Below are positions 1 to 64,000 of a stretch of 64,000 nucleotides of DNA, one piece after another; position 1 is the stretch's first letter; each line of letters opens with the position of its first letter. A model generated the notes under the pieces. It worked only from the letters and a program-made list of their open reading frames with translations. It was not told the DNA's origin and searched no databases. Position numbers and translations under genes: made by a program. This stretch comes from Galaxea fascicularis (taxonomy: Eukaryota; Cnidaria; Anthozoa; Scleractinia; Euphylliidae), in assembly GCA_948470475.1 (NCBI GenBank), contig OX419342.1, positions 1,562,201-1,626,200 of the forward strand. The letters are read 5' to 3'.

Positions 1-3000
1 CAGGATTCAACGACTATGAGAAACTTCAACTGGCAGACTTAACAACGAAGAATATTTACAAAAAATCATCCACCGCAAAGAAGACTTTAATCGTGGTATC
101 CCATGGTCGCTCTGGTTCTTCAATCACAGGCGACATTTTCAACCACCATCCATCCGTGTTTTACATGGGTATATATGTAAATAAAAATTTTGCAGTTTTA
201 TATATCTATAGATAGCCAATAAAATTTCGCAAAAAACATTATCAGTATACTATTATTATATACCGAACGTAAATTTCGCAGTAATTGAAATTCCATTAAC
301 TGCGAAATATTTTACCCTGAAAATGTATGGTATAAACACAAATTTCGCATTTATTGAAATGTCATTAACTGCGAAATGTTTCCTTATAAATTTATATTGA
401 GACCACAAATTTCGCAGTTATTTAAATGTCATTAACGGCGAAAAGTTCTGTCTAAATATGTATGGCCACCATAATATTTCGCAGTTATTGAAATGTCATT
501 AACGGCGAAATGTTTCCGTCCTAATATATGTGTGAACCACAAATTTCGCAGCTAGTTCAATGTCATAAACGGCGAAACGTTTCCGTCTAAATATAACTTG
601 GAAGCTTAGAATTTCGCAGTTATTTAAATGTTATTAACTGCGAAACTTTTCCGTCCAAAAGAAAATTGGAACCATAGAATTTCGCAGTTATTGAAATGTC
701 ATTAACGGCGAAAAGTTCCCCTCTCGCTAAAAAGTAGAATCACCACAGGTAGCCCAAGCTACTTTGGGAACCGTCAACATGACATTGCGTTACAGCATTA
801 TTATAAGAATTTGTTTGGGAATGTAATGATCGTACAAAATAGTTCAAAATAAGGAAAACGAAATAAGAAAATAGACTTCCCTGTCCTGTTGTGTGTATAA
901 CTTGCGTTTTTATGACGTTTGGAGGGGTTTCAGAGCGATTTCAGTGGATTTTAGCTTCTCTGTATTCTTCTCCATATGAAGAGAGCCTTGTACGCCCTTT
1001 GAGCGCTAGCCTGCAGAACAGGCGTATTTTTTGCGTATTCAGGCGGACAGAGGATAAAGCGAGGCGAGCGCAAAGGAAAGAGCGCAAAATAAATAACGCC
1101 TTTACGTATACCATTGTTCAAGCTGTTCCGCCCCTAGACACACCCTACAACACCAGTTAATCACAGCGTTAAACAACAGTGGCAATCATGGCGCGTTGTG
1201 GGCCAAATGTACAAATTTCAAAGGTCGATCTTGTTTTCATCTCTAAAACGGAGAAAGTACTTCTTTGGGACTTAAAATGGAAAGGAAAAACACAAATAAA
1301 TATTTAGGTGGCCTCAGAATGGAATATTAAGGTGTACAGAGTCCTCAAACCGAATATGAATGATTTGAGCCAAAAAAGCCTTAGAAACAATGCAAGAAAG
1401 ATGTATATAACTTACCAGTGGCTTTCGATACACGTCTCTGAAATGAAAGAAAAATTCGTGTCCCGAGCAGGATCCGAACCCGCGACTCCCCGCATACTAG
1501 TCGGGCGTGATATCTTTTATTTCAGAGACGTGTATCGAAAGCCACTGGTAAGTTATTTACTTCTTTCTTTCATTAGTCCTCAAGCCTTTCTGGTGAATAA
1601 TTTTTTCAACAGCCACGAAAACATGACGATCGGTGTAAGGGCACGGTGTAAAATGACTGCAAAAGTCAGTGGTAAAATGCGTGAAGAAATTTTCGCGTTC
1701 TTTCCATCGCGCACGACTTGCGCTTCGCGCTCGCCTCGCTATCGCCTCTGTTCGTCTAAAATACGCCAAAAAAAATTACGCCTGTTCTGTAGGCTATTTG
1801 GCCGCCGACCATTTAAGCGGATAGGATTGCAACAGACGCTCAACAGGATCCCATGTTTTCAATTCTATCACGTAGAGTGATTTGAATCATCAACAGATCG
1901 ATTTGCGCTACAACTGTATGGTGATTTTAACTGGAAATCCGAGGATTCCTCTGCTCCCTGTGCTTTGCTGTGTAATATCTCTATTGCCTTTGTCATTTCT
2001 TTTGAAAAAATCAACGGGTTTGTCATGGGCGTGGAGAACGCCTTTTGAAACTGGTTTGCTGTTATCGAATTACACGTTATCATTGTTAATTTCTCAGTCT
2101 CTTATTTCATTGTCTGCTAAGGAGTACATGTAGATTTGCGATTAGCTGTTACTGTTACTTTTGATTTACGAGATAACGAAGAGTGGGACGCGACACCCGA
2201 TACTAACAATGCCGTTGAGTCCCTAAATCGCCAATCAATTGGTGAAGGATGTAGTAACATTGCGATGCTCATGAAGAATATTTACATGGAAGACAGGCTA
2301 CATGCTGTCAAAATTGTTGCAAGCGAGCAAAACATTAATATAAGTTACGAGAATAACCACCAAGGCGCCAAGGAGAAGAAAAGAAAAAAGAGAAAGCGTT
2401 CTAGATTAAGTTTGAGAGGAACAAAAAGTTCGCCAAATGAAAGCGAAGCCCAAATGGAACAAACACCTCCTGATAAGCGAGCGAGGTTAGACAAACGTCC
2501 ATCAAAACGGAAATCAGATGTAGGAGAAAAGATGATTGGGACACGGGTTGAAGTAGAGTACGAAGAAAATGTTGACGGTGTCGTAAAGTACCTTGGATGG
2601 ATAAAGGGGACGATCATGGAGTACGATAAAGTGAACGGGTATCTTGTTCAATTTCCAGATGATGTAGACTGGATTAAACCTCTAAACAGCAAAGACGTGA
2701 GAATAATCGAGTAGACATTTGTGCAAAAGAAAATTCATTTCATCCAAAAAGAAATCAATCAGTTATGTGAAACTGCCACAGCTGTAGCTATAATTTTGAG
2801 AGGATTGACGTCCAGCCACTGGTGTTACTTGTGAGACAAAACACGCAGTTTTAAAAAAATTGGGCTCAAGACCATGAGGTCGTAAAACAAGTTAATGACA
2901 TTTTGGCATAAACAGAGACACCGCTGGGCGAGAGTTGTTCGAAGCCGAAAATCAATACTTACTAACGGTAGTTAACCTGGATATTGGAGCTAATCGTCCT

Positions 3001-5681
3001 TCTAAAACCACGGCACTGGAACATACATGTTATGAATCAAAAACGACTGTTGTTTTTGTTTGTAAGATTAACGTTCATTTTATCATCTCTTCAAAAGGAA
3101 AAAAAGTGGAGTATACCTTGTAATAATTACCAAAAAAGCATTTCAAATTCTGTCACAGACCACTTTCATTTTCATGGTTACGTTTTATGGTTCGGGTTGT
3201 CTAAAAAAGCCGTTAGCAGCTGTTATTTATGTTTTTGTAGTAGATATGGATTGCTAACCAGTCTATAGACTGTCGATTACAGTTAAATACCTGGAAATAA
3301 AACTCAATAGGAATTGTACTCCATATGGGATATTACGATCGACTACTTCGTCGTCAGTGTAACTCCTGCACTGACTGCGAGATACTCCCTCTATTCTACT
3401 AATGTTATCGGCTACCTCGTCGTTAAATGAAATTTCATTAACTGCAAATATATTCCCCGACTCTTTTTTATTGTTATGATTGCAATTGGTTGGCTACTTC
3501 GCCGTTAATGAAATTTCAACAACTGTAAAATATTCCCTCTGTTCTATTATTCTCACTGGCTAATTCGGCGTTAACGACATTTCATTAACTGCGGATCACT
3601 TTATTCTATTATTATGATTGGCTACTTAGCCGTTAATGAAATTTCAATAACTACGAAATATTCTCTCCATATAATGTATAGGGTGTTTACTTCGCCGTTA
3701 ATGAAATTTCAATAACTGCGAAATATTCTCTCCATAAAATGTAATGAGTGTTTATTTCGCTGTTAATGAAATTTCAATAACTGCGAAATATTTTCTCCAC
3801 ATAATGTGTTGGGTGTTTACTTCGCCGTTAATGAAATTTCAATAACTGCGAAATGTTTTCTCCATATAATATGTAAGGGTATTATTTCGCAGTTAATGAA
3901 ATTTCAATAACTGCGAAATATTTTCTCCATAAAATGTAATGAGTGTTTATTTCGCTGTTAATGAAATTTCAATAACTGCGAAATATTTTCTCCACATAAT
4001 GTGTTGGGTGTTTACTTCGCCGTTAATGAAATTTCAATAACTGCGAAATGTTTTCTCCATATTATATGTAAGGTTATTATTTCGCAGTTATTGAAATTTC
4101 AATAACTGCGAAAAATTTTCTCCATAAAATGTAATGAGTGTTTATTTCGCAGTTAATGAAATTTCAATAACTGCGAAATATTTTCTCCATATAATATGTT
4201 GGGTGATTACTTCGCCGTTAATGAAATTTCAATAACTGCGTTTCTCCACATAATATGTTGGGTGATTACTTCGCCGTTAATGAAATTTCAATAACTGCGA
4301 AATATTTTCTCCACATAATATGTTGGGTGATTACTTCGCCGTTAATGAAATTTCAATAACTGCGAAATATTTTCTCCATATAATATGTTGGGTGATTACT
4401 TCGCCGTTAATGAAATTTCAATAACTGCCGGCGTTTCTCCACATAATATGTTGGGTGATTACTTCGCCGTGAATGAAATTTCAATAACTGCGAAATAGTT
4501 TCTCCATAAAATGTAATGAGTGTTTATTTCGCAGTTAATGAAATTTCAATAACTGCGAAATATTTTCTCCATATAATTCATAAGGTTATTATTTCGCAGT
4601 TAATGGAATTTCAATAACTGCGAAATATTCTATCCATATAATATATTGAGTGGCTTTGTTGCGAAATTTAATTTCTATCTATAGAGTAGAATAAATCCAA
4701 ATTTTGCATTTGTCAAAGTACCGGTTTTACATGTACGAACCGTTACAAACCGTCGACCGTGTTTACAACCGTTTAACACGCAGCGGCGCCAACATCAGCC
4801 ATTTGAGCCTCGCAAAAGAGTTTCTCGACGGAACTTTACGCTGCAAGTTCGAGAACCGACAGTTCTTAGACGATATGGAGACATACTATCGAAAACAACA
4901 CCATCCCCGCGTGAGTCAGGCGATTGCCTCACCTCCACTTTGTCCGTACAAACCGACAGACCCAGAGTGGAACCCAATGCTTTGCTCGCCGATGACTGGT
5001 GCGTCTATGGGAAGTGCCTGTAAAGACAACTACGACTTGACTGTGCTAAAAGTTCTCATTTCACGCATTCCTGGAAACACTATCCAAACAATCCTAAATG
5101 CTTGTAGCCCGATGGATGTCGATTGCAAGATTTTGTTTCTTGTAAGAGATCCCCGCGCCGTGATCCCTTCCTCAAAGAGTTTTGGCTTCTTCAAAGAAAG
5201 AGGCGATTATTCTAGGCAAGGTACTCGTCTCTACAGCTATTGGCGTTGTAAAGAAACAGAGGATAACTTGGAATTGGTCAGGAAACTACCACATTCTATA
5301 AGACGCAGGCTCAAGATTCAGCGGTACGAGGACCTAGCATATGACCCGTTAAAGACACTTTCAGGCCTCTACGAGTTTGCTGGTCTATCGGAACTGGAGA
5401 GCGTGAGGACTTGGTTGAACGAAACCACCAAGCAAAGTAGGGGGGATTGCAACGAGATGGACGGAGAATCAGCAACTTGCACCAAGGATGATGCAAGGAC
5501 TGCGGCAAATCGCTGGAGATGGATGGTAAACCCACACATGATCGATATAATTGAGCACTATTGTCGAGGCGTTATGCGTGTGATGGGCTACACTCCAGTA
5601 GACAGTTCTTATGAACTTCTAGTAAATAAATCGATTCCACTATTTAGTGATGACTATGAAGCCAAACAGTGGCTCTTTTAA
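1..5681 (+). CDS. Carbohydrate sulfotransferase (CHST1/3-like), 5' partial, coding exon split by a transposon
   Basis: This is the C-terminal ~370 residues of a Golgi carbohydrate sulfotransferase, a family that moves sulfate from PAPS to sugars of glycans. The frame is open from base 3 to 167 and again from 4734 to the stop at 5679-5681. The first part holds the 5'-phosphosulfate loop (SHGRSGSS). The second starts YEPL and holds the 3'-phosphate motif (LVRDPRAV) with a downstream Ser, then the family's RYEDLA..P segment. The N-terminal membrane anchor lies outside the window. Vertebrate CHST1-7 coding regions are mostly in one exon, and here the two halves join without a gap as HPSVFYM-YEPL if the 168-4733 segment is removed. 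That segment is a transposable element plus one copy of a 10-bp duplication, so the gene is either disrupted on this haplotype or depends on splicing the insert out. A donor at 156 and acceptor ending at 4718 would do so in frame, replacing V by YR. Confidence 0.88.
158..167. repeat. Target-site duplication, left copy
   Basis: GTTTTACATG, identical to 4724-4733. Removing one copy and the element restores a continuous sulfotransferase frame. Confidence 0.85.
265..720. repeat. Left array of palindromic units (~65-70 bp period)
   Basis: About seven units with the pattern TTTCGCAGTTATTGAAATG then TCATTAACGGCGAAA, separated by AT-rich spacers of about 35 bp. Each unit is a near-palindrome with GCGAAA/TTTCGC ends. 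In most units one end reads CGGCGAAA instead of CTGCGAAA, which gives the units a direction. That direction is opposite to the array at 3330-4640. Confidence 0.85.
1005..1095. repeat. Dispersed repeat arm, inverted relative to 1685-1797
   Basis: The segment beginning AGCCTGCAGAACAGGCGTA, with GAGGCGAGCGC further in, is a diverged reverse complement of 1685-1797. The two form long inverted arms inside the transposon interior, either a nested palindromic element or part of the element's own fold. Confidence 0.65.
1412..1560. repeat. Nested hairpin repeat with tRNA-like core
   Basis: Arms of about 38 bp (1412-1450 and 1519-1558, with GGCTTTCGATACACGTCTCT and its complement) flank a ~70-bp core. 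The core on the minus strand contains an RNA polymerase III B-box-like word GGTTCGGATCC within a tRNA T-arm-like stem, around 1462-1490. It looks like a tRNA-derived repeat caught in a palindromic element. Confidence 0.6.
2121..2714 (+). pseudogene. Transposase C-terminal fragment with Lys/Arg-rich linker and Tudor-like end
   Basis: Open from 2121 (after TAA at 2118) to TAG at 2712-2714; no upstream transposase body is visible, so I read this as a truncated gene. Near the start is [12 protein letters not shown], like the conserved TNN..E..N segment late in MULE-type transposases. A basic stretch rich in KKRKKRKR follows (possible nuclear signal). The last ~60 residues (from [10 protein letters not shown], with [11 protein letters not shown] and GYLVQFPDD) resemble a small beta-barrel of the Tudor type; this is inference from pattern only. 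It sits mid-element between the two palindrome arrays, as expected for the element's own gene. Confidence 0.55.
3330..4640. repeat. Right array of palindromic units (~63-67 bp period)
   Basis: About sixteen well-kept units from 3620 on and several worn ones from about 3330. The core reads TTCGCCGTTAATGAAATTTC then AATAACTGCGAAA, followed by a spacer with TTTTCTCCATATAATATGT. The unit is the reverse complement of the left-array unit. Variants occur in short runs and two units have lost the GAAA after CTGCG (near 4240 and 4430), suggesting turnover by unequal exchange or replication slippage. Confidence 0.9.
4724..4733. repeat. Target-site duplication, right copy
   Basis: GTTTTACATG, identical to 158-167, directly before the TAC of the codon series for YEPL. 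Confidence 0.85.
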
Positions 5682-6195
5682 TGAACTCACATCAAGAAAG
5701 AAAACACGTATTGGCGAAGTCGTTGTCATGAAATGACCTTAATATGGCCAAACTAGCCCCGTTTAAAGGGGCGTTTTCGTTCGAACGCGCGCGCAGGCAG
5801 CGCGTAAGTGGATAAAGGCAAACATGTAATCAGTAAGAGGACAAACAAAAGCGGTCTTTATTTCAGCTGAATAAGATAGTATAGCTTACAAGGTGTAAAA
5901 CTGAACGTCGCGCAGGTGTCGAACTAGCATCAGATAAGAACCACACTCGAAGTAAATTCTGTATACAGTGGTAACTTTGCGCTTGAAGTCACTTAAAATT
6001 ACAACTTAAATAACACGGCAGTAACCGACAGAAAAAGGAAAGCGTGAAATGACCATGAGCGACTCTTGCTCACAGAAAAAGATACAAAGCTGTATCTTTT
6101 CAACTACATGTAGGGCATCATGCAAACGAAGCTGCGTTTTTTTAACATTTTCAGTGGAACTTGATTTTCCCTAAGCGATGCCGGATCCGCGTAGA

Positions 6196-6269
6196 CTCCT
6201 ACGCAGACATTCCTTTGGCTCGTCACGCCAATCGTTGCGTGACGAGCCAAAAGAATGTCTGCGTAGGAG
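6196..6269. repeat. Hairpin-forming inverted repeat
   Basis: Arms 6196-6228 and 6237-6269 pair over 33 bases with one mismatch around an 8-base loop; the arm begins CTCCTACGCAGACATTC. Probably a palindromic MITE remnant. Confidence 0.85.
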
Positions 6270-6647
6270 ACGGAATCCATGCCGTGGTGCGGTGAATTTC
6301 CTGTAGAGTTACACCACTCGAAATCTATGTTATAAATCAACAGTAACCCAATACATTTTAAAATCTTGTACCTCTATTTTTCCTTTCACAATACTAAATA
6401 TTAAAAATTGTAGCGATGGGAAAATTGTTCACGTATGATGGGGTTTAAGCCCTAAATGTGTTTCGGGTAATTCTGTAAGGCTTCAGAGGGTCACAGGACT
6501 GCCCATATAAGTTCTCCTTTTATCCTCGTATTATTCCCCTATGAAATAGCATTATGTCTGCTGTAAATACCGAGTCTACTGCTACTTTCCAAAAGAACTC
6601 CTTACCAACTATAAGACAAGTGATACGAAGCCTTAACTGTTGTTGTT

Positions 6648-6672
6648 GTTTCTCTCTCTCTCTCTCTCTCTG
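6648..6672. repeat. TC dinucleotide microsatellite
   Basis: About ten TC repeats after a short TTG run. Confidence 0.9.
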
Positions 6673-6814
6673 AATTGTTGTATGTAATGTAGTCTAGGCA
6701 TAAGTACACCGTACCTTAACAGTCTTTTGACTGCTTAGGATTATTAAATATCTATGTATGTAGGGAGTTACCAAATGCAGCTCAGCTCAATGGTGCCTGT
6801 CAAGTTAACTGCAG

Positions 6815-6820
6815 TTTATT
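6815..6820 (-). promoter_or_regulatory. Poly(A) signal of the RPB9 gene
   Basis: AATAAA on the minus strand directly after the RPB9 stop codon at 6821. The 3' UTR would be very short if this one is used. Confidence 0.5.
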
Positions 6821-9800
6821 TCATTCAGTCCATCTGTTGCCACAGTTTACCGCTGTACACACATAATACAGTCTCATTTGCTGCCGAGACACAAAACAAA
6901 AAAAAATTGCACTGGGGTGGTTTTCACTTTACACCGTAAATCTAAAATCAGAGTGTTATATAAGTGTTTAGTTCAAGCAGAAACCATATTCTTTAATGAA
7001 TCTAGAAATTTCAAGGTATTGCTTGGTTGGCTGAAGATTTCGTAGTGTGAAAGTGGACTCAGAAAAAGAATTAGTAGAGACTAGAAAAATTTGACATAAT
7101 GTTGATCAGCATCCAATTTCTCCTTGCAATAACGCTTCATAAAACAGAGTGCTCGCATGAATTAAGATGAATTTGCTTGATACTGTATTTTAACAATTTC
7201 TGTCTACTACTTGTCTTCTATAGGAAATGTGTAGCGGCAAAAAACATTAATGAGAATTTAAATTTTGAGCAGCACTTGCACTCCCCGACAAATTTTGCAC
7301 TTGTGTGGATGAGCAGGCAATAATTTTTAACTGGCTCAAGACGTGTGATTTGAAACTGTAAAGAGTGATGAAAGTTACTAACTTACTGGAGAACCAGTTG
7401 GACATGTACAAATATATGACCAATTATTGAAGTGCAAACTTAAGTCAAAAACTCCACTATAAATACTTGTACTTACATCAGCCTTGCTTGACTGGGATTG
7501 GAAAAACACTGATTCTCTATGGCCACACCTGAAAAAAAGTTATGAAAAACATAATGCTGGGTAAAAAAGTGGTGAATAGGGGAGAACTACTGTATCGATA
7601 AAAATCAATTACCATGTAGGTGGGAGTACAAAGATGCAGCTTACAGGATTGTTTGCAAGCTGAAGAAGGTGGTTTTGCAGTTAGGGTGACAAAAGGGGTG
7701 GTCATTGGTGAAGGGCTCACTCCACAAGGAAAGCACACGGTGCTTGCACCAAATCACTTAAGAGAAAGTCTCCCATTCTCTTTGTCTTTTAGCCATTGTC
7801 TTTTTTCCTAAGGTCATTAAACTCAGAGTAGTAAAAACAGAAATGCCACATTACAGGTGTAGAGTACAAGCACAACAAATACCAACAATGTGTTTTCCAC
7901 AATTGCATGTAAAAATAGGGCTTAAGTTGTTAAAGAAAGAGTTCAGTGGAGTAGACACAGTCCATTTTAAAAAATGGATAACAGGGCTGTGCTCTAGTGG
8001 CACCTGATCGTCTCTAATGACTTACTTTTGCCTTTCATAAGCCTGGTGGTTTCCTTAAGGCCCATTTACACAGGCAATTTTTGTCGCGGCAACTCAATGC
8101 AATTTTTGTTGCGCTAAAGTTGCAACTTCAAAATCGCACGTGTAAACCCGGTGCGATTTTCCGTGCAATTTGTCGCCGCGATATCGCAGAGGTTTCGAAC
8201 ATGTTTGAAATTTGATGCAACTTCAGCGTGACAAAAATTGCATCGAGTTGCCGCGACAAAAATCGTCTGTGTAAACGGGCCTTTAAGGTCCCCTCACGAT
8301 TACCTTTAGCTGTAATTTACCTCTTTTCTTTTATAAAGGCAAATAAATGATAATGATGATGATGGTTGGACGACCAGGAAGTACATGTATTAGTTTTTGC
8401 GCTGAAATTATATGCTGGGCAGCCTGGATTTCAAGGGTTTAGAGAGTTTGAACGCCCAACTACTTTGCTTAGAGTACAGCCTTGGATAAACCTAAACTTT
8501 TCACCGCTGCTGGATAATGCTTTCTGTATTAGCCATAACACTATTGTTTACTGTGGAGTCATTGATTGGGCTGGTATTACCTACACAATTCATATACAAC
8601 ATTGTACAATGTACATGTAGCTATTTCACTACAGGATAGCACTGCAATTTTCTAAAGGCAGTGGTGAGACCTTGAGAGCAGCCAGCAAAACAAGCATATG
8701 ACATGTAGTTCAACAAAAATCATGAAACACAACATTTCAGTGTACATAAAAGCTTTCTTGAACGTCCACTCATAACCACCAGATGCCTTTCTGAACTTGT
8801 AATTCTTCACTCCAGTACAAGTTTTAATTTTCTTGTTCCATAGTCTTTTGAAGGTTTTTTGTGGTGTTGCAAAATAAGAACTTTGAACTTACTTAGGGCA
8901 TTCATGTTCCTCTGTTCTGGGTAGTGTTGGATCAGCTACAACATCTGTCACAATCTGCGTCAGTTCACTGTCAGTGAAGAAACATTAAAAATATGATTAA
9001 TTAAAACAGGTACATGTACCATAAGCCTCTTTTCAATTTCAGTTACAACACCTTTTTCCGTCAAAGTAAAGATACAACTAAAACAACATTTTATTTGCAG
9101 CAAACGTCCTTTAAGGTTTAAGTTCATGTCTGTAAAACAACCATGTTAGCTACCATTACTGGTGTTTCAATGAACATAAACACAGCTAATAAGATATTTT
9201 CTTTTTCTTTAAATTTCAAATATTTTTGTGCTGGCCTTGTATCCAAAAACTACACCAATGCCAGTACAAACTCTTCCTATCACAAATTCTAATAATTATA
9301 AATAGCAAGGGTAGAAGATGCATTGTGACATTCTAGGTTGGTGATTTGGCTGGGATTATACAATACAATACAATACATTATTATTAGTCTTCCCCACGGG
9401 GTTTTTCAAGACTACATGTACTTTACAACACTTTTTTGGGAACTTTTTGCCAGACTGCAAGGTGCAGTTTACAATCAATGAGAGAAATCATTGATGCCCC
9501 ATGGTAAGCACTAGGAGTGCTCACAGCCAGGGTTCGTTACATCCCTAGTGGTTCTTTAACGTCCCACACAGTTAATTGTGAAGAGTTGTGAGACGGGACC
9601 TCTGGTTTTATTGTCCTTATCCGAGAAGACTAGAAAGTCTAACCATTTACAGATGTCCTTGCAAAGGAAGCACTTTCTCCTCAGTTATTCAAAACCTGGG
9701 AGGTCCTACACTGTAAACCACTGAACAGGAAGTGTTTGTATCAATATAGTATTATCAACTAACTCACTTGACTTCATGAGTGATCTTGTTCACATAGATG

Positions 9801-10825
9801 CAGCTGTTATCTGCTTCCTGCTGATAGTCACAGTTCCTGCACTAAAACATTACAGTTTCTTCCATTAGATTAATGACAATTTGTGTCAATGCAACACGTT
9901 TACACTGCAGATCCACTCACGAGATGCATCTGGTAACAATACTACGTGTAAAAGAAACAGAATTTGTGTGTGGTCGTTAACACGATGGTAAGTTCCTGTT
10001 ATTTCACTGCAAAGATAGCATCTACTGTACATGTATTTTTCCAGTTGACGAAGGATTTAGTCTGTGGTCATAACTTAAGGCCCTGGCAAACAAGGACACT
10101 GACACATTGTTGCTCATGATGACTGTTTTTTGTGTGTGCAAATATGCGGGACACAAAATGAAATGTTGTGTTTCCATGCTGTGCAACATTAATTTTGTTG
10201 TCGACACAAAATTTGTGTCCACAACAAATGTTGTGTGCGCAGGTAAACGGGGAAACATTTATGCCAGCAACAATGTGTCCTCGTTTGCCAGGGATTTTAG
10301 ACATGTGACAACATTTCTAAAAGGGGTGATAATTATAGGACAGCTGTACGAGACTAACTAGAGCAAGGTTTGCAGATTTAACATCAAATGAAAAAAAGGA
10401 AGAGTACCTCTTCTTCTAAGCAGTAGTTAAGCTTAACAAAAATAATCTGTTCACTAAATATCCGCGTCTTAGTCGGTGTCTAGTCGAGTGCTCACATGAA
10501 CAAATCAAACCAGTTCTAACCACGGTTGTAACTTACTGCATATAATAAGATCTTGTTTTCTTTGTCCTCTTTAGGGTACAGCATATTGTTACTGCAGAAG
10601 AAAGGTTACACGAATTAAAATTCGGACCCATAAAGAGCTACAATAGCGAAAATAATCCACAACCACATTTGTCAAGCTTTCAAACCATAGTACCATACCA
10701 ATGTACTATCCTGGCTCACACAAGCTTCATCCATGCACACCGTATAAATCCAGAACTTACCATTCCTGACAGAATTTGATACCAACGAAACCCGGGCCAT
10801 TGTCTGAACGACCTCTGGTGTCCAT
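6821..10825 (-). CDS. POLR2I: RNA polymerase II subunit RPB9, complete, six exons
   Basis: Encodes a 126-residue RPB9, the zinc-binding Pol II subunit involved in start-site choice, elongation and proofreading. Exons (minus strand, 5' to 3'): 10825-10761, 10591-10537, 9841-9768, 8967-8893, 7528-7477, 6880-6821. All introns are GT-AG and all phases agree. The start [20 protein letters not shown] fits the human protein, which is 125 residues. The N-terminal zinc ribbon has CQEC and CRNC; the linker reads [12 protein letters not shown]; the C-terminal ribbon has CPKCGH and [13 protein letters not shown] at the end. The NCGNRW version replaces the usual HCGHRW but keeps the cysteines. Introns carry a MITE nested in another repeat (8059-8282), a dispersed repeat (9358-9700) and a palindromic MITE (10081-10293). 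Confidence 0.95.
8041..8360. repeat. Dispersed repeat with GAT tail, filled copy
   Basis: Starts near CCTGGTGGTTTCC and ends in AGGCAAATAAATGATAATGA plus a GAT run. It matches 57256-57355 once the 8059-8282 MITE is removed. The GAT microsatellite tail suggests a SINE or the 3' end of a LINE. Confidence 0.7.
8059..8282. mobile_element. MITE with TTAA target duplication, nested in an older repeat
   Basis: Terminal inverted repeats begin GGCCCATTTACACAGG on the left and end TGTGTAAACGGGCCT on the right, with long inner complementarity (TTTTTGTCGCGGCAACTC). TTAA flanks both sides (8055-8058, 8283-8286). TTAA duplication is typical of piggyBac and Kolobok-type elements. The host sequence at 8041-8360 is related to 57256-57355, which has no insert. 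Confidence 0.85.
9358..9700. repeat. Probable dispersed retroelement tail in RPB9 intron
   Basis: Starts with four TACAA repeats and continues with non-coding sequence containing GTTCTTTAACGTCCCACA. The pentamer end suggests a non-LTR or SINE-type copy. No coding potential is seen. Confidence 0.4.
10081..10293. mobile_element. Palindromic MITE in RPB9 intron
   Basis: Ends pair as CCCTGGCAAACAAGGACAC and its complement, and inner parts are also self-complementary (ACACAAAATTTGTGT). About 213 bp, non-coding. No clear target duplication seen. Confidence 0.75.
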
Positions 10826-12135
10826 TTTCCGTATATTTAAGAGTCTAACTTCCTGTATTTTTGCGAAACACAGACGTGAATTCAAAATTGATAACGACAA
10901 CTGCAAAATTTACTGCAAAAATGCACATCATTGGAGACTGGATACTAGTGATTACAAGACTGCTGACAAATGAGAATGCAGACTCATAATCCACCATTTT
11001 GTTTGACGAAGCCGTTCGACGATATAACATGTGTTGTCACGAAAATACATCGTGAAATGCCATAAAATACCTGCGTGAATCGTGATTTGAGAGAAAATAG
11101 ACTCGTGATCTGTAAATCCGTGATTTACTACCCTGTTCTAACGGCAAAGCCAAAGCCACCGTAACCTTCATTAGTACCGGACTTGAACATTCACGCCCAA
11201 AGGTCGAAAAAGAGTTAACAACTAAAACAACAACAACTTATCATTTCCTTTCAAATCATAACATGCTCACCTTTGAATTGGATGTCGGGAAGCATGAGTG
11301 TCGAAGCATAAGTATAAGTTTTAGCGCAACTGGAGGAGAAGACTTGGGACGAGTTTGAAATAAATTCAATTTTTTCTATTGAGAGAAACCATTTGCAAGT
11401 TTCCAGCTGTTTAATTAAATCAATCGTTTCACTCACCCGACGATCAAATCACAAATTCATGGATCTGATTGAATAGCCCACGGCGCAGCTGAACTACGAA
11501 GTTCTTTTTCTGACAAAATGAATCCGATTTCACCACTTACATCTATTTCTCGGTTACCATTTTTGTTTTCATGAAATTAATCGGGGATAAATTTACAGAG
11601 AACGTGATTTGTGTTGCTATAGCCGTCTAGTTTGTATCTCCGCTCTTGCGGGGGCGTAGCCAGGATTTTTCCACTGGTACGCACAATTTTCTAACAGTTA
11701 TCTTTAATGGATTTGCTTTTTTAAATTTTATTATTTCATTTTTTATTTTCGATTTTTTCAGGTACGCACGTGCGTATCGTGCGTAGAGGTAGCTACCCCC
11801 CTGTCTTATAATGTGCGTTTTTGGTCGCATAAATAATGTTTCTTTCTGACTTCCCATGAAATCATCGCCTACGGTCCAACACGGTAATTGGAGCCCTCTG
11901 TGTTAATCCGGCATAATAATTATTTGCATAAACTGAATAAGATGTTTTTCATGCACCTATAGTTTTAATTCATCTCGTTTTAGCGTCAAAGAAGCCGTCT
12001 TAAATACTCTGTTTTTCCACAATTAAGTTAATCAAATAGATCTCTAGCCTCAGTATAATTGCTACGACTTACTAATATCGGAAAACGATTTTGTGGAAGT
12101 AAGTGAAAAAATTAGACTTTTACTGAACAGTATGT
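10826..12135. other. Region upstream of RPB9, no firm gene
   Basis: On the minus strand an ATG at 11436 opens 52 codons ending at a good donor (CAAAG then GTGAGC, exon end about 11279), in a position a first exon could take. The peptide is unrecognised and no matching second exon was found, so it is not called. The rest shows no coding signal. Confidence 0.5.
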
Positions 12136-12146
12136 CTATTACAAGT

Positions 12147-12177
<31 letters not shown>

Positions 12178-12212
12178 TTAAACAACTGGAAAGAAGAAGC
12201 CTGAAAAAATCA

Positions 12213-12213
<1 letters not shown>

Positions 12214-12246
<33 letters not shown>

Positions 12247-12285
12247 GATACCGGTGCAATGCTCTACCAACTGAGCTATGAAGCC
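12214..12285 (-). tRNA. tRNA-like gene, apparent anticodon GGT (Thr), copy 1
   Basis: The 72-nt cloverleaf has a perfect 7-bp acceptor stem (GGCTTCA/TGAAGCC), a D-arm GCTC-AGTTGGTA-GAGC, and a T-arm ACGGG-TTCGAAT-CCCGT. The anticodon arm is weak: stem TTGCA/CGCGG with two G-T pairs and one mismatch, and loop CCGGTAT, giving GGT with C at position 33 instead of the near-universal T. A six-T polymerase III terminator follows within a small hairpin (CCTGATTTTTTCAGG). The arms look selected but the anticodon arm does not, so a tRNA-derived repeat or non-decoding tRNA-like RNA is as likely as a working tRNA. Confidence 0.6.
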
Positions 12286-12395
12286 ACACATTGGGAGCGA
12301 GGTCAATTTATTGAGTTCATACTTTCCCGCACAGTGAAGTGATGTGAAGTATATATGAAATAATTCATATTTGTACTGCGGTTGTAGATACAAGT

Positions 12396-12426
<31 letters not shown>

Positions 12427-12461
12427 TTAAACAACTGGAAAGAAGAAGCCTGAAAAAATCA

Positions 12462-12462
<1 letters not shown>

Positions 12463-12495
<33 letters not shown>

Positions 12496-12534
12496 GATAC
12501 CGGTGCAATGCTCTACCAACTGAGCTATGAAGCC
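12463..12534 (-). tRNA. tRNA-like gene, apparent anticodon GGT (Thr), copy 2
   Basis: Identical in sequence to the copy at 12214-12285, including the odd anticodon loop and the T-run terminator; placed 249 bp away in the same orientation. Confidence 0.6.
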
Positions 12535-12614
12535 ACACATTGGGAGCGAGGTCAATTTATTGAGTTCATACTTTCCCGCACAGTGAAGTGATGTGAAGTA
12601 TATATGAAATAATT

Positions 12615-13116
12615 AGCCGTTTCGCCGAGGAACACGTGGTCGGAAATCAAGAACAGTACTAAAGGAAATATACAATCCGATTTAATTTCTGCATTTAGGG
12701 GATAATCACACCGCGCTGTCAGTTAGACATCTTTCTCAGGCCCATTTAGTCACCTAACACCGTAAAATACAGTAATGTTAACATATTTTTGCTCATGAGT
12801 TGCACCTGAGAGTATCTGTGAACATATTTTAGGCACATACATACATGACGGGTAAAAGGCGTTGGATTATCAAGAAACCCTCTCGTGATATACTCCTAAA
12901 GTGTTGCGGATTGATTATTAGAGTTACACTTGTTTCTGCTAAGACTATTCTGCTTTATTTAAATGGCACAAGTTAAATGTCCTTTGCTTTCGTCCTATTG
13001 TTCAGTGATACCCAATATCGCAGTTTGATCAACTCCGTCGGATTTTGAAGCACATTTCGCCGGGGCCTCCAGTCTTCTAGCCCTCGGCAGTTTCCAATGC
13101 TGAACCTATTTCTAAT
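12615..13116. other. Intergenic, 3' flank of the PRRT-like gene
   Basis: No coding or repeat signal recognised. Confidence 0.5.
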
Positions 13117-14310
13117 TCACCGCCCTGATGCAGCTATAGTATTTGGAGTAGCATGCTCAGCTGTATTTATACCTTTTCGATTTCTGAAAACAATCAGAAA
13201 AATAAAAACACATACAAGTGATTCTAAAGCTCTTAGCAGAGATTGAATGACAAACCAAGGCCAGTTTTTGACGAAACCGATGTCGGCAAAAACGCCATAT
13301 TCTCCGACGGCCGTATATATTGACAGGGAGAACTTCATCACTCCAAAACAAGATGCTGAGCACAGCAGAACAAACAAACGGTTCAGTCGCCTGTAGTCTT
13401 GATCTTGTATTCGACTAAAGAACGTTCGACCCAAAGAAGATTTCAAATTGCGCCACATTCTCACTCCAGCAACAGAGTAACCGATGGAGATGGCTAGACC
13501 CCAGGTAGCGAATGCAAACTGACAAATAAAGATGATCGCTTTTGCTTCAGGATAGAACCAAACTACTAAATCCGACACCACCAAGTATAAAATGTTTGCT
13601 AAGGTTATTGACGCCAAGAAAGGTAAATTTTTGAGACGGGGAGGGCCCAGTGAGATCTTTGTCGTCTCCAAGAAGATCACAAGCATGATACTGAAGCTTG
13701 AAGTAATGCAAGCTGACGCTATTCCCCAAACAATGATGCAGAGCAGGAGTTGAGCGTCAGAGGTTTCACCGCTAGAGGCGTACGGATCCCAAAAAAGGAT
13801 AAACGAACGGAAAGCTCCTGCAGTAACTAAAGCGACGTTCATGACTGTCATGTGAGCTCTTTGCTTCATGAAGATTGCTTTTCGACTGGCAACCAGGCAA
13901 ATGAATGCGAAAAAAGCAATTGAGGCAAAGATTGTCGCAAAACCATAAACATGAACTTCCCATAACCACTTCCATTCTTTGATGGCTTCGAACCAGTCTG
14001 GGGAGGGTTCGACCCAACTTTGAGGTGGTGAATCACTTGTGAAATTAGAAGGAAAAAGGTCTTCTTTAGTGCTAGAGGTCATCCTTAGCTTTTCAACAGT
14101 TTTGAGTGGTATAGGAAGGTCACACGGCTTTGAGAGAGGTTTCAATTTGATTCCCGGTCGATTGTTTAGTGGTGACCGGAGAAGAGGAAGCGATCTCGCT
14201 TTGAAAACATACTTAAAATGACTAATAAACCCCGCAAGAAAAGTTCGAAAATGTTGACAGAATCCAGCTGTTCTTAAAATAACAATTTGTTCATTAGTCC
14301 AACATTGCAT
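13117..14310 (-). CDS. Seven-helix PRRT3/PRRT4-like membrane protein
   Basis: A 397-residue single-exon frame. After a ~115-residue N-terminal part comes a conserved lead-in (PSPDWFEAIKEWKWLWEVHV) and seven hydrophobic segments. Approximate residues: 121-143, 151-173, 188-214, 226-251, 257-282, 312-337 and 350-378. The lead-in and the WPWFVIQSLLRALESLVC stretch before the last helix match the C-terminal membrane domain of vertebrate proline-rich transmembrane proteins 3 and 4, whose function is not settled. The vertebrate proteins have a long proline-rich ectodomain that is absent or very short here. The first Met is at 14310; an internal Met before TSSTKED would drop the basic, non-signal-like first ~75 residues, so the start is uncertain. 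The neighbours give no functional hint. Confidence 0.8.
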   Translation of the reverse strand: MQCWTNEQIVILRTAGFCQHFRTFLAGFISHFKYVFKARSLPLLRSPLNNRPGIKLKPLSKPCDLPIPLKTVEKLRMTSSTKEDLFPSNFTSDSPPQSWVEPSPDWFEAIKEWKWLWEVHVYGFATIFASIAFFAFICLVASRKAIFMKQRAHMTVMNVALVTAGAFRSFILFWDPYASSGETSDAQLLLCIIVWGIASACITSSFSIMLVIFLETTKISLGPPRLKNLPFLASITLANILYLVVSDLVVWFYPEAKAIIFICQFAFATWGLAISIGYSVAGVRMWRNLKSSLGRTFFSRIQDQDYRRLNRLFVLLCSASCFGVMKFSLSIYTAVGEYGVFADIGFVKNWPWFVIQSLLRALESLVCVFIFLIVFRNRKGINTAEHATPNTIAASGR

Positions 14311-15698
14311 TAATATTCATGGTCCTCTCCATTGGTCGGCCCACAATTGTCACAATTTGTGGCACAAATTGTAGAACGTTCGTGTCAAAAACTAAATTAC
14401 ATGAAATTGAAAATATTTATTTGGATAGGTGGGGTTTAGATAAAATAGAATTTGCAAGGCTAACCTTCGCGCAAGCAAAGCTTGTAATGATTAGTTTACT
14501 AACGTTAAGCAAATTCAATTAATTGAAAGCCCTAAAGCAGTACTTGAGTATTGTCGATTATAGAACTCAACGTCGACTATCGGACATTCAGGCCCTCAAA
14601 CCAATCTTCTTAGCTTCCACCTGCTCCAAACGACCTCAAGCATGTAGTAAACTGAACAAATGAAGTGTCAGTTAAACTGACCCAATGCATACAAACCTGA
14701 TGAACAACCAAATAATGAGGACGACAATATTTTCTGATTTTATGATGCAGATAAAAAATTTCCAAGGTGCACCCAATGCTTTGAATAACAAAACTAAAGG
14801 TTCTGAGGCTCTAAGATTGGCCAAGTATTGCAAACAAGTAAACGAAGAGAATAATCGATAGTTTTTGCCGGATCTGCAACTGACGATACTCGATGGGAAA
14901 ATTACCATCAACTGTTACATATTAAACATACATAATTAACAATAGGTAAGTCTGTACCATTTCGTTAATTGTACATAGCCAAACGGATACCTGTTTCGTA
15001 GATTGTTTTCAATACTTCTTTCCCACGCACATTCTTTGCAATCAGTTCTTTTTTAAGTATCATGCTGATAATTTTACAACATTTCGTGAACGCACTTATG
15101 CAATTAGGAGATGACATGAAGAGTTATATTCATTAATTAAGAATTCACCTGGCGTATTTCAAGTGTATACATGAGTTTTTTTTGGTCAACCAACGGTAAA
15201 CCGAAATCACGATAAAGTATAAGTGCTCTCAGCGTTTATCTGAAGCAAATAAAGAAGGCAACAAATTGTCGTAAACAGAGCGGACTGCTACGGGCGTTTG
15301 AAAGAACGACAGCACAGGACTTTAAGTGTCAGAGCTTAGCAGTTGTTTCCTTTCTGAGCGAGGAATTGCAGAAAGGTTGAATGGAGTGCGAGAAGGAGGA
15401 GGCACCTTCAACGTTTTAGACTAAGCAATAAAACAAGAGCGGACGGGTTTTCCATTCTTAAAGGAATTTTTTAGTGCTTATGTTCTTTAACGCCTGCTAA
15501 TTAGCATAACAACTTGACTGCGTTTGTTAAGCTTACTCGCTTACTTGCAATCTGATTGGCTAAGCAAGCGCATTCAAAATACGGTGGCTATTCTGATCGC
15601 AGGCTCAGTCATGGATATACCAACATTAAACAGAGATAAATGGAATGGATTAAAAAGGGGAGGACAAGCTTCAACGATTTTTATATAAATGGAGTAGC

Positions 15699-15730
<32 letters not shown>

Positions 15731-17342
15731 GAAGTTGTACACAAGAATTTGGTTTTATCAACGGAGTTGATAATGTAAATAGGCCATTGTACATGGATTC
15801 TAAAAGCTGACGTTTCGAGCGTTAGCCCTTCGTCAGAGCGATTTTTTATAGGCTTCTAATACAGCTCTAGCTTACAGTCTCACTGTAGAAAACAAAACCA
15901 CTGTTCACTATATGGAAACGAGTTTTGCGGTTTATTTGTCAAAACGAGGTAAATAAAATATCCATCTATATCAATACAACAACTGACTTGACCTCCCGAT
16001 TATTTACTATTCAGTAATTTTCATCACCTTGTTGAATTACGACCACTCCTTTGGTCTAAACCAAAAGATGGAGTCGATAGTCGAAAGTTTGTTTTATCTG
16101 GGTACCCCTATATAGGATTAATGTGACGACCTCTTCCCTTTCCAGGGCTACATTCTTTGTATGGTCGAGCAGTGACTGGCAATAATTTGCATACTTAATT
16201 AAAGCAGCGTTAGAGTTCTGATAAACTTGGATTGTTGGTTTACTTTGATGCGCGCCTGGTTCCAGCTGAACTCGAGTTTATTGCGGGCAGCTTCACTCAG
16301 CTTTGCCGAGGCTTTGTCGTCGACTTGTCCACAGCGCTTGACTTACTGACCTGAAAGGTGCAGAACGTTATAAATTGAGTTAAAATGCAATTATCTTTCT
16401 ATTATTCCATCTAATCGTAAGTTCTAACCTAACTGGAATTACAACAAGCTAAAACCCTGAAGCTAAATATTAGGACAATTCGGCTACGACTACAGTGACG
16501 ATGGTGTTACATAGGAAAACTTTAAAACACACGATTAAAAAGAATGAATGAATGAAAGTAAGATCTTCTACTGTACCCGGGAAATTTTTCTTACTTTCAA
16601 GTCGATAAGATTGACTCGTTTGTTCAGTCTGTCTCGACCTAGCCTCCTACAGAAACACAGCAAGCCCGTACCAGGCTCACATAACTGGGGGAGGGGGGGG
16701 GCTCAGCAAAATGACCAAGCGAAGCTATTCCCCCCTTCTTCCATCGTAGACATTAAGGAGTTTAAGGTGTCACAACGGCAACGGCAAGGAGAGCATCAAA
16801 GTAATAAGTTAACTAAGCAAACTCAAAGAAAAACTCTGCACATTTATCATGCTTTTTGGTGTATTTCTTCATAATTTCACGTTTTATGGGGGACGTAAAC
16901 CCCTGACGGCAATTTTTCCTGTTTGAACCGGTCCTTAGAATCATTGACCACAGGAGAATTCACCTACGATTTACAGTTTGAAAGAACGAGAATTCACTTT
17001 ATCTATAGGTGATGTTTTCGCTATCGTCAACGACGTGATCTCTTTTGGTATTTTTTGGTAAAATTGTTTTTAACTTCCACAAATTCTAGCGAGGGGACTG
17101 GGGAGGCCGGGAGGGCTTGAGCCCCCCTATCCATCCCCTGCTACGGGCTTGCATAGCCCAGTGACCTTGCCCGCGTCCGCTCGGCTAAAACCAATAAATT
17201 TTGGAACGATTGCATTCCACTCAGATATTGACACTGCATGTAATCTTTTATCATTCGCACAACTAGCTAGGAGAAGAATTGCAGTAGCGGACCTGTACGT
17301 AAACAGTTCACCTTTCATACGTAATCAGTTCACCATACGTAA
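14311..17342. other. Intergenic region, repeats and a hammerhead motif
   Basis: No gene recognised. It contains a minus-strand Penelope-type hammerhead remnant at about 15760-15845. The 108-codon frame at 16548-16874 spans G-rich and repeat-like sequence and is not called. Confidence 0.5.
15760..15845 (-). ncRNA. Hammerhead ribozyme motif, Penelope-like element remnant
   Basis: The minus strand reads CTGACGA, a short GGGC/GCTC stem, then GAAACGTC, i.e. the hammerhead core CUGANGA...GAAA with a very short stem III and GUC cleavage triplet. Minimal hammerheads like this are known from Penelope-like retroelements. No reverse transcriptase is seen nearby, so this is probably a solo terminal piece. 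Confidence 0.65.
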
Positions 17343-19213
17343 TCAGTTCACCTTTCTTCTCGTCTCGTTAACGTCTGTGACTGGAAAGCTTTTCTTCTTT
17401 GAAGTCATGATGTCCACAATTCTTTGCAGTAACTTCGCATTTTGTTTGTCGATCTCAGCTTGGCGCTTTTCCTCAGCCTGCACATATGAAGACAACTGCA
17501 GATTATTGTGCTTCTAGCCCAAGACCGAAGATGGACTGAAATTCCTTAGAAACATCTAATTAGGTGTACAAAACTTTCAGCTAAATCTATGATGATCAAC
17601 CTAAATTATTCTTAGAGTTGAATGTGGTCACTTTCACTACTGAAGAACACTGTCCGAGTTCTTACCATAATTCTCCTGAACCTCATTTGTACTTGGGCCT
17701 CCTCGTCATTGTATCGTAGCGAAGTTTCCCCTTTCAGCTTGGATTTGGTTCCCTTGAGCTAAAAAAAACGTTTGTAGTGAGTGGTGGTAAAGAATACGTC
17801 CCATACCCTTATAAATATCTCTAGACTCAATGCTAAATGTTCTCCCGATTATATAATTACATCACTTGAGTGTGTACTGATCTGACTGACGGCAATACTA
17901 TTAGTTATTCTGTCCAATTTTAACGAGAGCTGCACGAGACTAGTCTGCGTAAGGCCTCGATGTTAATCCGTAATTTCCTTTTATGTTGTTTCTTTTCTCA
18001 GGCATGATCAACTTTTCAAATCGATGGAGACTTTGAAAGGGCGTCTGCTTCGATAAGATGCACCACTGACTTTCTAGCTCGTCAACTCCAGCGTAAAACA
18101 AAACACCACATTGAACCATTGAACGTGCCTGACAGCTGGATGTTTTTTGTTTTTTGTTTTGCTTTCTAGCAGAACGTTTATTTTCACTTTTTGGCATTTT
18201 ATGGAGTTACATTACTCCTAACAAACTAACTTATGTGCCATTGCTAACATGTCTGACACAAAAATGTTTACATAATACTTACTCACCATACTTACTACTA
18301 TTCACTTACTTACATTGCTTACTTGCACACTAATTACATGACATAACAGTTATCATGACAGCTGGATCTTGGGTAGTTACAGATCCTTTGTGCCGTGACC
18401 AAAATGTCTTGTTGCCCAAATATGCTGTCATCGTGTTAATTAAAGTTTGCTGATGGGTACACAGTTTTTTCGATTAATTAAAAAAGGATAACTGAGAGCT
18501 GTGAAACACAAACAAGGCTGTAAGATGTAAAAAGACACCCATAAGCTATGTAAGCAGGATCATCTTCCCTGAAACTTCTTTAAACTACAATCTTGTGCGA
18601 AGTTTTATCAAGGATCCATTTCGACCTTTTACTCAAAGAATCCACACTAATCTGCATTAGCCAAGTAAACACGGAATTTGGCATCGACAACCCCACTTTG
18701 TTTTCACAATTAACAAGTTTTTTTTTCTTAATTTTTTGGCTCGAACTGTTCCCGCCGAGAAACAAGCCGCCTTGTCCTAACGCTTTTCATTTGTTCCTGA
18801 AAAAGCCGCGTTAATGATCATCGGTAAGGGTGGAGTTGAAACGTTTGAATGAGACATGCTGTCAACAACGCTGTGTTAGCCAGCCAAGAGAACACGAGAA
18901 CTCGTAACATAAACATCTCTGCAATAAATATACTCTATAGGTAATTCCTGAAAAGAACAGAGCCGCAGGAAAGTTACACTGACGATATTTTTCCATTCGA
19001 ATTAATTGAATTAAATATGTTGAAACCGGCTGTATCGCAATCTAGCAATGCAGCTACTTCTTCTCTAGGAGTGTAGGAAGCGGCATACTTATATTTATGA
19101 ATATACGGCAATTAACCAAAAACTGAGACTTCCAACCCACTCACTCTTTGTCGATGTTTTTCGTAGGCTATCTGCTGCCATTTCTTCGCTAACGTGTTAC
19201 TTGATTCCGCCAT
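17343..19213 (-). CDS. Small Hemingway/CFAP97-like gene, three exons
   Basis: Exons (minus, 5' to 3'): 19213-19145, 17758-17666 and 17477-17343 (or 17352 if spliced on). Exons 1 and 2 end in phase 0 at GTGAGT and GTAAGA donors. Exon 1 starts MAESSNTLAKKW and ends EKHRQR; exon 2 is charged; exon 3 reads AEEKRQAEIDKQNAKLLQRI, matching the E..R...I...N..LL..I helix of Hemingway/CFAP97 proteins, which act in ciliary and sperm axonemes. The frame meets TGA at 17343-17345, giving 98 residues, shorter than CFAP97D1 (~160). A weak donor (AAG then GTGAAC) at 17352 leaves open a further exon, none of which I could identify. It lies head to head with the annexin giant, whose first, second and third coding exons have the same phase and related endings. 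Confidence 0.65.
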
Positions 19214-19970
19214 TACTGATTCAGTACATTAGACACTGTTAGTTGACAATAGGAACTAGATGATGACAACTGGCTTCAGGTGAAATAAAGCATCTATGGC
19301 TCAACAAAAAACTGATTCAACTCTAATTTTTCTCAGTCACATAACGCGGTTTCAAACCATGCAGTCAATATACTTGCCAACGTGATAATAAAGGCTAGAC
19401 TTTACCCAAAACAAGCTCTGCTTCAACTGAGCCTTCTCTCAGCATTTAACTGGTAACCGGAGTATTTCACCGTCTTTGTTATGTAAATTCGACTAAGCTT
19501 ACTGTCAATATAAACGTACACTAAAGGGCTTCACATAAATAATTTAAAATTTTACATAAATTTTTTAATTTGCGTAAAGCTTTAATTTATTTTAACACAG
19601 TTTAGTCCTTTTATTTTACTTTATGGCCTGGTTATTCAGTTTTTCTCATTTCTATTTTTTTCTCCTCTGTCAAGTAGGTTCAAACATTTATTTGCTTGGT
19701 TTCATTCCGCAGCTAAATCAAACTCACGTTACTAGGTCTGCAACTCATAAATAGATAGGCAACCGCAAATGTTGATAATAATAACATGGTTATAGTGAAA
19801 GTGCACTTAGCAGCTCAGTAGTTTATAAGCACTCCACTTAAATTCCAAGAAACACTGACATATTCAAATGAACATAACATCATAGGAATCCCAACTGGTA
19901 GGAGGCAGACTAGTTGGCTATTTACAAGGATGACCGAGGAGTTGAACCAAGCGCTTACCCAGAACAACAC

Positions 19971-20030
19971 CAGCTAGGGATTTGAACCCGGGTTACCGCA
20001 TTGAAATCCGGCGCCCTAACCACTCGGCCA
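19971..20030 (-). repeat. tRNA-like pseudogene or SINE head
   Basis: On the minus strand an A-box-like TGGCCGAGTGG and a B-box GGTTCAAATCC are correctly spaced, with an anticodon-loop-like TTTCAAT between them. The acceptor arms do not pair well, so it looks like a degenerate tRNA-derived sequence. Confidence 0.5.
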
Positions 20031-22121
20031 TAACTTACTCGGAAATAACTTAAAACCACGTCGGACTAAATACACCTGTAAATGTTTTGTTTCAACTTGT
20101 CGCATTCTTTTAAACCTTCTTAACAGATCTACAGTAAACACAGAGAACTATTTTTTCCTTCTTTCACTTGATTTAACTAAACGTCGGTCCACGTCCCCTG
20201 CATGCCTTACGTTTGTAATAAGCTGAAGCCATTCTTTTATTCCGTGGATATAAATCACCGTATAAGCTCCTTAACCCAAAACAGTATCGCTAATAATACT
20301 CGCTGTAATAGATCGGATTAAGCGCGGATAAAACTTTCGCCGATGATCTTAATCTTATCGGTCAGTTGTTCAACATATCCGGCAGTCAGAAATAATGCTG
20401 AGCACCAAATCAAAACTCAGCGATCGCAAGTAAATGATGTAAAATTTTGGAGACCTGAACGTGGTAATCGGTGTTCCAATCGCCTGTTTTCGTTTTATCT
20501 ACGGCTGATTTTGACAAGAAAACTGCCGTGAAGAAGGATTGCAGGATAGTGAAAGGGTTATAGCGAAAAATGAATCCCGAAATGCGGATGTTTTTTTCTT
20601 TTCAAACAGCAGGAACGAGATGAAAATCTCATTTGAAACAGTTAGTTTCTTTATTTTGTTATTCAGCGTCTGTTTACGTTGGTTTTAGCTACGTCAAGTT
20701 ATTAAAAAAGTGTCAGAATCAACACCATTTCCATGGCGATAACTAGACACACAGAGACTCAGAACGTGATTACCCTGAGCTCAACAAATAGCCTGTTATG
20801 GCCGCAACGCTATCATCTTTGACTGGAGGTAAGGAATTATTCTCCTGTGCTCACAAATCAGCCAGAATGGTCTTAAAATACGCACGGCTTTGCTTTGGCT
20901 AGTTAATTTCTGAGACAGCTGTGACAGACATTTATTGAACCTCTTGCTCAATTTCCATAATGTACAAGAAATCGTCTCGCAAGTTGCCACAGTTAATTCA
21001 TTTGTTTTCATCTCGGCCACGCCGATGATAAAAAGATCACTGCATCAGACGTCCGTATAACATGAATTCTCTCCAGAAAAGTGAATAACAATAGCAAACG
21101 CAGTCCTAACATGATACACAACCCATTAATAGCCATTGATACATACCGTATAAAAGCATAGTTACTCGAACTTTCCGTCGGCTTCTTAGTTTGAATAACA
21201 GCCGAAGATTTTAACGGCGAAACTCAAAGCTCTGTAGAGCGCTGTCGCCGTCGCCGACGCCGTTCTACAGAAAGCTACGCACGCGTACTTACAGAACACT
21301 GGCAATCAAGTGATATATATTCAGCTCAGCTCATGGTTTCATTTCAACGGTACGTTTCGCAGTCGTCTGTTCGATTCACAATTCCATGATACACAGAACA
21401 AACTTTGAAGATCTTAGGGATAAATTTTTGAAAAGTAACCGTGTTAAGTTTGTACATGCCGGACAAGTGTATGTGTCATGGCCAGTTGTGTTAACAAAAG
21501 AGCAAAAATTGCCGAACAAATCCACCTGCAGTCTCTGGTAATTATAAAATAAGCTAAGACGATCAGTTTCTCACTGAACTCATACTGAAATATAGAGTTT
21601 TGATAAGTTTGTATTTCTCAGAATATTCAGCACTAAACAATTTCATTAGTCCGTTTACTTAAACCAGCGTTACTAAGCCGTTTCACTAGCGTCGAATTAA
21701 ATGCGAAAAACTTTCGATCTAGTAAAGGACACTCGTGTTTAAGTAGCCTTTTCTTTGATTTGAACACGCTCATGAGGCCCTCCTTGACTTCGATGTTGAA
21801 TACTCGTGAACGCGGTTTGAAGCTCCCAGCAGATAAGGCCGTTACCTACCGGGTAAAATTATATGTACTGCAGCCAATACCGATTTTCGTTGACCGCGAG
21901 AAAATGACTTATCCACTAAGCAATAAATTAAACAACTCACACAACTTAATTTGCATTTCCATATATACTTACAAAAAGTTTGAAATAGCAAAAAAAATAA
22001 AATAAAAAACAAAAAACTAGATGAAATTATTAAATCAGCTATTTACATGAAATAAAAAATAAGCAGATATGGATTGCAATGTTTATACGATTGACGCTGC
22101 CCGAAAATACTCCAAAGGCTA

Positions 22122-22426
22122 AAGCCTGGTTTTCACTAGTGACGCAAGCATAAGCGCAAACAAAACAGCTCTTATTTCACCGTGAAACGACCGGCCTCGA
22201 CGCAAGCATAAACACAAGCGCAAGCACAAGCATAAGGATCAAGATTTTTTCTTTTCTCGTGCTTGCGCTTGTGCTTACGTGCGTAGTGATTAACAGACTT
22301 GACAAATAAGTGGGTTCGTTCCTCTTATGTTTCTGCTTATGCTTATTCTTATGTTGCTGCTGTTTTCACTTGCACTTGTGCTTATGTTTGCGCTTACGCT
22401 TGCGTTGCTAGTGAAAAACCAGGCTT
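22122..22426. mobile_element. Palindromic MITE
   Basis: Ends pair as AAGCCTGGTTTTCACTAG and its complement. The interior consists of CAAGCATAAG / CTTATGCTTG-type words in opposite orientation on the two halves. Confidence 0.8.
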
Positions 22427-22951
22427 AATCGTGTCGGGCAGTGTCAGCCGAAATTCTTATCATCAAGTGAGGTGTAAATCAACGCCGGTACGCAAAGACA
22501 GCACATAATACGGAATAAATACAGAATCGCAGAATTAATTGGATCAAATATAATAGCAGCACTAAAATTAACTAGTTGAGCATCTAAGGCCAAGCCAGAA
22601 AATTACAACTCGGCTCGGTGAAGGCATATCGCCTGAAATTTCATTAGGCTGAAGTCAGTATTGGTCAAGGCCGTTGAGCGACTTTTGGCACTGATTTTCC
22701 AATACTCAATTTCAGCTTTTTCTCTTATTTCCTCATGAAGTACCTGAAGCAGCATTGCACTAACTGATTAATTTTTCCGACCGCAGATTTCATGGATTAA
22801 CAAACTACTCATTCCGAAACCTGGTAAGTTTTACCGTGGGGTGGAAACGTAATGTGACCTCAAACGCGGGCCAGTTACTGCGGAAACGCTGACAAACTGT
22901 ACTTTAGTTACTTCCTTGGTTTGCGTTTCAGCCCGGCAGTATAGATAAGCA

Positions 22952-23053
22952 ATGATGTCGCTGCAACAGTACAAAAACGGCGGATTTCCACCGGCCAACA
23001 AATTATTGAATAAGATGTGGAATTATGAGAACTACAAGAGACACCGAACAAAG
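22952..23053 (+). CDS. Candidate first exon (1a) of the Hemingway-annexin gene
   Basis: ATG at 22952 (a second ATG follows) opens 34 codons that start MMSLQQYKNGG and end ENYKRHRTK at a GTGAGA donor, phase 0. The end resembles those of exons 1b and 1c and of the CFAP97-like gene at 19145 (charged/aromatic residues, then H/Q and R). Phase 0 matches the acceptor at 26989. It could instead be the lone first exon of a lost gene copy. Confidence 0.5.
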
Positions 23054-24313
23054 GTGAGACATTGATTATCATAGAAATAGCTGTCACTAAGTCTATATTC
23101 AGCATATCTGGTAGTTAGGTCTCCTCCCACCAACTTGCCTGGCTGATGTTGAAGCAGGAGGGAAGTAGGGAAGCTTAGGAAAGCTAGTAAGGGGGGGGTA
23201 TAGGAAAAAGGCGAACCCTCGTGCTCGCGCGCGCTCTCCTGACTACTTTCTCACTGGCTACCTTTCATGTCTCGCTAGCCTTCGTAGTAAGCGTCACTGT
23301 TCGAACCCATTTACTGTTTACCGCATTCTGACCGCACGAAAATTGAGCGGAGAGAGGAAAAACAGGACGATGCCCCCCCCCCCCACCCCTTCCCCGTTCC
23401 TTTTTGTTTGCTCTCGCCCAAACTTTCACGCGGCCACTATTCTTTCCAACGGAGGCTTTGTTGACATAAGCCTTTATAATTATATATAAGAGCTAAGCAT
23501 TGCGGAAGTAAGTAAATAAGCAAGCAATCAGTTTATTTATCCACCGTAAAAATTGATAAGAACAACAACTGACAACAACAATTTATTGAGGTACTTCCAC
23601 AAAGTTAAATGGCATTACCTAAAATAGATTAATAAATAAAAATAAAAAGCGTTCCAGACAGACAGTTAAAAAGAAACCCACTGATTACCCCATGGTATGG
23701 GAGATAGAGGCAACGGGGCGACTCGCTTCAAGGACAGTTTATCCTTATACCCTGACGGGGAAGGGGTACGGGCATTATTAAATAACGAATTGAAATTAAT
23801 TCAGCTTGTCTGGCTGCCTTGGAGTCCACATGAATGTTTTCGTGTAGAAAAATCGAACCTCTAGTTATGCAGCGTCTGCTTCCGGCTTTTCAATCTTCTG
23901 GAACCGGCTTTAATTAGAGATAACTTTGCAACGGGAAATACGTTTGATCTTAGTCATGAGATTAATTTTCCACTTGAACACTCTCGTAGAAAGGCACATA
24001 CTTAAAATGCAAATGGGCAATGCGTCGCCATGACAAAACAACACGTACCACCCGCACGCGATCTTTTTTTTTTTTGCAACAAAACTGTCTCAAATTCTGG
24101 CGAGGTAAATATTTGAATACCAACTCGAGAGCAAAGGGCATTTTTAAGTGACCTCGAGGGAATATCGCCCAGTCAGTCCACTGCGAGGAAGTTAATATTT
24201 TACGGAGTTGAGATCGAGTTTTTGTGCGTTTTGCACTGACAAATTCGTATGTCGTGAGCTTTTCTGGAAGCCATTGTTATCGGAGTTTTGTCATCCAGCT
24301 TTAAGGAGTCACC

Positions 24314-24409
24314 ATGCATAGCTGTTTCCCTGGGAAAAAGATGCCCTCGTGCAACAAAACCGTTGAGAAGAGGTTTGAAAAGGAGAAAGAAGAGGATTAC
24401 TATCAAAGG
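24314..24409 (+). CDS. Candidate first exon (1b) of the Hemingway-annexin gene
   Basis: ATG in a good context (CACC ATG) opens 32 codons starting MHSCFPGKK and ending EKEEDYYQR at a strong GTACGT donor, phase 0. It is clearly related to exon 1c at its 3' end. Confidence 0.6.
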
Positions 24410-24944
24410 GTACGTTAAATATAAGGGAATAACCTTGCACGCCGTGAAATATCGTATCTCGCGTGATTCTAAACTGGCTTATTTACCAAGGTTCTGAATA
24501 TTTCTGTGCGATAAGATTTTTATCAGTAATATAGATATCTGATTATGGATAAATACAAACAATCAAGAGATTAAGGCACGTTATTTTGAGGAAATTTTGT
24601 TCATTACGTATTCCATTAAATATGACAATCGTGCAGCCTTGTGTATTTTCGATTAACAGGCTAACCGATTAGTTTCTCGTTAGTATAGACTAAGACACTG
24701 ATCAACTGTCAACGGTGAAGACACTCGGTGAAACTCGTCAATACTAGTTTCTTTTTCACGCCATCTGGGACAAAAGACCACATTGAGCCAATAGATGATG
24801 TTCCTTGGCCGTTTCTGAACAGGAACTTCAAAAGTTCATCACAGCAACATTAAGTATGCGTATACTCGTCGATAAATTAATCAAGACTGCACGAGTGGTT
24901 TACTTATTCTAATCTTTACGTAAAATCTCTTGAATACGTAAAGG

Positions 24945-25098
24945 AAATCGCACGACCTCGAGTACAATTCGGGATTAATAGGTACGAGTGATTTTGAAAG
25001 TTCTCTCTCAAAATTGCACGAGGCGAGTGCAATTTGAGAACTTTCAAAATCACGAGTATCTATTAATCCCGAATTGTACGAGAAGGTCGTGCGATTTT
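24945..25098. mobile_element. Palindromic MITE between candidate first exons
   Basis: The halves are complementary: AAATCGCACGACCTCGAGTA and ATTAATAGGTACGAGTGATT on the left have matching complements on the right, around a short loop near 25010. Non-coding. Confidence 0.8.
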
Positions 25099-26316
25099 TT
25101 ATTTACGGTACGTTCAACAAAATTACGAACTTACGCGCCGTTGACATGGAAACTTTGGGATTAATTGTACTGCTTTCGACCAATCAGAATTGAGTGATTT
25201 TATTGAGTGTGCTATAAAGCTTTAAATAGTTGTCAGAAGTAAAGCATACAATCATGCAATCGGCGGAGAGTTCCGCTGAAGCTCTTTTAAACTTTCAAGA
25301 GATTTCGCATAGGTTTTATTAGGCTCTTGTTTAGAAGAAATTAGATTGTGTAAAATGGTCTACTCAGTGCGCGAAAAAGGTCCATTTTAAGACCAAACCA
25401 CATTTTATTTGTTACCTGTGTCTGCACCAACTTGGGGAAACCAGTCGACCGGATATTTTGTGTAGCTCAATGCGTCTGATACGGAAATCTTGTAAAAGCG
25501 GTCACTAATGAATCACTTAAGGTTGTTTTCAAATGATTTCGTCGATCGATGATTGATCAATGAACGTAGCATTTCAGTTAGGGTTACAAGATTAAAAGCC
25601 AGGTCTGTCAATCACACCTTATCCTAGGCACATCTCTCATGTTTCACCACAATTCTCCATCGTCCAGTAAGAACGGACTTCAAACTTACTGGTTTACGCA
25701 GGCTGTGTCCGCGGATTCCATTTTTTTCCCTACATACTAATTCATAGATCTTTCTAAAATGGCGGAAGTTCCATGGAAAATGCTTATGAAGAATAAAAAG
25801 GTCAATGAATTTTTGTAGTGTTAAGGACAAAATCGTAAAAGAATTTCCCTGAAATATCTGAGCCAGTTTTAATCCCGAAGCGTTTTAGTATGCTTAGAGG
25901 AGTAGTTTCAGATGAAAAGTTACTTCATCTTAATTTTGTACATGACGACCGGAAAAGATAGCGTGACTCCAAGGAAACGAATGCGTGACTAGTAAGTTCC
26001 CAGTCTTAACCGAGTTGCTAAGTTGTATGTTCTGTTTCCCTCGAGACGAAACCGATCGCCATGAGGTCAGCCCACAATTTGAATAACAAAGCTTATTTCT
26101 GGTCGTCGCTAAAGCAAATCGTAGGGCTGACCCAAAAGGCAGTGTTCTTGTCATTTTGTTTTTCAATCGTGTGAAAGATTACACGCCGAAATCAAGGCAT
26201 TCAAATCAAAAAGCTAAACCCTGAGCTACATTGCAACATCTGTTTCAGCATCGAAGTGCAAATGTGTGGTAAATATTTATCCAGAAATATAAACACTTAG
26301 AGAGCAAACAGTTAAT

Positions 26317-29300
26317 ATGAGTGCGGAATTTCGACGCAATCCCGTTGATCGACGATTGAGAAGGCGACAGACCGAAGATTATCATCAAAGGGTAGGCTTA
26401 TTTAACGTTATAAAATCTGGTTTGGAATTCATTACGATTCTAATTTTTGCTAATTTTAATATCGACGTACTTTGTATCAGAAATGCTTACGTGGTTTCAC
26501 TCAGTTTCCAAAGCGTGCATCAGCTGTTAGTTAACTTGAAATAACGTGGTTTGAACTCTCGGCAAACGTGTCGTGATGCGATCAATATAGGACTCGCACG
26601 TAATCATATCGATCATACATTATCAAGGAAAGCCGGCGACAAATCAGAAATGTAAAACAATGACAGTTGAACGTAACGATGTGCGTCAATGTACATTAAA
26701 TGTACCATTCGCTTCCTTCTTTCTGCTGACTTTCCTGTGATTTTATTTCATTTACTGGGTTTCTTTGCTGTGTGTCGGCCGAAATATATAAACTTCAAAT
26801 CTGTGATGAAAGCTGAAATATTCACCTTGTGTAAACAGATTATTCCCAAGGGAAATCAGACCTGAAATTGACTTCACGAGATTCTTTGACCTAATTTTAT
26901 CGATATTTACATAAACTAAAGTTTACGAAAGGCAATACATGGCAACGGAAATTGAAAAGACAGCATGTTTTTTTGTCCTATTTTCTAGCTGCAAAATGTC
27001 AAGCCTTTTCTTGATATAACTCCTCCAAGAGAACATCACCACCTCCAACTATCTGTCAAGAAAATCCAGGTGAGAAACTTCATTCCAAATCACGGTTTAT
27101 TTGAAACAGTTCCGTCTTTCTTCATATTGTTTTATCCTCTCATTCTATTTACTCGATTTCCACTGGTTTGATGTGTAGATGCAGCAAGAAAGACAAGCAG
27201 CAATTGATAGACAGAATCAAGTGATTCTTTCAGCACTTATGAAAATCAAACAGTCTCCTGCAAGAGTGGACAACTGGAATAAAGATTGGAAACCAAGGTT
27301 TTTACTGATGTATTCTAAGTTATTTCAGCTGTTCTCTCATCATGGTATGCCTTTTGGTGTACTGGCTGAAAGGCTACTGACTGTCCTATTAAATGGTGAA
27401 TTCCAGGTTGAGTGGCTGACTAACTGAATGACTTACTTGTTGTGTGGTGGACCGACTGATTGCCAGTCTGATTGATACACTCACTGATTGGATAAATGCC
27501 TTTCTACATGTAACTGACTGACTGTCTGTCTGACTGACAGACTGCCTGCCTGCCTGCCTCACTGACTGACTGACTGACTGAAAAACCAGATGGACTGACT
27601 GATAGACCAGTCCTACACACTGACCGTAACTGGCTGAGTTACAGATGGACAGCTTGTCTGACTCATTGACTCATTGACTGACCAAGTAAGTAAACACTGA
27701 ATGAAGGTAAATGGCTGACAGATTGACAAGGTTGACTGTCTGACTGTCAGCTTGGCAGGATCACTGATAACAGACTCATCTTCCTGAACTTCAACAGACA
27801 TTCCTAGTCAACTGTAGGAATTACAGTGAAAGGCATATTGGCAATGAAAAGCACAGTGTTTTCCTTTTTAAAACCTCTGTTTGTTAAATTTTAGTGATGA
27901 TAGGCTGAAAAGCTTCCGGGACAGAAAACAGAGAAGAATAAAGCTAGAAAATGAGGTATAATCTACTACTCTGCAATTGGGTCTTTGGATACAGAACAGC
28001 TTTCATAAACTAACCGCATACACAGTGTTGTATCTAGGGTTTATAATAATTTTTCAATTCAAACAAAGGATCTGATGGCATGATAGCCACTACAGCGGTT
28101 GTACAATTGTAATGGGAGTTGGCTAACTCAATCCAGTGAATAACCTGACTTTGGTGATTGGATGACATTCACTTTTGTCGAAATATTTTTGCTATTAAAA
28201 TAGCAATAGTACAAATTGGTGCCCTTGGGGCCCAACGGCACTAATGCGCTTGCGCTTTTGTTTTATTTGAATTCGTCGAAAACTTCCGCGTTTAGGTTCT
28301 CGTAGACAGCGTGCAGACGTTTCCGGTTTTGCACTCAAAAGAAGTAGGAGACGTCTGCACGCAAGCTAGGTTCCCGTGTCGCACTCGCAAATCAAATGGT
28401 TTAACTCAGTTTTTTCGTAGAGTCTAGATCCGAGTAGAAGTATTTGGAATAACCGAGAAATCATCAATGATTCATGAGACCCCTCGCTGTTTAAGTTGAT
28501 TTGTAGTGAGCCATAAGTTTGTTTCTTGCAGATGTCTCGGGTCCTTGCTGTAGCTGATTGCTTAATTAATCTCTGTTTGTTGGTCTTTCATTCCGCAGAA
28601 ACAACGCGAACGACTGAAAAACATTCAGCCATATTATGACGTGGACGAATGGGTAAGAATTTCTTTTGGCCAAGCGATATAGATTATGTGGTCTTTGACT
28701 GAATTTAATGATAATGAATTATAATCATCATCATATATGTATTAGAGTTTTTTGGAACATACTTCAGTCTTCTACATTGGAAGCCCTCGCGCTCTGTAGT
28801 CTGTTCTGGTTTGAACTGAAGTAATGAGATGACTCAGTGTTAAGTCATTATAGCTTAAAACTGTATCGCACACGGGCACCAATGAACTAATCAGAGATGC
28901 TGGGTTCCTCCACAAAATGTACCGAAATAAACGATTTATGAAATAACACTTATGATTCGAGAGTAAACGCGGTTTTCATCCCTCTCTAGGTTTAACTGAG
29001 TATCGGTATAGGTGGTTTTCACGTTACGTAATCGCCGTCATGCTGATGGACGGTAAACAATACATCTCTCATTAGCTCGTTTTGTTCGTCCACCAGCATT
29101 TGTACATTTCACCATTGTTATCTGTGTCTCTAGAGATTGGCTGCAAACCACCTATGTGGGTTTCTGGTACGATATCGGCCATGACTCTTCCGAATGGAAC
29201 AACTAACCTTTGCAAGCAAGTGCCGCCCAGTATAAAAATAAAAATGTTTTGAACACCCTTTCCTTTTTGCTAGGAAAAAGATTACAAAAAGCACCAGTAC

Positions 29301-32300
29301 TACTTGTGGATGTTGGACGGAGGAACAAAAGATTACGACGAATTCGAAGATGAGGACGAGGAGAAGGTAAAGAAAAGTTCGTGTAACGAATTGGTTCATT
29401 GACTGATAAAAATAATGACAAAAGCCAGGCCATCTCAACAATTTGGAATTTTAAAAACCCAAAATTATTGGTTTAATTCAACGGTTTTTAGCAGCTCATT
29501 GCTCATGACTACCTCAAACTATTTAAGCGGTCAGTATAAATTTAAATTCTTAGAAAATTCACAAAAACTTATTATAGTATGTTCTCCCTTTGCCAAAATC
29601 ACGTGATCCTTTTCCTCTTGGTGTATATACTAAGATGATGCATTTTATAATGTGTGGGAAAAAATAGTTCGTTTAAATTTCAGTACAGTACAGTGGAGGC
29701 CCAAAAGCTCACAATTGCTCATTAGACTAGCACCTTTAAATTATGTTCGTGTCCGTATGAAATGATTTAATCAATCGAGGTTAGCATTATATTTCCGAAC
29801 TTTAAAGCCTCTTCCCAAAACTTCCGCAGTCGTTCTTTTGCATAATTTTTTTTCATTTTCGATTGATCAAGAATATGGTTGCAGACAAACTATGAGGGAA
29901 CATTTATTCTTTGTCCAGAGTAAATCTTGAATGTCATTGTGTGGAGAACGTTCAGTTTTTCTGACAAAATATTACTCTTCGAATTTCTTAGGAAGACGAC
30001 AGTGAAGAGGAAACACTTCCTTCTGTGGTAAGTTTAAGATAAAACTAGGAGAAAATATGAAGGCGATCGTACGCAATTGTTTTTTCAGTCTACTTCTGGT
30101 AACAGAATGAGTGGAATCAATTTTTTTGGTGGGGGTGGGGGTGGGGGTGGGGAAGGTTTTGGTTGGAAAATCATGCGCGGCCCGCCAAGTCACTGATATG
30201 TCATGCACTTCCCAAAATGTCTTTAACTTAATGAACAGCACCACAAGGAAGGGCCCCTATAATGTATTCATTTATTTCACTAGTTAAGGAACCACTTGAG
30301 ACATTGCAATAATAGGGAGTTTAAGAAACGAGGACGGCGGCGGCAACGAGAACGTTATTTAAGAATAGGTGGTTTGCAGCCAATCTCTTGAGACAGAGAT
30401 AACAATGGTCAAATGTACAAATGCTGGTGGACGAACAAAACGAATGAATGAGAGATCTATTGTTTACCGTCCACCAGCATGGCGGCGATGACGTAACGTG
30501 AAAATCACCTATACAACTTCTCGTTTTTGTAACTCTTTCGCCACCATTCCAATTTGTTTAACTTGGAAAATGGTGGAGAACTCTCCAGGAACCAAGTTAC
30601 TATGAACGACGTCAAAGTAAGGAAAAATAAGGAAAATTTTGCCGTCATACTCTCACGTTCTCGAGAAAACCTAAAATTTGGTCCTTTTACGTTGTTGTTT
30701 TACGGAGGACGGCAAGGAAATGTACCAAAATGTAAAACGCACATGCAGAGCGATTGTTTTTTATCATTAAGCCTATTGTTTAGTGGCGTTCTCATTGCCG
30801 TCGCCCTCCTCGTCGTTCTCCCTAATGGGCAACATATGATGAAAGTACCACGTGCTCACTAGCTTTCTTTTGAGGGGTCTTGATCACTGACTCACTCGAA
30901 AAGCTTTACTGGCTCTATACAGCGCAATAAACAGTAGTTCAGTCAAGAACTCCTCAATAGCTTCTAACTGAATGTTCTTTATTAACGATTTCGTGCACGG
31001 AGTTGAAAATAGAAACTACGTTTTACAACATCATATTGCAGACAACACCACAGGAAAGCAAGTTTTGGATTTCATTTGAATTGTCCTTCTTGAAAGTTTA
31101 AAGTTAAGCCCCGATTGATGACACCAATGTGTTTTTTTAATACTTTGAAAATGAGAGTTTCTTACAATCTAATTACTTGTTTGGTGCTTCGGAAAAGCTG
31201 ATAATCATTTGTTTTATTCTAGGAAAGCCCGGAGCCTGTAGTCAAAAAGAAAAAAGAGGAAACCATGAAACTGCCGCCAATTGACGGCAAAAAGAAGAAA
31301 GACGGTGGTAAAAAGAAAGATGATTACCCTGAACATGGTGTTATCATGGATGCTGAAGACATCAACAAAGCTATAGAAGGTAACAAGAGACTCAATTCGC
31401 TCATTTTGTCGCTCGGCATTTCTAACCGGTGTTATAGAACAATAATGATACTCCTCCCTGTACGCTTTTCAGCTGAGACTGCTTGTCTTCAGTTGATTTC
31501 GGCGAGGAACTGAAAGCTCTTTATGATTTATTTCTTTCCTTCTCTTTTTAATGGCAATCGCAACATCAAGAGGGTTTTATAACTAAGGTGACGATTCTAT
31601 AACTAAACCAGTCGCTGAGTTTTTTCTTTCAATATCCGTAGAAAACGACAAAGAGAAGATTCTTGAAATCCTTGGAAGAGTTTCTGAAAAGAAGAAGTTG
31701 GATAAATTAAAAGCGAAGTACAAAGAACTTTACGACAAGGTAATGATCGGCAAGATAGCTCGTTTAAAAACACGCTTAAACGTAGAATTTGATGTAAATA
31801 GCTTGGTACATTTATTTTTTAATTAGGATATTCCAAATTTTAATTGTTTTAAATTTTTATCTATTTTTAAATAGCGTTTTTTAACTTTTTAAATACACGA
31901 CCACATCAGCTCCACTGTAATTTTTATCGTGTTTAAATAAATGTTGTTGTTGTTGTTGATCTGTTGGAATGCAAGCGCATGCTTGTTTGTTCGTTTGAAG
32001 TTCTGTTTAAATCCCACTACAAACATCCATCCCTCCATCTTTCCGTCTGTTCCTCGATTTTCCTTTCTTCGTTCCTTTCTCCTTTCTCTTATTCACCTTT
32101 TCTCCGACTTCAGGATTTAATGGAGGAAGTCAAACCTAAACTCGACGAAGGCGTGCAAGAGGCTTTAGATTCCCTCGGCTCTGGGGCCGAAGAGGACGCT
32201 AAAAAACTTTACGAAGCGATGAAGGTAAGGCTGTCTTTGCGACTTCAGTGAAGCGTTCTTGTCTTGCCAACACCCTTTATTAGACACGGTCTGACAGTCC

Positions 32301-35300
32301 TACACATCTGTCTGTACTTTTTTTACAGGGGCTGGGTACTGATGAAGACATCTTGATAGAAATTTTGTGCACAAGAACAAACGCGGTAAGTTTGCTCATT
32401 TATCTTTTCAGTCAACGGTAGGTGTAGGCATCTGTTGGCAAAAAGGTCGTTGAAAAGTATAGTAGTTTATTAACAAATGTGTCTTCTCTTCTCAGGAGCT
32501 AAAAGATATTCGGGCAGCCTATAACAAAAGTAAGATTTGTTTTTACTGTTCACAAGCTATTCTGATTTCTGAGTGAAGAGTGATCAAAGTATTCGTTTCA
32601 ATATGCATCAATTTTTTTTTTTGAAAGTTTAACATTTTGTTTACTCTTTGTTTACTCTTCTACAATATCTTAATTTCTTGACTTAATCTATTAGATTTAT
32701 TCAGATTTATTCATTCATTACTATGACATTACAAAGTAAACGAAATGAAATAAATAGCCACCCGAATGTAGCAAAGCTAATCGAGTCGGGTGGTTTCAGA
32801 TAATATTAAAATACAACAAGAAAGTTGGAAATGAAAATTACAAAGAAATTACAATATTATTAATTTTGAAAAGTGAAATCGATTCAAACAAATATATGAT
32901 TACAAGTAACAACGACGCAAATAAAATAAGTTAAAGTACGTATAGTTTACAGGAATTTCAGTATTAATGTAAATAAATAAATATGGAAGGTGCTATTTTA
33001 GTTCCATAAATCCAGCAGTCATTCCAGCAACAATGTTTTTTTTAGAGTCATACTTGTTTTCATTATTGAGTAATTTTAACAAAAGTGCATGGACGTTTTT
33101 GTTAAAAGACCTTTTAGGCAAGGAGCGCAAGCTACGTGGAAAATTATTCCAAACTTTAGGCCCAAGTCTTGAAAATGAAGAAAGTTGTTGATTAAGCCTT
33201 GATTTGTTGACATGATAATTACCAGCATTAGAAAATCTTGTATTATATGAGTGGATTTCCTGAGATTGAGTAAAGAGATTGATATTTTAGAAGGTGTAAT
33301 GCCAGATGATACATCATGCATTTGGGCAGCCACAGTTTTAAGGTACAACATATTAACCGGTAAAATATTTGCAGAAATAAATAGCGGTATAGTATGAGCT
33401 CTGTATTCCAATCATTTAATTTCCACGAAGAGACAATTTTGGGCGTACAGTTTTCTCAATTTTCATTCTGTTTTTGCTAGAATATGACAGCTCACTGGAG
33501 TCAGACCTCAAAGGAGACACAAGCGGTGACTTAGAGGCATTACTAGTGGAGTTAAGCAAGGTATAGAACCAATTCAAGGATTCAGGATTAATCAGAAAAA
33601 CTGACAGCTGCTTCATGCGTTAGTTACAAGTCAAAAAGACGTTTTCCACCAACGAATTCCAATGAACGATGTTTTATATGTGTAGGGTCAAAGAGATGAA
33701 TCTACAGAAGTTGACAAGGAGCTTGCCAAGACGGACGCCAAGGATCTTATGAAGGTAAACATATTTAGGTTACCAGTTACAGTTATTTAAATTCATAAGT
33801 AAGCTTATTATATTAGCCCTTTAGCTTTTCATGACTCTCAAATTTGCTTTCATTAGAGAACCTTTTCGCTCAAATTCTAGGCGGGTGTGGCCAGCTGGGG
33901 GACTGACGAAGGCAAGTTCATTCATATATTCACTCAGAGAAGCAAACCGCAGCTTGGTGCGACATTTCCAGAATACAAAAAAGTGAGTGCATGTGGCCTA
34001 CAGAGTAAATGTTGAGGCCGGTTGCCCGGTAATACTAATGAGCATTTAAATATAGAAATATAGAAATTTGTTACAGACGATGATGTTTTAAGGCTTACTT
34101 TCCTGTCCTGCTCAAATTTTGCAGCTGACCAAAAAAGATATCGCAGACTCAATTGACAGTGAGATGGACGGAGACCTTCAAAAAGCGTTTTTAACCTTAG
34201 GTAAATACTACACATGATTCTTCAATGTGTGCATGCATAGGTGGGGTAGATTTCTGGCTTGATGTAAATAAGGTAAGGTACTGACGGCTTTGAGCCACTA
34301 CGTTAGCGCCCCCCCCTCCCCCTAAGGGGTATGGTTAATATGTAAATATGCGTATAGATTTTAGCTATTTCTTCCTGGAGATTTTAGAGGCCGCGAATAC
34401 TTAAAACGAATACTGGATTTCTAGAGCCGGGAAGCAAACGTGGTGGGCGTTAGCACTGCATCCCGAAAACAGGTGCACCTGAATCGAGTTTCGTGCACGC
34501 CCACGCCATGCGGGATTAGCTAGCCCCCCCCCCCCCACCCCAAAAAAAAAAAAAGCGAATATCGTCGCCCCCTCTTCCCATACAATATGCAAATTTTCAG
34601 TAATACGTCGTCAAACTTTAATACGTGGCAAAACTCGCCTTTGAACAATGAATGTAACTTTGTTATTTTGTCAGTTAAATGCGTACGTGATCCAACGGGC
34701 TTCCACTCAGACAAACTCCATGAAGCTCTTCAAGATGGTGACACGAAAACTGTGGCTCGAATTATTCTTAACAAGAATAAGGTAAATTATATGAATCAAC
34801 CTTTGTGTATTACATAACCTTCCTTTTTCTGTTCCAGCATGAGAATCTGACGAGTCTTGTGTTTACCGCTAATTTTAAGATACATTTCATTTTCATTTGC
34901 AGGCAAAACCAAATATTGTTTAAAACGATTTCAACAAGACCCTTGAAGCACATCAGGGTATTCTAAGAACAGTGCAAAGCATTACTCCGCTGACTACTTA
35001 TCTCTGTTTTCGTAGGCGCAGCTGAATGAGTTGGTTACAGCGTACAAAAAAGCTCATAAAACAGAACTCGCAGATGAAATTGAGAAGAAATGCAGCGGGG
35101 ATTTGAAAACGCTTATGCTTTCAAAGTTAGGCAAGAAAGGTAACAACCACGAGATCAATAAACATTGTGCAACGATTCAGGTCAACTTCTTTCTTTAAAT
35201 TGACAGCACCAAACGTTTTTTTTTTTAAGGCAAAGAGAAGGAAATACCAAAGAAACAGCAGAAGGTACTTGACAATGAATTGTATACAGGTTATTGTAAT

Positions 35301-38300
35301 ATTACTGTACAGTAGCTTCAGCGTTGCCCAGACGTTGATGAAAAGTACTGGGAAACGCCAGTTTAATGAAAGTAAACATCCTATAATTTTGTGCGCGCAA
35401 TGCACAATTCTGTCAGGTAATGAAGCCGAAAAGCATTGACGTGGTTGTAATTTACAGTAACTAATCTATTCTTTCAGCCGGCTGAGAAACCCGCTGGCAA
35501 GACGAAGAAAGACGCAGCTAAAGAGAAAGCGAAACCTAAAGCAGGAGCGGCAGCGGGTCAGGATAAAAACGCGGAGAAGAAAAAGAAAGAAGAAGAAGAA
35601 ACTGCTCTGGAGAAAGACGTCGATGAACTGCATAAATCAGTTGAAGGTAAACGGAGGATTCCTAACATTTGTATTTTCTTTTTTTTTTTTTTTTTTTTGT
35701 AGTGAGTTATGATTCCAATGTTCACTGGTCAAGTCACGAAGTTAAGGTCCCTGCAACACCAAGAAATTAATGTTGGAGGTGTTACAGGGAATTTTTTGGC
35801 CACTTTTCTCTTTGCTTTTTCTGTAAGAAGTCGACATTGATCATTCGAACCGTTTGTACCTCGGTTAACTCTGTAAATAATTCTATTCTCTCAGGTGAAA
35901 ACAAGGCGCAGATTATTGAAATATTAGCAAAGAACTGTTCGGATAGATCCAAGTTAAAGAAGCTGCAAGACAAGTACAGGAAAAAACATGATAAGGTAAG
36001 ACAACGTTTCATAAATTTCTTCTTTACCTGCCCCCCCCCCGCCCCCACCCCCACCTTCCTTCTCAGAGGCATCTTCTGTTACTTTCCCCCATATTTTCCC
36101 CCCTTTTCCCCGTCTCTTTCTCTCTATTCTGGCCTACCCCAGTAACAAGACGTTCACTTCCTCTCCCTGGTGAACGCATGCAGTGCTCTCGTGAAATCTT
36201 TGTAGGATATTTGACATGGCGCCCTTGTTCGTATGGTTTCCCACCAATTGAGTGAGAGGGAATGGTACCTAGGTAAGGGTATATGTGTCAGTCCGTGGTG
36301 GTCGTCATTTTTTGTACGAGAGTTATTTTCTTGTCAAGAACTGGGTAAATTAATTCGCACCCTTTATGAGACAATGGCCACTCTAAAGAGTGGCTGGCAT
36401 ACAAGCAATGCCTGCTGTCTGGATAAAGTAGGGTGCTATTCATCGCATTGACAGGAAACTTCCATTTTATCAGATAAATTCTCTCTTTACAGGACTTGCT
36501 TGAGGTCATAAAACCCATCCTAGATGAGGATTTACAAGAGGCAGTGGAATCCCTGTTAATGGAGACCACCTTTCATGATGCGAAGAGTCTCTACATTGCT
36601 ATGAAGGTAAGATAACAATCCTCAAACTATTATGACATTGCCACTGGCAGTTCATCTTGAATTTACGGAATACTGAGTGACATCTATTTCTCTCTCTTTT
36701 GTAACTAAGTGCTTGTGTATTTGTGTTTTCTGCAGGGTTTGGGTACAGATGAAGACGCGTTAATTGAAATTCTTTGTACAAGAAACAACTCTGTAAGTAT
36801 AATGACAGAGACAATGACACAGTGAAGTCTTTAATTCGGTTATTCTTCAATAAATTGATTTTATTTTCCCCTCTCTTCACAGCAACTGAAAGAAATCAAC
36901 TCAGCTTACAGCAAAAGTAAGAGCACCATTCATCGATCTTTTGTTTTTCTCTGCGACTGTTTTATCCTGATTCTTGTTTGACATATGCCTATTTATTTCC
37001 CAGTGTATGAGACTTCGTTGGAGTCGGACCTGAGAGGAGACACAAGTGGGGATTTTGAAAACTTGCTAGTGGCGCTCAGTAAGGTATGGCTCCTCTGAAA
37101 ATTACGAAACACATGTTTGACGAAAACGGTCGAAAAAGAAAGCTTAATGAAGGAAGGACTTTAAAAAAAAAGGAAAAATCGTAAGACTTTCATTTTTACC
37201 TATTCTGCTGAAACATTTGTAACTCATATTCGAGAAATCGGATTAAATGATGTTACACGGCTACATGTTACGTTTAACGACAGTTTGCAGGAAAATTTGC
37301 GTATTTTACTTATCTTTTTCTGATTAGAAACTGTTATGGTTATCATTACTGTTGTTATCATATATTAGTGTCAAAAGAAATTAACAATAACAGATAATTT
37401 TCAGGGGTAAAAACAGTCATCACTTTTTGTTAGGGTCAGAGAGATGAGTCCACCAAAGTCGATCAGGAAATGGCGAAAAACGACGCCAAGGAGTTACAAG
37501 AGGTTTGAAATTATAGTTAAAAGTGATTTTATGAGCCTATAAAACTCATTGAAAAAACACGAATTGTGGTGTGATACAACTGACACTTAACAGTTTTTGT
37601 GTGTGCTTCTGTCCTGCACCATAGTCAAACACGCACAACAACCAATTGGCTAAATAAGATATACTTATGTAGTGTGTTTTTTCCTTAGGCTGGTGTTGCT
37701 AGCTGGGGGACCGATGAAGGCAAGTTCATTCGCATCTTCACGCAGAGAAGCAGACCACAACTTAGTGCAACATTTCCAGAGTACAAAAAGGTAATTACGT
37801 TCTTAGAAGTTATGATTTTCCTGCCAATAATCAGTGTTTCGTCGTGAATCTCGTAGGTTTGGCAGATAAAGCTTAACCTCCCAGAAAATCTGTTTTCGTG
37901 TGTTAATCATTTTTCTGCACATTATAAAAGTCATAGTTTTGTTTTTCATTTTTTCAGTTGACCAATAAAGACATCATTGACTCGATTGATGCCGAGATGG
38001 ATGGTGATATGCAGAAAGCATTTCTGACCCTGGGTATGATAAATTCTTAGAATATAAGCTTATTATAATTTAACTGCAGTGATCGAACTTTCCCAGAATT
38101 GACCTCTGTTAAAGAGTCGCTTCTGCATTCCAGTGATGAAACTTAATGTTATGTTACTTTCCATTCAAGTTAAGTGCAGCCGAGATCCAACTAGCTTCCG
38201 CTTGGAAAAACTTCAAAAAGCGTTGAAAGAAAAAGATACTAAGGCTGTTGCGTCAATCATTCTCACAAAAAATAAGGTGAGTTGAGACCAGTTGATGTCA

Positions 38301-41300
38301 TTTTTAATATTTTGACCCATACGGAAGTAAAACAGTCTGGTCAACGAAAAAGACTTGCAACACTTTACTTAAAACGTTGAGACCCTCGGTGTTTCCACAA
38401 ATAGGTCGGTCAGCGGTCCGTCGTGGGTTTAAGTCCTATTCTGACATGCAGCTAACTGGAGTAGTTTCTCGATAGAGACTAAGGTAGTCAACTGATCTGC
38501 CTCCTGCCTGTTAGGTTTTTGTGTATTACGTGTCTCTTATTTAAAGTCCTGCAAGTTATCTCAAGTTACTAACCAGTAGATTCTTGTAGGCACAAATCGA
38601 TGAACTGTCAGCAGCGTACAAGAAAGCGTGTAAGGTGGGCCTTGCAGACGATGTCGAGAAGAAGTGCGAAGGAGATATGAAGACGCTGATACTGGCCAAA
38701 CTTGGACGAGGTGAGTTGAGGATTTGCTTTAGTCACGTTAGTGGAGCCGTGTAACTTGGAACCCATGATTATGTATCCCTGTAGTGCTGATTTATTTATC
38801 GCTCTGGGGATGCCAACTTATCTTCACTAGTAGGCTTCTTGTCCCATGGATTTTGAGTTGAATTATTCTGTTCTTCATCTTTTCTCCTTTGCAGTTAAGA
38901 ACGACACGAAAAAGCAACAGAAGGTAACGTCTGCTTTCCTTAAGAGTTAATGTATCTTTAATTCAAGGAAACAATAAATTTTGTATGACAATCTTACATT
39001 AGACTTAATTTAAGGAAGTTAAGAAATGGGATTCTCTCTCTTTAATATGACAAAATTGATTTGCTTAATGCTTTAATGTCTGGACGAAATTTGTACGTAG
39101 TCACCTGTTAACTATTCCTTAAACACTCTACAGCCTGGAGATGCAGCCAAACAAAAAGCGAAAGCTAAGGCTGCCACTGGCGAGGAAAACAAAGTAACAA
39201 ACAAAGCTACAGCTGAAAAAAGTAAAGAGGAAAATCCTGAAGTAGCACTGGAGAAAGATGTGGATGAATTGCGCAAAGCTATCGATGGTGAGTTAACTCT
39301 GCCGTCTCTAAATTAAAAAAACAAACACTGAATGTGATGCATAAGAGGCCATTCTTTTAGCGTTTTACCAGAAATTGCAACAAAACAGCCTAGAATGTTG
39401 CTTACGTCGGGCTCACAGGGAACTCAAACTTATTATCACATCAGGTTTTGTGGCAGGGGAATAATCATTATATTTTTTGGAGGAGGCGGGCCGGGGGGGG
39501 CGGGGGCGGTTTGAACTTTTTTAGGGTTCTCGCTGACTCGTTTGTTCGCTCCCTCTTACTGCCAGTTCCTGCGATCTTTGAACCCTCCTCCATTGTCTAT
39601 TTTAAAAATGAACGTCCGGGTACACTTCGACAACGATGAATAACATTTGTTTAAACTTGTTTTGCAGATAATGATAAGGACAAGGTTGTGGACATCTTAG
39701 CAAAACACTGCGACGATATGTCCAAAATGACACAGTTGAAAGAGAAATACAAGGAAAAACACGGACAGGTATTGAAAACAGCAGATCATGTAAAGCTCTA
39801 CGTTAAAGAAGACCGCTTCTGTTCTCTTCTACTGAGTGCAGAGAAGTCGATGATCTTTTGTGTCTTACGTGTTGATATCCCGCATACGCTGCTTGTCTTC
39901 AACCACTTCTTTACCACATTGATAAGCTGTTACTAATAGATCATAAGGCCTCCTCTCTGCTGAGTGACAGGAATACGTATTCTATCTTAAAATCTGATCC
40001 TACCAGCAAGACTCAGAGAAAGCTCAACAAAATGTTACTTGATTTGAAAAAAGCTGGAAAGATTAGTGAGTCTACGTACAAAATGTTATACAGTAGTGAC
40101 GGTCTATGTCCTCGTTTTTATGGCTTGCCTAAAATCCATAAGACGGGAATTCCTTTGAGACCCATTGTCTCTTTTGTTAATTCTCCGACTTATGCGGTTT
40201 CGAGTTATCTCGCGAAAATCTTGTCACCTGTTGTTGGGAATACTGATTACACTGTCAAAAATTCCTGTGACTTTGCGGATTTTATAAGAGGTAAAACTCT
40301 TGACGCAGGAAACGAGTTGGTTTCTTTCGACGTCGTTTCCCTCTTCACCAAAATTCCGGTTGATCTTGCCATTAGTGTTGCTGAAAAAAGACTCAAACAA
40401 GACGCTTCATTGGGACAAAGAACTTCTTTGCCCGTGGAGGATCTTATAGATTTGCTGTTTTTTTGTCTCAACACCACTCAGTTCGCATACAATGGCACCT
40501 ACTACCAACAGGTTTTTGGTACGGCTATGGGTTCTCCCGTTTCTGCTGTCATTGCCAACATGGTAATGGAAGATGTGGAACAAAGGGCTCTGGTTTCCTC
40601 ACCGATCCAGCCTTTGTTTTGGAAACGATATGTCGACGATGTCATCTCTGCGGTATCCGGAAATGAAGCGGAGCGCCTTCTTTCACATTTAAATTCAGTT
40701 GAGCCGTCCATCCAGTTCACCATTGAGCGTGAGAATGATAGACGTTTGTCTTTTCTCGATTTGAATGTCTATAGGGCGCACCGGGGAAATTTAGAGACAA
40801 GTGTTTATCGCAAACCCACGCATACCGACAAATATCTCGCATTTGACTCCCACCACCCCATCTGCCACAAAAAATCCGTAACCAGAACTTTGCTCACGAG
40901 GGCTGATTGTTTGCCATCTTCATGTGATTCTAGGGCCAAAGAGCGAAAATATGTTTTTGACGTCCTAAAGGTCAATGGCTACCCAAACACTTTCCTTCGT
41001 AACTGCTTAAAACCAGTTACTCCTTCTCCTAACACCTCCGGGGACGAGGTTTCGGCTACAGGTTTTGCCGTCATCCCGTACATCCGCGGTGTTACAGAAC
41101 CCATTAAGAGAGTTTTGTCTAGCCACAATGTCAAAGTTGCACAAAAACCTTTTCAGACGTTGAGTCATATTTTTGCCAAACCTAAGGATCCTGTGTTGAA
41201 AGAACAACGAATTGACGCTGTTTATTCTATTCCATGCAATGACTGTGATCATGAGTACATCGGACAGACCAAGCGTCAGCTTGGCACGCGTTTAAAAGAG

Positions 41301-44300
41301 CATCAAAAAGCAGTTTTTCTTTGCAAAAAGGAAAATTCCGCTTTGTCGGAACATGCTTGCCAAACCAACCATACAATAGCGTGGGATAATTCCAAAATTA
41401 TCACCACTAACCGGCGGTACCATCAACGGCTTTGTTTGGAAGCTTGGCACATCAACTCCGCCCACGCTCCTTTAAACCGTGACGATGGCGGCCTTTTACC
41501 TGACACCTATTTACACCTCATCAAAACAAAAGGTCGTTAATTAGTAAGCGTATAAAAGGCTCCTTTTTACAACACTAGATCACCCCTGATGAAGACACTA
41601 GACAGGAGTGTCGAAACGTTGGGTCGTGAATTGTAACTTTTTAAGTTACATTCATCAAACTTCAAACCAGAGTAGCATCAAACCATGTCAGATCATAAGT
41701 CTCTTCTTAACCTTTTCCTTCTTGAAGGACTTACGTGAAGTATTGCATCCTGTTTTGGAAGAAGAGCAGCTACAAGACGCTGTAGAATCGCTGCTATTGG
41801 AGCGGGCTTCTTATGACGCGAAACTTTTGTACAATGCGATGAAGGTAAAGAAGTGTTTGGTTGTAACTGGTAAATTACGAAGAGGACAGGGGCCACCAAT
41901 GTGACGGCGGGGGAAATCACATAAAAAAACGAACTTGATATGTTTTTAGTGTAAGTGTTTGGTCACGATACGACTTAAACACGAAGACGCAAAATTACCC
42001 CATCTTTTTGGTGTTGAGTCTTTAATGGATTTTGAAGATATCGTAGTTTTCACAATCACAGTAATGCATTGCGAAACCTTCTATCGTGTCATCCGAAAAA
42101 GTATGAATAACGCTTGAGATAACTGGAAAATTTTGTAATCTTCTTGCTTGTCAAAATAAACTCTGGAAGGATGTATGACATGAATATTTTAACCCCTTGC
42201 AATCTCCTCCACTTACCTTAAATCGTGCCTCTTTCTTCACTCCGTAGGGCCTGGGCACGGATGAAGACATCTTGATCGAGATTCTCTGCGCAAGAGACAA
42301 CGCTGTAAGTTACAGATGGAATGTGGTATAAAATGCGACTGTTCGCAATGGTACACACATTTCCTGCTTTAGTGTGTTTTTCCCCATGAGAATTAACTCC
42401 ATATATCATTAATGATATCTTTTTCTCCTTAGGAAATGGCTGATATTAAAAAGGTGTACACGGATCGTAAGTATAGAAAACTAGCTATCAGTCATCATGT
42501 GGTAGCCACGTGACATATGCCACCATTTTGACAGTCAGCTAATATTGCTTTTCTGTTAATTTTTTATTGATGATTTAGAATATGGCAGATCACTGGAAAA
42601 GGACATCAAAGGAGATACCAGCGGTGACTTTGAAAATCTGTTGGTTGAATTGACGAAGGTAAATGTTGACAGCGTAAAAAGAATCTCCATCGATAGCATA
42701 AAATGCATAATTTTCACTAAAGAGGTGGCTTTCTTTGCTTCTCTGTTCACGTCACTCAGGGCAAACGAGACGAATCCGCTCAAGTGGATAAGAGTCTGGC
42801 CAAGAAAGACGCAGAGGCTCTAATGCAGGTATTTCTCAGTTTTCTTGTCTGTGGTGTAGTAGTTACATTATGAGTGGGGGTTACGCGGTTTTGTGGCTTC
42901 ACTGAGATAAACCGCGGGCCGTACTTCCTGCCATCTCTTCACTGTTGTTTTAGAAACTGAAAGTGGTCGGCCAATTCTTAATGCTAATCCTTTTAAATAA
43001 GCGATAGCCAAGGTCAAAGGGTAATGTTTTCTTATATGTTTGTCTTTTAATAGGCCGGATATCTTGGAACAGACCATAAAAAATATACAGAGGTGTTTAC
43101 ACAGCGAAGCTTTGCTCACCTTAAAGTGATGTTCCAGGAATACAAGAAGGTACCGTCGTTTTTCTTGCTTCTAGCTTAGTTATACCATTGGTTGGTCATC
43201 CCAGTGGTAACTGAATGTACAGTGGTTACGCGGTTGATGAAGATTTTAATTGATCGACTGTTAAGTGACTGAAAGAATTGACTGACTCAGGACTGGCTGA
43301 CTGACTGACTGACTGACTGACTGACTGACTGACTGACTCGTTAACTAACTAACTAACTGGCTGGCTGGCTCGCTGACTAACTGACTGACTGTCTGACTCG
43401 TTAACTGACTGACTAGCTGGCTAGCTGGCTGGCTCGCTGACCAACTGACTGACTCACTGGCAAACTGACTGAATGATTGCCTGACGCACTCACTTTCTCA
43501 CTCACTTACTGACTGTCTCACTAATGACTGACTGGCTGTCTGACTGTGTCACGTAATTAGTGACTGGCACTGATTGGCTGGCTTAATGACTGACTGAGTG
43601 TCTGGCTAACGGGCGGACGTATTGTTTACTGCGTCCAATCGATCGCTTGACTAATAAATGTTGGCGTTCTTTGCTCAGATTTCTAACCAGGAAATGGACA
43701 AATGTATCGAGGAAGAAATGAGTCAAGACATGGAAAAAGGATTTTGTGTGCTAGGTAATGTAAAATCAATGAATTATGATCATATGATGATCATCATTAT
43801 GGTCACTATGATTATCTATGATTGTTCGTATGGATTATGATCTCATCATTTAACTGCACCTTTACTGCAGTGGCATTTTCCCGGAATCCAGCCAATTTTT
43901 ATGCGGATAAAGTGAACACCTCATTGGAACGTGGCGATATGGACACCGCTGGCCGGATCATCCTCACGTGCTCAACGGTATGTGTCTTTAAAGTCGCTCT
44001 TTTGCTACCGTTTATTCCAGTCTCTCGTCCTTTATTACTTCCTATACTGGACATCAGTACTGAGACTGAATGTTTTACTTCGTAGAAAGTTTCTTGAACT
44101 CTCAGCGAAAACTTCGAATTACATTCACTCTCGTACGCTCAACAAAATTACTGAATTCTGATTGGTCGAGAGCAGTACAATTAGTTCCACCGTTTTGACG
44201 AGTGAAATAAGACGAAAAGGCAATCAAGTTGCCGATACTCTGGAATGATTTGTTGGACTGATTTAACACAATATACGATAATTTGCAAGGAACAACAAGT

Positions 44301-47300
44301 AAAGTAATAACAGATAGAGGATTGCTTATGATCACCGATTGCAAAAGGCCACGTCACGAGCGCCGGTGCTATTTCCAGTTGGACAAAAATTGGCAAAAAA
44401 CCCGAGTGGATCGTTAAAGACATTTTCCATGTGTCCAGGCCTGTAGTGAAGAGTGTACTAATTCAGACCGAGAAAATAAATCAGGGGAACTTTTTCTTTG
44501 GTAGGATGAGTTAGCGGATGTCATAGGAGGATACAAAGCACTGTACAAAAAAGATCTCAGCAAAGAGGCTGAAGCCAAGTTTAGTGAAAACATGAAGAAA
44601 CTCGTTCTTCCCAGGCTACAAAAAGGTAAGCATACAGCTGATGCCACGTGCTCGAAAATGAACTACCGATTGCAAGCGCGCGAACTTGTCAAGCTGTTGA
44701 AAGTTAGAAGCCTGGTGCCAAGCCAGCATCGAAAAAATAGACGGGTGCAACAAGCGACTCGTTAAAAGCGCGGGGGAACACGAGCAATTGTTTCTTATTG
44801 GTTTATTATTTCTTGTTGATGGCCCAATGAGTGACGTATCGTTTGTTTTTGTTTAATCACAGGAAGCCAGCAACAGAAAGAAAAGGTTGGTATTTACGTT
44901 AGGTGCTTGTACAGTAGTTATTTAAAGTGAAGGAAATCTGTGCTGCTAATAAGCTAAGCATCAGTAATACAATTGGGGGGCGGTGGCTTTCCTTGTTTCT
45001 ATCTACTTGTTGCTTTCTTGTTTGCTTGCTTGACTGACTGACTGACTGACTGACTGACTGACTGATTGATTGATTGATTGACTGATTGAATGAATGAATG
45101 AATGATTGATTGATTGACTGATTGTGATTGATTAGGAAAAAGCCAGTAATGGAAGTAAGAAGGGCGTGGCTGGTGGAAAACAAAATGGCGCTGCTGGGAA
45201 GAAAGCAGACGCAAGACGGACTGCTACCAGAAAGGCGTCCAAACCTCCCCGGAAAAACCAACCGCAAGACGATAATCTAGAATATTCTGAGCTACGAGAG
45301 GCAATTGATGGTAGGTTCTGCGTCTTTATGAAATGTTCACAATCACAAGGTACAATTGGTGCTTTTAAGTTCGATGAGGTTTTTGAAATGTGTGTCTGTT
45401 TTGGTGATTTATCATCTTTCCTTTTCCTTCCCAAGCTAACAACCAAAAGAAAATAAAGGAGATTGTATGTAGGAGCCTAGAGAAGAAGGAGAAGGCCAAG
45501 AAACTTGTCGACAACTATAATTCGAGATATGGCAAGGTGACTATTTGTATCCTGTGTGTTCGTACTCTCTTACATATGGTATACGGAACAATAAGCAAAA
45601 ACCAACTGCGGTTGCGCGAACACAACTTGCCATTATCTTTAATTATTCTTTCTCCCTTGTCCCTTTAGGAATTGTTTGAATCCTTGGACGACAAACTGGA
45701 CGAAGACCTCATTGAGGCGTTAGCTGCCTTGTCCTTGACCAAAGCTCAATATGATGCAAGAACGTTGTACGTAGCGATGAAGGTGGGCCTCTCTTTTAGC
45801 ATTTTATCATATCGTATAACATTATTGTACTATTTCTAGCAGAGTGGGTTTTTTATGAACGTTCTGAAGTGTAAAATGGTGTGCTTTCAGGCAGGTGATA
45901 TTTTTAATGCTTTCGTTTTAATTCCTGACCACATGCTTGAACAATATATAGCTGTATTTACACAACTAGCAGTGAATTCAAGTTCTTGGTTCATTTTCAG
46001 GGTCTCTTTACCAAAGAGCTGATATTGATTGAAACATTATCAATAAGAACGAACGCTGTAAGTGAACAACAACATTAAGTCTATATCAAACCTGACTTAG
46101 ATGAAATACCTTGTCTTCTTTTGTTATTACAACAGGCACTTCATAATATATTTTTTCTTTAATTTATTTCTTCAGGAAATCGCGGCCATTAGACAAGCTT
46201 ACAAGAAAAGTAAGCCAAGTATTTTGTTGGTCTCGTTTCTTGGTACAAAAGATCATTTGATAGTTTCAAGTGTCATAATATTCTCGAGCGAATATGATTC
46301 ATCCGGAGCCAATTGGAAAACTTAGAATCTTCTCAGTCGCGCCTGACGCAACGAATAAGTTTTATGCGAAGAATGGATTAAATGAAGCAACCTCGTTCCC
46401 AGTGTGTCTCTTCTTCCTGTCCCCTGGAGGACGGAAAGAAGAGAGCCCCTGGGAACGAGGTTGTAAAGGAAGCAGTGATGTGATTTCTTACTGTTGTCAT
46501 TGACTTTATTTAGAGTATAGAAAAGAACTGGTAGAAGTCATCAAGGATGATACGAGCGGAGATTTTGAGACTTTACTCGTTGAACTATGCAAGGTTTGTG
46601 TTTGAAACAGAATAATGCCGTTTCTGAACAAAATCCTTTGTAGCATGCACAGTCATATTTCTCGCAATTTACTCCGTTTTCCTCTATTAAATGTTTTTTC
46701 CACCTTTTAGTTTAAGAGCATTTCGAGACAGAGAAAGTGCGTGAAAGCATATAATGCACATCTATCACCGAAACAGCAATATGTGTGCCAGTTATGTTAC
46801 AATATTTCCTCCCCGCGAATTCATAGGTCCGCTTCCTGTTGAAAGGGTTTTAACTTGGTAACGTTCATAATTCTTTCCGTGTCAGGGTCAGCGAGACGAA
46901 ACTGGAGAGGTGAACAGCGACTTGGTGCATAAAGACGCCGAATCTCTGTTGGAGGTGAGAACAACAAATAAGACAATACTGTCAGCACGTTAGCTGTTAG
47001 CTAAGGGCCGGGGACCGGGGATTTTCCTCTCGTATTTTGAGGTATATCCCCGGCTACTTTGATATAAAACCAGCATGTTGACTTCACTACAGAAACTCGA
47101 ATCCTCGGCTATTTTTTGTATATCCCCACCTACTTCAAAAATCAGTGACAGCCCTGTAACTTGACCAGACTTTACTGGTAAGAAAGAAATATCATAGTAG
47201 AATGTACTTTTTTTTTTAATTCATCCGTATCCCCGAAATTGGTAGAGGTAAATTGTCACCTTCGGATGAGTGGATTTTCTCAAACCTTTGTTAGCTTGTC

Positions 47301-50300
47301 TGTTTTCAGAGTTTTGCTACGCAGCAACTTTGGTTCCAAAGATATCATTGATTCTTTTTGCACAATATTTCTTGAAGGAAATAATTATTCCGAGTGGCTT
47401 GTTCGTTTTTGTAAACATCATACGAGTGACGGAATTTCCCATGACTATTTTCTTTCTTCAGGCTGGCATAAAGAAATGGGGAACGGATGAAGAGACATTT
47501 ATCGAGATTTTCACAACCCGCAGCTTCGCCTGGTTGAGGGCTATGCTTCCTGAGTACAAAAAGGTATTTTTATGCAAGAAATAACTGTGGGTGTTGGTTA
47601 CCTTGACCCCTGACTGTACATGCTTTGAATCAAAGTCGTAACAAGAACGAGGTATATGGTATCAGGGATCGCAGCCTCGGGATCTGGGATCACAGCCCCG
47701 GACCTGGATCACAGATCAGCAATTTTAGTGAGATCAGTGATCAGAATTTTTGGCCAAAAAACGGGATCACTGACGAAAAATATACCTCGTTATCCATTGT
47801 TTTGCACATTCACTGTCGTTAATTTATTGTAGTTGGCCAATTGTGAGATGGAGGAGACGATCGATTCCGAGATGTCAGGTGACCTACGGCTAGGATTGCA
47901 GACTCTTGTCAAGTGCATCAGAAACGAGAAGCAATTCCTCGCGGACAAACTTCAAGTATCCCTTAATGGAAAAGACACGAAAACCGCCACAAGGATTATT
48001 CTTGGAGAGGTGAAATTTAAATTGTTTTAATGCTAGGGAATGTAATGTGTTTTCTTGCTTTACCAAAGAAGACGTCTAACCTCTATATCTTACGTAACGT
48101 AAATTCCAATGACAATAATGATGATGACGATGACGATGACAATGACGGAGGTGATGACGACGGTGTTAGTGGCGTTGACGTGGGTCGTTGACCACGACGG
48201 CGACAACGATGATGATGATGATGATGATGGTGGTGGTGATCCGCTTAGAGTAACTTAACCAGCCTCTCTCATTAGGTAGTGATTGACGGAAATTCTTTCT
48301 TCACTTTAGAGTAACATTGCAGAAATTGAGAAGGCCTACAACGCGATCCATAAACCGAAACTCGCTGCTGAAGTTGACAAGAAATGTAGCAATGAGCTGA
48401 AGATAGTTCTTTTACCAAAATTAAAAGGTATAAAATAAAGTAGATCCATTTTAGGTCAATTCAATTATCACAAGAGAAGAACGAGGTTTTGGTTTCCAGT
48501 TAAAAGCACCCGTTTGACTGAAATCGTGACAGGTTTTAGCTAATTTTAAGGATGTATGCTGAGGTATTTTACCATGGGTCTAACCTCAGATGCACTTGAG
48601 CCATGCCTTCAGCTGATATTTATCAGCGTCTCGAATTTTTGATATCTTATGTACATGTGTACAGTAAGTTATTATCTGTGTATGTTTCCTTTTATTTAAC
48701 TGTTGTCACACGACTTTGTAAATATAAGTTTATTTGTACTTATGGAAAGAGTGCAGGCTCTTGTAGGGACCTGCATATGTGCACACTGGGTAAGCGGAAG
48801 TTAGATGGGCCCTACTTCCAACGCCGTACCCTAAGCGTCCTATCTTTTACGTGTTTGTTGAAAAAATGTATTATACATCAGGCTCTTTCGTGCTTAGTTC
48901 TAAGGATTTGGCTATGCCTTCGTTAAAACTGTCAAACGAAACTGACGTAGACGCCGCACCGTAGCGAAATGTTTTCTCTTTCCTTAGTACGGCGTCTAGA
49001 AGGTACGGAGTCAAAATTAGCCTGGTCCGAAGTACGCTGACATTCTTTGTTAGCGCCCTATAAATGTGGCACCTATTTTCTTGTGTTGCACTTAATTGTT
49101 TGTAACGATATTGATAATTGTACATAATTTCACTTTGTTTCACCTTGTAAAGAATGAGCACTTTTAAGTTATTCTCCGTAAGCACCTTGTAAAAATATAC
49201 AAATGCACGTTGTGACAACGTAACTGCACTTGTTGGTGTTGCACTTAATTGTCTGTTTTACCCGTAGTTGTAGATAATTTGTAGCGATAAATGGACTTTG
49301 ATCTACACATTACCAGACTATAACTCGAAAGGTCACCGTTGACTGCTCCGAATAAGATATTCGACTTTCGTTGAGATCCATATGGTAAACACAATAAGAA
49401 GATAGCCTCTAGGCAACCGCCATAACTAAACCGTCGCCTTCAGTTGTTTTACTAGCAAGATCTTCAAATTCGGATCGGATATTCATTCTCATTAATGTAT
49501 GACATTGAACTGACATTGAGGTCCAAAGGGAGGTCTTGGCTTTTGACTAAACTAAAACAGGGCAAACCATGGAAGCGAGGGGGGGGGGTGGGGGCGAAGT
49601 TTATTGAAAACACTTCAAAGCTAGAATTGGAGGAAACAGGGTCGGAATCGCCTACATAATTAAGAGAAAATGGTGAGACTGAGGGCAGAAAAAATCAACC
49701 GGAGAGGATGCTGAGAACGACACAAAGGAAACACCCCAACTTTTCTCCTGGTCACGTTCTTGATTCCCCCACCCCACCCCATCTGAGGCAGAACTTTGCC
49801 CCTTTTACTGCTGCGTACATTTGAAGATTCTCGCCAGAAAGAAGAGGGAACTGTTCAACGCCATTCACGGCAGTGATCATGCTTATCGGCTTCCATATAC
49901 ACACCTCGCTGTTATCACTGCTTTCTTTTGTTCTCTTTGCTTATTAAAATAAAAATAAAAATCAGCGACAGCAATGTTGAATAACGTTTCGGAGACTCCA
50001 TGTCAATTTTCAAATTCATATAAGACCGATTGTGCAGGTATTTTATATAATGAAATACTTCCTAAAATTTAGTTGCATAGTTTATGATTAAACAGTACAG
50101 CGTGGCGTACAAAGTCTCACACTGGAGTCATCGAAACGTCATTTAACCGAGTGCTACCCATGATTTTTTTACAGTACAACTCCGATAATACGACCACCGC
50201 CGGGCCATGAAAATTTGGTCGTATTAACGGGCTGGTCCCGAGGATTAACGGAGTTTACAAATAAGGAAATAAGTGGGATTTTCTTGCTCGGGCCGCAAAA

Positions 50301-53300
50301 AAAGTTTTCGTAATAACGTGGTGGTTGTATGGTGGGGTTCCACTGTATTGTACGGTTATTATTTGCTATTGTCACATAAAACCACTAATATGATGCCAAA
50401 CGAATATGTCCGCCATATTGAAGAAGGTATCATTCAAAAATTACCCCGGTCGGATGCTAACCGGACGCGCCTTAGTTTCCTAAAGGTTCTTATCCTTCAC
50501 ATAACCTTTTAGTTTGGTACCGAAAAAGCAATGAAAAATCGGCTTTTTTATCATACCTCCCGCATTATTTTATTTCTATTTCACAGCCCGCCGCGGTTAC
50601 CACTCTCCTTTTCCGGTTCCCTCTCACCCCCCCCCCCCCTTCATTTTCCCCGAGGGTGCTACTATCGCCTCTCCTCACCTCACCCCACCCCCTACCTAAA
50701 CTTTACTGAGAATGATGATAGCCTAATGTTCAAATATTTATCTGCAGACACAGAAGAAAATAAAGAACCAAAGAAGGTAAAAAAAGAGCTCTTTCAACAG
50801 TATATCATGAAGATACTGTTGACTATTACTAAGCTCATCTCCCGCAAATCTCCAGATTTACTTGACATGCCCTTGTCTGGCCTGGTTGTTCATAGTGACG
50901 TAAAACCTCAGATCTTGCTGGGATCAGCTGTTATCTTGTTATTCCCGATGGTCCCATCAATCACATCAATCCGGGTCAAACTAAAATGAAGCACCCGACA
51001 TGATCAGACAAATCAAGGTTTGTTGAGTGAAGCCAAGAGCCACTTTACCCCTCCAAATTTCTGTTGAGTATATTCCAGGAGCAAAGAGGAAATTCACAAC
51101 TCACGGTGAATACGATTTTGACACGGAATTATCACTGAAGTTCTGCGTCGATATTTAATGCATTATTCTCTATCAGGAGGAACCTTCTGAGAGCAAACCG
51201 GAAGAAAAGCCAGCCGAAGAGAAACCGGAAGAGAAGCCTGCTGAGAACAACGAGATTTCGGCTTCTGATTACAATTCAGAACCAGCTGAAAAACAAAGAG
51301 AAAATGATGAAGAGTCTGACGAAAAACAAAAGGAAGAGAGACCAGCGTTGAGTATCAAAAAGGTTATAGCAAAGTTAAAACGTCGTTGATTTAACGCGTT
51401 CGATAAACTGAGTACATTCACATAAGCAAAGGCTGTGATTCTAGGAGAGATGATGTTACTCATTCAAGTATTTGTGTTTGTTCCCAGGTCGAATACCACG
51501 GTACCTTGAAGCCAGCGGAGAACTTCAATCCAACAGAAGACGCCGAGACATTGAAGAAAGCGATGAAGGGTTTCGGTAAAAAGCAAAACGCTTCACTTCT
51601 TATTCAAGTCCATTCTCTCCCTATACAGCTGCGCTAATCCTGCCCGAAAGCCTTCAAATTTAATTTCAAAATAGCTCTATGTATGCATAAGACATGACTT
51701 TTTTTCTTTGAAACAGAAAACTGTTAGGCCTGGTTCACGTAAACTTCTTTTCCCGTGCTTACGACTCAACCTCGTTCCCAGGGTCTCTCCTCCTCCCAGG
51801 GGACGGGAAGAGGAGAGACCCTGGGAACGAGGTTGCTTACGACTACGCCTGCGCCTTTGTCCTAATTCTTGTGCTTGGGACCACAACCCACAATACAAGA
51901 GTGTAGCCATAATATATATAGCAAAGGAAAACTCTAATACACACAATGGCTATTTGCAAAAGGTACATACATTCACCCTTTGATCACGAAACTGAAATGA
52001 AGACATATTCACTCCGCTTCCTTTCACAGGCAGTGATGAGGATACCATAATGGGAGTTCTAGGATCGCGTACCAATCAACAGCGACAAGAAATCGCCGCC
52101 AAGTTTGAACAAGAGTATGGCAAGGTGAGTTCACAGTACAACCTTACCACTCTTTCTCTATTGATGTCTTTCATAGTGATTTTATTTTCCCCCTCTCCCC
52201 TCCCCAACCTTACTTACCAGTATGCGTTTTAAGCTTCCTTAGCTGGCACCGAAGGGGGAGGGGAAGGGGCGATTCATGAGATTCCATGCGCCACCGCTCC
52301 CCTCTCCCCTTATTTGCTATTTATGCTATCTTAGAGATCCCCTTGTCTGGTCTTTTTATTCATTTTGGACCAAAAGGCCGAAAAATGTGAAGCAGATCAT
52401 CGCGATCATTACTGTTGTTGTCTCTATCCCAAAATATAACGAAGCCGCTGTACACAACTTTTAACCAGTTTATGAAAGGACAGACTCTCATGTTGCTTTA
52501 ATTTTAAAATAGCATCTTATGATCCCCTGCCTGCGTTTGCCTTACAGAGTCTTGTTGAAGAGTTGAAGTCGGAGCTTGGTGGCAAGTTTGAAGACGCCAT
52601 AATAGCTATGATGTCCTCACCTGAGGTATACGACGCTAATTCACTCCATGACGCCATGTCGGTGAGTTCAAATTACAGCGTAAGGTGCATTACGATCCAC
52701 GGGTCACACTGTGGGTGGCAATATCTCAGTTCTGGTTTTCAATTTGTCCAGTCACATTCATGTTTCCAATGTCAGCAGGACATTTTAGAAAACGTCATAC
52801 TTTTGATGAAAAACTACAATCTAGATAGGAAAATAGGTTTGTTGAGAAATGGAAAACTTTATCTTTCTGTTCAATTCAGGTTTTTTAAAGCTGAGCTCGC
52901 GATGATTTTTACTTTAATTAGTGTGTTCACTCCCTGTATTCATAACGCGTTTTCTGTTATATATGCTATAGGGACTAGGAACCAATGAAGCAGTGCTGAT
53001 AGAGATTTTGTGTTCCCGTAGTTCAGAGGTAAGAGTTACGTCCTGCTCTCTTTACCAGTTTTCAGCAAAGCTTTTGTGTTCGCTTTGTACTGTACCCAGT
53101 TGCACCCACGAACGCTTGGCGAGAAAAAACATATTGCGACGCGCGTAACGTTCTTCTTGGTTGCTGTCACTTTAATCTGTTACTGTTCAAGTTTTCTCTG
53201 TTTAACGGTGGTAAATAAAAGAACTTTTTTCTTTCGTTACAGGAAATTCAATCGATTAAAGCCGCTTTTAAACAAGGTAAGCTGCTTTCGTTTTTAACTC

Positions 53301-55589
53301 TTCTTCTTTTTCAGTGTGTCGCTTTTATTTATTTAATTTGTTTCCCTACTGTTAAATTTCTCGATTTCGTTCCATACGTGATTCTCACTTTGTTTAGTTA
53401 AACAGTTTGTCAGTTGAAGTATTTTAGCGCACGATTCTCAATCTAATTACACTTTTCATTTCATAGCGCACGAGAAAGATCTCGTGGAGGAAATAAGGAG
53501 CGAAACAAGTGGGGATCTGCAAAACACTCTAATCAAACTGGCAGAGGTAATGATTACTGACTAATACACGCAAAGTACTACAGTGGTTTTCAAATCAGTG
53601 TCGTAAAACCAAAGCCAAAGCAATTACTGTGGCCAATCACAGGAGACGCAGACAGCTCAGTGAACCAATCAGAATTTGAAGTAATTACATGCAACCGGTG
53701 CAAAGCGCGGGAAAATGCGCGCTTGCAACTTGAAATTAGTTTTGGTTCTGCTTCTCATTGGCTGAGAAAGTGGCGCGAGTTTTGTCAACCAATCACAGAG
53801 CGAAGTAAAGCAAAACTAAAGCAAACGCGACTGATTAGTTCGACACTCAATTGAAGACCGCTCTATGAGCCCTCTTGCGTTCATTACCACAACGTCTCAC
53901 CGTACTCTCGATAACAATCAGGTATGGTACTCCACACTCATTTTCTTCCATTATATTTCACAGGGAACACGAAGTACCTCGGAAAAAGTCGACGAGAATC
54001 AGGCTTACAAAGATGCCACAAAACTTTTTGAGGTCAGAAATTTAAAACATTGAAAATGAGAGTTACTGCTGTTGAGACTATCATCAGGGTTTTCGAGAAG
54101 TTAAATGTTTTTTATTATCTCCCACTCCAGGCTGGTGAAAAGGAAAAATGGGGAACAGATGAGTCCGTATTTGTAAATATTCTCACAAACAGAAGCACTT
54201 CACAATTACAGGCAACGTTTGAGGCGTACAAACACGTAAGTATATTGGAATATAATTACAGCAATTAGACCCGAACCGCAGTAGTAAACTTGGACTTAAA
54301 ACATGTTTGTCCAACTCTCAACATATTCATTTGCCTTTACCGCTTCAGGTTGCTAAGAAAGACATAATGGATTCGATCAATGACGAGCTCACTGGGGATT
54401 TCCATGACTCCATCGAAGCAATAGGTAATGCATAAACTAGCTACTTAGCATCATAGTAGCTGAAGAAAATGAAAGTCCCCCCCCCCACCTTTTTTTTCTT
54501 CTGTGGTTGGGGTCATCTTACAGATCTCAGAAGTTTCGTTAATGAAGCTCATGGTTCAATAAAGACGAATGAACTTTTAACTTTGTTTGATTGTAGCAGA
54601 TTGCCGATGGCCGATTGCCACTATCGCCAAAAACCGCGATCTCAAATGTCAAATCCCTTTCTATCTCAAATAGGAACTTGTAGCATATTATCATTAACTG
54701 TGTTAGACCCTGCTTTCTGGCTTTAAAGAAGCTTTATTAGAGATTGTGGAAAACATTGAAAGGAACCGCCCCTGAGTTAAAGTAATTTCTACTGCAATTT
54801 CATGTGCCTGAAATGTTTGTTTGTAGTTCGATGTACGCGGAACCCTCCTCTGTACTTTGCTGAAGTGCTGGAGAATGCATTGAGTGGAATAACCGCTGAC
54901 AGCAAAGACGTCGCTCGTGTCATCATAACGAGATCAGAGGTACATTGAACGTAAAGTGCACGGCAAATTGAATACATATGATTTAACTTTACACTGAATT
55001 TAGAGAGCTGGGTGCACAATGATTTCATTAGAGTCCCGCTAACTGTCTTTAAAGAGTCAGTTTTGCATTGTAACAGCCTATCACCTAGTCCCCTTATGCG
55101 TTTGTTTGTGTGTTTTCGCGCAAAGCCTGAAACTGGAGCCATCGCTGGCAGCGCAAGATCTACGGTGGAAGCGGAAGAAAAACTTTGTTACGCGATGAAG
55201 ATACGCCGTAATATCAATGTCACTAGAACCAATGCTTTTAAACGCTCAAGGAATGCAAAGTGAGTAGGCAATAGATTCCTGCTGTTGATTCCGGCGTAGT
55301 CATAGTAAGTGGATGTTTCGCTGGTGGCAGTCGGATAAAGAGGTTCTAGTTAGGGAAATAACTACCTGGGAGTTCAGGTCGGAAAATCAAATGGGGCGCC
55401 TAATTCTATTTGAAAGGCAGTAGTCTAGAAATCATGGGCTGTTAATGTCTTGTCTATGTATTTCAGGTTGATCTTGCTGAGATAAAAACTGAATACCAAA
55501 AGAAGACAGGCGTATCTCTAAAACAAGCGATAGAGGACAACTTGAAAGGAGACCTTGAAAAGCTTCTCCTACAGATGATTGGAAACTAG
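26317..55589 (+). CDS. Giant Hemingway/CFAP97-annexin fusion: five annexin cores (20 repeats), ~66 exons, ~1,952 aa
   Basis: One continuous in-phase exon chain. Residues ~26-130 form a Hemingway/CFAP97-like region (ITPPREHHHLQLSVKKIQ, then ERQAAIDRQN and RVDNWN). Residues ~131-213 are acidic then Lys-rich. Five annexin cores follow, at about 214-511, 565-866, 913-1213, 1268-1563 and 1636-1952, joined by Lys/Glu/Ala-rich linkers. Each core has four ~70-residue repeats in normal annexin order, with GLGTDE-type type II calcium loops mostly in repeats 2 and 3. Annexins bind acidic phospholipids in a calcium-dependent way; Hemingway proteins act in cilia and flagella. Vertebrate annexins have one core, except A6 with two. 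No internal stop, promoter-like break or phase clash was found, so a single protein is the simplest reading; separate genes cannot be excluded without RNA. There is no signal peptide. Closest by eye to annexins A7/A11 (GQRDEST motif). Confidence 0.88.
27415..27735. repeat. CTGA-rich tetranucleotide microsatellite, intron
   Basis: A long worn array of ACTG/CTGA units, cleanest near 27555-27600. Confidence 0.85.
29008..29155. mobile_element. MITE, copy 1 of an inverted intronic pair
   Basis: Begins ATAGGTGGTTTTCACGTTACG and ends TGCAAACCACCTATG. It is the near-perfect reverse complement of 30365-30513. Confidence 0.85.
30365..30513. mobile_element. MITE, copy 2 of an inverted intronic pair
   Basis: Reverse complement of the copy at 29008-29155; together they bracket the two acidic exons at 29274-29366 and 29992-30027. 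Confidence 0.85.
31223..35264 (+). other. Annexin core A
   Basis: Exons: 31223-31379, 31642-31739, 32114-32224, 32329-32385, 32496-32529, 33481-33560, 33686-33754, 33881-33982, 34125-34200, 34675-34781, 35016-35139, 35230-35264. Repeat 1 (from DAEDINKAIEEN) has lost the G.GTDE loop; repeat 2 has GLGTDEDILIEILCTRTN; repeat 3 has WGTDEGKFIHIFTQRS; repeat 4 (ALQDGDTKTVARIIL) is loop-less. A Lys-rich segment (KKKKDGGKKK) precedes it. The intron at 32530-33480 holds a LINE relic. Confidence 0.9.
32690..33415 (-). pseudogene. LINE (CR1/L2-like) reverse transcriptase C-terminus, dead relic
   Basis: On the minus strand from about 33411 a frame reads AHTIPLFISANILPVNMLYL. A shift near 33250 leads to a second frame with SRLGPKVWNNFPRSLRSLP, ending at a stop at 32993. 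This order (Y/HT.PLF..L.IL....Y, then RLGPK.WN) is typical of the last part of CR1/L2-type reverse transcriptases. A UTR with a CCACCCGA/TCGGGTGG hairpin (about 32758-32793) and a GAATAAATCT-type tail follow. It is 5'-truncated and lies antisense in an annexin intron. Confidence 0.75.
35478..38923 (+). other. Annexin core B
   Basis: Exons: 35478-35646, 35895-35995, 36493-36606, 36736-36792, 36883-36916, 37004-37083, 37434-37502, 37689-37790, 37958-38033, 38170-38276, 38590-38710, 38895-38923. The first exon encodes the linker (KEKAKPKAGAAAGQ) and the start of repeat 1. Loops: repeat 1 lost (ENKAQIIEIL), repeat 2 GLGTDEDALIEIL, repeat 3 WGTDEGKFIRIF, repeat 4 lost. Confidence 0.9.
40032..41540 (+). 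CDS. Penelope-like reverse transcriptase with GIY-YIG endonuclease
   Basis: 502 residues from the first Met; the real protein starts upstream and is missing. RT features: FYGLPKIHK, RPIVSFVNSPTY, the FDVVSLFTKIPVD segment (motif A region), GTAMGSPVSAVIANMVME (motif B) and the catalytic YVDDV (motif C) near residue 202, followed by FLDLNVYR. The C-terminal GIY-YIG nuclease shows YSIPCNDCDHEYIGQTKRQ and TRLKEH, with the cysteine pair common in this class. No stops or frameshifts interrupt the remaining frame, suggesting a fairly young insertion. This element family copies itself using target-primed reverse transcription. Confidence 0.9.
   Translation: MLLDLKKAGKISESTYKMLYSSDGLCPRFYGLPKIHKTGIPLRPIVSFVNSPTYAVSSYLAKILSPVVGNTDYTVKNSCDFADFIRGKTLDAGNELVSFDVVSLFTKIPVDLAISVAEKRLKQDASLGQRTSLPVEDLIDLLFFCLNTTQFAYNGTYYQQVFGTAMGSPVSAVIANMVMEDVEQRALVSSPIQPLFWKRYVDDVISAVSGNEAERLLSHLNSVEPSIQFTIERENDRRLSFLDLNVYRAHRGNLETSVYRKPTHTDKYLAFDSHHPICHKKSVTRTLLTRADCLPSSCDSRAKERKYVFDVLKVNGYPNTFLRNCLKPVTPSPNTSGDEVSATGFAVIPYIRGVTEPIKRVLSSHNVKVAQKPFQTLSHIFAKPKDPVLKEQRIDAVYSIPCNDCDHEYIGQTKRQLGTRLKEHQKAVFLCKKENSALSEHACQTNHTIAWDNSKIITTNRRYHQRLCLEAWHINSAHAPLNRDDGGLLPDTYLHLIKTKGR
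41570..41635 (+). ncRNA. Hammerhead ribozyme of the Penelope-like element
   Basis: Core CTGATGA at 41587-41593, a perfect six-pair stem II (GACACT/AGTGTC) with a seven-base loop, then GAAAC, a short stem III region and a GTC triplet. TCAC before the core can pair with GTGA after GTC as stem I. All conserved core bases are present, and hammerheads are established in Penelope-like elements. Confidence 0.8.
43251..43620. repeat. ACTG tetranucleotide microsatellite, intron
   Basis: A long array of GACT units, with embedded AACT and GGCT runs. Confidence 0.9.
45031..45134. repeat. GACT/GATT tetranucleotide microsatellite, intron
   Basis: A run of GACT, then GATT, GAAT and GATT units, ending right beside the acceptor of exon 45136. 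Confidence 0.9.
46388..46463. mobile_element. Short palindromic element with 9-bp near-perfect target duplication
   Basis: Ends CAACCTCGTTCCCAG and its complement; flanked by TAAATGAAG (46379-46387) and TAAAGGAAG (46464-46472). Same family as 51767-51834. Confidence 0.75.
48110..48241. repeat. GATGAC/GATGAT microsatellite, intron
   Basis: Degenerate run of GATGAC and GGTGATGAC words ending in a clean GAT run. Confidence 0.85.
48428..50747. other. Long annexin intron between core D and the core E linker
   Basis: At 2.3 kb this is the longest intron between annexin cores. It contains a TA-flanked MITE (50171-50347) and homopolymer C/G tracts; no coding signal. If the gene were really two, a second promoter would be most likely here. 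Confidence 0.6.
50171..50347. mobile_element. Tc1/mariner-type MITE, copy 1
   Basis: Starts TACAGTACAACTCCGATAAT and ends GGTGGGGTTCCACTGTA, with TA at both edges. Homologous to 61949-62139 along its length. Confidence 0.75.
51767..51834. mobile_element. 68-bp palindromic element with perfect 10-bp target duplication
   Basis: A nearly perfect hairpin opening CAACCTCGTTCCCAGGGTC. GCTTACGACT flanks it on both sides (51757-51766 and 51835-51844). The duplication length is that of Mutator-type elements. Confidence 0.85.
53581..53862. mobile_element. Palindromic MITE in an annexin intron
   Basis: Left end CAGTGGTTTTCAAATCAGTG and right end, inverted, AGCGGTCTTCAATTGAGTG; inner parts repeat AACCAATCA-type words in both orientations. 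Confidence 0.65.
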
Positions 55590-57465
55590 AGAACTGCAAC
55601 ATTAGTACTGATTACAAGTAATCCATGTCTAAAAAATATTTCCACAATTACATTCATGTCTCACAGCGACGGTGCTCATTTTCGTTTTGAATCACGAAAT
55701 TTATATATTTAAATGAAGCGGTTTTTTTTAAAATTTATATCAAGAAGTGTAGTGGCATTGCCCCCATTAGTTCACATGCAGAAGTATGAATTGTTGTTCA
55801 AAGATTTTAAATATTATTTCACTTTGTGTTTAAAAACATACAAGCACGATCGTTGATAAATTATACATAGTTGTTTCCAACAATTTTAGCTTTCAGTTGT
55901 TCCAAAGGAAATTTAAGATGGACTTAGTGCATGCGTGAAAGGCGCAGGAAAGAGGGATAAAAAAATATAAACGGCGGGCAAACGCGCAATGCACGTCGGA
56001 TAGAATGAATCTACCCCTCCCCGGCCTCTTCAAGCTTCAGAGACTCGATCCACTATAACAGCCAGTATTGTTGTTGATTGATGTCTGTCTTTTATCAGTT
56101 AAGTTAGTTTTTTGTCATTTTGATGAGAAAGCCCTCAAAATTCCTTAAATTGCCTCACACGGCTCGAAGTTTGAGAGAAATGGAGTCCGTCATTTAGCTT
56201 GACTGTCTGACAGTCCCACTCATTGCGTGGTGTACATTATTTTTATTTAAGACAGATGTATTTAGTTGTTATACCTTTGTATTATAGACAAATAAACTCG
56301 TAGAGAACGCATAGAACATACTGAGTTTTTCTTATGGTTGCTGTAAGTCCATTGTTTTACAATAGTTTTTTTTTTATTACGTTATAGGTTTTCTTGACTC
56401 ATAATCAGTATTCTCTTTCGTCTAAATAGCCATATCCAGTACATGAGAGGAGCCCCAAATCCCCCAAAGTTGTTGTTCTTGTTGTTGTTGTAGTGAAGTT
56501 TGGGTCGTGACAAAGGATTCAAGTTTCTGTGATGGACTAGAGCCCAAGTCATTTGCAAAATGTTTGCATTTTTTAAACCGAAATCTCAAATAAGGCATTT
56601 CCCTTCCTTTCCATGCCCGATTCGCTGACACACCAACTGGCGTTTAGTCTTCCATTAGCTCTTTCGCCATTGTTGAGTATGAACAGAATGAGTGTTTAGT
56701 TAGCAAATAGATTCCATTTGTCAGTGCGTGCATAAAGGACGACGTCAAAACGTGGTAAAGAACACGATTCACACACGGCACTGCCTTATGGAACCTGTTT
56801 GTTTTATTGACATTGTGTTCTTAACTTTCTACCACTCATGACGTCATTTACTTAAATCGCAAACTCCTCCAGACCAATCAAAACACGAGGTTTACGCTCC
56901 ATTGTATAAATTAAATTAATGTTTTGTTTATCGTAATAATCACCCATGCATTTGTTTTGGTTCTGATCGTTTCGTTGATGGTGATGACGAAGTAGCACAA
57001 TAACAATGAATAACTACAAGAGTTTATCTCGTTGAGATTAGTTCATTATAGATTTATTTCTTACTCAGGTCAGAAACGAACGGGGGAATGGTACTCCAGC
57101 AGCTGATATGCATGATATGGGCCACTTGGAAGCCGCAAAGACAAAGATGGTTATTTTTCTTCTATCCACAGAGCGCGAAACGAAACGCAGGAAAACCGTT
57201 TCATGAGTTATGTTTCACTTGTTAATGACAGCCGAGGTGGCCTCTCTCATAATCCTGGTGGTTTCTTGAGGTCTCCTCGCCATTACCTTGAGCTGTAATT
57301 TGACTCTTTTCTTTTATCAAGGCAAATAAATGATGATGATGATGATGATGATGATGATAATCATCTTCAGAGGAAAAGACCAATAGGCTAGAACTTCTCA
57401 ACTCAGTGCTTATACAACTTTCAGCACGAGCTCGTAACGCGTACTCAATGATAATTTTGACTAAA
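55590..57465. other. 3' flank of the annexin gene and intergenic region
   Basis: Contains a possible annexin poly(A) signal (AATAAA at 56291-56296), which would give a ~700-nt 3' UTR, and the empty-site copy of the GAT-tailed repeat (57256-57355). A TTTATT at 57053-57058 could be the XKR poly(A) signal on the minus strand. Confidence 0.5.
57256..57355. repeat. Dispersed repeat with GAT tail, empty-site copy
   Basis: Matches 8041-8360 without the 224-bp insert: CCTGGTGGTTTCTTGAGGTC runs straight through, and it ends AAGGCAAATAAATGATGATG plus GAT repeats. Confidence 0.75.
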
Positions 57466-58770
57466 TTATTCCGCTTCCAGCAGTGAAAAGTTCTTCACGA
57501 AGCCTCGTGTCCTTAAATCTGACTGTGATTGAACGGTGCTGTCACAATCGCCATGACCATCCGAACTTTGAATTTCCTGGCCATAGGTTGGCGCGATACG
57601 GTGTGGTTTGCGAAACATAGCGTGTGTAAACGATAAATGAATCAGCGTACCGACAAGAGATAAAACAACGACTAAAACCACAATTATTACGGAAACCGAA
57701 TGATTCCATCGTCTATTGGCTGTCTTTGTCCAAGTAAAAAACAATAAACTCATAATAATGTTCTCAGCTATAAAGCATGCGTAGAAAAAACTAGAAGAGA
57801 TAATGGACCGGCCAAGTTTAATGTCAAATAATTTGGAATTCAGTTCTTTCACTTTGAATCCCAAATAAACAAAAATGTAACAAGGTATAAGTAGTGAGGC
57901 TATCCACCACACTTTCTTCTCCGTGAAGAATTCATGATTTCTGTACAAATATATTGAGATGCAAACGAATCCATGGAAAGCCAGTATTGCGGAAGTAAGC
58001 CATTTAAAAGCCACAAGAAAAGCAACGATTGACAAGCCACGTGCCGCAATGAGAAAGGCGTTATAGAGTGCGATAGCAATAAAGGGGGTTAGGCTTGCAT
58101 TGTGGTTGAAGCAACTGTATTCGAAAAGGGTTAGTACCCAGACAAGGTTCAGAAACGTCACCGAAATTGAAAACCATTGTACGGCTGAAATCTTTTCATC
58201 TTGGATTATCGTGGCGTAAATCTGAAGTATGATTTGAGGCATGTTTTCCAGCAAGCCTTCCACATAATGATACACCTTCTCTGCTCTGTAAACTTCTCGC
58301 AAATGTTCGTCGTCGACAAGCAGCCCCTCGATGCTGTTAACTTCATCGTAATTTCGTAAACAAACAAGGAGAAGCTTGACTTTTAGAATTCCTGATCCGC
58401 ATGGACTGGCAAAGAACAGAACTTGTTTCAACAAAGTACAAAATCTTACCTGCCCACAACTTTGTAACAAAAATGCCAGTGTAAGCAGAAGCGATGGCAA
58501 AATAGCAAACAGAAGGCAAAATCCAAACCACACAAAATGGTTCTGTTGATAGTAAACGATAGCCGTCAAAATATCCGTTGCTACGTCGGTGGAACTTAAA
58601 AGTGATCCGAATGAATACTTAAATAATTCGTATTTGCCAAGTCTTACGGTGTTTTCTGTCATAGCAAGCACATGAACTGTAACATTCATGAGAAAACTAC
58701 AGGGTGAAAATGTTTTGTGCGGGCTTGCTCTCTTCTTCTCTGAGACTGGGGTTCGCTGCCAGGTTGACAA
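57466..58770 (-). CDS. XK-related (XKR) membrane protein, putative phospholipid scramblase family
   Basis: A 434-residue single-exon frame. The family signature is clear: SSTDVATDILTAIVYYQQNH at the first helix, FAILPSLLLTLAF, and EGLLENMPQIILQIYATII. About eight to ten hydrophobic segments follow the usual XKR layout, with a polar C-terminal tail. In vertebrates XKR8, XKR4 and XKR9 expose phosphatidylserine after caspase cut of the tail; the tail here has Asp-rich SSDGHGD, which might be cut, but no clear DEVD-like site is visible. The first Met gives a basic ~36-residue leader; the internal Met at MTENTVRLG is an alternative start closer to the usual family N-terminus. It is convergent with the annexin gene and divergent from the DCAF4-like gene. 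Confidence 0.88.
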   Translation of the reverse strand: MSTWQRTPVSEKKRASPHKTFSPCSFLMNVTVHVLAMTENTVRLGKYELFKYSFGSLLSSTDVATDILTAIVYYQQNHFVWFGFCLLFAILPSLLLTLAFLLQSCGQVRFCTLLKQVLFFASPCGSGILKVKLLLVCLRNYDEVNSIEGLLVDDEHLREVYRAEKVYHYVEGLLENMPQIILQIYATIIQDEKISAVQWFSISVTFLNLVWVLTLFEYSCFNHNASLTPFIAIALYNAFLIAARGLSIVAFLVAFKWLTSAILAFHGFVCISIYLYRNHEFFTEKKVWWIASLLIPCYIFVYLGFKVKELNSKLFDIKLGRSIISSSFFYACFIAENIIMSLLFFTWTKTANRRWNHSVSVIIVVLVVVLSLVGTLIHLSFTHAMFRKPHRIAPTYGQEIQSSDGHGDCDSTVQSQSDLRTRGFVKNFSLLEAE

Positions 58771-59620
58771 GGTGCCTTAGCAGATTGCGTGACGGTGTAT
58801 TAAGTCTCTCACACCTCTTCGTCTTGTAGCAGTGATATGTTTGTGTCACGACAACCCTAATTTTCGTAGTACAACTCTTCATTTAGTTCCCGTGCTAACC
58901 TAACTCTAAATGAATTTGTTTCCAAATTGACGTCATGAATCACGGCCACAGTTAGTAGTCGGAAACCCGCATCAACGAGCCATCTTGTCATGAAAGGCAC
59001 TCATAACTGCGTACTGAACCAAAGACTTGTGATTAACAGCAATTTTTTTCAGAATGCAATTCCATTACCTAGTGAGTGCTCAAACTGAAAATCTGGAGGA
59101 AATATGAAAATTTGATAAATTGAGACACGAGTGGTTAACCAAGGTTAACAGTTGTTAAGGTAAACATTATCTGCTCTGCGGGAAGCTTTCAGCTAGGATA
59201 TGAACGCTCACAGCTCTGGTTAATATCTATATTTATTATTGTTCTTTGTTTTATTTTTTGCCACTCATTAAATAAGTATACAATGATATCAACATTTGCA
59301 AAATCTACCTCGTACAAACTGTGCAGATACATGAAATATAAACTCGTCTGCCTGTTGCGTGATTTTACTACGTCATTCACAATTGCACACAGGGGTAGGG
59401 AGGGGTGGTAAGAAACAAACTTTCAAAATGGCGGGTGGAGTGATTCCAACTCCACTCTTACAAAAAGCTTTCTCTTTGGAATGGGAAGCTGATGAATCAG
59501 GATGTTATAATACAACCGCAGTTCCAGCAATAAACGTGAAGTCTTATCTGAAAACGGTGAACGTCGAGTGATAATGTTCGTTTGAAACTGCATTGCATCG
59601 CGATCGATCGTTATGCGGAA
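58771..59620. other. Divergent promoter region between XKR and DCAF4-like genes
   Basis: About 850 bp. A 47-codon frame (59428-59571, starting MAGGVIPTPLLQK and ending TVNVE) lies upstream of the DCAF4-like start; it may be an upstream ORF of that transcript or a missed first exon. Confidence 0.45.
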
Positions 59621-62600
59621 ATGAGCCAGAAAGCGTTCTCAAAGAGAAATGGTGATGAACCTGCCGAACAACAGTTTCGTCGCTGGTCAAGAAATGCTGC
59701 TGACCGTAGGAGGAAATCTGGACGTCAAGCACAGGAAAGATCTAGGAGACTTCAGCTGAACTTACAAATGATGAGCTTCAACAACAAATCTAGCAACTTG
59801 AAATTGGCACGTGGAGGAGTGGACAGCTCAAATCTTGAGGGTTGGAGAAACAGTGCTGAATCAACGAATGGCAATACTGTAAGAAATAATCATGGCCAAA
59901 GCTCTGCAGTTCGAGATATCCTTTGGTGCGCATAATTAATTTGTAAGGCTCTCAGGTTACAGGGCCATTTATTTACATACCATTGAATAACAATAGTGTC
60001 CATTACTATGTGCTAGGTTTTACAAACGCCACCAAAACATCAAAACGAGCTGGACCAAAATGGCCATGTATTCTGTAATTGGTCCTCAAAGTCATTATAT
60101 GGAATTTAAGTGGACCAATGGGGCCATTTATACTTACTAGCTAGCCAGTAAAGAGTTACACTGTGATGTTAGTTTGAATGCTTAGAAAAAGTGAAGATCA
60201 GCTGAATGAAGATCTGAACTAGACTGCTAAATTTAGAAATTTTGCCAATTCTAGCTATCTCCTGTGGTTTGGTGTCTGTTACACTTTCTCCATCATTATC
60301 ATCACCATACTTAATTTACTCAAGGATTGAAGAGTGGCTTGTACAGAAAATATCTCCAAGCATTTATCCTGAGCCAAACCATCACCATACATACAAAGGC
60401 CAGACCGCAACACTGAAAACTACATCTCCTACTCTTTGCAAACAGTGTGTGGGTTCTTCAATGTCCATCAGAGTTTCTTGTTCGTCTTTCTGGTTTGTTT
60501 TTGTTTGTTGTGGCTTTTGTTGCTAAATTCCTTGACCTTACTCAGAAATACCAGGATTTTACTATGATCCAGAAAAGAAGAGATACTTCAAAATCACTAA
60601 AGACCATCCAGGCAAAACGTTTCCATCACATCAGCATGGTAGCTGGAAAGAAAGTCACGAAAGAATAATTCCTAGCAAAATTAAAGTCTCTAAAGTTAGT
60701 AATAGCTATCCTTTTGTTAATTATTTTCTTTTGTACTGTTGTCATCTTTTGTAAACAATAATACATTGTGCTGATTCCAGAAATATAGGCATTTCCATAT
60801 CCCCATTAAGGTAACTTCATTGGAAATTCAGTGGGTAGGGGGTCACTAAGGTCCATTACACCTCCCCCAAAATTATAGTCATTAAGCATTCCAGTGGAAA
60901 GGGATCTCAAAAACCAAACTTCGCAAAACAAAGTGTTTAGCAAAATGAGAATTTCACCAGGTGTGGGGATTTTATCCAAAAATCTGACTTTGTGGGGGAG
61001 GGGCTGATTGGTCTGGAACTCTTCATTTGAACCAGAGACAGTGCGTGAAAGAGAGGTTATTAAAAACAAATTTAATTTAAGGTGTCATTCTAGGTATTAT
61101 TGTCTGTGGTAAAAAGGTGGGGCATTATATACTGCCCCAGATTTCATGCTAGATAGGGCAAACAGTACATATTGACATTTTATTCTTCTCCATTAATGCT
61201 ATGTAACAGCCAAGTGGACTTCGCACTTAGGGTTTTGGAATTTCTACCTGTCCATGACAATTGTTGAATAATAATTATTAGTTTTATTAACCACTCAACT
61301 CATATTTTAGAAACAAACAGGAATATCTTTAGTTAGGCACCTTCAACAAAGAGAGTATATCTGTGGCTGCTCTCCTTGGATCATGAGAGGGTAGGTACAA
61401 AAAATGTGCTCACATCTGGAAAAATTAATAGCATGATTACGGGGATGACAACACTAACAAACATTGTTTGAGCAACACTATGTGTAACTTTGAGTCTTCC
61501 AGAAATTTGGAAGATTGTTCCAATTTTTTTGGTGACGATTCTTCAAAAACTTCATTTTTTTTCTGCAATATCCCAGAACTATCTCACATTTCCTGGAAAA
61601 ATTCAGACCACACCATTAAATAAACAGAAATGGAACGGAAAGTGATTTGGGAGTTTTCACATCTGAAATAAATTTAAAACTGCAACAAATAATTATGTGA
61701 CAGGTGCCTTAACATCCTACAGGAAAATGTTAGAAAAGCTTTCTCGGATGTTTAAAGTCAAGCAGAAGTTGAGTTTGGGGTCTGTTGGAGTACACAGATT
61801 TTCAGTGTCTCGAATAGAGGTAAGACATTATGAATAGAGTTACATATACAGTGTTACATATATAGAGTTGCAAACAGCTACCTAAAGAGGATTGTCTCCA
61901 TGATGCATCATTGCCATGGCCAAATTCTGGCAGCATGGTATTTACATGTACAGTGGAACCCTGTTAATATAACCACCGCTGGGCCATGAAACTTTGGTCT
62001 TATTAACAGGGTGGTTGGATTAACGGGGCATTCAAAATAAGAAAATAAGTAGGCTTATGCAGTTTGGGCCAGAAAAAAGTGGTTGTGATAATGAGATGGT
62101 CATATTAACGGGGTGGTTGTATGGCAGGGTTCCACTCTACTTGTAAATGAACTGAGTTCTACTGTTGTTTTGTTGGAAACTGAATTTTGTCTCATTGTCT
62201 GCATGAGGAATACCGCTGTGAATTTGACAAGGTGGTGTTTATTTTTGTTAGATGTATTTATTAAATTTTATTATTGTGCCTTTTTATTTTTAACAGCCTG
62301 ATGCAAATCACGAGAGGCTTTTGACACTGTATGAAACCCAGCAATCAGGAAACCAAACGTAAGATTTTTTCTCTTCTTCTTGAAAGAGGGCATCCTTTTT
62401 CAGAAACAATAAACTACATGTACACAAACACAGGGGTTTTATTAAGGACTAGGCACCAGACAAATAGACTAGATGTAAACATAGTTTTGCCTGCCTGCTA
62501 CGACCACATCAAGGTAACTTTTTGTGATGAATAAGTTCAATCCAAACATGTTTGCCTGCCTGTGAAAAGCAATAATATTGCCTTTCTGCTCAAAACCCCT

Positions 62601-64000
62601 GAAACACAGAGATTTTATTCATATGTCTGCAATCAAAAGTACTTCATTTTGTCTGATTTTTGCTTCTGTTTCCTCGCAGAGTTCAACATCACAGTCTGTC
62701 ACATGATAAAAACAATAATCTTAGAATTGAACATTTCATGTCTATGGCTAAAAATCAGGTAGGCGTAGGCCTGAAAATCTTTGTTCATTGTTGGTGCTTG
62801 TCCAGTTTGCTCATAAATTGTTGCAGTTAGCACTGTTAATTATCCCTTTTTTGTTTTGTCCTAGAAAATAACTGGCCTTTTATGGAGTCCTCATAAATCA
62901 ACCAAAAACATCTTCATGTATCCTTGAGATCTTTTTATCACTTTTTTGTCATCATAAAGCTTTAAGATATAAATCTTAGAGATAGGGCTTTGTTTGCTTT
63001 TTTCTTTAACAAGCAATCCTAGACTGTCTTTGTTAGGGGATGGCAACATAGCAGGAGAGACAATGTTGTTTGATTTCAATGATGCTTGTCAACGTAAGTA
63101 TTAAACAAAATTGCTTGAAATATTATTGATGAGGTGATACGTTATGTGCTTGTACTGAAACTATGGGGAACCCTATTACCCCCTCAACAATTCACCCCAC
63201 CGCAGAGGGTCATTCAAGAAATTTGAACCAAAGAAGAATTCAGAAGACAAACATTTTAATGGAAAATGGAAAGGGTAGGGAAGGATGGGTCGGGGCGGGG
63301 TGGTAATCAAAGAAAACCTTACATCAGATGGGTGGGAATAGTCCCTGGAACAGTTTGCCTGTAGAACCACTCAGCCCTGTCTCCACATTATGCAGCTTAT
63401 GCTAACATTGTTGCCATGGTAACTGTAGGTATAGTTGGAAGGAACCCTGTTCAAGGCAATTCAGTTTGGACAAATGCTTGGAGTCCAAATCCACAGTTTA
63501 GTAACATCATTAGTATCGGTAAGAAAGCCTGCAACAATTATTGAACCTGTCCCTTAACCCTTTCACCACTAAGGGGTTCTCCATTGACGAGTAAAATCGT
63601 CTGGTGTTAGACAGAGTAAAATCTATAAGTGCCATTTGGCACTCTCAGGAGTGAAAGGGCTAAAAGACAGGACCTTGTTTCTCTTAAACACATTAAATTT
63701 GAGTGTTTGATGTAGTGAAACCTCCATTCAGTGGATAGTCTCCGCACAAGTCAGCTAAATTCAACTTAATGACCTTTGTTCATGCCAAAATGTTCCTTGA
63801 AATGTAGGAGAGTATACCAATCGAGTTTCTGCAGGAAAAGTCATCCATAATACATTTTTGGCCATGGCTTTAAGATGACATGCAAGAATTTGAAAAATGT
63901 AGCCTAAATTTTTCAAAACTGCAGTCCACAACAGAGGAATAGTATTAAGTCTTAGTTTAGTAACACAGTCCTGAGTAAATAACCTTCTTCGTTATATTTG
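59621..64000 (+). CDS. DCAF4: DCAF4-like WD-repeat protein, 3' partial
   Basis: DCAF4 is a substrate adaptor of the CUL4-DDB1 ubiquitin ligase. The key match is IPGFYYDPEKKRYFKI (from 60548), equal in order to the human N-terminal motif. Exons: 59621-59878 (Arg-rich, starting MSQKAFSKRNG; an earlier weak donor at 59840 fits phase better), 60546 to about 60638, 61311-61390, 61723-61819, 62297-62358, 62680-62758, 62865-62917, 63023-63093, 63429-63518, then off the window. From 61311 on all phases agree. FILSLLGDGNIAGETMLF and GNSVWTNAWSPNPQFSNI match the first WD-propeller blades. The joins around 60546 do not agree in phase, so at least one small exon is probably missed between 59840 and 61311. 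Confidence 0.8.
61949..62139. mobile_element. Tc1/mariner-type MITE, copy 2
   Basis: Starts TACAGTGGAACCCTGTTAAT and ends GGCAGGGTTCCACTCTA with TA edges; a better preserved copy of the family at 50171-50347. Lies in a DCAF4-like intron. Confidence 0.8.
63554..63664. mobile_element. Short palindromic MITE in a DCAF4-like intron
   Basis: Ends TTAACCCTTTCACC and GGAGTGAAAGGGCTAA pair. The inner half-sites GACGAGTAAAATCG and CAGAGTAAAATC are direct relatives. About 110 bp. Confidence 0.7.

Follow-up and report, generated by a model that had tools for sequence, protein, structure and literature searches.

In the presence of calcium, annexin cores bind to acidic phospholipids, and annexins act mostly at the plasma membrane and on vesicles. 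The single-core animal annexins, such as A3, A4, A5 and annexin XII, have one core per chain, whereas annexin A6 (PDB 1m9i, 1avc) has two in a chain of 672-673 residues. Alpha-giardins, the flagella-associated annexins of Giardia, are individual proteins of one core each and lack a CFAP97 domain; as annexin-fold proteins at flagella they are the nearest functional analogue we can name for the protein described below. CFAP97-family proteins have been linked to axoneme integrity and assembly (PMC10425847, PMC7444823). As described in these and related papers, fly CFAP97D1 is located at the ciliary dilation and axonemes break when it is lost, and no evident Hemingway signal was seen in mature fly sperm (PMC10425847); loss of mouse Cfap97d1 frequently leaves sperm without doublet 4 (PMC7444823); and CFAP97 is found in human respiratory cilia (PMC12310455). 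The word "annexin" is absent from the main texts of these three papers, and a narrow literature search gave no title on an annexin-CFAP97 fusion among the papers listed.

Here, we report a gene of the coral Galaxea fascicularis whose predicted product carries five annexin cores behind an N-terminal CFAP97/Hemingway domain. The gene lies in a 64,000-nucleotide stretch of contig OX419342.1, hereafter the window, and all positions refer to it. Sequence reading of positions 26001-58000 and scripted joining of exons rebuilt a model of 66 exons on the + strand, 26317-55589 (Table 1). The coding sequence of 5,859 nt encodes 1,952 amino acids (predicted mass 221 kDa), with its sole in-frame stop as the last codon; all 65 introns have GT-AG borders and the frame is intact across all 65 junctions. 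An in-frame stop at 26290 lies 27 nt 5′ of the model's ATG, and an AATAAA at 56291 lies 3′ of its stop codon. When the model was searched against the window by tblastn (E up to 0.01), the 112 matches touched 60 of the 66 exons and none fell beyond the model's exons; the six untouched exons (7, 31, 43, 48, 54 and 60) are each 23-36 nt long. An additional exon in 55127-55260, considered by eye, was rejected, the exon 65-66 junction being in phase and repeat 4 being complete without it. The initial annotation, which had proposed 66 exons in one frame of about 1,952 residues with every linker exon in phase, agrees with this rebuild in span, exon number and unbroken frame, and the linker coordinates it gave (35139-35478, 38710-39134, 44625-45136 and 48427-51488) coincide exactly with the rebuilt exon borders.

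Table 1. Exon groups of the predicted Galaxea fascicularis annexin-CFAP97 gene, in window positions; residue numbers are those of the 1,952-residue translation, and shuffles are dinucleotide-preserving.
Feature	Position	Strand	Content
Exons 1-6, residues 1-161	26317..29366	+	CFAP97/Hemingway domain (exons 1-5), then acidic tail
Exon 7, 36-nt micro-exon, from CFAP97 part to annexin array	29992..30027	+	Phase 0 at both ends
Exons 8-18	31223..35139	+	Basic linker (174-207) and annexin core 1 (208-511)
Exon 19, linker 1 micro-exon, 35 nt	35230..35264	+	0/100 shuffles reach its score
Exons 20-30	35478..38710	+	Remaining basic linker 1 (512-565 including exon 19) and core 2 (566-865)
Exon 31, linker 2 micro-exon, 29 nt	38895..38923	+	0/100 shuffles reach its score
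Exons 32-42	39134..44625	+	Remaining basic linker 2 (866-913) and core 3 (914-1213)
Exon 43, linker 3 micro-exon, 23 nt	44863..44885	+	1/100 shuffles reach its score
Exons 44-53	45136..48427	+	Remaining basic linker 3 (1214-1265) and core 4 (1266-1563)
Exon 54, linker 4 micro-exon, 29 nt	50748..50776	+	3/100 shuffles reach its score
Exon 55, acidic linker 4 (1564-1635 with exon 54)	51177..51362	+	
Exons 56-66	51488..55589	+	Complete canonical annexin core 5 (1636-1952) and stop codon

Several other features were seen in the window. A sulfotransferase-like frame lies at 4695-5678 (+; PF00685, E 2.6e-7), and a 397-residue frame at 13117-14310 (-) has, by eye, the look of a multi-pass membrane protein and matches no Pfam family above cut-off. 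Two tRNA genes of equal score at 12213-12285 and 12462-12534 (-) sit inside a 249-bp tandem duplication with 100% matches. Minisatellites at 270-724 and 3623-4652, with units of 67 bp and 65 bp, respectively, have by eye a common motif in opposite orientation. Within intron 33 of the annexin gene, positions 39876-41540 (+) hold an open frame of 554 amino acids with two sub-threshold Pfam matches (reverse transcriptase RVT_1, E 1.2e-5; GIY-YIG, E 0.013); it looks like an inserted Penelope-like retroelement, and tblastn of this frame against phages gave no match.

Pfam found 20 annexin stretches in the full-length translation (PF00191, 912.3 bits, E 2.1e-282, cut-off 25), arranged as five four-repeat cores, as had been counted by reading the letters. 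The CFAP97-family domain (PF13879) was detected within the same translation. Seven other Pfam families were listed for the full-length protein, of which Myb_DNA-bind_7 was the sole one above its cut-off (43.4 bits, cut-off 31); its best stretch lies over repeat 2 of core 1, and we take it, like the best stretch of IF-2 (under cut-off) over the annexin repeats of core 1, as a putative cross-match. For core 1 as for core 5, the top-scoring solved match is annexin A6, which, like the Galaxea protein, has more than one annexin core per chain; it has two cores and the Galaxea chain five, together with a CFAP97 domain. Among the solved matches listed for core 1 and core 5 (the best 60 of 77 and of 78), no chain is longer than annexin A6. 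Core 5 aligns nearly full length with the single-core animal annexins; the match to annexin III (E 2e-83), for example, spans residues 3-316 of 317. A pattern search of viral contigs matched 28 stretches, of which one was confirmed: a 565-residue frame (1537-3234 of an IMG/VR contig, L001) carries, close to its C-terminus, a single annexin-like stretch, KGLGTDEEVVYSVL. We rejected this viral relative as a multi-core annexin, as it holds a single KGLGTDEE-like stretch in 565 residues.

The five cores are related to each other to different degrees. Identity is 66% between cores 1 and 2, 44-49% in the other pairs among cores 1-4, and 30-38% between core 5 and each other core. From core to core, exon lengths and phases recur with little change (about 101, 114, 57, 34, 80, 69, 102, 76, 107 and 121 nt); in core 4 the 76- and 107-nt exons are fused (177 nt), and the start of core 5 coincides with an exon border of its own. 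When each repeat of cores 1-4 was compared with the repeats of core 5, the best partner was the same-numbered repeat for 15 of 16, the exception being repeat 1 of core 2; several of these pairings were won narrowly, some by 3-5 points. Since same-numbered repeats pair best across cores, we infer that the array grew by duplication of whole four-repeat cores, not of single repeats.

For all ten core pairs the proportion of synonymous differences is saturated (pS 0.79-0.88) and that of nonsynonymous differences is much lower (pN 0.21-0.45). Because synonymous sites are saturated while protein change is limited, the annexin array is, by this measure, old and selectively maintained, and a recent duplication or an assembly error is unlikely; a duplication artefact of the assembly was also rejected on the finding that the cores differ by 34-70% in protein. 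At the DNA level, blastn among the genomic core blocks gave 11 matches, nine of which overlap exons by coordinates. The two others are one intronic inverted repeat of cores 4 and 5, an element of about 75 nt at 46385-46463 and 51767-51838 (introns 48 and 56; converted coordinates) that matches in both orientations. The architecture, the repeat count, the calcium-motif pattern considered below, and the age and constraint of the array are all read from the nucleotide and protein sequence itself.

In the N-terminal part, the Hmw_CFAP97 domain (PF13879) covers residues 24-118, encoded by exons 1-5, with E 4.1e-15 and 56.8 bits (cut-off 25.6) when the N-terminal 173 residues are scored alone; profile positions 3-99 of 100 are covered. 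Among solved structures the N-terminus matches CFAP97D1 (8otz_Z, E 1e-13; 9v10_Aa, E 3.1e-13), CFAP97 (8snb_4T, E 7.6e-13; 9e78, E 3.6e-7) and a KIAA1430 homologue (9e2g, E 3.6e-11); a sixth match, at E 0.3, is unrelated. We take the matched CFAP97-family chains to be entries of axonemal doublets. The domain is thus in common with CFAP97, CFAP97D1 and Hemingway, but the five solved chains have only 158-231 residues (CFAP97D1, 164), which leaves no room for annexin cores. The initial annotation had read the gene as annexin only: the cores it described stand, whereas the CFAP97/Hemingway domain in front of them had been overlooked, and the gene is a chimera.

The length of exons 1-6 (161 residues) is close to that of the solved CFAP97-family chains and raises the question of whether a short CFAP97-family gene stands head to tail with a separate annexin array, with exons 7 and 8 not joining them. 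The methionines at 188 and 215 in exon 8 would offer possible starts for such an array, and, among the five micro-exons, exon 7 is the one least well separated from its shuffles (7/100). Against this, the acceptor of exon 8 ranks 62 of 65 from the weakest, and no equally strong AG exists elsewhere in intron 7; the donors of exons 6 and 7 rank 52 and 29 of 65 (matrices for these ranks were trained on all sites), and exons 6, 7 and 8 are all joined in phase 0. As the exon 8 acceptor is strong, the annexin array looks spliced to an upstream exon rather than beginning with a first exon, and we regard two head-to-tail genes as highly improbable.

The linkers between the cores bear on whether the array itself is one gene. 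Each of linkers 1-4 has a micro-exon entered in phase 1 and left in phase 0, followed by a linker exon entered in phase 0; in linkers 1-3 this exon (20, 32, 44) continues into the core, whereas in linker 4 exon 55 ends in phase 0 before the core. Linkers 1-3 are basic (pI 9.7, 9.7 and 11.2) and linker 4 is acidic (pI 4.5). Methionine was sought in all four linkers and none was found, in keeping with the earlier statement that no linker looks like a fresh N-terminus. Of the linker peptides, only those of linkers 1 and 2 resemble each other clearly (2/500 shuffles); the other nine linker pairs tested were reached by 40 to 487 of 500 shuffles. Each of the micro-exons 7, 19, 31, 43 and 54 is the top in-frame AG..GT candidate within its own gap, and 7, 0, 0, 1 and 3 of 100 dinucleotide-preserving shuffles, respectively, matched their scores; the five exons had been left out when the splice matrices were trained. 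Against one gene stand the limited similarity of the linker peptides and the weak acceptors of exons 32, 30 and 44 (ranks 4, 7 and 9 of 65 from the weakest). Five adjacent annexin genes were rejected as an explanation: the linkers have no methionine, the micro-exons exceed the shuffles, and the last exons of cores 1-4 (18, 30, 42 and 53) end in donors with no earlier stop.

A more specific division would have the CFAP97 part and cores 1-4 end after exon 53, with core 5 as a separate or alternative-promoter unit started in intron 53, and we consider this unlikely. Intron 53 is the longest of the gene (2,320 nt); reading through exon 53 gives a TAA at 48436, 9 nt past the donor, with an AATAAA at offset 7, a possible alternative end behind core 4. 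The open frame that holds exon 54 extends back to an in-frame ATG at 50531, a possible alternative start. The canonical character of core 5 and its low identity to the other cores, the acidic linker 4 and the early end of exon 55 are in line with such a division. The donor of exon 53 is nevertheless fair (rank 42/65), exon 54 is the top in-frame micro-exon of its gap, the leader from the ATG at 50531 is low-complexity-like by eye, and linker 4 has the layout of phase-1 micro-exon and phase-0 linker exon found in linkers 1-3. The reading of one gene, already favored in the initial annotation, is the best one and is supported by the in-phase junctions, the repeated exon structure, the methionine-free linkers and the micro-exons that stand above shuffles. 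The predicted architecture of one gene with a CFAP97 domain and five annexin cores is, in our judgment, well supported, and a continuous single transcript over all cores is predicted. Directly downstream and tail to tail with the annexin gene, an open frame at 57466-58776 (-) matches XK-related proteins (PF09815, E 3.4e-33), which include lipid scramblases; its position beside an annexin gene is probably due to chance.

Calcium sites were read as type II motifs, defined as a GxG[TS] loop (in repeat 3 also SWGT, KWGT or YLGT) with D or E exactly 38 residues on. The motif, which is in common with the single-core animal annexins, is kept in 10 of the 20 repeats: repeat 2 in every core but core 4, repeat 3 in every core, and repeat 1 in core 5 alone. 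Of these, repeat 3 of core 3 is doubtful, as its YLGT loop is two residues shorter. In core 4, repeat 2 has GLFT at the loop but retains the acidic residue, and repeat 4 of core 5 reads GITAD; no core has the motif in repeat 4. The tryptophan of the repeat-3 loop, which annexin A5 likewise has, is retained in cores 1, 2, 4 and 5. Unlike the single-core animal annexins, cores 1-4 have no calcium loop in repeats 1 and 4, a feature that the initial annotation, correct as to the five cores, had not reported. This half-silenced pattern of predicted motifs is common to cores 1-4, whose calcium binding may be weak, given the lost loops of repeats 1 and 4, the damaged repeat 2 of core 4 and the doubtful repeat 3 of core 3.

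With the calcium loop gone from half of the 20 repeats, one might suppose that the annexin cores are structural spacers of an axoneme lattice that bind neither calcium nor membranes. Ten repeats do keep [xx]G[TS] and an acidic residue at a spacing of 38, four of the five repeat-3 loops keep their tryptophan, and protein change between the cores is limited; we find spacers a rather unlikely explanation.

We consider the best explanation, which we hold with about even confidence, to be an axoneme-anchored, calcium-dependent, multivalent membrane tether encoded by one old chimeric gene. Most likely, the CFAP97 domain would hold the protein to the axoneme of cilia or flagella by docking on its microtubule doublets, and the five annexin discs, carried on charged linkers, would be presented to the ciliary membrane. 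Upon a rise in calcium the discs would bind acidic membrane lipids, with motifs mostly in repeats 2 and 3, and the result would be a multivalent, calcium-dependent bridge from the axoneme to the ciliary membrane. Ciliary location, doublet docking, calcium binding and membrane tethering are what we infer by analogy with related proteins; please note that the location of a domain in other proteins does not prove the location of the Galaxea protein, and the finding on Hemingway in mature fly sperm counts against a ciliary site. A product of the same single gene could also work outside the cilium, if its CFAP97 domain were a module for microtubules or scaffolds in general and its annexin array organised vesicle, nematocyst or plasma membranes. 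The usual sites of annexin action would suit this idea, the basic linkers (pI 9.7-11.2) could bind other acidic partners, and vertebrate CFAP97 has been called essentially ubiquitous (PMC10425847) and its interaction with CDC16 described (PMC12310455). The CFAP97-family functions described in those accounts nevertheless concern cilia, flagella and the centrosome-cilium interface (PMC7444823, PMC10425847, PMC12310455), and a non-ciliary role appears doubtful to us.

Taking the axonemal tether one step further, we tentatively propose, at less than even confidence, that the protein represents an unrecognised ciliary class in which CFAP97 docking and five annexin discs couple doublets to the membrane under calcium, with cores 1-4 specialised for one-sided binding via repeats 2 and 3. 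To our knowledge, little is understood of how ciliary calcium is converted into mechanics between membrane and axoneme. If our reading is true, axonemal docking and up to ten annexin calcium motifs in one protein would make a direct, testable candidate for this step, relevant to sperm flagella or, in a cnidarian, to the sensory cilium of the stinging cell, and the known annexin architecture would be widened from two cores to five.
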